Source: Cordylochernes scorpioides
Lineage: Eukaryota; Arthropoda; Arachnida; Pseudoscorpiones; Chernetidae
Assembly (NCBI GenBank): GCA_030710605.1
Contig: CP092875.1
Span: forward strand, 70,993,746 to 71,057,745
Length of the DNA: 64,000 nucleotides
Direction: 5' to 3'
Numbering within the stretch: the stretch's first letter is position 1; every line of letters begins with the position of its first letter. The position numbers and the translations under genes were made by a program. This document shows positions 1 through 64,000 of the stretch, piece by piece. Under the pieces are notes generated by a model. It worked only from the letters and a program-made list of their open reading frames with translations, did not search any database and was not told where the DNA came from.

Positions 1-214
1 TAGAAAATTAGGAAAGACAAAATTCAGGATGACACGGCACACAGGGACCGGGAAAAAATGTTCACTTTATCGAGAGATTCAAATTTACGAGTTTCAAATT
101 ATCAAAATAAATCTTTTTTTTTATATAAGTTTATAGAGAATTGTTTTAACAAATGTTCGTTAGACAAACCTTTACTCGGGTAAAACCCCGGGCGAAGCCG
201 GGTACATCCGCTAG
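1..214 (+). mobile_element. Helitron, 3' part (family A)
   Basis: The segment ends in a GC-rich hairpin (CCCGGGCGAAGCCGGG) about 10 bases before CTAG at 211-214, which is followed by T. That is the classic Helitron 3' terminus (hairpin then CTRR, inserted between A and T). The upstream text matches the other family A copies listed below. The 5' part lies outside the window. No Rep/helicase coding is present, so it is non-autonomous. Confidence 0.8.
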
Positions 215-901
215 TATATATATAAAATTGAATGTCTGTCTATCTGTCTGTCTGTACTCTATAGATTCAAAAACCATACATCCAATCGCCGTGAAATTTG
301 GGATATTATTAGGTATATCCCCGTGAAGGTTTTTGAAAAATAATTTCTTGAATATCTTGAATATCCTTAGAGTTATTTGCAGATTTGTAGATTTAGCTCG
401 CAAGCAGCGCCACCATTGCGACGATCATAACAAGTTTTTTTTATCTATAAGTTTTATTATAACTAAGTTTATTATCTTAAAGATTATTTATCAAAAGTAA
501 GATTATCTCAGGATGACACGGCAATTTATTTGAGACAAGAATAATGATACAATTCAAAGGCGAAGATACTATTCCTTTAACTTCCAATTACCGAGGGAAC
601 CAATAAATATTGATTTTATTCAACTTATCGAGTATTTTTCAAGGGACCGGGAAAAAAATGTTCACTAGATAAAACGATGATTTTGTAATGTAGAAAATTA
701 GGAAAGACAAAATTCAGGATGACACGGCACACAGGGACCGGGAAAAAATGTTCACTTTATCGAGGGATTCAAATTTACGAGTTGTAAATTATCAAAATAT
801 ATCTTTTTTTTTATAAGTTTATAGAGAATTGTTTTAACAAATGTTCGTTAGACAAACCTTTACTCGGGTAAAACCCGGGTGAAGCCGGGGAAATCCGCTA
901 G
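215..901 (+). mobile_element. Non-autonomous Helitron (family A 3' end)
   Basis: It starts in the TATATATATAAAA track typical of Helitron 5' ends here and ends at hairpin plus CTAG (898-901). The first 200 bases resemble the inner part of the family B Helitron at 57062-57610, and the rest resembles family A, so it looks like a mosaic. It abuts the previous Helitron directly: the leading TC is missing, as expected if the upstream copy inserted into the TATATA track. Short ORFs across it look meaningless. Confidence 0.75.
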
Positions 902-1396
902 TATATATATAAAAATGAATGTATGTGTGTGTGTCTGTCTGTCCTTTATGCCTGACCAAACCACTCATTGGAACGCCATGAAACTTTGGGAAGTTATTTA
1001 GTATAGTACTGGGAAGGTTTCTAGCAAATAAAATTTTTAAAGTAACTTTTCGCCTAAAAATTCTAAATTATTTTGCCTAAATATTCTAATTTATCTGTCA
1101 TAATTCAACAATCTGCTCTAAATATTATCATGATGATACGATGATTTTGTAAAGTAGAAAATTAGGAAAGACAAAATTCAGGATGACACGGCAATTTATT
1201 TGAGACAAGATTACAATTCCAAAGCAAGATACTATTCCTTCAACTTCCAATTACCGGGGGAACCAATTAATATTGATTTTATTCAACATATCGAGTATTT
1301 TTAAAGGGACCGGGAAAAATGTTCACTTTATCGAGAGATTCGTTAGCCAAACCTTTACTCGGCTAAAACCCGGGCGAAGCCTGGTACATCCGCTAG
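902..1396 (+). mobile_element. Non-autonomous Helitron, short family A copy
   Basis: This is a near-complete ~495-bp copy: 5' TATATATATAAAAATGAATG, a TGTG/TCTG microsatellite-like stretch, a conserved body, and a 3' hairpin ending in CTAG at 1393-1396. The hairpin has one substitution (GCCTGG). It lies head-to-tail behind the previous Helitron. Confidence 0.8.
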
Positions 1397-1767
1397 TATT
1401 CTATATATTACGAAAATCTTTTTTTTTTAATTAACAATTTTTTTATCTAAAACTTTTTATATATTTATTTTCACAAAAGAAAATCTTCCCATCAGTTGAT
1501 GAATCCTTCCCGCTTTATATAATCTTCTTATATAAACAACAGCTGTCTTTTCTTTATCTTCCTTAATGGCGCTCCGACGCTCTCCCGCCATGGATTCCTG
1601 CAAGAAGTAGAAAGTCAACAAGCCCTCTCAACCCTCGGTTGACATCGCGGCTCTTGTTGAAGAAGACAACATGGTCATCTCCCGCCACTACCAAATCCTG
1701 CAATCCCTCGGCCAGCCCTCCCTAGCAGCTCTTCACCTGGACCTTGTTCGTCGGGTACGTCCGCTAG
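1397..1767 (+). mobile_element. Helitron-like 3' fragment with GC-rich insert
   Basis: AT-rich sequence to about 1550, then an unusually GC-rich stretch (about 1563-1755) that could be a decayed LINE coding tail (compare 13436-14043). It ends in a Helitron-like tail (GGTACGTCCGCTAG, CTAG at 1764-1767). No intact ORF; the hairpin is damaged. Call based on the terminus only. Confidence 0.45.
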
Positions 1768-1824
1768 TTATATAATATATATAGGGTATATATATATCAT
1801 TATCAATATATATATATATGAAAT

Positions 1825-1854
1825 ATCGCTCTTCGGTCTTTTGGCTAAGATCAA
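1825..1854 (+). pseudogene. U2 snRNA 5'-end-like fragment
   Basis: About 30 bases (TTGGCTAAGATCAA and the preceding CTTCGGTCTT) closely follow the conserved 5' end of metazoan U2 snRNA, including the branch-site-adjacent stretch. Homology stops after this point, so it is a fragment, not a functional gene. A more degenerate relative occurs at 8219-8247, again next to TATATATA. Confidence 0.5.
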
Positions 1855-2062
1855 CGTCTCTCTCAATATGAAATTCAATATATCCTCAATACGTAACTGG
1901 ATGACTGATATTTCAACAGGACATTGAGTTAAATCTGGAAGAGGTTTTTTTTTTTTTTGCGAATTTTTAACCAAGAAAGATAAAATTAACCAAGAATCGG
2001 GCAAAAAATATTTTTTTTTTTGGCAGAAAATGATTACAATATTGTTGTATCATGTTAAATTG

Positions 2063-2099
2063 CAGACACTTCGGCCAGTCTAACTGGCCGAAGTGTCTG
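2063..2099. repeat. Perfect 17-bp hairpin
   Basis: CAGACACTTCGGCCAGT, a 3-base loop, then the exact complement. A related motif (ACTTCGGCCAGT next to CCTGGCCGGCATTCAT) occurs at 45520-45570, and the reverse complement of CCTGGCCGGCATTCAT lies just downstream here (about 2114-2130). It is probably a terminal or internal hairpin of a small repeat family; no family name is recognised. Confidence 0.6.
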
Positions 2100-2481
2100 T
2101 TTTTTATATAAATATGAATGCCGGCCAGGCAACCTCTATCTTTTCGATGTTAAATTGCCTGAAACAAAATTAATTCTGAGGAATATTCACCGGAGCAGAC
2201 CATGGGGGAAGCTCAGCCATCAGTTTAGTAGGCAGGGACAAAAATCTAACAGCGAAACATTCACTCGAGGAGAATCCAGTTCCAGTTCCAGTTCCAATTA
2301 ACTTTATTAGGTGTCGCTCAAAAAGAGCAACCTAGATCATCATATTTACAATATACTGAGGGGGGTTGTTATGTACAGGGGTTCATTTACAATTATAATT
2401 TATAATGATGTCGTTGGGTCCGGATTCTCAGGTCCTTGGGGATATTTTTCTTGAGAAGGTTTTTTCGAGCTTGTTTGATAT

Positions 2482-5211
2482 TCAAGGTGGGTTTGTTTTT
2501 CCTTTTTTCCACTTTTCGTCATTCTGGCTTAATTGATGGAGAATTTGTCTAGGTTTCAAATTTCTTATTTTCCTTTTTCCGCATTTGTAGTTTGTGGCTT
2601 CCTTAAAGGTGGGATTTTCTAATTTTTCGGATTTTTCGTAAAATTTAAATGATTGTCTAATAATGTAGTCATTGATGTTTTCGATATTTAGATCGTTCCT
2701 GAGGATTGTGTTCCGAACGAACCAGGGTGGAGACATGATTTTTCTCTGATCATTTTATTTTCAAATACTCTAGCTTTTTAAGGATGGTCTTATGTGCTGT
2801 CATAAAAATTGGGTGGCCGTATATGAGTATTGGTCTTATTATTGAAGTGTAAATGGTTCTTTTGCAATGAAGGGATAATTTGCTTTTTGGTCCTAGAAGT
2901 AGGGATAGTCGGTGTTGGGCAGCTTTCGCCAAATTAATTCTGTTTTCGATGTGTTTTTTGAAGGTTAGGTGCTCGTCTAGAGTCATCCCTAGGTATCGGA
3001 TGTTCTCTTTCCATTTAATATTGTCTTCGAAGACAAAAAGTTAGTCTAAAGGTTTCTTAATTTTGTCTTTTTTTCTGGAAAAAATGATTGCTTCACTTTT
3101 TTGGGGGTTCATTGTGACTCGCCATTCCTTACACCAGAGCGTGGAAAAGATGCAGGCCTCTTGGAGTTTCATGTGGAGATTGTCGAAGTTATATGTTGAG
3201 GCTAAAATGGCGGTATCATCGGCAAATAGGTGTAAAGAGGTGTCTTCAATACAGGGGAAGTCGTCTATATATATGTCAAATAAGGTTGGTCCTGTGACTG
3301 ATCCTTGGGGGACCCCGGCATGGATGTTCCTAGCTGTTGAAAGTTCATTTTTGACTCGTACCTTGAATGTTCTATTTGTTAAGAAGTTTTGCGTTATTTT
3401 TATGATGTCTCCGGGAAGGTGCTTTTTGCACATTTTGTAGAGAAGGGCTTCGTGCCAGACTTTATCGAATGCTTTGGCGATATCGAAGAATACGGCTCCT
3501 GTTATTTGGCCTAGGTCCATGGCTTTTCTTATTTTTTCAGTGACAACTACTAGCTGGTGCAATGTTGAGTGTTTGGCTTGGTAGCCAAATTGTTCGGGTC
3601 TGAGTGGATTCTTTTCTTCGAGGGATTTTCTTAGTCTTCTTAAAACAATTCTTTCGAATAGTTTTGAGATGGCAGGTAGCAGTGAGATGGGCCTGTAGCT
3701 TGTTGGTTCATGGATGGATTTTCCTTTTTTAAGTATGGGACAGATAATGGACGTTTTCCATCTGTCAGGGAAGTGGGCAAGCTGCAGTGAGGCGTTAAAT
3801 ATTTCGGTTATTGATGCTAGTATATGATTAGGGAGCAGTTTGAGAGCTTCATTAGGTAATTCGTCGATTCCGGGAGCTTTTTTATTTGGTAGATATTCAA
3901 TAATCGCTTTTATTTCACCAATGTTTGTTGGTTCTAGTCCTGTTTCTTTATTTTTTTCATGTATGAATTCACACGTTTGATGTATGTACGAGTAGGTTTG
4001 GAGTGGGATGTATAGGGATTGGGGGTGAACTGTTTTTCATAGTTGTTGGCGAATGATTCAGCTGCTTCTTCTGTGTTTAGTGTCTGCCCATTGTTTGTCT
4101 TCAGTGTTATTTCTTGTTTTTCAGAGTTGGATAATCGTTTGATGGCTTTCCATATGGTTTGGTCCGTGACTTTCAGGTTTTCTATAAAGTGGTCCCAGCT
4201 GGTGTTATCGTGCTCTCTTGTAAGTTTCTGTGATTCTCTCCGGGCCGTCATGTAGGCTGATTTATCTCGGGGGTCGCAAGTATTTTTCATTTTTTTTCTT
4301 AGTCTGTTGGTGGATCGTATTTTTTCTTTAATGTGAGGTGGATATCTTCGTTCTTGTTCCGGGTCCTTATATTTTGTTGAATCTTTCAAATTTTGCACCA
4401 TTTGTTCTTCAATGTGTGTAATGGCCTCGTCTATTTTTGAAGATGTATCTAGGATCAGTTCAGGAGGTTCAGCGATTTCCATTTTGTACTTGAATAGGGC
4501 CCAATCTGTAATTTTTATTTTTGTATTTGAGTAGGAGATTTTGAAATCCTGTAGCACAAGTAGTACTGGGAGATGATCAGAGGTTAGTTCGTGCAGGACT
4601 TTAGAGTATACGCGCGCGCTTTGGGAGATGTTTTTGTGCACGGCGATATCAATGATGTCTGGAGGTGAGTCATGAGTAGGTTCGTCGGGGTAGCTCACAT
4701 CTAGGTCCATAACGTTGATTGCGTTTTGGAGCCTTCTCCCGCTTGGGTTAGTGGTGGTGGAACCCCAGGCAGGATGTTTGCAGTTTAGGTCCCCTGCTAT
4801 GATGGTCGGTGTGTCCGTTGAAAAAATGTTATAGATATCGGTTTGATCTAGATAGGTGTTTGGTGGTTTGTAGCACGAATACAGGTTCATATTTAACCCG
4901 TTTTTGTTTTTGATTGAAATTCCTGTTGTTTCCAGGCTTGAGGTGGTGGCATGAATAGGTGCATGGCTGTACTTCTTGTTGATGAAAATGGCAGTTCCAC
5001 CACCTTGTCCGGTTAGTCTGTCGTTGCGGAGGGTGATGAAGTTTTGAATCCTCATTTTATGGCACGGCTTAAGCCAGGTTTCTGACACTAGTGCGATATC
5101 GATGTCGTGGTCGTTCAGGAATTCTGAGAATTGTTGTTTTTTGTTTCGGAGACTGCACGCGTTCCAGTGAACGATTCGAAGGCTATTTTTATACATATTT
5201 TTGTTGTTCAT
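2482..5211 (-). pseudogene. LINE ORF2 (APE endonuclease + reverse transcriptase), broken
   Basis: The endonuclease part (5211 to about 3957) has WNACSLRNKK, VSETWL, GDLNCKHPAWG and TSDHLPV, so the APE-type catalytic residues are present. A 1-base slip in a T7 run (about 3951-3957) shifts into the RT frame, which reads YRPISLLP, GVPQGSVTGP and LFADDTAIL (catalytic Asp pair). An in-frame stop follows KKPLD near 3041. The frame then continues through RYLGMTLDEHLTF to about 2750, and the C-terminal domain resumes in another frame (PPWFVRNTILRNDL) to 2482. It was once a single ORF2; it is now inactive. Confidence 0.88.
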
Positions 5212-6662
5212 TTACATCTAAAGGTGTCTACAACGTTCTTCATGATGTTTTCTATTATTGCGGGGTCACTGAGAGCCTTTTTGATAGCGCTCTCTAGTTG
5301 GTCGACCTTAGTGGCTGAAGGAGGATTGGGACGTTCTTTATTGACATATGGAGTTTTATTCTTGTTTTGAGTGGGTTGGGGAATTTCAGAAGGGTTTGGA
5401 CCTGTAGGGTTGGATTTTTCTTTTTCTGTATTGGGGTTTGGTTTCTTATTAATTTGGGTTTGGGGCACTCTATTTATTTTTCTGTATAGTGGGCAACCAC
5501 GCCAACTTGCTGTATGCTGACCCTGGCAGTTTGCACATTTAGGTGGGACTTCTTTTTCTTTGGCGCATTCGGATGTGAAGTGATTTTCTCCACATTTTAC
5601 ACATTTGGGAGTTTCCCTGCATTCAAACTGAGAGTGCCCAAAGTTTTGGCACCTATGGCATTGTCCGGGGCCTTTGGGAGCCCTGTAAGCCTCGACGTTG
5701 CACTTCATGTCGCAGAGATCTGTAATATTGTAAATTTCTTTATTCCTTGCAGTCTTGGGAAGGGTTACCTGGATTAGTGGGAGCTCCTCCTTTGTTCTTG
5801 AATTTCGTAGTCTTGCAAGTTTAGACATCTCGAATCCCTTGTTTTCCAGATCTTCTTGTATTTCGGGGATAGTGATGCAGCGGTCGAGACCTCTGACGAC
5901 GACTCTAAGGCACTTTTCGTCGTCTAGGATCTTGAAGTGGAAGGTGTAGTGGCGATCTTCCAACCACTTGGTAGCTATCCGGTAGTCCGATGTTGTGTGA
6001 GTCTGAACGTTGATGTATCGGCCTGATGTGTAAAATTCTGGCTTTTGTTTTGTACAATTGACAAGACCATCTCTAAGGCCTGACCATTCCTTTACTCCGC
6101 TTATTTTAATTGGTGGTATTCTGATCTTGGGGTTAGGGGTGGGATTGTTAGGTTTGTTATTCAATGTTTCGTTAGGTTTCTTTGATGGGTTAGAGTTTTT
6201 ATGGGTTTGTTCGTGATTTGGGATTTTGTTTGGTGTCACTTCGATTTCCATTTCGACTGTTTTTGCTTCATTAGGTTTTTCAGGCTGTTTAGATTGTAAT
6301 TTTGGTTCAGGATTACCTTGTGACCTTTGGTTGGGGCACCAGGTTGTTTTTTGCGTTGTTTCTTTTGCGGCTACTGGTGATTTTTCTCTTGGGCGCTTCG
6401 CGGGGGCTTTTGTAGTATTGTGTTCTAGGTAGTTGGAGCGCAGTTCGCACAGTTCCCTTTCGTAAAAGTCAATAAAATTTATTAGCTCGCCAAAAGTGGT
6501 TTCGACCGCGCTGGAGTATTTTTTCAAGGCTTGAGAATCTTCTTCATTTTTCAATTCTGGGCATTCTGGAAGTTTCCAAATTGAATATTTACGGGTACCT
6601 ACTGGGTATTTGGGGTTGGTAAAATTATTTTTGGGGGCTTCTGGTGCAGGGAGGTCTTCCAT
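5208..6662 (-). CDS. LINE ORF1, zinc-knuckle nucleic-acid-binding protein
   Basis: 484 codons, open from ATG. The first ~200 residues are charged and low-complexity (rich in K, N, P, T). A central conserved region runs to about residue 320. Then come three knuckles: C-x2-C-x4-H-x4-C (CHRCQNFGHSQFEC), C-x2-C-x3-H-x4-C, and C-x2-C-x3-H-x6-C, the arrangement typical of jockey-clade ORF1/Gag-like proteins that coat the element RNA. The stop overlaps the ORF2 start as ATGA (5208-5211), which suggests termination-reinitiation. This is element coding, not a host gene. Confidence 0.9.
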   Translation of the reverse strand: MEDLPAPEAPKNNFTNPKYPVGTRKYSIWKLPECPELKNEEDSQALKKYSSAVETTFGELINFIDFYERELCELRSNYLEHNTTKAPAKRPREKSPVAAKETTQKTTWCPNQRSQGNPEPKLQSKQPEKPNEAKTVEMEIEVTPNKIPNHEQTHKNSNPSKKPNETLNNKPNNPTPNPKIRIPPIKISGVKEWSGLRDGLVNCTKQKPEFYTSGRYINVQTHTTSDYRIATKWLEDRHYTFHFKILDDEKCLRVVVRGLDRCITIPEIQEDLENKGFEMSKLARLRNSRTKEELPLIQVTLPKTARNKEIYNITDLCDMKCNVEAYRAPKGPGQCHRCQNFGHSQFECRETPKCVKCGENHFTSECAKEKEVPPKCANCQGQHTASWRGCPLYRKINRVPQTQINKKPNPNTEKEKSNPTGPNPSEIPQPTQNKNKTPYVNKERPNPPSATKVDQLESAIKKALSDPAIIENIMKNVVDTFRCK

Positions 6663-6718
6663 TGTTCGGGTTTTTCGCGTGGGACTCGAATTTCTCTCGT
6701 TCTGTTCAACGTTGTTCC

Positions 6719-6729
6719 TCGAGGAGAAT
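6719..6729. repeat. Shared target-site duplication between two LINEs
   Basis: TCGAGGAGAAT occurs here, at 2265-2275 and at 8174-8184, that is, at the left edge, the junction and the right edge of a pair of same-strand LINEs. This is the middle copy. Confidence 0.85.
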
Positions 6730-8173
6730 CCAGTTCCAGTTCCAGTTCAAAAATAACTTTATTAGGTGTCGCTCAGAAAGAGCAACCTAGCTTATGATAT
6801 TAACAATGAATTATATGTACACGTTCTTCACATTGACAGGGTATTCACATCTCTACAAGGTTAGGGCCTGGCGCGCGGTCTTTAAATCGGTGTGTTCTCT
6901 TTTCTAATATGTTCTGTTATTTTTTATTTTTATTATTATTATTTTTTTCTTTAACGTGTTTTTTCTTAAGATTTTTCCATTTTTCTACATTTGTTCTCAA
7001 TCGATATAGGAGTTGCCTTGGCTTTGGTTTCCTTCTCTTCAGTTCTTGTTTGTAGTTACAGGCTTCTCTGAATGTAATATTTTCGAGATTTTCAGATTTA
7101 TCGTAAAAGTTGAAAGCTTGTTTTATTATAAAATCATTTATATTTTCTAAATTGAGGTCCTTTCTGATGATACTACTTCTGACGAACCATGGGGCACCTA
7201 TTATTTTCTTTAATACCTGGTTTTCGAAACTTTCGAATTTTTTCAGTGTAGTTTTGTTTGCGGTTATGAAGACTGGGTGGGCCGTAGGTTAGGATTGGTC
7301 TTATAATAGACGTGTATATGGTACGTTTGCAGTGTAGGGACAGTTTGCTCTTGTTCCCTAAAAATAGTGCTAGTCGGTGCTGGGCTGCTTTTGCGAGGTT
7401 TATTCGGTTTTGCACGTGTTCTTGGAAGGTCAGGTGTTGATCAAGGATGACGCCCAGGTAGCGGACGCTGTCCTTCCATTTTATGGGTTCATCAGGGTAG
7501 CCTAGATCTTCCAAGGGCTTCTTCACTTTTAGTCTTTTGTCTGAGAAGAGTATAGCTTCGGTTTTTTGTGGGTTCAATTTAACCCGCCATTCGTCGCACC
7601 AAATATTAACGAATACCAGTGCTTCTTGAAGTTTGAGATAGATGGTATCGAGGTTGAAGGCTGAGACTAGAGTTGCGGCATCGTCTGCGTATAGATGTAG
7701 GGACATTCCATCGGGGCATGGGTAGTCATCGATAAAAATATTGAAGAAGGTGGGGCCGATGACTGACCCTTGAGGGACTCCTGCTCGAATTTTCCTTGGG
7801 GTTGACAGAACATCTTTGACTTTTACTCTAAAGTTTCTGTCACAGAGGAAGCTTTTTGTCATTCGGATGATGTCTCCAGGTAGGTTCTTTTTTGCCATTT
7901 TATATAGGAGGGCCTCGTGCCAAACTTTGTCAAATGCCTTGGAGATGTCAAAGAAGATGCCTCCTGTTAATTGTTTTGATTCCATGGCCTTTCTTATCTT
8001 CTCCGTGACGACCACAAGTTGATGAAGGGTTGAGTGTTTTGGCTGGAACCCGAATTGTTCGGGCCTGAGGGGATGTTCGTCGCTGAGTGCTTTTTTTATT
8101 CTTCTTAAAATGATTCTTTCAAATAGTTTGGAGGTGACAGGTAGGAGGGAAATGGATCTATAACTTGCTGGGT
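6730..8173 (-). mobile_element. 5'-truncated jockey-clade LINE (LINE2)
   Basis: It has the same type of 3' end as LINE1 (GGAACT repeats, AATAAAG-like signal, a region with AAAGAGCAACCTAG in plus sense) but is a diverged subfamily: the RT proteins differ at roughly a quarter to a third of positions. Truncated in the RT domain at 8173, next to the third TSD copy. Confidence 0.88.
6940..8173 (-). pseudogene. LINE2 reverse transcriptase, 5'-truncated and frameshifted
   Basis: Minus-strand reading from 8173: YRSISLLPVTSKLFER, FFDISKAFDKVWHEALLYK, AGVPQGSVIGP and LYADDAATL (catalytic YADD), then RYLGVILDQHLTF. A frameshift near 7290 moves the C-terminal part (PWFVRSSIIRKDL, about 7190-6940) to another frame. 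The N-terminal residues of the long reading frame before 8173 are flanking DNA, not RT. Confidence 0.85.
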
Positions 8174-8202
8174 TCGAGGAGAATACAGAAGGAGTTAGGT
8201 CA

Positions 8203-8250
8203 TCTCTATATATAAAATATAGCTTTTCAGTCTTTTGTTTAAGATCATAT
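8203..8250 (+). pseudogene. Degenerate U2-like stretch behind a Helitron-like 5' end
   Basis: A, then TCTCTATATATAAAA (the Helitron-style 5' motif), then 8219-8247, which resembles the U2 snRNA 5' end and the copy at 1825 (AGCTTTTCAGTCTTTTG, AAGATCA). Too degenerate to be functional. The association with a TATATATA start in both cases is the main point. Confidence 0.35.
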
Positions 8251-8259
8251 ATATATTTA

Positions 8260-8700
8260 TATATATGAAAAACAATAAAAAAATAAAAGATAAGTGGGTC
8301 AGGTGTTGATATTAAAAATAAAGAAGGCATCTCCTGACCAGGAGCACATGTGCTTTTTAGATGGCAGAGCGCCATCTGGTGGAACAGAAATCAACTAAAC
8401 ATTGATTTAGCCTGTTCCCTGATATTTGGCCAACCCAATTTCTTGATAAATCAAGAAAAAACACCCACGAACGCGTTTCGCGCTGTTGGCGCTCGTCAGC
8501 GTGGAGCAGACTGTACCACTGCGACCTAAAATATTTTTGGTCCCAAAGGCTTCTTGAGAAACCAAGAAATGGGTATTTAAGGCCAAATTTGCGTAAATAC
8601 GCATAACACATGAAAAAACAATAGAAAAAATATAAAAAGATCAGGTGTTAATATTAAAAATAAAAGAGGCATATCCTGAACTCTTTTATTTTTCTATTGT
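8260..8700 (-). mobile_element. Hammerhead-bearing short retroelement (retrozyme-like)
   Basis: Two ~80-bp related blocks (8262-8345 and 8608-8690; shared 'atcaggtgtt.atattaaaaataaa' and 'ggcat.tcctga') flank a 260-bp unit holding a hammerhead on the minus strand. The unit has no real coding; its two overlapping short ORFs span the ribozyme and are not protein-like. This fits a non-coding, ribozyme-carrying retroelement. The identity of the enzyme donor is unknown. Confidence 0.5.
8465..8504 (-). ncRNA. Hammerhead ribozyme, type I-like, canonical core
   Basis: Minus strand: stem I 5' strand CCACG, core CTGACGA, stem II GCGC-CAACA-GCGC, core GAAA, stem III as the self-complementary ACGCGT, then T at the predicted cleavage position, then CGTGG closing stem I. 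Every invariant core base of the hammerhead is present and all stems pair. The palindromic stem III is too short to hold a loop, so activity would be expected as a dimer or co-transcriptional tandem. Self-cleavage is inferred. Confidence 0.85.
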
Positions 8701-9600
8701 TTATATATATATATCTGTATAAAAATCGAAATATTTTTATTGCTTACTCTTCTAATAAGTGTACCATATTTTAGATTTCTACGTGTTCCGGAAGTATATT
8801 AAAAATTGATTATAAGATTTGTAGCCAGACAGTCATGGATGCAAGTTAAATGAAAGATTTTAAAAACATGTGGTGCTCTAGTTCCCAGTCGGTTTTTTTT
8901 TTAATTAGATAATAGACATATTCGGTGAGTTGAGCTGAATATTTTAGCGTGGTTTTCTTCGAACAGGGTAAAATGTTTTATTACTTGTGCGATACATCTT
9001 TTGACCGGTAATTGGATATCTCCCATCAAATATTGTTCTGCTGTGATAGAAGTGAGTAGATTTATACCTTTTTTTATAATCACTATTTGAATAAATTTTA
9101 TAAAGGATTTCAAAATTTAACATTTTTTGTTTTTTAAAATAAGATCTAGTCCACATCAAGTTACTGAACATATTATTCGCCCAATAGCAATGTACATCGT
9201 TTTAATATTTACAAATATTTCCAAATATAAAAATAATATCAAATTGCATTGTAATTGTGAGTGAGCAAGTAAAAAGGAAAGCAAATATTTATATAGAAAC
9301 ATTTAACAAGGCGCTTTAAATTACTAAAGTTAAAACAAAAGTGTAGGGTGGTAGCGTTCATCATATATTTATATAATTGATGAATAATTTATAGTAAAAC
9401 CTAATATCTTGAAAAACAATTTCATATGATTTGCGTTAGGTTTAGTTCAAAATATATTATAAAGACCTCAAACATACTTCAATATTTAGTTTTAATAAAG
9501 TCAAGTTTTGCATTCCTTCTAGATCTATTCATCGAACGGGTGTTCCTCTAGTTTAATTAAATTTACATATTATAAGAGAGAAGATAAAACAAATAAAATT
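8701..9600. other. Relic of kinase-array duplicon (upstream flank)
   Basis: About 9060-9580 is homologous to 44985-45420, 58020-58500 and 63300-63760: shared 'gtgagtgagcaag', 'acaaggcgct..aaat', 'taatatct' and 'catatat...ataa.tgatga'. In those loci this sequence lies upstream of the kinase gene. No ORF. The remainder (8701-9050) is AT-rich with nothing recognised. Confidence 0.65.
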
Positions 9601-9612
9601 CTGAACTTTTTT

Positions 9613-9815
9613 GATGCGTATGATTCTTTTTAAAAAATGAATAATTTTTCTACTGCCCTTACTGCAATGATAAAATAATGGGAGGGTCTGTCTCATCAGT
9701 GGTGAACCCTCCTAGCGGTTTCTCCAATTTAATCTATATTAAAAAATTATTACCATTGCAGTGAGGACAGTAAAAAATTGATTTATTATTTTTTTTAAAT
9801 CATACGTTTCAAAAA
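9613..9815. repeat. Foldback (long inverted repeat) element
   Basis: Left arm ~9613-9680 (GATGCGTATGATTCTTTTTA... ACTGCCCTTACTGCAATG) is complementary to right arm ~9745-9815 (CATTGCAGTGAGGACAGT... AAATCATACGTTTC), with a ~65-bp spacer. Imperfect arms, no coding; MITE-like. Confidence 0.7.
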
Positions 9816-9849
9816 TAGTTCAAAATTTTCATAAAAGATGGCGCTCTGA

Positions 9850-10610
9850 TCTCTCTATATATATAAAAGTCAATGTCTGTCTGTTTCGCATTTCCCGGCT
9901 CTCCTGGCCTCACCTGGCGATGATCCCCTGGCCACCCATCCCCAGGCCCCTCCAACTATGCTTTGTATATATTCCTCTTTATGCGTCCATCGGGGCTCAA
10001 AAATCATTCATTTTGGTTAGCAGCCCCGTAAAATAAAGATATTTTCTCTGTCTGTTTCGCGATAAACTCAAAAACTACTGAACCAATTGGTACCAAATTT
10101 TGCATGTCGCTTTTTATAAACCTGAGGAAAATTTTCGGCTACATTTTGATTAGTATTTTTGGCTATTTCTTTTTTTTTTTCATTTGAAGAACTTTCTACG
10201 CGAAGTAATCCGGAATGAAATGAATACCCAAATATGGCCATTTTTTATAAGCATCAGTGGTTCAGTGGTAGAATGCTCGCCTGCCACGCGGGCGGCCCGG
10301 GTTCGATTCCCGGCTGATGCATTTTTTTTTACAATTTTTAAAACTCATTTATATATTATATATAATATTTATTTTAATAAAATATATAATATAAATATAT
10401 ATTATTATATGAACTATATTAATTAAATCAAATACCTAAACACTAATATAATACAATTTTTGCCATCACACACACTTTTTTCCTGTAGTTTATGTGTTAC
10501 TTCTGTATTGCTATTCTATGGCACTTCTAATATTTATTATTGATGTACTTTCAGTATGAAGGAAATTGCAATCGGGGGAATTCTAGGGCGAAGCCGGGTC
10601 ATACGTCTAG
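9850..10610 (+). mobile_element. Helitron (761 bp) carrying a tRNA-Gly gene
   Basis: It begins TCTCTATATATATAAAAG after A9849 and ends ...GTCTAG at 10610 before T10611, so it sits exactly between A and T with no target duplication. The 3' hairpin (GGGCGAAGCCGGG area, 10586-10599) is imperfect. The interior contains a complete tRNA-Gly gene with its own terminator. No Rep/helicase. Confidence 0.78.
10251..10321 (+). tRNA. tRNA-Gly(GCC)
   Basis: 71 bases, the normal length for tRNA-Gly. The acceptor stem GCATCAG/CTGATGC pairs perfectly with A as discriminator. Anticodon GCC is at 10283-10285 in loop CTGCCAC, the T-arm is CCCGG-GTTCGATT-CCGGG, and the A and B boxes (TGGTTCAGTGG, GGTTCGATTCC) are intact. 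A run of T's follows at once (Pol III terminator). It looks fully functional. It lies inside a Helitron (9850-10610). Confidence 0.95.
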
Positions 10611-10968
10611 TGCATCATAAATATTATTTAAAATCTTTTTAAAAATTCATTAATTTGAAAAATTAAATTGAAAAAATGCACATTACATATACAGTAATTC
10701 ATCAAAATTTCAAAATAATAAAATAAATTAAAAACGAGGAAATAGAGAAAAACATCTCCAACCCTTAGTTTACAATTACCTGAGATTTCCTTCTATTTAT
10801 CATCGAAGTCGTTTCGTGAAAATATTTATATTTGTTTTACTTTGCAAATGTTGACTTAAGGACATCTTTGATGATGTACTTCAATTTCGCGCGTTATGTC
10901 AAGAAGATATCAAAATATGAGAAATCAATTGTTTTCACAAATACTTTACCATACCTTTATATTATCTA
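10611..10968. other. Kinase-duplicon relic between two Helitrons
   Basis: AT-rich sequence resembling the 3' flank of the kinase genes (poly-A-signal-rich 'attcattaatttgaaaaatt' text), ending with a short piece of kinase coding sequence at 10838-10887. Nothing else seen. Confidence 0.5.
10838..10887 (-). pseudogene. Kinase relic (last helix of the C-lobe)
   Basis: About 46 of 50 bases match the segment encoding the end of the kinase domain in the four other copies (plus-sense GCAAATGTTGACTTAAGGAC... GTACTTCAATT). The minus strand reads approximately ELKYIIKDVLKSTF, against ELRYTMKDVLKSTF in copy C. It is a fifth, almost erased member of the kinase array. Confidence 0.7.
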
Positions 10969-11323
10969 CTAGACGAATGGCCCGGGCAACGCCCGGGTTT
11001 TACCCGAGTGCGTATATATTTTAAAAATGTTTTAATTAAAATACTATTCGTTACAATTATAAATTGGCGCCGTGGATGTCTCTTTTGTGAAACGTCCCGC
11101 CCCAAACTGTGTGTGTCTTGAAAATATAAAAATAAAAATGTGAACGGAAAAATATGTCCAGGGTAGCCTAGTGGTCATGGCATCTGCCCGGTAAGCGGAA
11201 GGTCGTGGGTTCGATTCCCATCCCTTGACACTTTTTTTATTTTATCCATTCTGACCAAAATCTATCCGTGAACTTCACACAGTGAACTTCACACAAACAG
11301 AATAAGGCAATTATATAAGTAGA
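10969..11323 (-). mobile_element. Helitron family B (355 bp) carrying a tRNA-Thr-like gene
   Basis: On the minus strand: A, TCTACTTATATAATTGCC at the 5' end (11323), and the 3' hairpin CCCGGGCGTTGCCCGGG then CCATTCGTCTAG at 10969, followed by T. Same termini as the nested Helitron at 57062-57610. The tRNA-like gene inside is in the opposite orientation to the Helitron. Confidence 0.8.
11157..11229 (+). tRNA. tRNA-Thr(GGT)-like gene, probably a pseudogene
   Basis: 73 bases fold as a cloverleaf: acceptor TCCAGGG/CCCTTGA (one mismatch), T8 A9, D-arm GCCT...TGGC, anticodon stem TCTGC/GCGGA with loop CCGGTAA, T-arm GTGGG-TTCGATT-CCCAT. The anticodon by position is GGT, but the universally conserved T33 is C, and the acceptor and D stems have mismatches. 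The B box is intact and a T7 terminator follows. It could be a tRNA-derived SINE head. It lies in a Helitron. Confidence 0.6.
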
Positions 11324-11529
11324 TAATCCAAATTGTGCCTTATCACACACTATTTTTTTTTTTGGCCTTATTACCTTGTGTTTATAATCTATGACATAAT
11401 GCCGGCGGCGCGCGCCCGTTGGCTGCCGGCGAGCACGTGACCTGCCTGTGCGCGCGCATCCGTGACAGAACCGGCCGTCCCATGACGGTCGTGACTATAT
11501 ATATAATGGATGGATAATAATAATAATAT

Positions 11530-11565
<36 letters not shown>

Positions 11566-11700
11566 TATTATTATTATCATTAGATAATGATAATGATCAT
11601 AATGATGATGCGCGCGCATCCGTGACAGAACCCATGACGGTCGTGACTATATATGTTGATAGGACAGGATGGAATTCTTGATCTGTTTTTTAATTTCTAT
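11324..11700. repeat. GC-cored repeat family X (minus copy) and TAA microsatellite
   Basis: 11330-11500 is a reverse-complement copy of the repeat at 32878-34038 (GTGTTTATAATCTATGACATAATG, then GCCGGC/GCGCGC-rich core, then GACGGTCGTGAC-TATATATA). 11515-11590 is a (TAA)n/(TTA)n microsatellite. 11605-11655 repeats the GCGCGCATCCGTGACAGAAC end. No gene. Confidence 0.65.
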
Positions 11701-12005
11701 GTTCATAATATAAAGCCCCCTTTTATTAACATTATTCCGTAAATAAAATTTTTGGCTGCTAATTTAAGGTTTATTTGAAGGTATTTCTGCAATGAATATA
11801 TAAAAAAAATTAATATCAACCAGGCGTGATACTGAAATATTTGCGCCTATAACAGAAGAAAACAAACAAAATAACAAACAGTTATAGCTTTATTATATTT
11901 TGTTATAAAATTTGATAAATATACTTGTTTATAAAGTAAAGCAAGAAGTATTTAATCAGAATTTAAATATAGTTTAAAAAACCAACTTTTCATAAAAGAG
12001 TAAAG
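11701..12005. other. AT-rich non-coding; possibly LINE 5' region
   Basis: No ORF or motif recognised. It directly precedes the ATG of the LINE ORF1 fragment at 12006 and may be that element's 5' untranslated region. Confidence 0.3.
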
Positions 12006-12563
12006 ATGCAGAATATTGTAATCAAATCAACGATCGGCCCAGTTGGCGAAAAGGTCAGTATAATCGAAACCAACATACTTTTGAAAATTCTTGAAAGATG
12101 TGGCATCGAGTACAAAGTAGAAAATACTCCTTCAACCAAGAAACAAACTCGCGAATCTTCAGCAGATTCAACATCACGTAGCCAAAAGACACCGAGAATG
12201 GAAATTGTCTCACAGCATAATGAAAATGATGTCTCCATGAACGAGGTAACTGAAGTCCCTCAAAAAACGTCCGCTGCTACCCCTTCTCAGGTTAACGAAG
12301 AAAACATTGATGAAGATGGTCCTTGGACAACAGTTACACATGCAAAAAAGCCAAGAATACCACCTGTAATAGCAGAAAATGTAACAGACTGGAAGTTGCT
12401 CTTCCAAGAGCTGAAAGACCTATGCACAGATAAATTCCAATGTACGATCTCAGCAAATAAGCACATTATCAAGGCCAAAAATATTTCAGACTTAAAAAAA
12501 ATCAGAGAATACTTTCAAAAAAAAAATAATAACGGTGGCTACTCTTATAGACTCCAAGAATAA
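12006..12563 (+). pseudogene. LINE ORF1, N-terminal 185 residues
   Basis: An open frame from ATG. After an acidic, polar N-terminus it carries GPWTTVTHAKKPR and a DWKLLFQEL...IIKAKNISDLKKIREYF segment, the region before the zinc knuckles in jockey-type ORF1 proteins. It stops at YSYRLQE just where a foldback element begins (12564). The matching continuation (after SYRLQE) is what the LINE at 20970 begins with, but the two are 8 kb apart and I cannot say they were one copy. Confidence 0.65.
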
Positions 12564-12963
12564 TTAATTATAAAAAACACTTTTTAAAAAAAGCTTTTAT
12601 TTAAAATGCACTAAAAATAACAGAATAAATATTTCTGAAGTAATGCTTTTTTTCTGAAGGTACCATTTAACAAATAAAATATTAGACTTAGAAATAAAAG
12701 CGGTGGGGGATGATAATCATTTATGCAGCAAATAGGTATAAATTTAATGAAAGGCATAATCTTGCTAATCATTTGGCTTCATATAAAATCACATTGATCT
12801 CATATTTATTATTATTGTACCCCACCGCTTTTATTTCTAAGTCTATTATTTTATTTGTTAAATGGAACCTTCAGAAAAAAAGCAATACTTCAGAAATATT
12901 TATTCTGTTATTTTTAGTGCATTTTAAAAAAAATCTTTTTTTAAAAAGTGTTTTTATAATTAA
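12564..12963. repeat. 400-bp foldback element
   Basis: Arms ~12564-12710 and ~12820-12963 are near-perfect reverse complements (TTAATTATAAAAA... CTTAGAAATAAAAGCGGTGG / CCACCGCTTTTATTTCTAAG... TTTTTATAATTAA) around a ~110-bp spacer. It starts and ends with TTAA. No transposase. It truncates the LINE ORF1 fragment on its left and abuts a Helitron 3' end on its right. Confidence 0.8.
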
Positions 12964-14086
12964 CTAGCGGACGTACCCGGCTTCGCCCGGGTTTTACCCG
13001 AGTAAAGGTTTTTCTAACGAATCTCTCGATAAAGTGAACATTTTTTCCCGGTCCCTTGAAAAATACTCGATAAGTTGAATAAAATCAATATTAATTGGTT
13101 CCCTCGGTAATTGGAAGTTAAAGGAATAGTATCTTGCCTTGGAATTGTATCATTATTCTTGTCTCAAATAAATTGCCGTGTCATCCTGAATTTTGTCTTT
13201 CCTAATTTTCTACATTACAAAATCATCGTATCATCATGATAATATTTAGAGCAGATTGTTGAATTATAACCGATAAATTAGAATATTTATCTTGATTATT
13301 TTAAAGCGAAAAGTTATTTCAAAAATTTTATTTGCTAGAAACCTTCCCAGTACTAAATAACTTTCCAAAGTTTCATGGCGTTCCAATGAGTGGTTTGGTC
13401 AGGCATAAAGGACAAACAGACCACACACACACACACTGGATCGCCCGCGCCTCGCCGCCACGCCCATCTCGAGGTTCACCTCGAGATGGTCGCCCACCAT
13501 CGGTCCACCACCATCCAGGATCGACTGGGCCTCACTGCGGCGCGGCGCCTACTCGGGCCACGAGGCCGACGCGGTCCTCAAGTTGGCCCTCCACGCCCTG
13601 CCCCATCCAGCCCATCCTGCCTCGGTCGGCCCCTCCTGTCCTGCCTGCGGGTCCATCGACCGCTCCCTCGGCCACCGTTACTGGTGCTGTCGTTCCATCA
13701 GGCCTCTCATCAGAGAGGCCTTCAACATCATAGGGCGGCCCCCTGACCTGCAGGCTTGGATCTTCGGCGGGTCCGGCCTTGAGGACGACGCCCTTTCCAT
13801 CCTGGCGTCGGCAAAGTTGCGAATCTATCGCTACTTTGTCCAGGTTGGGCTCGGAGAAGTGGTGGAGGACCCGCTCATCGCCTGGTCCAGGACCCTCCAG
13901 CGTCGTGGTTTCCTTCCATCATCTACCATCATCATCTTGTAGTTTCATATTTGTATATATTTTCTTTCTCTCTTTCTTTATGTATATATTTTCTCTCTCT
14001 ACTTTATTGTTTGACAATAAATTTTTTTTTAATTGTCAATTGTCACACACACACACACATACATTCATTTTTATATATATAGAAGA
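12964..14086 (-). mobile_element. Helitron family A with an inserted LINE tail
   Basis: Minus strand: 5' TCTTCTATATATATAAAAATG (14086) and 3' hairpin then TACGTCCGCTAG (12964), preceded in plus by A12963. It has the typical family A interior. A GC-rich LINE tail (13436-14043) interrupts its CA microsatellite. The PLE insertion at 14090 starts at its 5' edge. Confidence 0.8.
13436..14043 (+). pseudogene. GC-rich 3' tail of a LINE ORF2
   Basis: Frame from about 13540 to 13942: HEADAVLKLALHALPHP, then a zinc-finger-like CPACGSIDRSLGHRYWCC (C-x2-C-x8-H-x3-C), then IREAFNIIGRPPDLQAWIF and LRIYRYFVQVGLGEVV, typical of the C-terminal end of a non-LTR retrotransposon polyprotein. A 3' region with CAATAAA and poly-T/short repeats follows. 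It is very GC-rich compared with the ~30% GC surroundings. Clade not determined. It sits in a CA-repeat, with CACACA on both sides. Confidence 0.6.
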
Positions 14087-14179
14087 TTAATAGTAGAACT
14101 TGAAACTCTTCCGGTGTGCAACTTAAGAATAAACGTATCATTAAACGGAAGATAAGAATCTTTTATTTGGAAACGTTAC

Positions 14180-14207
14180 GAGCTTTCGGGCAAACGCCCT
14201 TCTACAG
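14180..14207 (-). ncRNA. Hammerhead-like motif at PLE end (variant core)
   Basis: Minus strand: CTGTAGA, stem II GGGC-GTTT-GCCC (plus an A-G extension), GAAA, self-complementary AGCT, C. The layout is that reported for PLE hammerheads, but CTGTAGA differs from CTGANGA at essential positions, so activity is doubtful. Confidence 0.5.
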
Positions 14208-14399
14208 GTTTGACGAAACACAAAAATCAAGGCGAGAGACAGACCTATATACATGGGGACGATTTACATAGAACACAATTTTTATAGCTTAGCAGTAAGA
14301 ATTTTAGAATGGAAGTTAATTTTTAATAAGTAACTATTGTAGTGATATGGTAATAAGTTGTTGTATATAAGATTTTTAATTATGTAAAAAAGGAATAAA

Positions 14400-15916
14400 T
14401 TAGTTTGAAACAAAGATATCATAAATTTCGGGAATTTCTATTTTTCTATTTATGCTTTTAAGTTTGGTGGATACTATGGATTCTAACATTAATCTTTGGT
14501 GTAGGTTGGGTATGTTACGGTAATGGATAGTGGGGTGGTTGGTATTAAAAGAGTGGCCAGTGGATGCAACATGCTGATAGATGAGGGAACGTGGGTCGTT
14601 GTTATTAATGTTGCGGGTGTGTTCTGACATTCTAATGGCGACGGTTCTACCTGTCTCACCCACATAAGTGGCGGAGCAATGTTCGCATGAGACAGAGTAG
14701 ACCGCCCCAGAAGAATCCAGAGGACTGAGTTGGGTACTAGTTTTTGTAATGGGGTGTCGGAGAAGTGAGTGGATACTGGGGGTATTAATGAAAAAGGTGC
14801 GAATGCCAAATGGCCTAATGAGGCGGGAGATGCTAACTGTTAAGGGAGAATAGGGCAACATGCAGGTAGTCCTGAAGACTGGGGGAGGATTGGAGGGAGC
14901 GGGAGAATAGGTATGTTTATTAATGAATGTTAGTGGATAGGAGGCGGCGGTGAGATGGGAGATGATACGGGCTTTTTCTGTGGTTTTAAAGATGGGTAGA
15001 GAGCAGTGTGTGTGAAGGCGCCTGGTGAGTGTTTTAACGATGTTAATTTTGTGTACTATGGGACAGAAGGAGTTGAAATGGGTGTAGGTGGGGGTACTGC
15101 TATTCTTGTAGTATACTGTGATGTGGAATGATGCCGGGGTACGTATGATTAAAATGTCTAGGAAGGGAATGATGTGTCCCTGTTCTTTTTCCATGGTGAA
15201 CGAGAGGTTAGGGTTGTAGCTGTTGAGAGTGGACAGGATGGTTTCTTCATGGTCGGTTTTACAAATGCAAAGGATATCATCGACATATCGTCGCCAGAAT
15301 AGGATGTCATCACAATGGAGGTTGCAGACCCATTTATCTATTCTGGTCATAACCAGCTCAGCAGCTATGGAGGAGAGGGGGCTTCCCATAGGCGATCCCC
15401 TTATCTGTTTGAAATGGATATGGTGAAAGGTAAAGGTGCTCATGTTTAAGCATATCTGTGAGAGGGATGTGATAGAGTTGGTCTTGACGGGATCTGTGTT
15501 AATGGAAACCAAAAATTGGTTGAGACTGTCAATTATCAGGTGATGGGGGAGACGGAGGTAAAGGGATGAAACGTCAAATGAACACATGGTGAAGTTTTGG
15601 GGGGGGTGTAGGCCGGTTATTTCTTGAATGAGTGTGGGGGTGCTGGAAACTGTGAGATTACTTCTATTGTTTTTTAAAAGAGGTGAGAGATAATTTGAGA
15701 GGTACTTAGCTAGGGGGTAGGCGGGAGAGAGGTGATATGCAATGATAGAGCGTAGAGGGACAGAAGGTTTGTGGACCTTGGGAAGGCCGTAGATGTAGGT
15801 ACCATTGGGGAGATTAGTGGTAAAGGATTTGTGTTCCTCCGTTGAGATGAGTCTGGATCTTTTCATTCGGTTGAGAGAGGACTTGAAGGTTTTAAGTGCT
15901 ATTGTGATGTCTGTCC
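14400..15916 (-). pseudogene. PLE reverse transcriptase + GIY-YIG endonuclease, 5'-truncated
   Basis: About 505 residues remain of a protein usually 700-850 long; the N-terminus is lost. RT motifs: YIYGLPKVHKP, FDVSSLYLRLP, IRGSPMGSPLSS, WRRYVDDILCI (catalytic YVDD) and IPFLDILI. The C-terminal GIY-YIG domain shows VYSVSCEHCSATYVGETG, R-x3-RMSEH and the GHSF region. The frame runs open to 15971, but residues before 15916 are antisense of the inverted copy, so that start is artificial. RT and nuclease residues appear intact. Confidence 0.88.
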
Positions 15917-16577
15917 CATAGTACACAAAATTAACATCGTTAAAACACTCACCAGGCGCCTTCACACACACTGCTCTCTACCCATCTTTAAAACCACAGA
16001 AAAAGCCCGTATCATCTCCCATCTCACCGCCGCCTCCTATCCACTAACATTCATTAATAAACATACCTATTCTCCCGCTCCCTCCAATCCTCCCCCAGTC
16101 TTCAGGACTACCTGCATGTTGCCCTATTCTCCCTTAACAGTTAGCATCTCCCGCCTCATTAGGCCATTTGGCATTCGCACCTTTTTCATTAATACCCCCA
16201 GTATCCACTCACTTCTCCGACACCCCATTACAAAAACTAGTACCCAACTCAGTCCTCTGGATTCTTCTGGGGCGGTCTACTCTGTCTCATGCGAACATTG
16301 CTCCGCCACTTATGTGGGTGAGACAGGTAGAACCGTCGCCATTAGAATGTCAGAACACACCCGCAACATTAATAACAACGACCCACGTTCCCTCATCTAT
16401 CAGCATGTTGCATCCACTGGCCACTCTTTTAATACCAACCACCCCACTATCCATTACCGTAACATACCCAACCTACACCAAAGATTAATGTTAGAATCCA
16501 TAGTATCCACCAAACTTAAAAGCATAAATAGAAAAATAGAAATTCCCGAAATTTATGATATCTTTGTTTCAAACTAA
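15917..16577 (+). pseudogene. Inverted partial PLE copy (end of RT + GIY-YIG)
   Basis: It encodes the same C-terminal residues as the minus-strand copy, from the region after the YVDD motif through VYSVSCEHCSATYVGETG to the stop at 16577. 5'-truncated, with no start of its own. Confidence 0.85.
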
Positions 16578-16769
16578 TTTATTCCTTTTTTACATAATTA
16601 AAAATCTTATATACAACAACTTATTACCATATCACTACAATAGTTACTTATTAAAAATTAACTTCCATTCTAAAATTCTTACTGCTAAGCTATAAAAATT
16701 GTGTTCTATGTAAATCGTCCCCATGTATATAGGTCTGTCTCTCGCCTTGATTTTTGTGTTTCGTCAAAC

Positions 16770-16797
16770 CTGTAGAAGGGCGTTTGCCCGAAAGCTC
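16770..16797 (+). ncRNA. Hammerhead-like motif at the other PLE end
   Basis: Identical in sequence to the motif at 14180-14207 in inverted orientation: CTGTAGA, GGGC...GCCC, GAAAGCTC. Same caveat about the core. Confidence 0.5.
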
Positions 16798-16867
16798 GTA
16801 ACGTTTCCAAATAAAAGATTCTTATCTTCCGTTTAATGATACGTTTATTCTTAAATATAGAAGATTA

Positions 16868-17275
16868 TTCACGCTATTTTTAGTCGTATATATGCCAGTC
16901 CAAAAAAAAAAGCCTTATCACTGAGACGACCTTGGCCTTAAATAGCTGCAAGCCTGCTCGCAGCAGATTGGTCAAATCCTCGTGGGAGGTCGGAAGTGAC
17001 GTAAGCAAAATCCGTTACTAACAGAACTGCGTCTCTTTGCTTTTGGGAACCCTAAATTTATTGAATTATATTACAAAGTTAGAGACACCCAGTGGATTAT
17101 TGTTAGGGGATAATTGGTACATATAAAATTTGAATTATAATTAAACAAATGATTAAATAGTTAAAAGTAACAACATACTAATTGAAAAAGGGAAACTATT
17201 TAAAAAGGTGTCATGAAATGTATGGTGGTATATTGTTACACACACACCTATATATATATAATGAATATAAATATA
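16868..17275. other. Unassigned non-coding sequence
   Basis: A moderately GC-rich patch (16915-17040) then AT-rich sequence with a CA/TA microsatellite. No ORF, RNA gene or repeat recognised. Confidence 0.3.
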
Positions 17276-17288
17276 TGCGTGATGATAT

Positions 17289-18586
17289 ATATATTGCGTA
17301 TGATATTGTTTTTTACAGCACAATACAACAATGTTGGCAAGTTTCTCTAGAGTGGAATGTCGAGGTGACGAATCCACTCCAGGGCCTCCTCTGTGCACCG
17401 GTGGATATCCCCAAGTGTTCCCTGGAAGAATCTTCGAGGACAGTCCCTTAGGATATGGTGCATTGTTTGTATTTGTCCACAGTCGCAGTTCTGGTCTGGA
17501 CTCATGTTCCACTTATTTAGTAGGTAGTTGCATCTACCAGTAGAGGTCCTGATTCTATTGAGGGTTGACCAGGTCCTCCTAGGTAGGTTGTAGCCGGGAG
17601 GTTTGGTGTTAGGGTCCTCCACCAGGTCTTTGTTGGCGATGGCAAGATTGCTCCATCGGTTTCTCCACTCTTCTTTAAGATCTACATTTTCATCGGCCAC
17701 CCATGCAGGATTCCTTGATATTAGTCGAGTTGGGGGAGGAATTTCGAGAACAGTGTTGATTGGAAGCTTAGTGTTAGCTTTAATTTTACTGAGAAGGTTG
17801 GAGGTAGATTTCTTTCTTCTGAGGTCAGGAGGTGCTATGTTAGAGAGATATGGGAGCCAGTCTATAGGGGTAGGTCTCATGTTTCCCGTTATTAATCTCA
17901 TAGTTTGGTTAAGTTGAGCATCTATGCTGTCTGTATGGGAGCTTCTTTCCCACACAGGGGCGCAGTACTCCGCAACTGAGTATACTAAGGCGAGGGCAGA
18001 CGTGCGTAGAGTGTCAGCACTACAGCCCCACGTGGTGCCTGCCAACCTAGTCATGATATTATTCCTTGTTTTTAATTTATCTCTCGTTTTTTCAAGGTGT
18101 TGGCGAAAAGTGAGAGATCTATCAAGGGTTACTCCCAGATATTTGGGGCATGGATCATGGCTGAGTGGTTTGTTGCAGAATGTGAGTTTCAAGGGTCTAT
18201 TGGCTTTATGGTTATTCAGATGGAATACTGATGAGACTGTCTTGGAAGGGTTGGGAATCAGGTGCCATTTTGAGAAGAAATTCTCCAATTTCTTTAGGTC
18301 TTCATTGAGTATCTGTTCCAGAGTTGAGAAAGATTGTTCTTGGTGAAGAAGAGCTATATCATCAGCATACAGAAATTTTTGAGAATTAGTAGCTGGGATA
18401 TCAGCAGTGTAGACATTAAATAGTAAGGGAGCAAGAACTGACCCCTGTGGCAGTCCGTTATTTAGGGTGCGAGGTCTGCTTTTTTTGTTGTTGAGGTGTA
18501 CTGTTATTTTCCTGTTGGTGAGAAAATTATTTATTAGTTTGATGATATTTTTACAGTTGATTATTTTGGATAGTTTGTATAATAAT
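17289..18586 (-). mobile_element. 5'-truncated LINE (LINE3)
   Basis: A non-LTR element fragment flanked by TGCGTGATGATAT at 17276-17288 and 18587-18599 (13-bp target duplication). It contains only the RT core and C-terminal domain. A different lineage from LINE1/LINE2. Confidence 0.85.
17347..18560 (-). pseudogene. LINE3 reverse transcriptase, truncated
   Basis: Minus strand: GLPQGSVLAPLLFNVYTADI, KFLYADDIALLHQ (catalytic YADD), then FFSKWHLIPNPSKT, PKYLGVTLDRSLTFRQHL, ALVYSVAEYCAPVW and the C-terminal CDCGQIQTMHHILRDCP (zinc-binding-like) to the stop. No start codon of its own. The downstream 313 residues are open; the RT core upstream of 18288 continues through the truncation point. Jockey superfamily is likely. 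Confidence 0.82.
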
Positions 18587-18599
18587 TGCGTGATGATAT

Positions 18600-19013
18600 T
18601 GGAATAAGATGACTAAATTATAACAGATAAAATAAATATTTTTGTTGGCTTTTCTCATTTATTTGCTTGTAATTCCAAGGACGTTTTAGATAGGAATCTG
18701 AATATTTGGATTTCTAATTCCTTCCATGTCTTGAACATTTATTGAAAAAATCCTTTCGCAACCTCCAGCATTGTCGCATTTTTAGCCAAGAAAAATTGAA
18801 ATTGACAGGTTCTGGGAAAAAATAGTTGTTTTTTAGTCAGAAAATGATAATGAAAATATTGCTGTATCATGTTTGATAATCAGATACAAAATTATATAGG
18901 GAAAAAATTCCAAAAGAGCAGAGACCACGGGTGAAGCGAGTTCACTTTTAGTATGCAGAAACAAAATTCTAACAGAAAACATTCATTCGAGTAGAAGACA
19001 CAAAGCCAGATCA
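18600..19013. repeat. Old dispersed repeat, copy 2
   Basis: Homologous to 1900-2275 plus 8185-8202, here uninterrupted. It shows what the pre-insertion site of the two tandem LINEs looked like (CATTCATTCGAGTAGAAGACAC). It ends ...AGATCA immediately before a Helitron 5' end, just as copy 1 ends ...GGTCA before TCTCTATATATAAAA. Confidence 0.6.
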
Positions 19014-19245
19014 TCTATATATATAAAAATGAATGTATGTGTGTGTGTGTGGTGTGTCTGTCCTTTATGCCTGACCAAACCACTCATTGGAACGCCATGC
19101 AACTTTGGGGAGTTATTTAGTATAGTACTGGGAAGGTTTCTAGCAAATAAAATTTTTGCAATAACTTTTCGCCTAAAAATAATCAAGATAAATATTCTAA
19201 TTTATCTGTTATAATTCAACACACAATCTGCTCTAAATATTATCA
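19014..19245 (+). mobile_element. Helitron family A, 5' half only
   Basis: It starts TCTATATATATAAAAATG after A19013 and matches the 5' half of 902-1396 through 'ctctaaatattatcatg', then stops. No 3' hairpin follows. Confidence 0.75.
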
Positions 19246-20275
19246 TGCATATAGAAAAAAATGATTATATGCCTCTTCTTTATGCCGGACCAAACTACTC
19301 ATTTCATCGCTATTTAACTTTGAGAAATTGTTTAATAAACTACCATAAAGGTTTCTTTCAAATTATTAGTTTGAAAAACCTTTTTTTTCGGAAAAAACAA
19401 GGATAAATATTAATTAATCTGTTATATTTTCAGCACTCTGATTTATTATCTCTGTATTATCTTTATATATATAAAAATCAAAATTTTCTGTCTGTTAATC
19501 GATAAACTCAGAAACTATTTAACCAAATGTCACCAAATTTTCCACATAACTACCAATGACCCTGAAGATGAAGAATTTACAATGCATTAAAATAAAGTAA
19601 AAAAAAATATTTTAAAATCTATATTTTATCTTTGTGTATAACTTTATTTATATAGCCACTTAGGGAAAGTTATAAAGCTATTTTTTGTCAGATTTCCTTT
19701 TTTCGTTTCGTTTTATTTCCCAAATTCCATTAAATTTTTATTAAAAATTATCATCATTATTAAGAAGGTTTTCAATGTGTCTGTATTCAAATTATTAATG
19801 ACATTTTTGAAAGTAAAACAGTGTATACGGTATTAAATATGTATAATGGAACACACACACAATGGCTTAAAATATAATAGAAAGTAAGCTGAATGAAGAC
19901 AAAAAAAAAATGTCGAAAATTCCCTATGAATTGAAGTGATTTTGCCTATAAAATATCAAAAAATAGACTGGATTGATTCACATTCAAAATGGTTAAAATG
20001 GCATTTATTAAGCCAAACTGTGTGAAAAAGTAGATACAGTAGAGCTTCCATTGAGAGGATGCCTAAAATCGTAGCTTAACCCGTCTCTCCAAGAGGCAGT
20101 CTCTTATTAAAGGTCTATTAGAGATTCTTTAATATCAATTAGAATCTCCAATGAGAGACCACCTACACGAGAAACAAGTTGAGTCATGTTTTTAGGTGGT
20201 CTTTCTTAAGAGACTCTATTTACATATATTAAAATCAACATTTTCTTACTGTTACGTTTAATTACTGCTAATCTC
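19246..20275. other. Decayed Helitron-like sequence and AT-rich spacer
   Basis: 19250-19440 repeats the family A inner text in degenerate form (GCCGGACCAAACTACTCAT). 19462 resembles another 5' start (ATCTTTATATATATAAAAATC) followed by 'tctgtctgttaatcgataaactc'. About 20037-20230 contains MITE-like inverted sequence around 'gagaga..' motifs. No gene. Confidence 0.4.
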
Positions 20276-20960
20276 TATATATATAAATGAATGTATGTTT
20301 GTCTATCTGTCAATTATTAATTGGATTGAGCGAGTATAGTGAGTTTCATTATTCTATATGGTCTGGAAGCATATTAAAATTAAATATACAAAATTTGAAA
20401 GGAAATTTGGAAATTTGTCCGTTCTTGGCCAACCTGAAAACCCAGAAGTCTGAAAATTGGTCAACTAGCATTGTCATCAGGTTTGAACATGTGTACCAAA
20501 TTTCATATTTCTAGGTGCCCTATAAGTTATTAATAAAAATTGATTACAAGATTTGGCGACAGACATCCAGACAGACAGACATGGAGGCAAGTTAAATAAA
20601 AGTTTTAAATAAAAGTTTGACCAATCTCAATGAAAATGGTACCATCAGAAAGCGTAAAAATTATACCAAGAAAGCTTAGGCCAAGAAGGAGAAATCGAAG
20701 GAAAATCGCTAAAAACGAACGGTTTGCGAGATATTGGTAAAACAAAATAAATAAAATTAAATATACAAAATTTGAAAGGAAATTTGGAAATTTGTCCGTT
20801 CTTGGCCAACCTGACAACCCAGAAGTCTGAAAATTGGTCAGCTAGCATTGTCATCAGGTTTGAACATGTGTACCAAATTTCATATTTCTAGGTGCCCTAT
20901 AAGTATATTAAAAATTGATTACAAGATTTGGCGACAGACAGACAGATAGGCAAGTTAAAT
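20276..20960 (+). mobile_element. Helitron-like element with an internal tandem duplication
   Basis: 5' TCTCTATATATATAAATGAATG. A ~190-bp block (20378-20575) is repeated at 20752-20945 (shared 'aaatttggaaatttgtccg' and 'aggtgccctataagt'). No clean 3' end; the LINE at 20970 follows. ORFs are shadows. Confidence 0.45.
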
Positions 20961-20969
20961 AAAAGCTTT

Positions 20970-21590
20970 TGAAAACCGCTTAAAGTGTTATTAAAGAGCG
21001 TGACAACAGCCTACAAGACTGAAGATATAGCAATAGAACTTGCAACAATGGGCTTTACTGAGACCTCTTTGAAGATACTTCATAGACAATTAACTAAAAG
21101 GCCAATGGATATAGTACTGGTAGAATTACCGAAAATTGAAAATAACAAGAAATTTTACAGAATAACTGAACTTCTCTATCAGAATATTGCAGTAGTATCT
21201 TTCAGAACAACAAACCATGTGACTCAATGTTTCCACTGCCAGGGTTTCGGGCACGGTCAACTTAACGGCTTCCTGAAACCAAAGTGCGTCAAGTGTGCTG
21301 AGGAGCACCATTTGAAGGACTGTCCAAGAAAGTCAAGACAACTTCCCCCAAAGTGTGCAAACTGCGAAGAAGAGTACTGCTTCCAAGAGTACATCAGCAA
21401 CAGCCAGATACCCTGGTCAGTACAAATCTAACAACCCAATTCCGATTTCAAAAAGATCTGAAACACTGCCAAAAATTGTAGAACAACAAAACCAAAGCAA
21501 TGCTGAGGTTTCGACAAGAAAAACTTCTTGTTCTGAGACTAAGGACCTGTGTGAAAAATTGATGCAAGTAATCAAAACATACCTACAATG
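20970..21590 (+). pseudogene. LINE4 ORF1, C-terminal half
   Basis: LLKSVTTAYKTEDIAIELATM, FYRITELLYQNIAVVSFR, then knuckles CFHCQGFGHGQLN (last Cys lost), CVKCAEEHHLKDC and CANCEEEYC. A frameshift near 21380. The knuckle order is the same as in LINE1 ORF1. Confidence 0.75.
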
Positions 21591-21594
21591 AATT

Positions 21595-23720
21595 GCAAAT
21601 TACCTTTTAAAATTATTGCTTGGAATTTTAACTGAATCAGATCAAAGAAAGAAGAAATATTGCACTTTTTAGAAGATAACTCAATAGACATTGCTCTGCT
21701 CAATGAAACTCACCTTGAACCCTCAATTGATTTGAAGTTCAGGAATTATCAAACCATTAGAACATACCGAATTATAGGAAAAGGTGGGGGAACAGCCATC
21801 ATTATAAAATCCTTTTTTAAATATAAAAATATGCCGATTCATATTTCAAACTTGGAAAATACCTCAATTCTGATTAAACCAGATGGAAAAACCCTCTTGC
21901 AAATCACAGCAATTTATAAGAAGCCTGATGCACTATTATTGGAACAAGATTTGAACCAACTGATAAAACACAACCACGCAATAATAGTTGCAGGAGACTG
22001 GAACTCCAAACACCCTCTTTGGGGATCAAGGCCTTCTTAATAGCAGCGGAATCGTGCTGCACAATTTCTCTGAAAGAGAAAGCATCGACATTGTCGCACC
22101 TTCTTCACCCACGCATTACAGTCCACTCGGCAATCCCGATTTCCTAGACTTCGCTGTTTTTAAAAATAATTCCTTGACCCCAAAGGCCAGAACCACCGAC
22201 GATTTATCATCTGACCATCTCTCTGTAATCTTGGAATTGAATTGTCCAAAGGATGAATTCACAACCCAGCTCAGCCGAGTAACTAATTGTGTTCATTTTC
22301 AACAAGATCTAATCTCCACCACGCCCCCCAGACTCCCCTTGACACTGAAGTAGACATTGATTCAGCAATTGGAATTTTAAACGAGAAAATTAATAATAGC
22401 TACTCGAAAAACACCATAGTCTCATCTTTCAAATTAATGAAGAACCCAAATACCAAAGCTTTAATAAGAAAGAAAAATAAAGCTTGGAAAAGATGGTCAT
22501 CATCAATCTGGGATCCAGCTCATTGAACTACTTACCTCAATCTTCAAGAAAAGGTAAACCAAGCCCTTGAAGCAGAGAAATCTGAAAATTGGAATAGTTT
22601 TATAAGTAAACTTGAATCGAGCCCAACAAACTTCTGGAAAAAAACAAAACCCATTAGGAAAAAAACTGACAAAATCACTAGTTTAAATGCAAATGGAAAA
22701 ACCTTGCTGACCGACAAAGAAATTGGAAATGATCTCTCGGAGCATTTTTCCGAACACTTTTTCAAGGTGGAGGATGAGGTTCTGTCTCACCTAACAGATA
22801 ACACTTGTCAATATCCCCAAGAGAATATACTATCAATGACAACGCCAAATGAAGTCAAAGAAGTGATTAAAAACCTAGGTAATCACAAAGCTCTAGGCCA
22901 CGACAATATTATGCCGCAAATGACTAGAAGCCTCCCCATCAAATGGATAGTTTTTCTCGCTGTGATCTTCAATGATGCATTACACCTGTGCTACTTCCCG
23001 AAGACATGGAAACATGCCATTATCCTAACCATTCCAAAAATATAACCTGTCATATCACCTGAAGATCTCAGACCAATCAGCCTTCTCTCTACCATCGGTA
23101 AGGTATACGAGAGGATTGTTCTTCGCAGATTACAGACATACATGGATTCAAATAACTTTATCATTCTTCAACAATTTGGATTCAGAAAATGACACTCCAA
23201 AACCCACCAGCTAATCACAGTAATAGACTACATCCAAATAAGAAAGTCCCACAAGGAGGCAGTAGGTGCTGTTTTTCTAGACTTTACCAAATCCCTTGAT
23301 AGAGTATGGTATGATAACAAAAAATCAATTCCCAAGGGGTTTTATCAAATTCTTGAAAAGATATCTCCAGGACAGGACCTTTTCAATTAAGCAAAGAAAT
23401 TATATAATCACGGCAAAACCAACCCAGATTGGAGTCCCTCAAGGCTCTATCCTTGTACCTTACCTATTCAACATCTACATCAACGATTTCCCTCCACGTC
23501 AAAAATGTCGAACAAAACTTTTCGCAGATGACGCAGCAATTTTATCAAACTCCAAATCAATAGGAATAATAACTACACAACTCCAAAATTACATAAACAG
23601 TATAACCAAATGGTGCAATGATTGGAAATTAGACATCAACCCAAAAAAGTCACAGGCAATAATTTTTCCTCCTCTAGACAATAAACACAAGGTAATAAGA
23701 CCAAATCCAAATAAATAGTG
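21595..23720 (+). pseudogene. LINE4 ORF2 (endonuclease + RT), many lesions
   Basis: Endonuclease: DIALLNETHLEP, GKGGGTAIIIK, VAGDWNSKHPLWG, DDLSSDHLSVIL. RT: NLGNHKALGHDNI, GVPQGSILVPYLFNIYINDF, KLFADDAAIL and WCNDWKLDINPKKSQAI. Frameshifts or stops at about 22030, 22350, 22525, 23045 and 23300. Inactive. Confidence 0.8.
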
Positions 23721-23825
23721 TGTGATGTTTCGGTAACAACGCTGTTACCGAAACATCACACACTATTTATTTGGATTTGGTCTTATTACCTTGTGTTTAT
23801 AATCTACAATCCAAATTGTGCCTAA
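23686..23825. repeat. 140-bp foldback insertion with 16-bp target duplication
   Basis: Arms ~23686-23739 and ~23744-23796 are perfect reverse complements (CACAAGGTAATAAGACC... ATGTTTCGGTAACA). A non-mirrored tail (TTTATAATCTACAATCC) follows. Flanked by TCCTCTAGACAATAAA at 23670-23685 and 23826-23841. The arm sequence belongs to family X (33000-34038). A long target duplication is typical of target-primed retroposition rather than DNA transposition. Confidence 0.8.
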
Positions 23826-24378
23826 TCCTCTAGACAATAAAAAATGCAAGCCACAATCCATCCTAAAGGCCCTATTAAATGGACTGACAGCGTTAAATAT
23901 CTTAGAGTTACCTTAGACTCCAAGTTGAAATTCAACATGCATGTCAAAAATATCATAAAGTAGCAAAAATCGCAAAAATAAAATTATCAAGTCTTGAATA
24001 AACTATAGAAGCAAATTTATACAAAACAAAAGTTTACTCTATACAGAAGTTGTATCCTCCCGATAGTAACATACGCACTCCCAGTTTGGTACAAATATAT
24101 TATAACCACAGACAAAAATAGGATAAATGCATTCATGAAAATCTGCCTTCGGAAAAGTATAGGAGCTCCATTCAACCTATCAAACAAGATACTGAAGGAG
24201 GACTTGAACCAAGCCGATCTAGAAGATATGTACCAAACTTCCCCCCCAGTAAGAAATTATACTTTCAAATGCAAAATTCAAATATATATATATATATTTT
24301 GAAAATAGAGCAACCCATATTTAATTCATTAGATAATAAAAAGGCATATATTGGATTTACTAAAATATTTATTTTGCC

Positions 24379-24414
24379 AATATTTCGGCTGGCTGAACGC
24401 CAACCTTTATCGAG
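24379..24414 (-). ncRNA. Hammerhead-like motif (AUAU type), left arm
   Basis: Minus strand: CTCGATAAA in the place of the CTGATGA core, stem II GGTTGGC-GTTCA-GCCAGCC, GAAA, self-complementary ATAT, T. Stem II and GAAA fit; the first core box is degenerate. Confidence 0.45.
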
Positions 24415-24997
24415 GCATTACATTTTTGTACACACAAACTCAGCGCCGCATAGTGTTATAATATCACAGTTGAAATCAATTAAAATACAGAGTAGGTGGG
24501 AGAAATTTGTGAATGAAAAATATATTATAAAAATTGCAATCAAATATGTAAAATATATTAAAATATTAAAGGAAAAAAATGAGTTCTATCTTTATATTTA
24601 AAAAATTTGTAATAAGTACATAAAAATAATTCATTAAGAGATAAATGTAAAAATATATGTATCTATTAAAACATTTGAAATTAAATTTAAAATGATTTAA
24701 ACAATAAACTGTATGAACTTTTTTAAAACGTTTAACAAAAAAAATGTGGGTATTTAAAAAAAAAAATTAATTTCAAAATTTAAGGAGATCGATTTATATG
24801 TAAGTAAAAAAATTATAAAAATGCATTGAAATGGAAGTTCCTTTAATATTTTAATATATTTTACATATTTGATTGCAATTTTTATAATAATTTTTTCATT
24901 CACAAATTTCTCCCACCTACTCTGTATTTTAATTGATTTCAACTGTGATATTATAACACTATGCGGCGCTGAGTTTGTGTGTACAAAAATGTAATGC

Positions 24998-25033
24998 CTC
25001 GATAAAGGTTGGCGTTCAGCCAGCCGAAATATT
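24998..25033 (+). ncRNA. Hammerhead-like motif (AUAU type), right arm
   Basis: Mirror copy of the motif at 24379-24414: CTCGATAAA, GGTTGGC...GCCAGCC, GAAATATT. Confidence 0.45.
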
Positions 25034-25078
25034 GGCAAAATAAATATTTTAGTAAATCCAATATATGCCTTTTTATTA

Positions 25079-25117
<39 letters not shown>

Positions 25118-25125
25118 CCAACCAT

Positions 25126-25378
25126 ACAAGATATCCTACAAAATAAAGAAGATATAAATCCTAGATTCCGACGACCTGGCCCTGACTCTTAGTTAAGAGC
25201 TCATCGCTCAAAAGCTGCCCTCCTACAAGGTCTGGGGGAACCACTTCTACTCCACCAACTCGCCATGTGTAAATAGCCAGGACAAGGTGACTTGCGAGCT
25301 GTGCTCGAATGTAACACCCGTAAATTAAGACAAAATAAATAAATAAATATAAGACATAGTAAAGCCACGCTTGATAGA
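25126..25378 (+). other. Probable LINE 3' tail
   Basis: About 25126-25330 reads like a decayed LINE C-terminus (SYKVWGNHFYSTNSPCVNSQ, CELCSN) and ends in an (AAAT)n-type tail at 25330-25355. It may be the displaced 3' end of LINE4, cut off by the inverted repeat at 24265-25125. Confidence 0.45.
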
Positions 25379-25429
25379 TTGAACAGAAAGTAGGAGAATA
25401 GCGTGGTAGGTTTCTTTATTCGGCACTAC

Positions 25430-25460
25430 GAGCTTTCGGGCATCAGCTGCCCTTCATCAG
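25430..25460 (-). ncRNA. Hammerhead ribozyme, PLE type, canonical core (left arm)
   Basis: Exact mirror of 25473-25503 on the minus strand, with the same intact core. Because the two are in a perfect palindrome, a transcript through both would fold into one long hairpin and mask them. Confidence 0.7.
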
Positions 25461-25472
25461 GTACAATTGTAC

Positions 25473-25503
25473 CTGATGAAGGGCAGCTGATGCCCGAAAG
25501 CTC
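25473..25503 (+). ncRNA. Hammerhead ribozyme, PLE type, canonical core (right arm)
   Basis: CTGATGA, stem II GGGCA-GCTGA-TGCCC, GAAA, self-complementary AGCT, cleavage C, then GTA pairing with TAC before the core (3-bp stem I). All invariant core bases are present. The short palindromic stem III predicts dimer-type folding. Confidence 0.72.
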
Positions 25504-25554
25504 GTAGTGCCGAATAAAGAAACCTACCACGCTATTCTCCTACTTTCTGTTCAA

Positions 25555-26190
25555 AATATATATAAATAACAAACATTAGAACTTAGAATTAAATATTTAC
25601 ATGTATTAATCAACAGAGTTTATAAATTCTATATAGACAAAGTGGCTGATGTAAGAGAGTTAAATCATTTATATCAGAGAACAAACGATGTCTCACTTCT
25701 GTAAAATTTGGAGAGTCGTAGATAAGGTGAATGTAGAGTCGTAGAAGGCTATGAAAGATATTTAACACGCAGTGACCTTTATTAAAAACACACGAGATAA
25801 CAAAATGTGAACAAAGTTTTCTGTCTCCTTCAAAAAAAAAAAAAAAAAACAGCGTATCTATATTAAAATATATATATTTGATTTATTTATAGTGAAACAT
25901 CCTTAATATCTTGATAATAAGGTGCTTAACGTTAATATACATTAGATAGAGTTTTGAAAAAAATATTAGAAAGTCACTTCAAGCATTATTTATTATTTTG
26001 ATTCATCAAGAAAAGAATTTGTTATAGTGCTTAGGGTTTGAGGCTTTCTAAGCCCATATATTAGTCTGCTTGATTTACATATGTGAATAAAATATTACAA
26101 ATATTAAATGAATATTTTATTAATTTAAAAATAATATTAATACATTGGAAGAAAATAGAATACATGTTTTTACAAAACTATATACAGTAC
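25555..26190. other. 3' flank of kinase copy A
   Basis: AT-rich. From about 25740 on it matches the 3' flanks of the other kinase copies (GAAAGATATTTAACACGCAG, ACGAGATAACAAAATGTGAAC). On the minus strand an AATAAA lies at 26116-26121, ~70 bases past the kinase stop, and is conserved in position in copies B, C and D. Confidence 0.6.
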
Positions 26191-27156
26191 TTAAGAGAAT
26201 TTTTTTTTAAATGAATTTAAATGTTGACGCCAAAAAGTATTAAATTTGTTACAAGTTGAGAAATTTATCTCTTCTATTATGGGCTGCTTTACAAATGTTG
26301 ACTTGAGGACATCTTTCATGGTGTACCTCAATTCTGGATTTGGCTCCAGAAGCCCTGTGATCAACGTGTTAGCTTCTGAACAAGATGTGAGAGGAACTTT
26401 AAATGTGTCATTCATAAAAATATGCTCTATTTTCTTATCATTTTTCCGAGTAAAAACTGCTTTACCTTCAAATAGTTTGAAAATAGTACATCCCAACGCC
26501 CAGCAATCAATTTCAACACCGCAGAGTTGTTTCAATATTATTTCTGGAGCCTTGTAGACAAGGGTCCCTCCTTTATGTTTTATTTTTTTATTTATTGAAG
26601 ACAACCTCCGAGAATTACCAAAATCAGCCAACTTGACTACTCCATCTTTGAGTAGAATATTTCCTGGTTTGAGATCTCCATGGATGATGTGTTTCTCTGT
26701 GTGAAGATAGTGACAAGCCTTTGCAATCTGGTGTACATAATTTTGAATTGAATTTACATCTTTCTCCTTTTTTAAACAGACATCATCAAGAGATGAGTCA
26801 CAGCGTTCCATTAGGATATACTGAAATTTTTCATCACAGAAATGTTGGAAACATTTTACTATATTAGGGTGGTCCAAAGATTTCAACATTTTGGCCTCAT
26901 ATAGTGAACGTCTACACTTCTTTGAAGCCTTACAAGCCAATGTTTCATTTGATTTTATATCACGGACTTTGAAGCAACATCCATTCCCTCCTTTTCCAAG
27001 TAGATTTCCTTTCTCAAAACTTTGTCCTGTAGTTTCATTGGTGATGATACCCTCAACTTGAGAGTACAGTGCATCAGCATCAAAGGAAGCTAGTTTCTCT
27101 ATTTTCACTATCACCTTATTCCATATATTCTGTAATAATCTAGGCATAATAAACAC
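26191..27156 (-). CDS. PLK/NEK-like protein kinase, copy A (intact, intronless)
   Basis: 321 residues, a single open exon. Glycine loop GKGGNG (54-59), catalytic Lys in ACKASKK (K76), C-helix Glu in YEAK (87), catalytic loop HGDLKPGN (159-166), DFG (178-180), activation segment with GGTLVYKAPE, then CWALGCTIF. The kinase domain fills the protein; there is no polo-box or other domain. The HRD arginine is replaced by Gly, so it is a non-RD kinase, but the catalytic Asp and Asn are kept. Closest in feel to PLK/NEK/Mos-type kinases (family knowledge; not searched). The N-terminus (MFIMPRLLQNIW) differs from copy C because a different upstream ATG is used. Confidence 0.85.
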   Translation of the reverse strand: MFIMPRLLQNIWNKVIVKIEKLASFDADALYSQVEGIITNETTGQSFEKGNLLGKGGNGCCFKVRDIKSNETLACKASKKCRRSLYEAKMLKSLDHPNIVKCFQHFCDEKFQYILMERCDSSLDDVCLKKEKDVNSIQNYVHQIAKACHYLHTEKHIIHGDLKPGNILLKDGVVKLADFGNSRRLSSINKKIKHKGGTLVYKAPEIILKQLCGVEIDCWALGCTIFKLFEGKAVFTRKNDKKIEHIFMNDTFKVPLTSCSEANTLITGLLEPNPELRYTMKDVLKSTFVKQPIIEEINFSTCNKFNTFWRQHLNSFKKKFS

Positions 27157-27392
27157 GTTTATATCCTGATTGTTAATTTCTAATTATGTGTTGTTTTTAT
27201 CTGAGTGAATGTAAAAGTATTAAAAGAAGGAAAATATATTAATGTGATGCAAAATTATAGTTAATCATCCTCATTTATTTTTAATTTTTTATATTTAATT
27301 CTGTGGCGAAAAATAAATAAAATATGTTAGAATATTTATTTGTTTAATAGTAAATCTATTTTTAAAGATCTCATATGCATGGTTTCAACTCA
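27157..27392. other. 5' flank of kinase copy A
   Basis: Conserved with the other copies just upstream of the start (GAATGTAAAAGTATTAAAAG, GAAGGAAAATATATT) and further out ('ggtttcaactcagaaaccattga'). A promoter is probable in this conserved block, but I see no clear TATA/Inr pair. Confidence 0.45.
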
Positions 27393-27404
27393 GAAACCAT
27401 TGAC

Positions 27405-27598
27405 CAAATTTTATTATTATTCCGGATCCTTTTGTCACTATAGGCAAGTCGGGGAAAGGACAATTTTACAGATGACATTCCTCGAGTGAGGCCGTGGACG
27501 GGCCGGGACTAGAGAGAAAAGAGTGTGACAGCAAGCAGATGTCAAGTCGCTGATGTCGGAGGAGCCCTCTCTGGTTGGATAACGCCGGCAAGTGTCCG
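27405..27598 (-). mobile_element. SINE-like short retroposon (194 bp)
   Basis: Flanked by GAAACCATTGAC at 27393-27404 and 27599-27610 (12-bp target duplication), and absent from the equivalent position in the other kinase duplicons. GC-rich body; on the minus strand it ends in an AATAATAATAAAA tail. No A/B boxes of a tRNA are evident, so its head type is unknown. Confidence 0.65.
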
Positions 27599-27694
27599 GA
27601 AACCATTGACAATTAAAATAATTTTATTGACATCTTGTCAATACATGCAAAAGTGCACAGTCTGCACTATTTTAAAAAGATAATTATATATATA

Positions 27695-28549
27695 TGATAA
27701 TTTAAACCAATAACCCTATATTAAGTAATACGTATAACAAGATTGTCATGTTGTATATAGAACTAATTGCAGATTTATAACTAATTATATGCATAATTGA
27801 CATGTCTCCTTGCATCACCAAATGTAATGTACTGAGGATGAATAAATAAAAATATATAATAGATTAAAAGCTAAGTTAAAGGCAAGATTGAGAGATCACA
27901 AAGTAACTTCTAAAGATAGATTGTTAGCCGACAGGTAGGCGCCATTCTCGAGTATCAGAGACACGTGTGACACGTGTATGACCCAATTCTCTTTGTCGGA
28001 GAGGTAGTATAAATAAGACCGGCCTTAGCAACAGCAGTCAGTTCTAGTTGAGTTCCCCATCAGCGTCACCCCTTGCCGGTTGTCTCCAGGGACCAACTCA
28101 TCGACCATGTAAAACAGTAAGAAACCTTCTCGATCTCCATCTTAGCTTTTGGCTCGCTTTTTATCTATTCAAGGAACCTTCTACAACGTGTCGCTTCGTT
28201 TTTTTTGTGTGTGGACATCCCCAAGCTTTTTTCCACTCTGCCTCGACCACGACTGCCTGTACCCTGTGAGAACTGTTAAAGGCCCTACAAGGTGCAGAGA
28301 GGCTACTGGAAAACTCTCCACCCCTGACTGTCCCTCGCGGTTACTACAGGTTTGACCCTCGGTTGCCACAACTTATAGCGAGAGTCGACGAGGTTCTACA
28401 ACAGGCTTACCAAACCCCAACGCATTATTACAGCTAGTCGACAGGACCTCAACACAATATTACAGATAGTCGACAGGATCTCAACGCATTATTACAGATA
28501 GTCGACAGGATCCCTAATCACAGATAAGTCGACTCAACACAATATTACA
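27695..28549 (+). repeat. Left LTR of the non-coding LTR element
   Basis: 855 bp. It contains two E-boxes CACGTG (27962-27967, 27971-27976), a TATA box, an initiator, and near its end 32-35-bp minisatellite units (ATTACAGATAGTCGACAGGA) that continue past the LTR edge to about 28563. Confidence 0.78.
28008..28043 (+). promoter_or_regulatory. LTR core promoter: TATAAATA + TCAGTT initiator
   Basis: TATAAATA at 28008-28015 and TCAGTT at 28038-28043; the initiator A is 32 bases downstream of the TATA start, the standard spacing. TCAGT is the arthropod Inr consensus. The same pair recurs in the right LTR at 32306-32341. Confidence 0.7.
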
Positions 28550-31500
28550 GATAGTCGACAGGATTACCACAACGAAGGAGACCACAACGAAGAAGGTAAA
28601 GACTGTCCAGATAGATAGAAGAGCCAAGAAGCAAGATGGAGGAACAAGCACGCCAATCCAACGAAACGACCAAGCAATCTTCCCCCCAACGACACAGCCG
28701 AACATCCCGCAAAATAAGCCGGTGAGAAGTTACCCACCTTCGACCTTACAACGCTACCATCCAGACGACATGCCACCATCGCCAAACAGAAGTCACAAGC
28801 TTCTACAAGCTCTACAAGACGCCTTCCACGTCATCAGGACAACAACCAAAGACCAAGTCTCCTGACTGAACAAACATAAAAACTGTGAGTTTTTAAAAAA
28901 TCTACTTAACTCTTTCTACATGCTAACAACTTGATTTTCCATAAATATAATGTTTATTTTTACTGTAATTATTTTTAAATCAAATTTTACCATTTTTATA
29001 GCATTTCAATTCAAATTTTAAATATTGTACACCCTCATTTATCAATTTTTACTTTATTTTAAGCAACTTATAAATTTTAATTCATTACTTGCAATCTTAC
29101 AGTTTTAAAAAAATCATATTATATTTAAATTACTCGAATCATAATTCTAAACTTATTTGTGTGTTTCTCTTAATACCTTATTTTTATACCAAAAACACCA
29201 ATGTCTTAATTAAATACACAAAACTTTGCAAAAAATCATTGTTATGTTCACTATTTTATGTACACGCCCCATTCAAATTAAGTCACTATCACGCCATTGC
29301 CCTTTTACAAGTATAATTTTCGCACTAACATAAGCAACGATTTAAAAAGTATATTCAAATTTTAATAAACATAGATGAAACGCCTTTTTTTTTTAATACA
29401 AAGATCGAAAGATACACTATCTTCAAAAGCACAACTAGAAATGTAACTGTCCTTCCCCAAAACAAGTTAAAAATTCCAGTATAGCTACACTCCCTCGTCC
29501 TTTTCTTTTTACATGCATAATTATTAATAATTCACACATCCCTCGGAACGAACTTCAACACATTCCCACCTTACTTTCTCCAATTGGCCACATCTATTAA
29601 CGCGCGATTTAACAACATCCAATTTCGAGGCACACGAGCTCCATATTGTCGCGAACAAAAGAATTCGCAATAAACATGCCACCTCTATAACAATCTGAAA
29701 ATTCTCGATGTGTTTCGTACAACAACCACCCATGACTAATAAATTTGTTATTTATTCGGAAACTAGATAGATGCTGTACCCAAAAACGAAGACTTCACGT
29801 GGCACCTTTCCATACAACACCCACTAGTGTTACACAGCGCACCACAACAATTTTCTCACTTAACAGGCCCAAGACGCCTTCATGCCTGTGACACCTCACC
29901 AAAGCGTGTCTACGTTGAAGTCGCACTTTTATTCACATCTAAACCTGACATCATTGAATAACATTTTTTATTAAGTCCGCAACATCGTCGAGACACAACG
30001 CTTACGAACACCAAGAAAACTATATATTTCAAATAACCAATTAAATAACCTAACGCGTCCTATTACTTTGTGTAAGCAACATAAATCAGGAGATGACGAC
30101 CGCTGCGTCGGAAAGAACAACAATTATGGCCGCTATGTTGACATCTCCAGTTACAGCCGCCATGTTGACATGACACCTCCAATTCCAGTTCGCCTGTACT
30201 AGAAACACGTGATCCAACTCGCGGGACGGATAGATTGCAGCACCTAAAAACTAATTGACTTACCAATAATTACCCAATTTACTTATTAATTTGAACTTTA
30301 ATATTGAAATATCATAAAACTTTATATCTTCAACTATCATTGTGTGTTTTACAACTTTTACATTGTTTTCACGCCCAGTATGGAATATTTTTCTAAACTA
30401 GAACGCCATCTTTTATAATGTTAACCCTTTATTGTTATATATTACAATCATCTTCGTCAATACCATCCAATTTTAAGAATCAAGATCGCTCCCCGTCTGG
30501 TCTCACATAATATAATCGGGAAGATCTGGCAAAGACCAACTTCTCAGACCGGACCAAAGCGACATAGGGCCACATTGCCTCCCCATAGGTCAAACTAAAG
30601 ACACCAATAATCTTGGACCTACACCTAGACATTGTGTGAATATGTTCCTTTCTTTTTTTTTTTCAGGAACGAATATTTTTGTTTTCTTTTAACTTTTCTT
30701 CAAAAAAGACATTTTTTGCTCCATTTGTTTATCTAATCATTAATAACCTTTAATTATATTATATTTTTTTGTATAAAATCTTGAATAATTATTTTTATTT
30801 TTATTTTTTTTTTACTTTTCAATTATAATCAAATTTTTATTCCAACATTATTTTAACAACTTTATTTTAACAATGGCAAAACAGTTAATTCTTTCAATAA
30901 TCATTTTTAATTCATTATTATATCTTTTTTATATTACTAATTCTAATTATTATATCTTTTATATTGTGCTAATTCATTATTATGTCTTTTGTATATTACA
31001 TGTTTGATTTTATCCCCTTATACTGTTGTTATCCGCAATCATATTTCTATCTTTTTATTCACTATATTTTTGTTTAAATACTTTATTATATGACAATGTT
31101 TATTTATCAACAACCACCGGGCATACAACAATCGTTTTTCAATAATCCTACTAACTAATCACTTCCCTATACGTTTTGTCACTACCTCTTTCAGCCATTG
31201 CTTCGAACGATAGTAGAAACGACAGCACTGCTTGACAATTTTTCTTTTGATTTCGTAATTCAACAAACTCTTTGAAAACACCGTTCCCCAGAAGTACAAG
31301 TCTCGACTTTTGGTCTGAACACGTTTCAAAAGTTTATTTCAATCATCCGCAGAGCACATCACCAACGCATGCACAAAGCGTTCACTTTTTTCAATTTTCA
31401 ATTTTTTTTCAGCTCTAGCGGACCACAATCAACCTTTGATTTCAAGTCAAGTCAGACCACCTACTGTCGCTCCAACAATTCTACTTATCGCATGGTTCTA

Positions 31501-31992
31501 CCACCCCTTTCAATCATATTAATTCTTTTCTTCAACAACTTTTCAACCCAATAACCCTACAATTGTGACAAAGCACTGTAACCTTATACAGGATCGCAGG
31601 TGAAACATTGCCTAGGAAGACGCACAAGCCTATATCCTCGCTTTGCACCTGGATCTCAGTATTTGATTGTCTGTGCAACACTTACAATTGCATATTCTTC
31701 AACCCCTAGCCCTTTCCAACGCCCGCCAACAATCTCTTAGAACATCCTCATTATTTTTTTTAGCAAACAAAGGTTTTACCTACAGTTCTCTTTTATAATG
31801 AATATCATAACTTTTAAATTAAACATAAGTTTTATTTTTATAATTTTCAGATATAGCCTAATAAACATCTTGTTATAGCCCTTTACCCTCACAGTTTTAA
31901 TTAATTAAAAGAAATTTTAATTACTTACCTGTGTTAGAGAGGCTTTACCCGCTTAAACCCGGATAAACCCTTTCACTCACGGGGCCCATCTA
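28550..31992 (+). other. Interior of the LARD-like element, non-coding
   Basis: First ~330 bases are relatively GC-rich and rich in CAACGAAG-type purine motifs (28563-28880), then AT-rich to the right LTR. No gag, protease, RT or integrase motif in any frame. The minus-strand start next to the right LTR reads TGGGCCCCGTGAG, a possible primer-binding site. Confidence 0.6.
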
Positions 31993-32847
31993 TGATAATT
32001 TAAACCAATAACCCTATATTAAGTAATACGTATAACAAGATTGTCATGTTGTATATAGAACTAATTGCAGATTTATAACTAATTATATGCATAATTGACA
32101 TGTCTCCTTGCATCACCAAATGTAATGTACTGAGGATGAATAAATAAAAATATATAATAGATTAAAAGCTAAGTTAAAGGCAAGATTGAGAGATCACAAA
32201 GTAACTTCTAAAGATAGATTGTTAGCCGACAGGTAGGCGCCATTCTCGAGTATCAGAGACACGTGTGACACGTGTATGACCCAATTCTCTTTGTCGGAGA
32301 GGTAGTATAAATAAGACCGGCCTTAGCAACAGCAGTCAGTTCTAGTTGAGTTCCCCATCAGCGTCACCCCTTGCCGGTTGTCTCCAGGGACCAACTCATC
32401 GACCATGTAAAACAGTAAGAAACCTTCTCGATCTCCATCTTAGCTTTTGGCTCGCTTTTTATCTATTCAAGGAACCTTCTACAACGTGTCGCTTCGTTTT
32501 TTTTGTGTGTGGACATCCCCAAGCTTTTTTCCACTCTGCCTCGACCACGACTGCCTGTACCCTGTGAGAACTGTTAAAGGTCCTACAAGGTGCAGAGAGG
32601 CTACTGGAAAACTCTCCACCCCTGACTGTCCCTCGCGGTTACTACAGGTTTGACCCTCGGTTGCCACAACTTATAGCGAGAGTCGACGAGGTTCTACAAC
32701 AGGCTTACCAAACCCCAACGCATTATTACAGCTAGTCGACAGGACCTCAACACAATATTACAGATAGTCGACAGGATCTCAACGCATTATTACAGATAGT
32801 CGACAGGATCCCTAATCACAGATAAGTCGACTCAACACAATATTACA
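31993..32847 (+). repeat. Right LTR of the non-coding LTR element
   Basis: Equal in length to the left LTR and almost identical. Followed by TATATATACATATATA. Confidence 0.78.
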
Positions 32848-33357
32848 TATATATACATATATATATATATTACTATATATAGTCACGACCGTCTTTCCTC
32901 ATCGGCCGCCTCTGTCACAGATGCGCGCGCACAGGGAGGTCACGTGCTAGCCGGCAGCCAACGGGCGCGCGCCGCCGGCAGGGGGGGGGGGGGCGTTACG
33001 TCATAGATTATAAACACAAGAGAGAGAGAGGTAATAAGGCCAAATAAAAAAATAGTGTGTGATAAGGCACAATTTGGATTATAGATTATAAACACAAGGT
33101 AATAAGACCTAATCCAAATAAATAAATAGTGTGTGATAAGGCACAATTCGGATTATATTAATATATATAGTCACGACCGTCTTTCCTCATCGGCCGCTTC
33201 TGTCACGGATGCGCGCGCACAGGGAGGTCACGTGCTCGCCGGGAGACAACGGGCGCGCGCCGCCGGCGGGGGGTGGGGGGGCATTACGTCATTGATTATA
33301 AACACAAGGTAATAAGACCAAATAAAAAAATAGTGTGTGATAAGGCACAATTTGGAT
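32848..33357. repeat. Family X repeat, two copies
   Basis: Each copy reads: TATATATAGTCACGACCGTC, CATCGGCCGC, GCGCGCGCACAGGGAGGTCACGTG, a GCCGGC-rich core, a G-run (8-12 G), TTACGTCA, then GATTATAAACACAAGGTAATA and GTGTGTGATAAGGCACAATT. An E-box (CACGTG) and a CRE-like TTACGTCA are kept in each copy. Non-coding. Confidence 0.75.
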
Positions 33358-33770
33358 TATAGATTAGAAACAGAAGGTAATAAGACCAAATCTAATAATA
33401 AGGCACAATTTGGAATATAGATTAGAAACAGAAGGTAATAAGACCAAATCTAATGATAAGGCACAATTTGGAATATAGATTAGAAACAGAAGGTAATAAA
33501 ACCAAATCTAATGATAAGGTACAATTTGGAATATAGATTAGAAACAGAAGGTAATAAGATCAAATCTAATGATAAGGCACAATTTGGAATATAGATTAGA
33601 AACAGAAGGTAATAAGACCAAATCTAATGATAAGGCACAATTTGGAATATAGATTAGAAACAGAAGGTAATAAGACCAAATCTAATGATAAGGCACAATT
33701 TGGATTATAGATTAGAAGGTAAAAAGACCAAATCTACTGATAAGGTACAATTTGGAATATATATTAATAT
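33358..33770. repeat. 58-bp tandem repeat array (~7 copies)
   Basis: Unit: TAGATTAGAAACAGAAGGTA-ATAAGACCAAATCTAATGAT-AAGGCACAATTTGGAATA, with few differences between copies. It is an expansion of the 3' tail of family X. Confidence 0.9.
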
Positions 33771-33771
33771 A

Positions 33772-34038
33772 TATAGTCACGACCGTCTTTCCTCATCGGC
33801 CGCCTCTGTCACGGATGCGCGCGCACAGGGAGGTCACGTGCTCGCCGGCAGCCAACGGGCGCGCGCCGCCGGCAGGGGGGGGGGGCATTACGTCATAGAT
33901 TATAAACACAAGGTAATAAGGCCAAATAAAAAAAATTGTGTGTGATAAGGCACAATTTGGATTATAGATTATAAACACAAGGTAATAAGACCTAATCCAA
34001 ATAAATAAATAGTGTGTGATAAGGCACAATTTGGATTA
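33772..34038. repeat. Family X repeat, third copy
   Basis: Same order of blocks as in 32848-33357, ending ...CACAATTTGGATTA at the A before a Helitron (TC at 34039). Overlapping short ORFs on both strands are shadows of the GC-rich core. Confidence 0.75.
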
Positions 34039-34945
34039 TCTATATTAATAAAATGGAAATTTCATAAGTGGTGTTCGCTAAAAACTTTCGTTACAATGCA
34101 TCAATTTCGACCAAATTTTCAACATTTATGTAAAACTAGATGGAGCAGGGTTTGCTTAACATCAAAATATATTTCCTAACATTAACATGCGTAACTTCGC
34201 TGTTATCGATTAAATACAAAAAAAAATCAACAGAGTTAATTTTATTTATATATAAATACAAAATTAAATTTCAACAGAGTTAATTTTTTTACATACTAGC
34301 TAATAATCTCAATCTAAAAAATATTCAAAACAAGCAATTTTAAGATAACATATTATATAAATATATGATGTAACGAATATTATTATTATAAAATTCTGCG
34401 TGTTCCGGAATATTATTATCAATCATATTCGTTAGGCAAACTTTCACTCGGATAAAACCCGGGCGAAGCCGGGTACACATCCGCTAGTATTTAATACAGT
34501 TATCAGCGTCATGCACAATTCTGTCACGTTAAGTCACGTGTCAAGTTACGGTAAGTAGAATTTAAAAATTAAAAAAAGATGCCGAAACCCGGGATCGAAC
34601 CAGGGACCTTTAGATATTCAGTCTAACGTTCTCCTAACTGAGCTATTTGGGCTTATTTAACATATACACAATATATTTTAACAGTATATAAAGTAGAATC
34701 TGGAAAAACTCTTAGTGAAAATTTCAGGTCTCTATCCCGAATATCCGTCGTGTTATTTGCAAATTTGCTCTTTCGCTCGCGCCTCTAGCGGTGAAAATGA
34801 GGGGTAATACCAGCTGACCTAATGTACGTGTAAAGTTTGGAGCGGGACGTTTCACAAGAGCTCCAATTTATAATTGTAACGAATAGTATTTGAATAAAAC
34901 ATTTAATCGGGTAAAAGCCGGGCGTTGCCCGGGTCATTCAGCTAG
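34039..34945 (+). mobile_element. Helitron with two successive 3' ends and a tRNA-Phe-like gene
   Basis: 5' TCTATATTAATAAAATGG after A34038. A first complete 3' end (hairpin CCCGGGCGAAGCCGGG, CTAG at 34484-34487) is followed by ~455 bp with a tRNA-Phe-like gene and then a second 3' end of family B type (GCCGGGCGTTGCCCGGG, CTAG at 34942-34945). No second 5' terminus is seen between them. Read-through past the first end could have captured the tRNA segment. Alternatively, it is two fused Helitrons. Confidence 0.65.
34580..34652 (-). tRNA. tRNA-Phe(GAA)-like gene
   Basis: 73 bases on the minus strand, very close to the conserved metazoan tRNA-Phe. D-arm AGCTCAGTTAGGAGA, anticodon stem TTAGA/TCTAA with loop CTGAATA (anticodon GAA, plus positions 34617-34619), T-arm with GGTTCGATCCC. 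Acceptor GCCCAAA/TTTCGGC has one mismatch (C4 opposite C), and G37 is T. A T7 run follows on the minus strand. Possibly a recently decayed or still active gene. Confidence 0.85.
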
Positions 34946-36991
34946 TATATATATAGTGTAAAAACTATATAATAAAAATATAATAGTGATTCTATATTTA
35001 AAATTTAATGAGTAAACTGATAACAATGATAATTTATATCAAGTAGATTTGATTAGATTAGCAAGCTAAATCTAAATTAATTATAAAAATAAATAGTTGT
35101 TTAGTTTTGTATTAAGATTATCTTTATTATTTTGATTATTTAAATTCAAATTATAAAATTTGTGAATTGTTATTATTTAGTAGAGAGAGAGAGAAAAAAA
35201 TCCTTTACTTCTTACATCATCCAATTAATTATATATTTATAATTAATAACAATAAAATATAACAACGTAACGTCTTTTGCATCGGCTTTTACACGTCATT
35301 TAGACATACTCTAATTTGTATATAGAATAATAGAAGTGAGAATATATTTAATATTATAAATTTTAGTAGTTAGAGAAAAGAGAGAAAGACAGAACCATAC
35401 ACTTATAATCAAACTAGTAATAAGAAAAAATAAGATTTTTTGTAAAGAAGGTAGATAAGATTGTTAGTATATATATATATATTTTTTATAATTTTATATT
35501 TTGTCTTTTTTTTTTTTTTAAGATTTTAAAATTTTTTTTATTTTATATAATGAATATATCTAGTTGTATTTAGTGAAATATCTATAATATGAATTAACTT
35601 TTGTTATAAATTTGGTAATTATGTTTTGAAACCCTAATGGTAGACCAGACATATACAAAAAAAAATTAAATTGAATTAACTAATGGAAAGAGAGATATGC
35701 TGGACCGAGGATTATCAAATAGAAATCCAGCTGATATTTCACCTCTGCTCTATTATATCATATATCTCTCTTAGACCGGACTATATGTGTTAATATTAAG
35801 TTGTTTTAGTGAAACATTTATATATAAATATTCAACATACATAAGTGTTAAGGAATTCCAAATGTTACCTACCCAGTCTGTGACGCGTTCCTCTGTAAAC
35901 AACTATTTCTGGATAACATCTGTTGCGGGGGGGGGGGGGACCCGTGCTCCTCTTTTCAGAAATAGATTGTTTTCTTAGAAATTTCAGAATAATAAATCAA
36001 CAGAAGAAGAAAAGAGAGAAAATAGTTAAGGGAAGAAAGCCAAACTTTATAATCTTTACAGTTAGTTATTTTAATATAACTGATTTAATTATTATTTATC
36101 TTTTAATTTTCCTTTAAAAAGGTAAATTATTAGATGATTAATAAAGCTATTAATTTTGAAAATTCATTAATATTTAATTTCCATTTTCCTCCCCAGAAAT
36201 TGGAGATTAAATAACATGAATTATATACAATATTACTTTAAAAATCTTGTGAAAATTTTTTCTATTTCTGAAAAGAGGAGCACGGGTCCCCCCCCCCCCC
36301 GCAACAGATGTTATCCAGAAATAGTTGTTTACAGAGGAACGCGTCACAGACTGGGTAGGTAACATTTGGAATTCCTTAACACTTATGTATGTTGAATATT
36401 TATATATAAATGTTTCACTAAAACAACTTAATATTAACACATATAGTCCGGTCTAAGAGAGATATATGATATAATAGAGCAGAGGTGAAATATCAGCTGG
36501 ATTTCTATTTGATAATCCTCGGTCCAGCATATCTCTCTTTCCATTAGTTAATTCAATTTAAATTTTTTTGTATATGTCTGGTCTACCATTAGGGTTTCAA
36601 AACATAATAACCAAATTTATAACAAAAGTTAATTCATATTATAGATATTTCACTAAATACAACTAGATATATTCATTATATAAAATAAAATTTTTTTTAA
36701 ATCTTTAAAAAAAAAAAGGCAAAATATAAAATTATAAAAAATATATATATATATACTAACAATCTTATCTACCTTCTTTACAAAAAATCTTATTTTTTCT
36801 TATTACTAATTTGATTATAAGTGTATGGTTCTGTCTTTATCTCTTTTCTCTAACTACTAAAATTTATAATATTAAATATATTCTCACTTCTATTATTCTA
36901 TATACAAATTAGAGTATGTCTAAATGACGTGTAAAAGCCGATGCAAAAGACGTTACGTTGTTATATTTTATTGTTATTAATTATAAATATG

Positions 36992-37889
36992 CTAGCGGAC
37001 GTACCCGGCTTCGCCCGGGTTTTACCCGAGTAAAAGTTTGTCTAACAAATCTCTCGATAAAGTGAACATTTTTTTCTCTGTCCCTTGAAAAATACTCGAT
37101 AAGTTGAATAAAATCAATATTAATTGGTTCCCTCGGTAATTGGAAGTTAAAGGAATAGTATCCTGCCTTGGAATTGTATCATTATTCTTGTATGGATGTA
37201 CCCGGCTTCGCCCGGGTTTTACCCGAGTAAAGGTTTGTTTAACGAATCTCTCGATAAAGTGAACATTTTTTCCCGGTCCCTTGAAAAATACTCGATAAGT
37301 TGAATAAAATCAATATTAATTGGTTCCCTCGGTAATTGGAAGTTAAAGGAATAGTATCTTGCCTTGGAATTGTATCATTATTCTTGTATGGATGTACCCG
37401 GCTTCGCCCGGGTTTTACCCGAGTAAAGGTTTGTTTAACGAATCTCTCGATAAAGGGAACATTTTTTCCCCGGTCCCTTGAAAAATACTCAATAAGTTGA
37501 ATAAAATCAAAATTAATTGGTTCCCTCGGTAATTGGAAGTTAAAGGAATAGTATCTTGCCTTTGAATTGTATCATTATTCTTGTCTCAAATAAATTGCCG
37601 TGTCATCCTGAATTTTGTCTTTCCTAATTTTCTACATTACAAAATCATCGTATCATCATGATAATATTGAGAGCAGATTGTTGAATTATAACAGATAAAT
37701 TAGAATATTTATCTTGATTATTTCTAGGCGAAAAGTTATTTCAAAAATTTTATTTGCTAGAAACCTTCCCAGTACTATACTAAATAACTTCCCAAAGTTT
37801 CATGGCGATCCAATGAGTGGTTTGGTCAGGCATAAAGGACAAACAAACAGACACACACACACACATACATTCATTTTTATATATATAGA
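36992..37889 (-). mobile_element. Helitron family A with a triplicated 3' half
   Basis: Minus strand: 5' TCTATATATATAAAAATG (37889), 3' hairpin then TACGTCCGCTAG (36992). The ~193-bp 3' portion (from the hairpin inward) is present three times in tandem (37000-37193, 37194-37386, 37387-37580). Inserted in the right arm of the giant inverted repeat; the left arm preserves the empty site (AAATAT-ATAATTAATTGG). Confidence 0.85.
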
Positions 37890-38113
37890 TAATTAATTGG
37901 ATGATGTAAGAAGTAAAGGATTTTTTTTCTCTCTCTCTCTCTACTAAATAATAACAATTCACAAATTTTATAATTTGAATTTAAATAATCAAAATAATAA
38001 AGATAATCTTAATACAAAACTAAACATATTTAAACATAGAAACTTTCTCCTTTGAATATAAATACTATAGAATAAAGCGTTAGGAGAAAATGATTTTTAT
38101 TAATCGACTACAC

Positions 38114-38143
38114 GAGCTTTCGGGCAGTCACGCCCTTCAACTG
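38114..38143 (-). ncRNA. Hammerhead-like motif in PLE fragment (variant core)
   Basis: Minus strand: CAGTTGA in the core position, stem II GGGC-GTGACT-GCCC, GAAA, self-complementary AGCT, C. Stem II and the 3' core fit; the 5' core is mutated. Confidence 0.45.
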
Positions 38144-38503
38144 GTAATGATACATGATGGCAATAGGCCTTAAATAGGATTCCGCTTTTAAAGAGATATT
38201 TTTACATATGAGAAAAATAATATAGGACGGCTAATAAAACAATTTAGTTAAAAGATATTTGCAAATATAAGCTATTATATAATATATTTATGTAACTATG
38301 CTAATCCTGTAATGCCGGTTGACAAATAAATGGTAGGTTTGTAATTGGCTAAAACATGTGACTATATAATGAAGAGAGACTAGTATTAGGATATCGACTG
38401 TTCAACCCGCCATCAGCGGCCATATTGGAACTATACTGGGGGAGGGGGGGGGTTTAACGGTTATTCAAGTTACTACATATATCCTGATATTGTGCAGGTA
38501 AAT

Positions 38504-38770
38504 CTATATGTCGGTTAATGCTATTTTTGATATGGATACTATGGCTTCTATGATCAGTCTTTGGTATTTATTGGAGATGTTATTGTAAAATGTGGTGGGT
38601 GAAGTTAAATCGAAAGAGTGGCCTGTGTCAAGAATATGGTTGTAGATGAGGGACCTGTTGTCTTTGTTATTGACGCACCTGCCATGCTCAGTCATTCTGA
38701 TGGCCACGGACCTACCAGTCTCACCTATATAGGTTGCACTACAATCGTTGCATGAGACTGAGTAGACCGA
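38504..38770 (-). pseudogene. PLE GIY-YIG endonuclease fragment
   Basis: VYSVSCNDCSATYIGETG, RSVAIRMTEH, NRSLIYNHILDTGHSF. Homologous to the C-terminus of the PLE at 14400-15916 but a different, diverged copy. Residues before ~38770 in the frame are flanking DNA. Confidence 0.85.
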
Positions 38771-38887
38771 CTCTCTACTAAATAATAACAATTCACAAAT
38801 TTTATAATTTGAATTTAAATAATCAAAATAATAAAGATAATCTTAATACAAAACTAAACAACTATTTATTTTTATAATATATATATA

Positions 38888-40188
38888 CAGGGTGTACCAG
38901 GTAAATTGGGACTAACTTTGACAGTACATAAAACAAAAACTACTTGAGATTAAAAAGTTGTTTTTTTTTTCATTACGTAGCCATATTCATGTAAAATGCA
39001 ACAGTACATGTGTGCGCAGTGTAGTGATGAAGAGTAACCGAGAATTTGAAAATCGAGCTGCCATCATCGTTGCTCTGCGCGCCGGAAGGAGCCCCAAAGA
39101 GATAGTTGATTTTCTTAAGTTGCCCAAAACCACTATTTATCGTGTCAAGAAGCAGTTTGATGAGGCCGACAGTAACAAAGAGGGGATAGCTACAAGGAAA
39201 AAGCACTCGCGTCGATCGGACAGGGTAAGAGGCGAAGAATTTGTCAAAAATGTCAAGGAGAAGATTGATGGAAACCCTGGGAAGAGCATGAGGGTCATAG
39301 CCAAGGAAATGGACGTTGGCTCTATGACAATTGTCAGAACTATCCATGAGGACCTTGGTCTCAAGTCTTATGCCCTTCGGAAAGGTCAGTTGCTGACTGA
39401 GAATATGAAGAATAACAGAAAAGGAAAGGCTGCTGCCCTCCTCAACAACCTGAAACACGACTCTTTTGGCATGCTAAGGTTCTTCTCTGACGAAAATAAC
39501 TTTGACGTGGACCAAAAGGTAAATCCCAGGAATGATCGCTGGATCTGCAAAGACCCCTCAGAGATACCTGTCGTGATGCACACGAAATTTCCTGCCTCCG
39601 TAATTGTCCTTGGCGTTATCAGCAGTGAAGGTGATGTCATGCCTCCCCATTTCTTTGATAAGGGCCTTAGGATGAACGCTGACACCTACATCAATGTTCT
39701 GGAGACCGTTGTGAAGCCTTGGATGGACATGGTGGCCGCAGGAAGGAAGTATGTCTTCCAACAGGACTCAGCTCCAGCCCATAAGGCAAAAAAGACACAA
39801 TCGTGGCTGACACTTAACGTCCCTAGTCACTGGGGTCCTGATATTTGGCCCCCTAATTCTCCAGATTGCAATCCCCTCGACTACTATGTATTGGGCGTTG
39901 TTGAGAGAGATGTCAACAAAGCTCCTCATACCACCATCCAGTCTGTCAAGAAAGCAGTTCACACGGTGATGACCCAAATGGACAAGGTCATCGTCGCCAA
40001 GGTCTGTGCTTCATTCCGCACTCGCCTCGAGACTGTTGTAGCTAATAATGGGAACTACATTGAATAAATAAAAACTATATCCTTTTATCTACTACTGTGT
40101 CAAATTTCATTCGGATATTTTAATTTTTACTTGCAAAAAATTTCAGTTAAAATACCATTGTTGAAATTCTCAATTTACCTGGTACACC

Positions 40189-40191
<3 letters not shown>
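38888..40191 (+). mobile_element. Intact DD37D mariner-type transposon (maT-like), 1304 bp
   Basis: Inverted terminal repeats of ~21 bp begin CAGGGTGTACCAGGTAAATT and are matched at 40171-40191. TA duplications flank it (38886-38887, 40192-40193). A single uninterrupted transposase ORF. Adjacent to the giant inverted repeat and followed by a (TA)n tract. Confidence 0.92.
39027..40067 (+). CDS. Mariner-type transposase, DD37D, intact
   Basis: 346 residues from the first in-frame ATG (MKSNREFENR); the frame is open further upstream but without ATG. N-terminal helix-turn-helix pair (IIVALRAGRSPKEIVDFL, TIYRVKKQF, then RVIAKEMDVGSMTIVRTI). Catalytic domain: FFSDENNF (first D), VFQQDSAPAH (second D), PPNSPDCNPLDYYV (third D). 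I count 37 residues between the second and third Asp, hence DD37D, the maT-type spacing. It is a cut-and-paste enzyme for this element's TIRs and appears complete. Confidence 0.92.
   Translation: MKSNREFENRAAIIVALRAGRSPKEIVDFLKLPKTTIYRVKKQFDEADSNKEGIATRKKHSRRSDRVRGEEFVKNVKEKIDGNPGKSMRVIAKEMDVGSMTIVRTIHEDLGLKSYALRKGQLLTENMKNNRKGKAAALLNNLKHDSFGMLRFFSDENNFDVDQKVNPRNDRWICKDPSEIPVVMHTKFPASVIVLGVISSEGDVMPPHFFDKGLRMNADTYINVLETVVKPWMDMVAAGRKYVFQQDSAPAHKAKKTQSWLTLNVPSHWGPDIWPPNSPDCNPLDYYVLGVVERDVNKAPHTTIQSVKKAVHTVMTQMDKVIVAKVCASFRTRLETVVANNGNYIE

Positions 40192-40245
<54 letters not shown>
40192..40245. repeat. (TA)n microsatellite
   Basis: About 25 TA units directly after the mariner; the likely insertion target. 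Confidence 0.9.
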
Positions 40246-40560
40246 CATAAAGGGCACATCTTGGATTCAATAAATAATATTTTTATTTCCGATATTTCGA
40301 TGGGCTAAACGACCATCTTTTTCTAGGATCTCATCTCTTTTTGTGGCCAGCTGCGCGTTACACTCGAGACACGGGCGTCTCACAATCTCCCCGGGCGAAA
40401 ATCATTCAAATTAAAATGTAATGCATGCAAACAAATATCGCACAATACTAATCAAAATAAATGAATAAATAGAGTAAAAGTAAATATCTATGTATACAAA
40501 ATAAATATTCGGCTATTGCATTATGAATGAAGACATTTCACTGAAGTTCATATATATACA
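40246..40560 (-). mobile_element. PLE-type terminal fragment with a hammerhead-like motif
   Basis: Starts with TTCATAAAGGGCACATC and the AAATATTATTTATTG-type end seen in PLE-like elements. Non-coding. Confidence 0.4.
40291..40327 (-). ncRNA. Hammerhead-like motif (AUAU type)
   Basis: Minus strand: CCTAGAAAAA in the core position, stem II GATGG-TCGTTTAG-CCCATC, GAAA, self-complementary ATAT, C. The 3' half is hammerhead-like; the 5' core box is degenerate. Confidence 0.45.
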
Positions 40561-41520
40561 TAGAGGTTCCTATTTATTCCTATATGAGCATGGCCCCTCT
40601 GCCACCGCTGAAGAGTTTGGTGGAGAATCGCCAGTGGTTCTACAGCGACACAACGCATTTTGCGATCTACGAAGAGGAAACCATTGAGAGTTGAGCTTTT
40701 ATTTTTGAAGCGAATTTTCTTCAAATCTCAATAACGGCAGATGGAGATTTCTGGGTGTTAGCCTGTAAGCTACGAAAGGGCCTAGCCATCGTTTTGGGAT
40801 CGGAGTATTCTATCCTTCCCAAGGGTCAGGTTGAGGAGGTTGCCCGATGATTGGTAAGAACTTCTGCCATTTAACTACAGCGACAGCAATGTACAAGTAT
40901 ATGCTAACGTAATTGTATATGCTTTGAGTCAGCCAAACATTGATTCCCTTAATGCTCCGCGGAACCGCAGCGATAGCAGATGGGATTAGCTGCTTGTTCT
41001 GATAGAAGCTATCACATATTTAGTATACATCAGTGACGGTTCAGCCTTCTGGACTACCTTGAAGATTTCCCTCAGGCTGGCCTTGGGGTCAATTGATTTT
41101 ACAACGACGGGGGATTCAAACGATGGGGCCAAGGTAATGAAGGAGGCCTTACCTTTTTTCTTTGACATAACAGGCTTTGCTTCCTTCGCCGCAACTGAGA
41201 CATATGTGATGGTGGCGTTTATGACACTTTCCGTAGGTTAGGGTCGCGACCTAGACTAACGCTTTTGAAGGCATCTTCCAGAAGGAGTCCTATTTTATTT
41301 TGGCAAAATTGAGTAGAAAGCTTTGGTAGCCATGTTTCTTTACTTGTGAGTGTTGAGGTTGCAGTCCATATGGATGGATTAGTAAGTAAAACACGCAAAG
41401 TTGTAAAGGTTGTCCATGCTGTTGAACTTGAATGTCTGCTTGGCAAATGGGAGGGATTCACCCTTCTCACAGTAGGGACGCTTTTTGTTTGGTGGCTGGC
41501 TGCAGCTGCCATGATAACTT
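40561..41520 (-). pseudogene. Unrecognised coding relic
   Basis: The minus strand has short open stretches: MAAAASHQTKSVPTVRR (41512 down to 41219) and MSKKKGKASFITLAPSF (41168-40986). In the third frame there is KKRPYCEKGESLPFAKQ, then FNSMDNLYNFACFTY. The base composition is more coding-like than its surroundings, but no frame holds for long. I cannot name the family; it may be an old transposon or virus-like gene. No function proposed. Confidence 0.35.
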
Positions 41521-41957
41521 AACTAAATATTCTCTTTTAGAATTTGAATAAAATATATAATTTACTAATTGAATTTTATCCTTTTTATAAGCCAATAATA
41601 TATATAATATTAATGCTTAATTAGTGAATAGGTATAAGCAAAAAAGTTATTATATTTTTCTCGAAAAAAAAGGAACAAAATTTTGTTTATTAAAATCTAT
41701 AGAATGTGACCCTTATAAAAATGTAATAAAGCTCAGAACTCTGTCTGTAATTCTTGACCCATTCTTTAAACGAGCTATGTTCTAAATTATAATATATTTC
41801 GATCATGTAGAAGAATTAAAATTTTTTAACACTTATTCAAACTTGATGACAACGCAAGTGTACAATATATTTGGATTCTAGACAGTGGGTAAGTATTCAA
41901 TGTAGTGAAGAGAACTGCAGAAGTCTAGCGAGCGAGAGAGAGAAAATAAAATGAATA
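41521..41957. other. Start of kinase duplicon B (3' flank)
   Basis: AT-rich; matches 48720-48960 and 60440-60640 (GAACTCTGTCTGTAATTCTTGACC, GATTCTAGACAGT, AACAGAAATG-type text). No gene. Confidence 0.6.
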
Positions 41958-42134
41958 CAGTTAAACCTGTCTATAGCGGTCCCTATTGGGACTCATCAAA
42001 ATAGAGTGCTATAGAGAGGGGGTACTATAGACAGGTAACTTTCAATGTAAATCGCATTGTACTACGTATTTAAAATTGGGCACTATAGAGAGGAAGGCGC
42101 TATTTAGAGGGGGAGCTATAGACAGGTTTAACTG
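41958..42134. mobile_element. MITE, 177 bp
   Basis: Terminal inverted repeats CAGTTAAACCTGTCTATA / TATAGACAGGTTTAACTG, TA duplications at 41956-41957 and 42135-42136, and internal 'ctatagagagg' repeats. Non-coding; Tc1/mariner superfamily by TA target. Confidence 0.88.
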
Positions 42135-42557
42135 TATTTAATAAACAAATATAATTTTAAAAGAGGAGAATAAAAAGTGTATTAACAGATATAATATAGA
42201 TGGATAATTACTAGAGCAAAAATGAGATTGTATGGTGACGGAGCTCATCATATATTCCCTCATAGACAAAACTTAAGGAAGTTGTAACTTTTAGCATCTA
42301 CATTGGGATACAGAATATAGATATGGGAGATATTTGATACACAGTGCCCTTCATTTAAAATACACGAGATAACAAAATGTGAACAAAATTTTCTGTCTCC
42401 TTCAAAAAAAGAAAAAAAAAACCAGCAGGTCTATATTTAAAAAATATTTGTTATTTATAGTGAAACATTTTTTATATCTTGATAATAATGTGTTTAATGT
42501 TTATATACATTAGATATTTTTAAAAAATTATAAAGTCACTTCAAGAATTTTTTAATA
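42135..42557. other. Kinase duplicon B, 3' flank continued
   Basis: Contains GATGGATAATTACTAGAGC, GTATGGTGACGG, GGATACAGAATATAG and ACACGAGATAACAAAATG, all shared with duplicons C and D. The text GAATATAG-ATATGGGAG here is the empty site for the BEL/Pao element at 49269. Confidence 0.7.
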
Positions 42558-43304
42558 CAGTGGTACCTCGACATACGAGTTTAATTCGTTCCGCAACCTT
42601 GCTCGTATCTTGAATTACTCGTATCTCGAAGCAAATTTCCCCATACAAAACAATTGAACTACCATTAATCCGTTCCAACCTCCAAAATGTCACCCCAGTT
42701 ATTTTTGTTACGTGGTTTTAAATAATAAAAACCCATTTATAAATATCAAATATTTATTGCACAAAAACAAAAAAGAGAATGTAAAGAAATAAATTAGATA
42801 TCCTCACTGGTCTTTGCCTTTTTCGCTACATTTTTCTCGCTTTCACCTGTAGGCTGTTTAGAAAAAAAAACATGTCCAAGGAGGTTTGTTTCTTCTTCTC
42901 AGAATGTTCCGGAAATGAGTTAGGCCAGTGTCATTAAAAAGGTCAGATGCACGACCTGTTGCAACTTTTTCTGGGTGTGTTACTACCTGTTGTGTTTTAA
43001 CTTTAAAAGCACACAAAAATATAATAAACTTGAATTTGTTTATTCAAGTCTCAAAAAACAAAGCTTTGCATATAGAACAAATAATAATGAAGAAGAAGAA
43101 AGGACATTTTAGGAAAATCAAAAACAAAACAAAAGTACTGGTCAAAAAGAAACATTTAAAATCACAGATTAATATCTTCAACACTACCGAACCGAACTCG
43201 TATCTCGAATTTCGCTCGTAACTAAAAGCAAAAAATCACTTGCTCGTCGGCTCGTATCTCGAAAAACTCGTATGTTGGGGCGCTCGTATGTCGAGGTACC
43301 ACTG
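42558..43304 (-). mobile_element. Pogo/Tigger-type deletion derivative, 747 bp
   Basis: TIRs CAGTGGTACCTCGACATA / TATGTCGAGGTACCACTG, TA duplications (42556-42557, 43305-43306), and CTCGTATCTCGAA subterminal repeats. On the minus strand a remnant of the transposase C-terminus is readable (HPEKVATGRASDLFND, LTHFRNILRRRNK). Most of the transposase is deleted. Confidence 0.85.
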
Positions 43305-43513
43305 TATTTTGATTTATGGAGAAAAATATTTTATAGTGCTTAGGGGTTGAGGCTTTCTGAACCCATATATTGGTCTGCTTGATTTACATATGTGAATAAA
43401 GTTCTTACAAAAATTAAATAAATTTTTTTTTATTTCAAAAAAATATTAATACATTGGAAGAAAATAAAATATGTTTTTACAAAACTATATATGCAGAACT
43501 TAAAAGATTTTTT
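43305..43513. other. 3' untranslated-like flank of kinase B
   Basis: Same text as in the other copies (GCTTAGGGGTTGAGGCTTTC, CATATGTGAATAAAG) with a minus-strand AATAAA near 43430. Confidence 0.55.
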
Positions 43514-44447
43514 TTAATAAATGAATTTAAAAAGTTGACGCCAAACAGTTTTAAATTTGTTACCAGTTGAGAAATTTCTTTCGTCCATTACGGACTGCTT
43601 TACAAATGTTGACTTGAGGACATCTTTCCTGGTGTACCTCAATTGTGGATTTGTCTCCAGAAGCCCTGTGATCAACGTGTTAGCTTCTGAACAAGATGTG
43701 AGAGGAACTTGAAATGTGTTATTAATAAATATGCGCTCTATTTCCTCGGTATTTTTGCGAGTGAAAACTGGAATACCTTCTAATAATTGGAAAATAGTGC
43801 ATCCCAACGCCCAACAATCAATATCAACGCCGCAGAGTTGTTTCAATATTTTTTTCTGGAGCCATGAAGCCTGTGGTCCCTCCTTTATGTGTTAATTTTT
43901 CATTTATTGATGACAACCTCCGAGAATTACCAAAATCAGTCAATTTGACTACTCCATCTTTGAGTAGAATATTTCCTGGTTTGAGATCTGCATGGATGAT
44001 GTGTTTTTTTGTGTGAAGATAGTGACAAGCTGATGCAATCTGGCGTACATAATTTTGAATTGAATTTACATCTTTCTCCTTTTTTAAGCAGATATCATAA
44101 AGAGATGAGTCACAGCGTTCCATTAGGATATACTTAAATTTTTCATCACAGAAATGTTGGAAACATTTTACTATATAAGGGTGGTTCAAAGATTTTAACA
44201 TCTTCGCCTCATACAGTGCATGTTTAGTTTTCTTTGAAGCCTTACAAGCAAATGTTTCATTTGTTTCGGTATCATGGACTTCGAAACAACATCCATACCC
44301 TCCTTTTCCAAGTAGCTTTCCTTTCTCATAATTTAATCCTGTACCTTTATTGGCGATAATTTTATCAACTTGAGAGTACAGTTTATCAGCATCGAAGGAA
44401 TTATATTTCTTTGTTTTAGGCATCTCATCTATCTCCTTTGTCAACAT
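43514..44447 (-). pseudogene. PLK/NEK-like kinase, copy B, frameshifted
   Basis: The N-terminal part reads to GTTGFMAPE with glycine loop GKGGYG, ACKASKK, catalytic loop HADLKPGN and DFG. One extra A in the run after APE (about 43850; AGAAAAAAAT against AGAAATAAT in copy A) shifts the frame, and the rest (KQLCGVDIDCWALG... DVLKSTFVKQ) continues in another. The HRD arginine is Ala. Otherwise it is well preserved, so a recent loss or a sequencing error is possible. Confidence 0.85.
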
Positions 44448-46002
44448 ATTCAGTGATTATTTTTGAATGCATGTGAAATTATCAAAAGGAGAGAGATATT
44501 TATAACCTAGGTTCCTGGAGCAAACAAAAGAAAGGAAAATATATTGATGCAATGAAAAATATAGTGTATATTTATCATTCACAAATTAAAATTTTTATAT
44601 GTGATAAAAATAAATAATATCGAGTAGAATATGTATTTGTTCTTTTTAAAATCGATGTCTGTGGGTGATGTACGGTTCAATTCGGATATCATTGAGAGTT
44701 GAATTTTGGAGTGAATGGTTGTGGCCTCAAAGGAGCAATAAATACAAAATTTCAGTTCTCTCTATATATGAACTGCATGCAGCTACAAGTAAAAAGACCT
44801 GTCAAAATCAATTCTAATTGCAAGTGCAATGCCAGCATGCGCTTTTCGAGGCTTTATGTTTCAGCCATTGTCAATTCTGACCTATTTATGATGGGGGTAT
44901 TTTGATGTTTTAATTATTCTTATTCCTTCTAAATAAGCAGTGGAATTTTTATTGATGGTTTGACGATCAATATTTTAAAATAGCTTTAAAATGTACTTGC
45001 GCGCATACACAATATTTACAAATATGTTCCAATATACAAAGAATTCCAAATAGCATTGCAATTGCGAGTGAGCAAGTATAAATGAAAGCAAAAATATATA
45101 TAGAAACCTTTGACAAGGCGCTCTAAATAACTAAAGTAAAAACGGAGGGGTAGGGTGTCAACGTTTATCATATATATTTAAATAAGTGATGAAGAATTCA
45201 TTGTAGAACCTAATATCTGATAATCAATTTCATCTAATTTCATTTATCCTAGGTGTTGAGTTCGAAATATATTAGAAAAACCTCACACATACTTTAATAT
45301 TTTGATCAATTTTATATAAGGCATGCAGTCCTTCTAGATTCATACATTGAACGGCCATTCATCTAGTTTAAATATATTTACATATTTTCTCACATATTTA
45401 CATATATGTTAGAGAAGATGAGACATGAATAAAAGGGGAAAAAATTAATATTCTGAAATAATATTTTGAAAATATTTTCTACACAAGATTATATATATAT
45501 TATCGTAAAGATAGGGGCTGCCTGGCCGGCATTCATAGTTCTTCAAATTAAAGATACTTCGGCCAGTAAATCTTTTTATTGTCTCGACAAAAATCTTTTT
45601 TCCTCGTCAGGAGCGAACAAAAATTATATAGTACTTCAAAAAAAATATATATATATATTTTAAAATAATCACATTAATAAAATAAAGGGAAATAGAGATA
45701 GAATTCCAAAGATGAGTTTGCAAGGTGTAGATTGTTCGCTTACTATGTAAGGATATCTTGCTTTTGCTTCCTAATAGTAGAGTCAGACTGTGTTGTGCTG
45801 CGTTTGCAATTATATTTTGGTTCTTGACTTGTTTATTGGAAGATCAGATGTTCATCGAGGGTGACCCTGAATTAGTGGAGACAGTCCTTCCATTTTATTA
45901 ATTCGTTAGAAATATATTCTATTGAGTGTTTCTTTTATGCACAGTATATATATAATTGTTATGGAGGGAATATATATATATGTTAATTAAATTATATGTA
46001 TA
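44448..46002. other. Kinase duplicon B, 5' flank with LINE relic
   Basis: The conserved upstream block is at 44465-44570. From 44985 on comes the text also found at 9060, 58020 and 63300. 45510-45600 contains the CCTGGCCGGCATTCAT / ACTTCGGCCAGT repeat. 45700-45930 is a decayed jockey-type RT relic (minus strand; compare 2870-3010 of LINE1: 'gtcagactgtgttgtgctgc', 'tcagatgttcatcgagggtgac'). Short ORFs are not supported. Confidence 0.6.
45700..45930 (-). pseudogene. Jockey-type RT relic inside the duplicon
   Basis: The minus strand corresponds to the RYLG..LDEHLTF..H...RINLAKAAQHRLSLLLG region of LINE RT, with many lesions. The same relic is at 58810-59040, so the LINE inserted before the duplicon was amplified. 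Confidence 0.6.
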
Positions 46003-46563
46003 TGTAGTAATCCCGATGTGGAATGTACTGGGCAGTCGTGGTAGTGGGTGCGTGATGAGATTCTCGCACTGGGACAGCAAGAGACAGAGGCAGGTCTAGA
46101 TGGTAACTCCAAGAAGGTAGAGGTAGACCACGGACGAAGACAGTCGGACCACGGGCGTCACGGATGCCCTACATCGCGGATAGGGGTGAGAAACCCGACC
46201 GTATGACGGCGTCGCTCTGAAAACCAACTAACTAACTACTAACTTTTGTCCCAATCTTGGGGGGCTTATATACTGGACTCTGGCACTTGTTGACGAGTTC
46301 TGATTGGTTCCCGTAATCACGCCACCTGTCAAGCGCTGGGTTATTAATTATGTCTGGCCACGTGTTCGGCCACCTGCTGACGGGGGGGAATGAACTCATT
46401 ATCATAAACACCTGTTGTCTGGTCCATGGCGTCGTCTGGACTATAGTGTCGTCTTGCTTTATTTGTCATTTTGTTACAAGTTCGATATACATTTTATATA
46501 GATATGGGGTTATGATAAATATTAGAAGAAGGCTGTGATTTATCTATGTCAAAATATACTACA
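46003..46563 (+). mobile_element. Solo LTR, 561 bp
   Basis: It starts TGTAGTA and ends TACTACA (TG...CA, inverted termini), flanked by TATA on both sides. It is GC-rich and absent from the matching place in the next duplicon (near 59095), which therefore provides the empty site. TATATACT near 46266 may be the TATA box. No internal element sequence remains, as after LTR-LTR recombination. Confidence 0.75.
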
Positions 46564-47097
46564 TATATATAATATTTACACTTAATAAATGAATAGGTTG
46601 GGCGATCTATAAATATGCTCCACGAACCTGGGTTACCTTTATGTTACTACTAAGTGAATAGGTATTAGCAACAAAAAGGTTATGATTTTTTCTGAAAAAA
46701 AAGGGCAAAAATTTATTATTAAAATCTATATAGGGAGACCATGTTTATTCTGGATAAATGCTTTGGTTTTTTCAAATAAACAGCATGTTTGTCAATGATG
46801 TATGATTTTAAAAAGGATTCAATTGGGAGTTAATAATTAATATTTATTTGGAAGGTTTGTTACTGAATTCAAAAGAGTAATAATTAAAAATTCCAAGTTT
46901 CTAGTCATGAATCCCCTTGGGGCCTAAAAACAATCAGAACCTATCTGAAATAATAAATATATTACCATATCAATTGTATCTTTGTCATTTTTTTTCAATT
47001 CTCCAAAAATGCATTTTTTTAAAAGAAAAGATCTAATCCAGATAAAGCAATTGAACGTATTTTAATCAAGTTGCTCATAACAATTTTGTTTAAAATA
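46564..47097. other. Kinase duplicon B, distal 5' flank
   Basis: Matches 59100-59560 (TAGGTTGGGCGAT, AACAGCATGTTTGTCAATGA). No gene. Confidence 0.6.
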
Positions 47098-48419
47098 AAA
47101 GGTGCGTTCATTAATTTCCAGGACTGCTCTGTATCTTTGAAAAAATAAAACAAATAAAAAACTAATTTAATATTTTTCAAAATATGTCCCTCCTGCCTCA
47201 ATACACCTGTTCCATCTTTTTTACCAATTGTCGAAGCAGGAGATAAAATCACTTTTTGAGAGGTTCCTCAAGGTTGCCTTCGATTCAGCTTGTATCATAT
47301 CAACGTTGTCAAATTTCCTTCCTTTTAACTTCATTTTAAATTTAGGATAGAGGAAAAGGTCATTGGGGGCTAAGTCGGGGGAATAGGGTGGATGAGGGAT
47401 CTGTATGGTTGAATGCTTGGCCAATAACTGCAAAACAACATGGGCTGTGTGCGGCCGCGCATTATCGACGTGAAGTATCCAGTCATTGTTTTGCCATCTT
47501 TCAGGTCTTTTAAGGCGCACTGCCTCCCTTAAGCGCCTCATTATCCCCCAAATAAACCTCTTGATTAATTGTACGTCCGAAATGAATAAATTATTGGTGA
47601 CCCAAACCATTAATATCAAAAAATGTAACAAGCAATGTTTTGACTTTGGATTTTGTAAATCTTGCCTTTTTGGGTTTCGGTTCCACTCTTTCAATCCATT
47701 GGCTGGATTGACGTTTGGTTTCCGTGTCATACTGATACACCCATGTCTCATCCCCGGTAATGATTTTTTGCATCCATTCTGGATCGGTCCGAGTCATTTC
47801 AACCATGTTTTTGCAGACATCCATTCTAACCTCCTTTTGTTCCTCTGTTAGAATCCGGGGAACAATTTTGAAGACGTCCGGATCATGTCCAAATCTTTTG
47901 TTACTATTTGATGACACAGTCCTACAGATAGTTCAGTCTCTGAAAATAAGTCTTTAATAGATATTCGTCTGTTAGTGTGATTAATTCCTTTATTTTGAGC
48001 TTGTTTTCCTCGCAACGTAATGATCTTGGACGCCCAGTATGCTGATCATCGTTTACCTTTTCCCGACCTTTTAGGAAGCGTGAACACCATTCAAAAGTTC
48101 TTGAACGGGATAAAGCTGCATCGCCAAAAGCTTCTTTAATCAATTCATACGTCTCAGTAGCACTTTTTTTTTCAATTTAAAACAAAACTTAATGCAGATT
48201 CTCTGCTCTTCGAAAATGGCCATTTTAAAATTAGAAATGCGAACCTTACAAGGAAGTTGTTTTGTTCTATTTTTAGATCGGCGCGTGCGCCACGAGACTC
48301 GTGCTTTCAGTCAGATGTGGTCGAATGTCCAATATTTAACTCTGTATAAAAAAAATTTCTTTAGCTTTTTAATTTATTTTATTTTTTAACCAGTCCTGGA
48401 AATTAATGAACGCACCTTG
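47098..48419 (-). mobile_element. Mariner (DD34D), 1322 bp, inactive
   Basis: TIRs of ~28 bp (GGTGCGTTCATTAATTTCC and its complement at the right end), TA at 47096-47097 and 48420-48421. The transposase is broken in three frames. Inserted in the duplicon; the matching empty place in the next unit is around 59600-59660. Confidence 0.88.
47221..48240 (-). pseudogene. Mariner transposase, frameshifted
   Basis: N-terminal helix-turn-helix region: EAFGDAALSRSRTFEWCSRF and GREKVNDDQHTGRPRS. Catalytic part: IITGDETWVYQYD, WILHVDNARPHTAH, PPYSPDLAPNDLFLYP. 34 residues separate the last two Asp (DD34D, mariner proper). Frameshifts near 47920 and 47600-47750. All three acidic residues remain. Confidence 0.87.
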
Positions 48420-49263
48420 TATGTCCATTTAAAAATTGTTCTAAATAAATGAAATGCCATCGAGAGTGGGAAAGTAGAAAAAATAGCTGAGATAATCAAA
48501 TTTATATAAAACGCTTTTAAATTACATAAATGCGGGGGTAGATAGGTCGATGTTACATCGATTGAATAGATAAAATTATTATTTGTAACTTTAAACCTTG
48601 ATAATCATTTTTTTCATATCAATTAGTAGTTATAGAAAAATTCAAACAGAAAACTATATAGACTGACTTATACAGACTGATAGTTAGTTATATAGACTGA
48701 TTTTGATACTAAAATATTTTAAATAAATATAAGAACTCTGGCTGTTATTCTTGACCTGTTCTTAAAACGGGCTAATGTTCTAGTTTTCAAAATATTTCGA
48801 TCATGTTGAAGATTTGAAATTTTGAACTTTCACTCAAACTTGATGACGATGCTAATGTACAACATTCCTGGATTCTAGACAGTCGTTAAATATACAATGT
48901 CGAGAACAGAAATGCTGATATCTAGAGAGAGAGAGAAACAAAATAATTATTTATAAAACAAATATATTTTTAAGAGAGGAGTAAAGTAAACTGAAATTTC
49001 TTTACCAAAGAAACGCATTGAGAAAGGGATAAAAATCAAATAAGAGATAATAAATCCGAGATTCAAACAAATAATGTATAATACAAAGGAGAAAACATTT
49101 TTTGAATAAAAATTATATTTTGAACACATATAATATAGATGGATAATTACTAGAACAAAAATGAGATTGTATGGTGACGGGGCTCATCATATATTCATAT
49201 ATAGCCTCATAGTCAAAACTTAAGGAAGTTGTACCGTTTAGCATCTACATCGGGATACAGAAT
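48420..49263. other. Kinase duplicon C, 3' flank
   Basis: Matches 59640-60960 and 41700-42320 (ATAGATGGATAATTACTAG, GTATGGTGACGGGGCTC, TACATCGGGATACAGAATA). It is separated from its kinase by the BEL/Pao insertion at 49269. Confidence 0.7.
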
Positions 49264-49268
49264 ATAGC

Positions 49269-49393
49269 TGTTGGAAAAGAAGGAGTTCGCAGCAGCCAAT
49301 GGGAGGCCGACGGAAGGGGGCTACGGGGATGCAGCGGTTGAAATGGGAGGAACAAGGTTCGTGAGTAAACTCAGTGGCGGTGAAAACTCAATA
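49269..49393 (+). repeat. Left BEL/Pao LTR, internally deleted
   Basis: It shares its first ~90 and last ~17 bases with the right LTR (TGTTGGAAAAGAAGGAG... GTGGCGGTGAAAACTCAATA) but lacks ~255 bp between. The deletion removes most of what would be promoter and R regions. Confidence 0.85.
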
Positions 49394-49857
49394 TTTTTGG
49401 CATCCCAGCCGGGACTGTTGAAGGTAAATTCTAGAAGAAAAAAAAAGCATTTTGAGCTGACCATTTTGGAACTCGCTAGCTAACCCTACTTGCCGCTTTG
49501 TTTACATGATAGCAGAAGAATTAATTCTACGTTTAAAAAAGAAGCGTGCTATTAACAGATCATATTTAACGAAAACATGCAATAAGATTGAAAGTGGACT
49601 TGACACGTTAATGAGAATTGAACTTGAAGAATTATTAGAATAATTGAATGAGAATCATTTAACGAACTTAAATTAGTTGATCACGAAATAGAAACACTTC
49701 TTGAAACTGACGATTTAGAGAGGGAATTACAAGGCGTAGAGGAATATCGCGAGAGAAATATATTACTTGGAGATTTAGGGCAAATAAAAAGATTCGCCAA
49801 TCAGATTTTAATGGCGAAAATATATCGAATTCGAACTCACGAATAGATGAAAATGAA

Positions 49858-50940
49858 ATGAGACATTATGTACCTTCCTGCACGACTGTGAAGCTTCCGA
49901 AATTGATGGTATCGAAATTTTATGGAAACTTTAGTGAATGGCTGACGTTCTGGAATTCTTTTGATGCAGCTATTCACCAGAACAACTCACTGAACCCGAT
50001 CGATAAATTTAACTATCTGAAGTCACATCTCGGCGGAACTGCACTAAACACAGTCGAAGGTTTCGCTTTATCTGCGGACAATTATGAGAAAGCTATAAAA
50101 TTGCTTAAAGACAGATTTGGGCGAGAAGACATCTTGATTAGCCGACATATGAACAATTTGTTGTCAATGAGACCACTCAAAACGTCAAGCGATGTAAGAA
50201 CCTTCCGCGGACTTTTTGACAACCTTTCTTTTCAAATAAGAAGTCTCGAGTCACTAAACGTGTCCATTGATGTTTACGGACAACTGTTGTGTCCGATAAT
50301 AATAAAGCTTCTACCTGACGACCTTAATTTGGAGTTGAACAAAGAACTCCCGACAGGTTACATAATTAATGACTTGATTACCTTTCTAGAAAAACAATTA
50401 ACTGCACGGGAGAAGAGTTTTAGAAACGAAATCGGTAACGGGAATGAATCAACTTCTAAACCTAATTTAGTAAACAAACATCCTAAGACCAGATTCTACA
50501 ATGAAAAACCAATCGCGACAGCTTCAGAACTTTTGAATTCAGTTCACAAATCGAATGAATGTGTATTTTGTGGTAAAGACAACCATGGAAGCCCTAAGTG
50601 TGACTTTGCCGCTAATTTGAGTTTAAACGAAAAGAGATCACTTATGAGGAAAAAAGGTGTTTGTTATAAATGTCTTCGACCTTCTCATTTAAGTAAATTT
50701 TGCAGAAATGTAGTCCGTTGTTCGATCTGCAACATGTCTTCCCACCTGGATGTCATGTGCATAAAACGGATTTTAGATCGAGGTGGATCTTCTAAGTCTC
50801 CAACGGTGCAGGAAGAAACTCTCGCCAACTTATCAACCTCCCCAGACGTCTTGTTACCTACTTTGAGAGTGACCCTCAAAGGGAACAGAACGGAGAAGAC
50901 GGCACGGGCTATAATAGACACCGGATCCCAAAGATCATAA
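49858..50940 (+). CDS. BEL/Pao Gag with zinc knuckles and protease start
   Basis: 360 codons. VSKFYGNFSEWLTFWNSFDA is the conserved BEL/Pao (DUF1759-type) gag start, then FNYLKSHLGG and LKDRFGR. Cys/His motifs CVFCGKDNHGSPKC, CYKCLRPSHLSKFC and CSICNMSSHLDVMC follow. At the end ARAIIDTGSQRS is the aspartic protease active site (DTGS). A stop directly after it (50938-50940) separates the rest. Structural and RNA-binding role in retrotransposon particles. Confidence 0.85.
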   Translation: MRHYVPSCTTVKLPKLMVSKFYGNFSEWLTFWNSFDAAIHQNNSLNPIDKFNYLKSHLGGTALNTVEGFALSADNYEKAIKLLKDRFGREDILISRHMNNLLSMRPLKTSSDVRTFRGLFDNLSFQIRSLESLNVSIDVYGQLLCPIIIKLLPDDLNLELNKELPTGYIINDLITFLEKQLTAREKSFRNEIGNGNESTSKPNLVNKHPKTRFYNEKPIATASELLNSVHKSNECVFCGKDNHGSPKCDFAANLSLNEKRSLMRKKGVCYKCLRPSHLSKFCRNVVRCSICNMSSHLDVMCIKRILDRGGSSKSPTVQEETLANLSTSPDVLLPTLRVTLKGNRTEKTARAIIDTGSQRS

Positions 50941-50954
50941 TTTTACATAGCAGA

Positions 50955-51590
50955 GCAATGGAAATGGAATACGAACAATCTAGGAGAGAGTTCTTCCGGC
51001 ATTCCTTGTTTGGAGGATCGAGTACCGACGTAGTTGAACATGAGGTCTATACCATTCATTTATCTGACATCAATAATTCCTATCGCTGTGAGTTTGAAGC
51101 ATTAGGTCAACCCCTTATCTGTGGAAGCATACCTCCGGTGTGTCCTAGATCATTTTTAGAAGAGAGTGAAGAACTTAACGTGTCTGATTTGATGAGAGAC
51201 CGTATAGAAGTCCTTATAGGGGCGGACATCGCCGGGAGATTGCTAACTGACGATCAGAGAAGAATCTCATCTGGACTTGTGGCAATCCGTACCAAACTAG
51301 GATGGACTGTGATGGGAAAGATTCCTCCAACGGAGGTGAGAGCTGACACCAGCTCCCTTTGCGTGACCACACTTCTATCTTCGGATCAAGAAAACATGTG
51401 GAAATTGGATGCATTTGGAGTCTCTGACGCGGAGGTTGAGAAGAAGACTCAGTCATTACAAGCTGAAATGGAGGAACATTTCGCTCACACCACGACGAGA
51501 GATATTGAGGGGTGCTATGAGGTATCTCTACCCTGGGTGCAAGACAAGGTAAGGATTCCTACGAATAGAGACACACATACTGACAATTAG
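50955..51590 (+). pseudogene. BEL/Pao protease remainder and start of RT
   Basis: The DUF1758-like segment reads FRHSLFGGSS, VLIGADIAGRLL, GLVAIRTKLGWTVMG. It then reaches the conserved EGCYEVSLPW that opens the BEL/Pao RT region. About 15 residues later the frame enters sequence that belongs after the RT, and a stop follows. The RT palm (YVDD-type motif) is absent. Confidence 0.8.
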
Positions 51591-52465
51591 TTTGGAAGAT
51601 TTTGAATTAATTGGACCAACCACCAAGAGAAAAGTACTTTCAATTGCGAGCAAGATATTTGATCCATTAGGAGTTGCTTGTCCTGTGACTTTAATTCCCA
51701 AGCTGATATAAAGGAAACTTGGATACAGAAGTTGACATGGGACGAAGTCCTACCTGGATGTTTAGTACCAAGATTTTGGAAGTGGTTTAGCAAACTGAAA
51801 CACTTGCCTAACATAGAAATTCCTAGATGGCTCTGTTTTAAGGACTTCTATGTAGAGAAAACCACTCTCCACATCTTTTGCGACGCCAGTCAGTTTGCCT
51901 ATGCAACCTGTATTTTCATCCGCATTGAAAAGGAAGATAGAGTGGAAATCCAATTAATACAGGCTCGAACACGAGTAGCGCCACTGAAGAAACTCACCAT
52001 CCCAAGATTGGAGCTTTTGGCTTGTCTGATTGGAGCTCGTTTGGCAGCTAACGTCATACAAGATCTGGAATTTGAGGAAATTCCAAGATTTTATTAGACC
52101 GATTCGACCAATGCTCTCGGTTGGATCCAAAGGGAAGACAACTGGGCAGCCTTTGTGATGAACCGTGTTAAGGAAATTCATAATCTTAGCTCCCCCGAAT
52201 CTTGGCGCCACATGCCAGGCCGATTAAACCCGGCAGGCTTCCCATCTCGGGGAGTTTCAGCAGAAACACTTGAGGAGACAAGATGGTGGGAGGGACCTGC
52301 ATGGTTAAAGGTATCTCAAGAAGAGTGGCCCAAATCAACCATTATCCCTGATTTGGAGATTGTTTATTCTGAAAGGCGCAAGACCATCCTGAACACCTTG
52401 TGTACGACAAGAGAAAATGGAAATTTATTTGAGCGTTATTCCCATTTTTTGATAATAGTATGAAT
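51590..52465 (+). pseudogene. BEL/Pao RNase H region, frameshifted
   Basis: DFELIGPTTKRKVLSIASKIFDP (51598 on), then FCDASQFAYATCIFIR (RNase H Asp), LTIPRLELLACLIGARLA, a stop at 52097, then TDSTNALGWIQ, ESWRHMPGRLNPAGFPSRG. The last segments lead into the integrase. Several frameshifts or stops. Confidence 0.8.
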
Positions 52466-52479
52466 TACCGCCTGGATAT

Positions 52480-53990
52480 ACAGATTCTTCAACAACGCCA
52501 AGATTGATAGAAGAAAGATAATTTCAGAAGATCTCAGTACAGAAGAAATCACTAAGTCAGAAATAGTACTGATGAGACTTTTCCAGAGAGAATCGTTTTC
52601 AGGACATGAATATAAGAAACTACAAGGCTTTAAGTAGCTAGTAGACTCTTCGGGATTTTGAGAATAAAAACTAAAATTTGCAGAAGAGAAGATTTCGCTA
52701 ATTTTAGAATGCCCATTTTATTGCCCTCAGATCACTTCTTGGTCTCTTTGCTCATCAGGTGGAACCATGAAACCCACGGGCACGCCGGTCTACAAACGCT
52801 CCTTGGTATTCTGAGAGAAAACTATTGGATATTAAGATCCAGGAAAACCGTCAAGAAGATCATCAATCAATGCATTCGCTGTAGACGATTCACCGCGACA
52901 CCAGCTACCGTCAAATCAACATCATTACCAGAAGACAGAGTACGAGATCCTGCAGTTTCCGAAATAGTAGGAGTTGATCTAACCGGACATCTTATCTTAA
53001 AGAATAAGAAGAAAGCATGGATTGCCATCTTCACATGCGCAGTGTATAGAGGAGTTCATCTGGAACTTGTGACATCTTTGTCTATGGAAGCCTTCCTCCC
53101 AAGCTTTCTGCCGATTTATTGCTCGAAGAGGCCGACCATTGATTGTGTATTCGGATAATGGGACTAATTTCAAAGGCATGGCTAATACTTTAAATAAGAT
53201 TGGTTTTTCGAGATTAAAATGTGATCTCACATTGAAAAACATCACCTGGAAATTCATACCGCCTGGTGCTCCTTGGTGGGGTGGATGGTGGGAGCGTTTG
53301 ATTGGAATGATGAAACAATTGCTCTTTAGGATTCTCGGTCAAACCTCCTTGGGATATGAAGAACTGTCCACGGTAATGTGTGACGTCGAAAGCTTGATGA
53401 ACACACGCCCTCTGACCTACCTAACTGAAGAAAGTGAGGATCTCGCTCCAATGACACCTTCGTTGTTCTTACATGATGTCAGAGAGGTTGGCGTACCAGA
53501 CCTGGACTTGATTGATAACCAGACCCTCTCCCGCAAATATCAATATATCAAACGTGTACGAGAAGATCTTAGAGAACGATTTCGTATTGAATATTTTAGA
53601 TTCCTGAGACAAGAAACGAGACGCCTGAAGACTACCATACCATTGAAGGTGGGAGACATGGTGCTCATTGGACAAGAGAGTTTAAAGAGACTATACCTGG
53701 CCGTTAGCCAGAATAATCCAACTCTATCCAGGAAAAGACGGACTTGTGAGGGTTGCGAAAGTGAAAACTTCATCAGGTGATAAAATACGACCTATTCAAA
53801 AACTCTACAATTTAGAGATAACGCCCGAGATGAGATGTCGAGACCCTCTAACGGAGAGATCTCCCACACAAGAAGTTCGATTGACAACTGAAGAGGACCC
53901 TTTGATTTCACAACAAGAGCAACATCACATTGAAACCCCGAATGTTGTGTCAAGTTACGGACGACACATCAATAGACCCAACCGATTGGA
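52480..53990 (+). pseudogene. BEL/Pao integrase and C-terminal domain
   Basis: Zinc domain: HETHGHAGLQTLLGILRENYW and CIRCRRF. Core: EIVGVDLTGHL (first D), VYSDNGTNFKG (second D), WGGWWERLIGMMKQLL (E). Then ELSTVMCDVESLMNTRPLTY and the DUF5641-like tail with YQYIKRVREDL and LKVGDMVLI. A frameshift near 53135 separates first and second catalytic residues. Sequence after ~53750 continues in another frame to the right LTR. Confidence 0.82.
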
Positions 53991-54052
53991 TCTGCTGAAC
54001 TTTTCCTTTCCATGTTTGAGTCGTCGAGGCGACAACTCAAAGGTGGGAGAAA

Positions 54053-54432
54053 TGTTGGAAAAGAAGGAGTTCGCAGCAGCCAATGGGAGGCCGACGGAAG
54101 GGGGCTACGGGGATGCGGCGGTTGAAATGGGAGGAACAAAGAAAAAAAGAAGAACATGTAAACAACTTTCGAAAACGAGAATTCGCCCTGATCCCCGATT
54201 CTTTTAGTGTAAATATTCAAATATATAATCAATTAAATAATACTTTCTTATTTTCTTAATTTATAATAAATATAATTTTCCCTCCTGTTTTCGTCATACA
54301 TTTTAAAAGTTTTATAAACAGCGACACCACAATTTTGAACCTTCAACCCCGCCGACCAGAATAGAGGTGAGTGACTCCCTCTATAGAGTTTAGATCGTCG
54401 TCACAACACAGAGTGGCGGTGAAAACTCAATA
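54053..54432 (+). repeat. Right BEL/Pao LTR (380 bp)
   Basis: Begins TGTTGGAAAAGAAGGAG, ends AAAACTCAATA. Contains AAATAATACTTTC and AATAAATATAATT (possible poly-A signal) and a GTGAGTGACTCCCTC stretch. It gives the full LTR that the left one has lost. Confidence 0.85.
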
Positions 54433-54437
54433 ATAGC

Positions 54438-54851
54438 TATGGAAGATATTTGATACACAGTAACCTTTATTGAGGACTTACGAGAAAACCAAGTGTGAAC
54501 AAAATTGCCTATGTATCCTTCAATAAAACGAAGAGCGGATCTTTGAGTGTATATTCATAAAATAATCAAATTATTCATAGTGAAACATTTTAATAGCTTG
54601 AAAATAAGGTGCTTAACGTTAATATACTGTATATTAGATAGAGTTTTGAAATATTAGAAATCATTTTTAATATTTTTATTTATTATGGAAAACATTTTAT
54701 AGTTCTTAGGGGTTGTGGCTTTCTGAACTTGTAATATAGGCCTTGTTATATGTGAATAAAGATATTACAAAAATTGAATGAATATTTTTATTAATTTCAA
54801 AATTATACAATCAAAGAATATAAAAGGTATTTTCAATAATATATACAATTC
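54438..54851. other. 3' flank of kinase C
   Basis: GAAGATATTTGATACACAG, GTGAACAAAATTGCC, TTAGGGGTTGTGGCTTTCTG. A minus-strand AATAAA is at 54787-54792, 60 bases past the stop. No gene. Confidence 0.6.
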
Positions 54852-55826
54852 TTAAAGGAAATATTTGATTAATAAATTTAAAAATAGGACGGCAAAGAGT
54901 TTTAAAACAATTACAAGTACAGATTCATCACCAGTTGAGAAATTTATTTTGACCATTACGGTAGATTGACTGGGTTCCTTTACAAATGTTGACTTGAGGA
55001 CATCTTTCATGGTGTACCTCAATTCTGGATTTGTCTCCAGAAGCCTTGTGATCAACGTGTTAGCGTTTGAACAAGATGTGAGAGGAACTTTAAATGTGTC
55101 ATTAATAAAAATATGCTCTATTTTCTTAGCTTTTTTCCGAGTAAAAACTGCTTTACCTTCAAATAGTTTGAAAATAGTACATCCCAACGCCCAGCAATCA
55201 ATTTCAACACCGCAGAGTTGTTTCAATATTATTTCTGGAGCCTTGTAGACAAGGGTCCCTCCTTTATGTGTTAATTTTTCATTTACTGATGACATCTTCC
55301 GAGAACTACCAAAATCAGCCAATTTGACTACTCCATCTTTGAGTAGAATATTTCCTGGTTTGAGATCTGCATGGACGATATATTTTTCTGTGTGAAGATA
55401 GTGACAAGCCGTTGCAATCTGACGTACATAATATCGGATCAAATTCACATCTATCTTCTTTTCTAAGCAGATATCAAAAAGAGATGAGTCACAGCATTCC
55501 ATTATGATATACTGAACTTTTTCATCACAGAAATGTTCATAATATTTTACTATATTTCTGTGGTTCAAAGATTTCAAAATATTGGCCTCATATAGTGAAT
55601 GTTTACACTTCTTTGAAGCCTTACAAGCAAATGTTTCATTTGATTCCATATCACGGACTTTGAAACAACATCCATTTCTTCCTTTTCCAAGCAGTTTTCC
55701 TTTCTCAAACCTTCGTCCTGTAGCTTCATTGGTGATGATACCCTCAACTTGAGAGTACAGTTTATTAACATCAAAGGAAGTTGATTTCTTTGTTTTAGGC
55801 ATCGCGTCTATCACCTTTGTAAACAT
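54852..55826 (-). CDS. PLK/NEK-like protein kinase, copy C (intact, intronless)
   Basis: 324 residues, single exon. Glycine loop GKGRNG, Lys in FACKASKK, catalytic loop HADLKPGN (HRD Arg is Ala, so non-RD), DFG followed by SSRK, GGTLVYKAPE, CWALGCTIF, and the final helix ELRYTMKDVLKSTFV. The last ~25 residues are strongly hydrophobic (LVIVLKLFAVLFLNLLIKYFL region), unlike copy A's basic end. The DNA is homologous, so a small indel near the end has changed the frame and created a possible tail anchor. Start chosen at MFTKVIDAMPK, shared with copy D. Confidence 0.85.
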   Translation of the reverse strand: MFTKVIDAMPKTKKSTSFDVNKLYSQVEGIITNEATGRRFEKGKLLGKGRNGCCFKVRDMESNETFACKASKKCKHSLYEANILKSLNHRNIVKYYEHFCDEKVQYIIMECCDSSLFDICLEKKIDVNLIRYYVRQIATACHYLHTEKYIVHADLKPGNILLKDGVVKLADFGSSRKMSSVNEKLTHKGGTLVYKAPEIILKQLCGVEIDCWALGCTIFKLFEGKAVFTRKKAKKIEHIFINDTFKVPLTSCSNANTLITRLLETNPELRYTMKDVLKSTFVKEPSQSTVMVKINFSTGDESVLVIVLKLFAVLFLNLLIKYFL

Positions 55827-56476
55827 ATTATGTAATGATTTATGTGTAATATTTACTGAATATTTAATTTCTAATTTTATTTAATTTTTTGAATGTATGT
55901 GAAAGTATCATAGGAAGGAGAAGATATGTTGATATAATGAGAAAAAATAGTGAATATATTCATTTAAAAATTCAATTTTTTCAATTTAAATCTGTGATAA
56001 AAATAAATAATATAGAATAAAATATTTATTATTTTATTTAAAAGGGATGTCTGTAGGTGATTCACGGTTTCAACTCGGAAATCAATGAGTGTCGATATTT
56101 GTTTTTTTTTAAGTAATGGTTATGGCCTCAAACGAGTAATAAATCCTAAGTTTCATTTCTCTATATAGAAATATTTTGCAGTTACAAGTAAAAAAACTGT
56201 CAAAAAACATTTGCAATTGTAGGTGCATTGCAAGTTCGCGCTATACGCGGCTTTAACCTTAGCCGTTTTTAATGCCGACCTATTTATGATGGGGGGTATT
56301 TTCTAATTCTACCTAATCCTTCTGAACACAGAGCAGTGGAATTTTTTCTTCGTGATTTGACGATAAAAAATTTAAAATAACTTTAATTTGCGCTTGCACG
56401 CGCGCACAGGATCCAAAACTAATTATAAAAATTCAATATAAGAATATTAATTTAACGGGGTTATAAATATATATTA
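55827..56476. other. 5' flank of kinase C
   Basis: Conserved upstream block GTGAAAGTATCATAGGAAGG (about 55900-55920) shared with D (62440-62465) and more loosely with A and B. Further on: GGATGTCTGTAGGTGATTCA. Ends at a Helitron. No gene. Confidence 0.6.
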
Positions 56477-57718
56477 CTAGCGGACGTACCCGGCTTCGCC
56501 CGGGTTTTACCCGAGTAAAGGTTTGTCTAACGAATCTCTCGATAAAGTGAACATTTTTTCCCGGTCCCTTGAAAAATACTCGATAAGTTGAATAAAATCA
56601 ATATTAATTGGTTCCCTCGGTAATTGGAAGTTAAAGGAATAGTATCTTGCCTTGGAATTGTATCATTATTCTTGTATGGATGTACCCAGCTTCGCCCGGG
56701 TTATACCCGAGTAAAGGTTTGTCTAACGAATCTCTCGATAAAGTGAACATTTTTTCCCGGTCCCTTTAAAAGTACTCGATAAGTTGAATAAAATCAATAT
56801 TAATTGGTTCCCTCGGTAATTGGAAGTTAAAGGAATAGTATCTTGCCTATGAATTGTATCATTATTCTTGTCTCAAATAAATTGTCGTGTCATCCTGAAT
56901 TTTGTCTTTCCTAATTTTCTACATTACAAAATCATCGTATCATCATGATAATATTTAGAGCAGATTGTTGAATTATAACAGATAAATTAGAATATTTATC
57001 TTGATTTTTAGGCGAAAAGTTATTTCAAAAATTTTATTTGCTAGAAACCTTCCCAGTACTATCTACTTATATATTTGCCTTATTCTGTCTGTTTGTTTGT
57101 CTGTTTGTCTGTTTGTCTGAAGCTCACGGATAGAATGCGCGCTCATTGGCTGCAAGGGATCACGTGTCCTCCCTGCCCCCCTCTAGACAACCCTGTTATT
57201 CAAAAACCATACATCCAATCGCCATGAAATTCTGGGATATTATTAGGTATATCCCCGGAAAGGTTTTCGAAAAATAATTTCTTGAATATCTTGAATATCC
57301 TTAGAGTTATTTGCAGAATTGTAGATATAACTCGCAAGCAGCGCCGCCAGACGGTGATAGGCTTAACTTGCTGCTCCACCCCCTGTTGACCTTGGGTCGT
57401 CGTGTGAGTCACAGCATGATGCAACAAAAAACACTCTCTCTGGGGATTGCCTCTGTAAGTTTGCCTCTCTAGACAACCCTGTTATCAGCTGTGTGATACA
57501 TCCACCTGTCTATACAGACCACCCTGTTAATAGCGACCACCCAAGTCAACGTTTTTAAAATATATTCGCACTCGGGTAAACCCCGGGCGTTGCCCGGGCC
57601 ATTCGTCTAGTACTAAATAACTTCCCAAAGTTTCATGGCGTTCCAATGAGTGGTTTGGTCAGGCATAAAGGACAGACAGACAGACACACACACATACATT
57701 CATTTTTATATAAATAGA
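56477..57718 (-). mobile_element. Helitron family A, duplicated 3' half, host of a nested Helitron
   Basis: Minus strand: 5' TCTATTTATATAAAAATG (57718), 3' hairpin and TACGTCCGCTAG (56477). The 3' portion is present twice (56485-56680, 56681-56870). A family B Helitron occupies 57062-57610. It is inserted in duplicon C; duplicon D shows the uninterrupted sequence (near 63010). Confidence 0.85.
57062..57610 (+). mobile_element. Helitron family B (549 bp), nested
   Basis: A57061, then TCTACTTATATATTTGCC at the 5' end; 3' hairpin CCCGGGCGTTGCCCGGG, CCATTCGTCTAG at 57607-57610, then T. Removing it restores CCCAGTACTATACTAAATAA, exactly the sequence at 37770-37790 in a sister Helitron. Interior includes GC-rich GCTCATTGGCTGCAAG and the 'aaaccatacatccaatcgcc' block shared with 215-420. 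Confidence 0.92.
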
Positions 57719-60170
57719 TTTGTATATATTTTCCAACCAAAATATTTTCTGCATTGGTTTTCAATTTGCTTTTAAACATTTGTATGAGAGTATGCAATAT
57801 TAGCTTCATAAAAACCTTTTTTCGAACTCTAATTTGAGAATTTTAAAAATTCAATTAGTTTTAATTAATTATATACCCAAACATATTTTACATAAATAAC
57901 ACGTTTGTTCGGGTGTTGATAATGTACGACTTTTTTAACCCCTTGATGATTTTGTACCCAAATCTATATGAAAAATCACTACAGTCACTATGTGCATAAA
58001 ATAATAAATGATATCAATTTTTTTTCATTTATTGTTTTAAAAATAAGGTCTGGTTAACATCGTGTTACTTAATTAAATGACAATAGTCATTGTTTTAATT
58101 TTTACAAAATTGTTCAATATAAAAAGAATTCCAAATTGTATTGCAATTGCGAATGAGAAAGTGAAAATGAAAGGAAAAATTTATATAGAAGCCCTTAAAA
58201 GGCGCTCTTAATAACTAGTTAAAACGGAGCGGTAGGGTGTCAACGTTTATGATATATATTTAAATAAGTATTGAAGAATTCATAGTAAAGCCTAATGTCA
58301 TGATAATCAATTTCATCTAATTTCTTTTAAACTAAGTTAATTCAAAATATATTAGAAAACCTCACACATACTTTAATATTTTAAACAATTCTATACAAGG
58401 CATGTTGTCCTTCTAGATTCATATATTGAACGGCCATTCATCTAGTTTAAATATATTTACATATTATTTTATTACATATATGTTAGAGAAGATGAGACAT
58501 AAATAAATTGTAAAAATATATTATTTTGAAAAATATTACACGAGATTATATATAGTATCGTTTATTTATATTCTAATAATTTTTATTCACAGATTCTGTT
58601 ATATATATATCGTAATATATTACTTATCATCATCATTCTGCTGTTGTTGACTTGTAATTTTGGAAGTACTCCGGAGTAATATAATATAAGCCATTTAAAT
58701 AAATAAGGCCTAAAATCTATTTCTACTTCAATCAACCTAAATACATCACATATAGTACTTCAATAAAATTTCTAAATAATGAAATATTAATTAAAGAGAG
58801 GAAAATCAACTGAGAGTTTGCAAGGTGTAGATTGTTAGCTTGCTATATAAGGTAATCTTGATTTTATTTCCTAATAATAGAGTTAGACTGTGTTGTGTTG
58901 CTTTTGCAATTATTATTCGGTTCTTGACTTGTTTTTTTTTTTTTTTTTGGAAGGTCAGATGTTCATCAAGGGTGACGCTCAATTAGCGGAGCACACAATC
59001 TTTCCATTTTACTAGTTCGTTAGTAATATATTGATTGCTTTTTATACACAGATCATATATATAATTATTACGGAGAAAATATATATGTTGATTAGATTCT
59101 ATGTTTATATAATATTAACACTTAAGAAGTAGATAGGTTGGGCGATATACAAATATGCTCCAGGAGCTTAGGTTATCTTTATGTTATTACTAAGTGAATA
59201 GTTATTAGCAACAAAAAAAGCCATTACATTTTATACAGAAAAAAGGGGGAAAATTGTATATTATTAAAATCTATAGAAGGAGACCTTGTTGGTTCTGGAT
59301 AAATGCTTTGGTTAATTTGAATAAACAGCATGTTTGTCAATGATGTATGATTTGGAATAGGATCCAATTGTAAGTTTACAATTGAAATTTATTTGAAGTT
59401 TTTTACTGACTTCAAAAGAGTAACAATTGATAATTCCAAGTTGCTAGCAATGAATCCTGTTGAGGGCAAAAAACAATCTCAAAACCTATCTGAAATAATA
59501 AATATATTATCTTAACCATAGTTTAATTTTCATTTTTTTAATTTTTCGAAAATTCTATTTTTATTGTTTTAAGAAAGTTTCTAATCTACATCAAGTAATT
59601 GAAAATATATTATTCAAATGAATCATAGCTCTGCTATTTAAAATATGGCGCAATTAAAAATTGTTCCAAATAATTGAAATGCCATCGCGAGTGAGAAAGT
59701 TAATAAAACAGGTGAGATATTCAACTTTTTATAAAATGCTTTTAAATGACATACACAAAAAATCAGGGTGTAGACAGATGATATTATATTAAAACAATAG
59801 ATCAAGAATTATTTGTAACATTAAACCTTGATAATCATTTTTCATATTGATTTGCATTAGTAATTAGGGATAAAATCAATTATAAAACCATATTGTCTAA
59901 CATATATTTTATTTATAATACAATATTGCGGCAGTTTTGTTTTTCAAATATATGTAAATTTTAATTGTACAATAGAAAATATGTAAATTTTGTGACTTAC
60001 CTTTGTTGTTAGTTTAGTTTGTTTGCTTTCCTTTAATGTGAAAGAGGTTATGTTTTCTTTGTTATACTTTGCTAAAAATAATAAATAAATATTTTTGGAA
60101 TCTTCGTGACAATATAATGCTGCTTATGATTGCAGAACGAAATTTGAAAATTATCTTGCATGTGTTTCTT
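57719..60170. other. Kinase duplicon C, distal 5' flank, into D 3' flank
   Basis: Mostly AT-rich. 57720-58600 matches 63000-63900 (ACCAAAATATTTTCTGCATT). 58810-59040 is the jockey RT relic. 59100-59560 matches 46600-46990. 59640-60000 matches the region right of the mariner in the previous unit (48420 on). No gene. Confidence 0.6.
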
Positions 60171-60171
60171 T

Positions 60172-60380
60172 TGAACGAAAATCGAAATTTATTTTAAGGA
60201 GAAATAACGATTATTTGTAACCTTAAGGATGAAGTATGAAGGATGAATTGTGAATGTAATGATTCACATTGCTGGACACTTTATTTTTCAGTTTATCATT
60301 ACCCTTCACAATTCATCCTTCATCCCTAAAGTTAGAAATAATAGTTATTTCTCCTTAAAATAAATTTCGATTTTTCGTTA
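60172..60380. repeat. Foldback insertion in duplicon D
   Basis: Arms ~60175-60260 and ~60305-60379 are complementary (CGAAAATCGAAATTTATTTTAAGGAG... / CTCCTTAAAATAAATTTCG). A spacer of ~45 bp lies between. Non-coding. Confidence 0.75.
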
Positions 60381-61455
60381 TAAAGAAACGCATGCGGGAT
60401 AGTATATTTTATTGTTTAAAAGCAATAATTTTATATTTTTTCATAAAACTCAGAACTATCTGGCTGTTATTCTGGACCATTTCGTAAACGGGATAATGTT
60501 CTAGTTTTTAAAATAGTTCGACTATGTCAAAGATTTACAAGAAATTTAACCCTCACTCAAGCTGATGCCAATGTACAAGATTTCTGGATTCTAGACAGTC
60601 GTTAAATATACAATGTCGAGAACAGAAATGCTGATATCTAGTGAGAGAAATAAAATAATTATTTACAAAACAAATATATTTTAAAGAGAGGAGTAAAAGT
60701 AATCCGAAATTTCTTCACCAAAGAAACGCATTGAAAAAGGAATAAAAATCAAATAAAAGATAATAAATTGGCAAATTATGTATAATAAAATGTAGAAAAC
60801 AATATTTTTGAAAAAAAAAAAGTGTATCTCAAACACATATAATATAGATGGTAATTACTAGGATAAAAATGAGATTGTATGGTGACGGGGCTCATCATAT
60901 ATACCCTCATAGACATAACTTAAGGAAGTTGTAACTTTTATCATCTACATCGGGATACAGAATATGCTATTAAAAGATATTTGATACACAGTGACATTTA
61001 TTGAAGAGTTACTAGAAACCAAGTGTGAACAAAATTGCCTCTGTCTCCTTCAAAAAAAAAAAAAAACGACCGGCGGGTCTATGAGTGTATATTCAGAAAA
61101 TATTTAAATTTTTTATAGTGAAACATTTTAATAGCTTGAAAAAAGTGCTTTACGTTAATAAACATAAGATAAAGTTTTGAAATAATAGAAATCATTTCAA
61201 ACATTTTTTTATATTTTGATTTATTATGGAAAACATTTTATAGTTCTTAGGGGTTTTGGCTTTCTGAACTTGTAATATAGGTCTGGTTATATGTGAAAAA
61301 AAGATATTACAAAAATTGAATGAATATTTTTATTAATTTCAAAATAATACAATCAAAGAAAATAAAAGTTATTAACAAGACTATATTTACAGTTCTTAAA
61401 GGAAATATTTGATTAATAAATTCAAAAAAAGAGGACGCAAATAGTTTCAAAACAA
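60381..61455. other. Kinase duplicon D, 3' flank
   Basis: Shares GATTCTAGACAGTCGTTAAA, AGAAACGCATTGA, GTATGGTGACGGGGCTC and GGATACAGAATATG with duplicons B and C. GAATATGCTATTAAAAGATA is a second empty site for the BEL/Pao insertion. No gene. Confidence 0.65.
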
Positions 61456-62369
61456 TTACAAGTACAGATTCGTCACCAGTTGAGAAATATTTTCGGCCAT
61501 TACGGTATATTGACTGGGTTCCTTTACAAATGTTGACTTGAGGACATCTCTCATGGTGTACCTCAATTCTGAATTTGTTTCCAGAAGCCCTATGATCAAC
61601 GTGTTAACGTTTGAACAAGATGTGAGAGGAACTTGGAATGTGTTATTAATAAATATGCGCTCCATTTCCTCGATATTGTTGCAATTAAAACTGTTTTACC
61701 TTCAAACAATTGGAAAATGGTGCATCCCAACGCCCAGCAATCATTTTCAACACCGCAGAGTTTTTTTATTATTATTTCTGGAGCCTTGAAGACAAGGGTC
61801 CCTCCTTTATGTGTTAATTTTTCATTTACTGATGACAACTTCCGAGAAAGACCAAAATCAGCCAATTTGACTACCCCATCTTTGAGTAGAATATTTTCTG
61901 GTTTGAGATCTGCATGGACGATATATTTTTCTGTGTGTAGATAGTGACAAGCCGTTGCAATCTGACGTACATAATATCGGATTAAATTCACATCTATCTC
62001 TTTTTCTAAGCAGATATCATAAAGAGATGAGTCACAGCATTCCATTATGATATACTGAACTTTTTCATCACAGAAATGTTCGTAATATTTTACTATATTT
62101 CTGTGGTTCAAAGATTTCAACATTTTGGCCTCATATAGTGAATGTCTACTTTTCTTTAAAACCTTACAAGCAAATGTTTCATTTGATTCCATATCATGGA
62201 CTTTAAAACAACATCCATTTCTTCCTTTTCCAAGCAGTTTTCCTTTCTCAAACCTTCGTCCTGTAGCTTTATTGGTGATGATACCCTCAACTTGAGAGTA
62301 CAGTTTATTAACATCAAAGGAAGTTGATTTCTCCTGTTTAGGCATCGCGTCTATTACCTTTGTAAACAT
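61456..62369 (-). pseudogene. PLK/NEK-like kinase, copy D, frameshifted
   Basis: Very close to copy C (same MFTKVIDAMPK start, GKGRNG loop, HADLKPEN, DFGLSRK). A one-base deletion near 61683, where B has TTTTCACTCGCAAAAA, shifts the frame after LFEGKTVL, and the C-lobe resumes in the frame MERIFINNTFQVPLTSCSN... to 61456. HRD Arg is Ala. Inactive unless the lesion is an assembly error. Confidence 0.85.
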
Positions 62370-64000
62370 ATTATGTAATAATTTATGTGTAATATTTACT
62401 GAATATTTAATTCCTAATTGAATTTATTTTTGAGTGCATGTGAAAGTATCATAGGAAGGAGAAGATATGTTGATAAAATTAGAAATATTCATCATTTAAA
62501 AATTAAAATTTGTATATTTAAATCTGTGATAAAAATAAATAATATAGAATAAAATATTTATTTTTCTATTTAAAAGGGATGTCTGTAGGTGATTCACGAT
62601 TTCAACTCGGAAACCATTGAGAGTCGATATTTGCTTTTTTTGAAGGGAATGGTTGTGGCCTCAAACGAGCAATAAATCCGAAATTTCATTTCTCTATATG
62701 TGAACCTTTTGCAGTTTCAAGTAAAAAAAAAAACTGTCTAAGACATTTGCAATTGTAAGCGCATTGTAAGTGCGCGCTATACACGGCTTTAGTCTCAGCC
62801 GTTTTTAATTCTGACCTATTTATGATCGGGGTTTTTTGATTTTTAATTCTGCCTAGTCCTTCTAAATACAGAGCAGAGGAATTTTTTCATCATGGTTTGA
62901 CGATCGTGATATTAAAATAAATTTAATTTGCGTGTGCACGGGCGCGCAGAGGAACCAAAATTAATTTTTAAAATCATTATGACGATATTAATTTAACGGT
63001 TATAAATATAAATTATTTGTATATATTTTCCAACCAAAATATTTTCTGCATTGGTTTTCAATTTGTTTGTAAACATTTGTATGAGAGTATGAAATATTAG
63101 CTTCATAAAAACCTCTTTTCAAGCTCTAATTTGAGAAATTTTAAAATTTCAATTAGTTTCATTAATTATATACCCAAACACTATTTTAAATAAATAACAC
63201 GTTTGTTCAGGTGTTGATAATGCACGACCTCTTTAACCTCTTGATGATTTGTACCCAAATCTATATGAAAAATCACTACAGTCACTATATGCATAAAATA
63301 ATAAATGATTTATTGTTTTAAAAATAAGGTCTGGTTAACATCGTGTTACTTAATTAAATGACAAGAGTCATTGTTTTAATTTTTACAAATTTGTTCCAAT
63401 ATAAAAAGAATTCCAAATTGCATTGCAATTGCGAGTGAGCAAGTGAAAATGAAAGCTAATTTTTTTATAGAAGCCTATGACAAGGCGCTCTAAATAACTA
63501 AAGGTAAAATGGAGAGTGCCAACGTATATCATATATATTTAAATAAGTGATGAAAAATTCATAGTAGAACCTAATATCTGATAATCAATTTTATTTAATT
63601 CAATTTATGCAGGGTATTGAGTTCGAAATATATTAGAGAAACACCACACATACTTTAATATTTTAAACAATTTTATATAAGGCATGCTGCCCTTCTAGAT
63701 TCATATATTGAACGGCCATTCATCTAGTTTAAATATATTTACATATTATTTTTCACAATATTACATAGGATCTCATACACATGAGACATGAATAAATTGG
63801 AAAATATATTATTTTGAAAAAGAAAATTTCACAAGATTATAAATAGTGTCGCATATTTATATTCTAATAATTTTAAATCCACAGATTCTGTAATATATGT
63901 CATAATTTGTACATAGTTAGATGCCAACCCAATCCAATATGTATGAAAATGTATGATTTGAATTTCAATAAAGAACAAGGTTTAACATTGGAGGAAAGAA
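62370..64000. other. Kinase duplicon D, 5' flank
   Basis: Conserved upstream block at 62440-62465. Then non-coding text paralleling 55900-56460 and 57720-58600, here without Helitrons. No gene; the window ends inside the duplicon. Confidence 0.65.

Follow-up and report, generated by a model that had tools for sequence, protein, structure and literature searches.

The window, that is, the whole 64-kb stretch of Cordylochernes scorpioides DNA that we analysed, contains three tRNA-like genes, namely Gly-GCC, Thr-like GGT, and Phe-GAA, on which ARAGORN and Rfam RF00005 agreed (Rfam scores of 66.9, 54.2, and 50.4 bits, respectively). Neither program found a further tRNA in the window, and relaxing the Rfam threshold to E 10 added none, in agreement with a preliminary description of this DNA; when the window was shuffled 100 times with dinucleotides preserved, ARAGORN reported 0 matches in total. 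All three genes lie inside Helitrons, as had been proposed and as the two programs and the Helitron ends confirmed. The features are listed below, with their support in parentheses and with the caret marking an insertion junction.

9850..10610, plus strand: Helitron with tRNA-Gly in sense, A^TC...CTAG^T (sequence, homologous copies)
10251..10321, plus strand: tRNA-Gly(GCC), then a T-run terminator (ARAGORN, Rfam, copies)
10969..11323, minus strand: Helitron, 355-bp form, with an antisense Thr-like gene (both ends and hairpin intact)
11157..11229, plus strand: Thr-like tRNA gene, anticodon GGT, then a T-run (ARAGORN, Rfam)
~33764..34945, plus strand: Helitron with tRNA-Phe in antisense, interrupted by 34039-34487 (empty sites in paralogous loci)
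34039..34487, plus strand: separate Helitron nested within the tRNA-Phe Helitron (empty site in L024, L038, and L027)
34580..34652, minus strand: tRNA-Phe(GAA) copy with U37, an acceptor C.C mismatch, and a T-run terminator (ARAGORN, Rfam)
57062..57610, plus strand: tRNA-less Helitron whose ends match those of the Thr-like Helitron, inserted in the Helitron 56477-57718 (minus strand) (end identity, empty site in paralogues)

The structure of the window tRNA-Gly is perfect, as stated previously; in its acceptor stem, one pair that is G-C in the genome consensus is A-U. A C.U mismatch is present in the acceptor of the Thr-like gene, and the tRNA-Phe has, besides the acceptor C.C and the U at position 37, one broken pair in the D stem. 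The T-run, already noted for each gene in the preliminary description, follows immediately 3' of all three, and CCA is absent. Judged by sequence, the Gly gene would qualify as canonical in sequence and fold, with A and B boxes and a terminator, and the U37 tRNA-Phe and the Thr-like GGT gene would not. To our knowledge, the Thr-like gene is not any standard isotype of eukaryotes, and no close parent was found among the Lys, Thr-AGT, Arg, Gly, and Phe tRNAs (for the window form, 39-47 of 74-78 columns are identical).

The window contains 11 Helitron 3' ends, each with a GC-rich hairpin sequence and CTAG. The elements are non-autonomous Helitrons by their TC/CTRR ends and their insertion between A and T without target duplication. 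Our manual list of Helitrons accounts for 10.9% of the window, or 13.8% counting remnants, and with this coverage the probability that three of three randomly placed tRNAs fall inside Helitrons is about 0.001-0.003. The 3' subterminal hairpins fold at -9.2 (Thr-like), -8.1 (Phe), -7.4 (nested 34039-34487), and -8.8 kcal/mol (57610 end), and only 5-11 of 200 shuffles were as good. In the Gly Helitron, the hairpin has decayed to -1.5 kcal/mol (160 of 200 shuffles fold equally well), and about 160 bp near the 5' end are missing from most other copies. The previously proposed boundaries held for 9850-10610 and 10969-11323. Position 34039, given as the start of the Phe element, is instead the 5' end of the nested Helitron; the Phe Helitron begins at about 33764, where the terminal TC has decayed to TT. 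When the flanks of 34039-34487 are joined, they correspond to the uninterrupted sequence of L024, L038, and L027 (in L039, 2 additional bases are found at the insertion point), and this empty site rules out the Phe Helitron as one composite formed by bypass of the 34487 end. We also rejected reading the satellite-like block that precedes the Thr-like Helitron as an unrelated satellite; the Phe loci show that it begins with a Helitron 5' end.

In the genome to which the window belongs (C. scorpioides, 2.62 Gb), exact pattern counts gave 1757 copies of the Gly gene, 2610 of the Thr-like gene, and 367 of the Phe gene, and 0 for each reversed pattern. A 42-mer of an ordinary tRNA-Lys, a string shorter than the other patterns, gave 66 exact copies. 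Among the matches listed, the exact Gly, Thr-like, and Phe copies were scattered along contigs. From 20 fetched Rfam matches, we obtained 11 ordinary tRNAs of other kinds, none of which (0/11) had any of the four Helitron marks. Outside these counts, we observed a tRNA-Tyr with an intron at L062, a tRNA-Tyr 3' half adjoining a Helitron end in L027, and a tRNA-Leu(TAA) at L070. The Helitron end patterns had 0 matches in viral and prokaryotic contig collections, which possibly do not include the records of the window genome.

At places picked by the tRNA-free flank of the Gly Helitron, the tRNA-Gly was present and in register in 30 of 30, the window copy being one of them. Their tRNA consensus is fully canonical, and 12 of the 30 copies are unchanged from it. 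Private substitutions were found in 17 of 2130 cells of the tRNA-Gly versus 37 of 6069 cells of the flank (Fisher p 0.35); being no rarer than in the flank, they give no support for selection on single tRNA-Gly copies. When 20 exact tRNA-Gly copies were sampled instead by the tRNA, a Helitron TC end lay at most 330 bp away in 12; five of the other eight were in a second unit, to which no class is given, and three had no end at all. Tandem units also occur, and one place of the second unit, L112, is flanked on each side by a repeat of about 15 bp. As a single tRNA-Gly module is found across several Helitron types, the captures are not all independent.

Places picked by the tRNA-free flank of the Thr-like Helitron had the Thr-like gene in 19 of 20; in the remaining one, L090, the 5' flank is kept and the tRNA is absent. 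The start is an exact A^TC in 16 of the 19 places with a readable 5' flank, and all nine detected 3' ends read CTAG^T. The outer flanks differ at 12 of the 16 exact 5' junctions; some of the Helitrons (window, L079, L083, L084, and L092) occupy one same position in a satellite-like block. Two of nine Thr-like relatives had no Helitron mark. The check suggested in the preliminary description, for the same flanks without a Helitron end, did not refute it: a TC end is close to 12 of the 20 sampled exact tRNA-Gly copies, and 16 of the 19 readable Thr-like 5' flanks give an exact A^TC start. The tRNA-less relatives are L090 and 57062-57610.

The abundant form of tRNA-Phe in the genome has U37 in place of G37. 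Here, one set of places was selected by similarity of the tRNA rather than by flank. Ten of 20 fetched tRNA-Phe places also carry tRNA-Gly and are two-tRNA Helitrons, and of 20 tRNA-Phe copies with G37, 4 had no Helitron flank. Within the Helitrons, the Gly gene is in sense, and the Thr-like and Phe genes are in antisense.

A host gene is found inside the elements, is copied together with them, and is absent from related elements, which is what defines gene capture by Helitrons. We therefore consider it very probable that Helitrons hold captured, whole Pol III tRNA genes and have spread them genome-wide, and the earlier suggestion that Helitrons are a route of tRNA copy-number spread is borne out by the flank-picked places and the genomic counts. 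Non-autonomous Helitrons would have captured entire tRNA genes as DNA, T-run terminators included, possibly by end bypass or with filler DNA, and rolling-circle transposition, presumably with a RepHel helper as the mobiliser, would then have multiplied each tRNA along with its element. Helitron families appear to have incorporated at least three modules (Gly-GCC, Thr-like GGT, and Phe-GAA), and one element to have combined the Gly module with the Phe module. The tRNAs would be passengers that bring the element no benefit: a family may retain a tRNA that is canonical (Gly) or multiply one in which a conserved base has been lost (Phe, U37).

A benefit from Pol III transcription had also been suggested; such transcription could open chromatin or yield single-stranded DNA, so that capture would have been selected repeatedly. 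The capture of at least three isotypes, the two-tRNA elements, and the canonical Gly consensus with its unchanged copies would fit such an advantage, but the U37 of the abundant Phe form, the acceptor mismatch of the Thr-like gene, the mixed orientations, and a private substitution rate in tRNA-Gly not below that of the flank leave it unsupported. We regard it as unlikely, although none of this counter-evidence contradicts an effect exerted solely by the promoter boxes. Retroposition of SINE heads or tRNA retrocopies into Helitrons, followed by hitch-hiking, might be suspected from the very high copy numbers, the non-standard Thr-like gene with no close parent among the five tRNAs compared, and the repeats at L112. 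Yet each tRNA is followed directly by a T-run, with no CCA, SINE body, or tail seen, the Helitron ends are exact, and the tRNA keeps a constant internal position; a tRNA head with body, tail, and target-site duplications, as in tRNA-derived SINEs, was found neither in the window nor at the Thr-like places. We give this origin very little credence.

The shared position in the satellite-like block and the tandem units would agree with multiplication by local segmental or satellite duplication rather than by transposition. However, this is highly improbable as the general explanation, given the dispersed exact copies among the matches listed and the differing flanks at most exact Thr-like 5' junctions. 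A target preference, by which Helitron insertions fall close to or around ordinary tRNA genes and capture nothing, has only the association itself in its favour. The internal position of the tRNA stays the same despite different outer flanks, the fetched ordinary tRNAs lack Helitron marks, and the exact A^TC junctions in different flanks largely refute this reading, to which we assign next to no probability.

Under the capture of whole tRNA genes, Helitrons have copied tRNA genes hundreds to thousands of times; therefore, a transposon shapes tRNA gene number. Since most of the sampled exact tRNA-Gly copies are in Helitrons, control by transposons over tRNA number, codon supply, and tRNA fragments becomes testable, as does an origin as Helitron cargo for the inflated tRNA counts of large animal genomes. 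The same cargo across several Helitron types, with and without it, is a natural experiment on capture. We suggest only tentatively that the tRNA-Gly(GCC) set is essentially transposon-borne, Helitrons having taken the place of the ancestral genes, or swamped them, and now supplying functional tRNA-Gly. If so, the dynamics of transposons would determine the supply of tRNA, and silencing of Helitrons may affect that supply.

Helitron gene capture is already known. Apart from one proposal in Arabidopsis, we found no report of whole tRNA genes dispersed by Helitrons among the titles and abstract openings listed, in a search with most of the subscription literature outside its scope, which makes it weak evidence of absence. 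In that case, a tRNA-Cys cluster overlaps Helitron annotations, and tRNA genes were proposed as Helitron cargo (PMC10701932). According to the accessible part of the report, it is one tandem cluster, and none of the Helitron programs applied there made a reliable prediction over its tRNA genes; in C. scorpioides, we observe Helitron ends as well as empty sites and dispersed copies. Non-autonomous Helitrons with captured gene fragments are described in the accessible parts of the silkworm (PMC3789558) and bat Helraiser (PMC4778049) papers. They resemble ours in their TC/CTRR ends, 3' hairpin, internal host DNA, and many copies, and differ in their cargo: ours comprises an entire Pol III gene including its terminator, and the same cargo recurs hundreds to thousands of times as exact copies. 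As far as that part of the silkworm paper goes, its cargo survey used BLASTX, which is blind to tRNAs; surveys by protein similarity would thus miss Pol III genes. Like tRNA-derived SINEs (cf. PMC8010984), the sequences are tRNA-like, interspersed in high copy number, and have an internal Pol III promoter, but they have Helitron ends, show no SINE body or tail, and place the tRNA away from the 5' end of the element. Caenorhabditis Helitrons, by the accessible portion of PMC6927752, carry heat-shock elements and likewise spread a functional host-type module of which many genomic copies are Helitron-borne; their cargo consists of transcription-factor sites for Pol II genes, whereas in C. scorpioides it consists of complete Pol III genes.

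Three tRNA-like genes and no others were found in the window, as the preliminary description had stated, and none was added at an E value of 10; 100 shuffled windows gave no tRNA hits. The genes, and the Helitrons containing two of them, are as follows.

tRNA-like genes and Helitrons in the window
10251-10321, + strand, tRNA-Gly(GCC)
11157-11229, + strand, Thr-like gene with anticodon GGT
34580-34652, - strand, tRNA-Phe(GAA)
9850-10610, Gly Helitron, inserted as A^TC...CTAG^T
10969-11323, - strand, Thr-like Helitron

The source genome comprises 2.62 Gb in 24 contigs, and the window is AT-rich (GC 35%) and rich in transposon sequence, with 11 Helitron 3' ends (hairpin sequence and CTAG). The ORFs of the window suggest an animal, probably an arthropod. 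The 3' hairpin of the Gly Helitron is decayed (-1.5 kcal/mol, equalled in 160 of 200 shuffles), unlike those of four other Helitron ends folded alongside. A tRNA-free element at 57062-57610, sitting at A^T within another Helitron, shares its ends with the Thr-like Helitron (91% identity over 34 bp and 95% over 63 bp). As paralogues of this host Helitron are uninterrupted at the insertion point, the ends of the family of the Thr-like Helitron and 57062-57610 are supported. The Thr-like Helitron occupies one position of a Helitron-derived block both in the window and at four loci elsewhere in the genome (L079, L083, L084, and L092); this block (33263-33784 and 11324-11510) contains a 58-bp tandem repeat.

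The tRNA-Phe element, formerly described as 34039-34945, had to be redrawn; a Helitron 3' end lies within it, at 34487. Removal of 34039-34487 yields a sequence that is present uninterrupted at loci L024, L038, and L027; at L039, two extra bases are found at this point. The uninterrupted site indicates that 34039-34487 is a nested Helitron, and thus the start of the tRNA-Phe Helitron falls near 33764. Its family begins with TCAACATATATAGTCACGACC, which is legible at L028, L029, L033, and L036 and follows an A at all of these but L036; the family 3' end is CGTTGCCCGGG...CTAG.

Several other arrangements were observed in the window. Consecutive Helitron 3' ends occur at 214, 901, and 1396, and the first two pass directly into TATATATATAAAA, a Helitron 5' end minus TC, as in head-to-tail or nested insertion. 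In the Helitrons at 36992-37690 and 56477-56977, about 196 bp at the 3' terminus are tandemly repeated. Four similar kinase-like ORFs are present (26191-27156, 43824-44447, 54852-55826, and 61596-62369, minus strand); the first and third, the two scanned, matched Pfam PF00069. A 300-bp repeat pair (27690-27989 and 31988-32287, 100% identical, spacing 4298 bp) either belongs to a longer duplication or arises from misassembly.

The preliminary description had proposed that other copies of these Helitrons be compared for presence of the tRNA. With the tRNA-free flank of the Gly Helitron (window 10030-10245), 161 candidates were obtained, 40 were scored, and 30, including the window copy, were examined; all 30 contained tRNA-Gly in register. 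Their consensus equals the canonical gene, as known from insects, at 71/71 positions, and 12 copies are unchanged. The corresponding flank of the Thr-like Helitron (window 11230-11323; 277 candidates, 40 scored, 20 examined) gave the Thr-like gene at 19 of 20 places, antisense in all 19, the sole exception being L090. The 5' junction is A|TC in 16 of the 19 places with legible 5' flank (12 with different flanks, 4 in a single satellite-like block, where the window copy also sits), and T follows all nine 3' ends detected. The 20 Phe places (of 40 scored; 1141 candidates) were selected by similarity to the tRNA and are not an independent test; they have Helitron flanks in common, and at 15 a Helitron 3' end lies within 1300 bp. 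In 10 of the 20, a sense tRNA-Gly stands between the antisense tRNA-Phe and the Helitron 3' end; these are two-tRNA Helitrons.

Genome-wide, the canonical tRNA-Gly 71-mer has 1757 exact copies (875 + 882), the Thr-like 73-mer 2610 (1291 + 1319), and the Helitron-form tRNA-Phe 73-mer 367 (185 + 182), and each reversed pattern has none. A less strict string, a 42-mer of the ordinary tRNA-Lys(TTT), has 66 (40 + 26), many clustered on contigs C3 and C17. With the Rfam tRNA model, a loose first screen yielded 280221 candidates, a number not taken as a count; 63 were scored, giving 59 matches. Among 20 matches examined, 11 were ordinary tRNAs (2 Lys, 7 Thr-AGT, 1 Arg, and 1 Ile), and none of the four Helitron marks sought was found in the roughly 570-base stretch examined for each. 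The remaining nine were relatives of the Thr-like gene, with Helitron marks in seven and none in L125 and L132. Elsewhere, we observed a tRNA-Tyr with a 14-base intron (L062:628-716), the 3' half of a tRNA-Tyr adjoining a Helitron 3' end upstream of tRNA-Phe (L027), and a tRNA-Leu(TAA) with Helitrons nearby (L070:2657-2742), which are perhaps additional captured kinds.

Twenty exact tRNA-Gly copies, all on contig C1, were hand-picked at about even steps among the matches listed. Twelve, with a Helitron TC end within 330 bp of the tRNA, are firmly placed in Helitrons, and 14 of the 20 are probably so placed. Five are part of a second unit, with CAAGTATCAGAGTCATC upstream, that is similar to the stretch between Phe and Gly of the two-tRNA Helitrons; among the other three, L104 resembles this unit, and L107 and L111 have a Helitron interior flank. 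One upstream module is common to 19 of the 20, and L112 has the common downstream module. The short unit with CAAGTATCAGAGTCATC 5' of tRNA-Gly was seen at L093, L096, L102, L103, L112, and others, sometimes with another such unit next to it.

Whether the tRNA matters to the element was considered from substitutions and from tRNA-Phe position 37. Against the consensus of the 30 Gly copies, 32 of 2130 tRNA cells and 137 of 6069 5' flank cells are substituted; private substitutions number 17 (0.80%) and 37 (0.61%), respectively (p 0.35), the flank rate being lowered by selection of the copies by flank similarity. CpG sites account for 17 of the 32 tRNA changes, and the tRNA is less diverged than the flank in 20 copies and more in 10. 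From these sequences, individual tRNA-Gly copies seem to drift, and the master copies may be weakly constrained. G37 is generally considered nearly universal in tRNA-Phe. A 35-mer with G37 has 64 exact copies, and 16 of 20 examined have Helitron flanks, which indicates that the Helitron formerly carried G37. After the G37 stage, the U37 form rose to no fewer than 367 exact full-length copies; the 64 are a lower bound, since old G37 copies decay, and the bursts are not to be ranked by these counts. Such spread after the loss of G37 counts against a requirement for tRNA function and is compatible with an effect of the Pol III promoter by itself.

A T-run directly follows all three window tRNAs and CCA is absent from each, which indicates capture as genomic DNA including the terminator, and not as RNA. 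Either bypass of the 3' end or filler DNA would suffice for this step, and the cargo very probably spread afterwards by rolling-circle copying. A reconstructed bat Helitron can bypass its 3' hairpin and take along adjoining DNA, which for the intact element happens in some 11.7% of events (PMC4778049), and an insect study prefers filler DNA at breaks (PMC6544945). Because the modules are internal and the Gly module is reused across Helitron types, filler DNA or recombination between Helitrons may fit slightly better than end bypass. Helitron capture as such is already known; here, in one genome, the ends are exact, empty sites are found, and the copies are dispersed.
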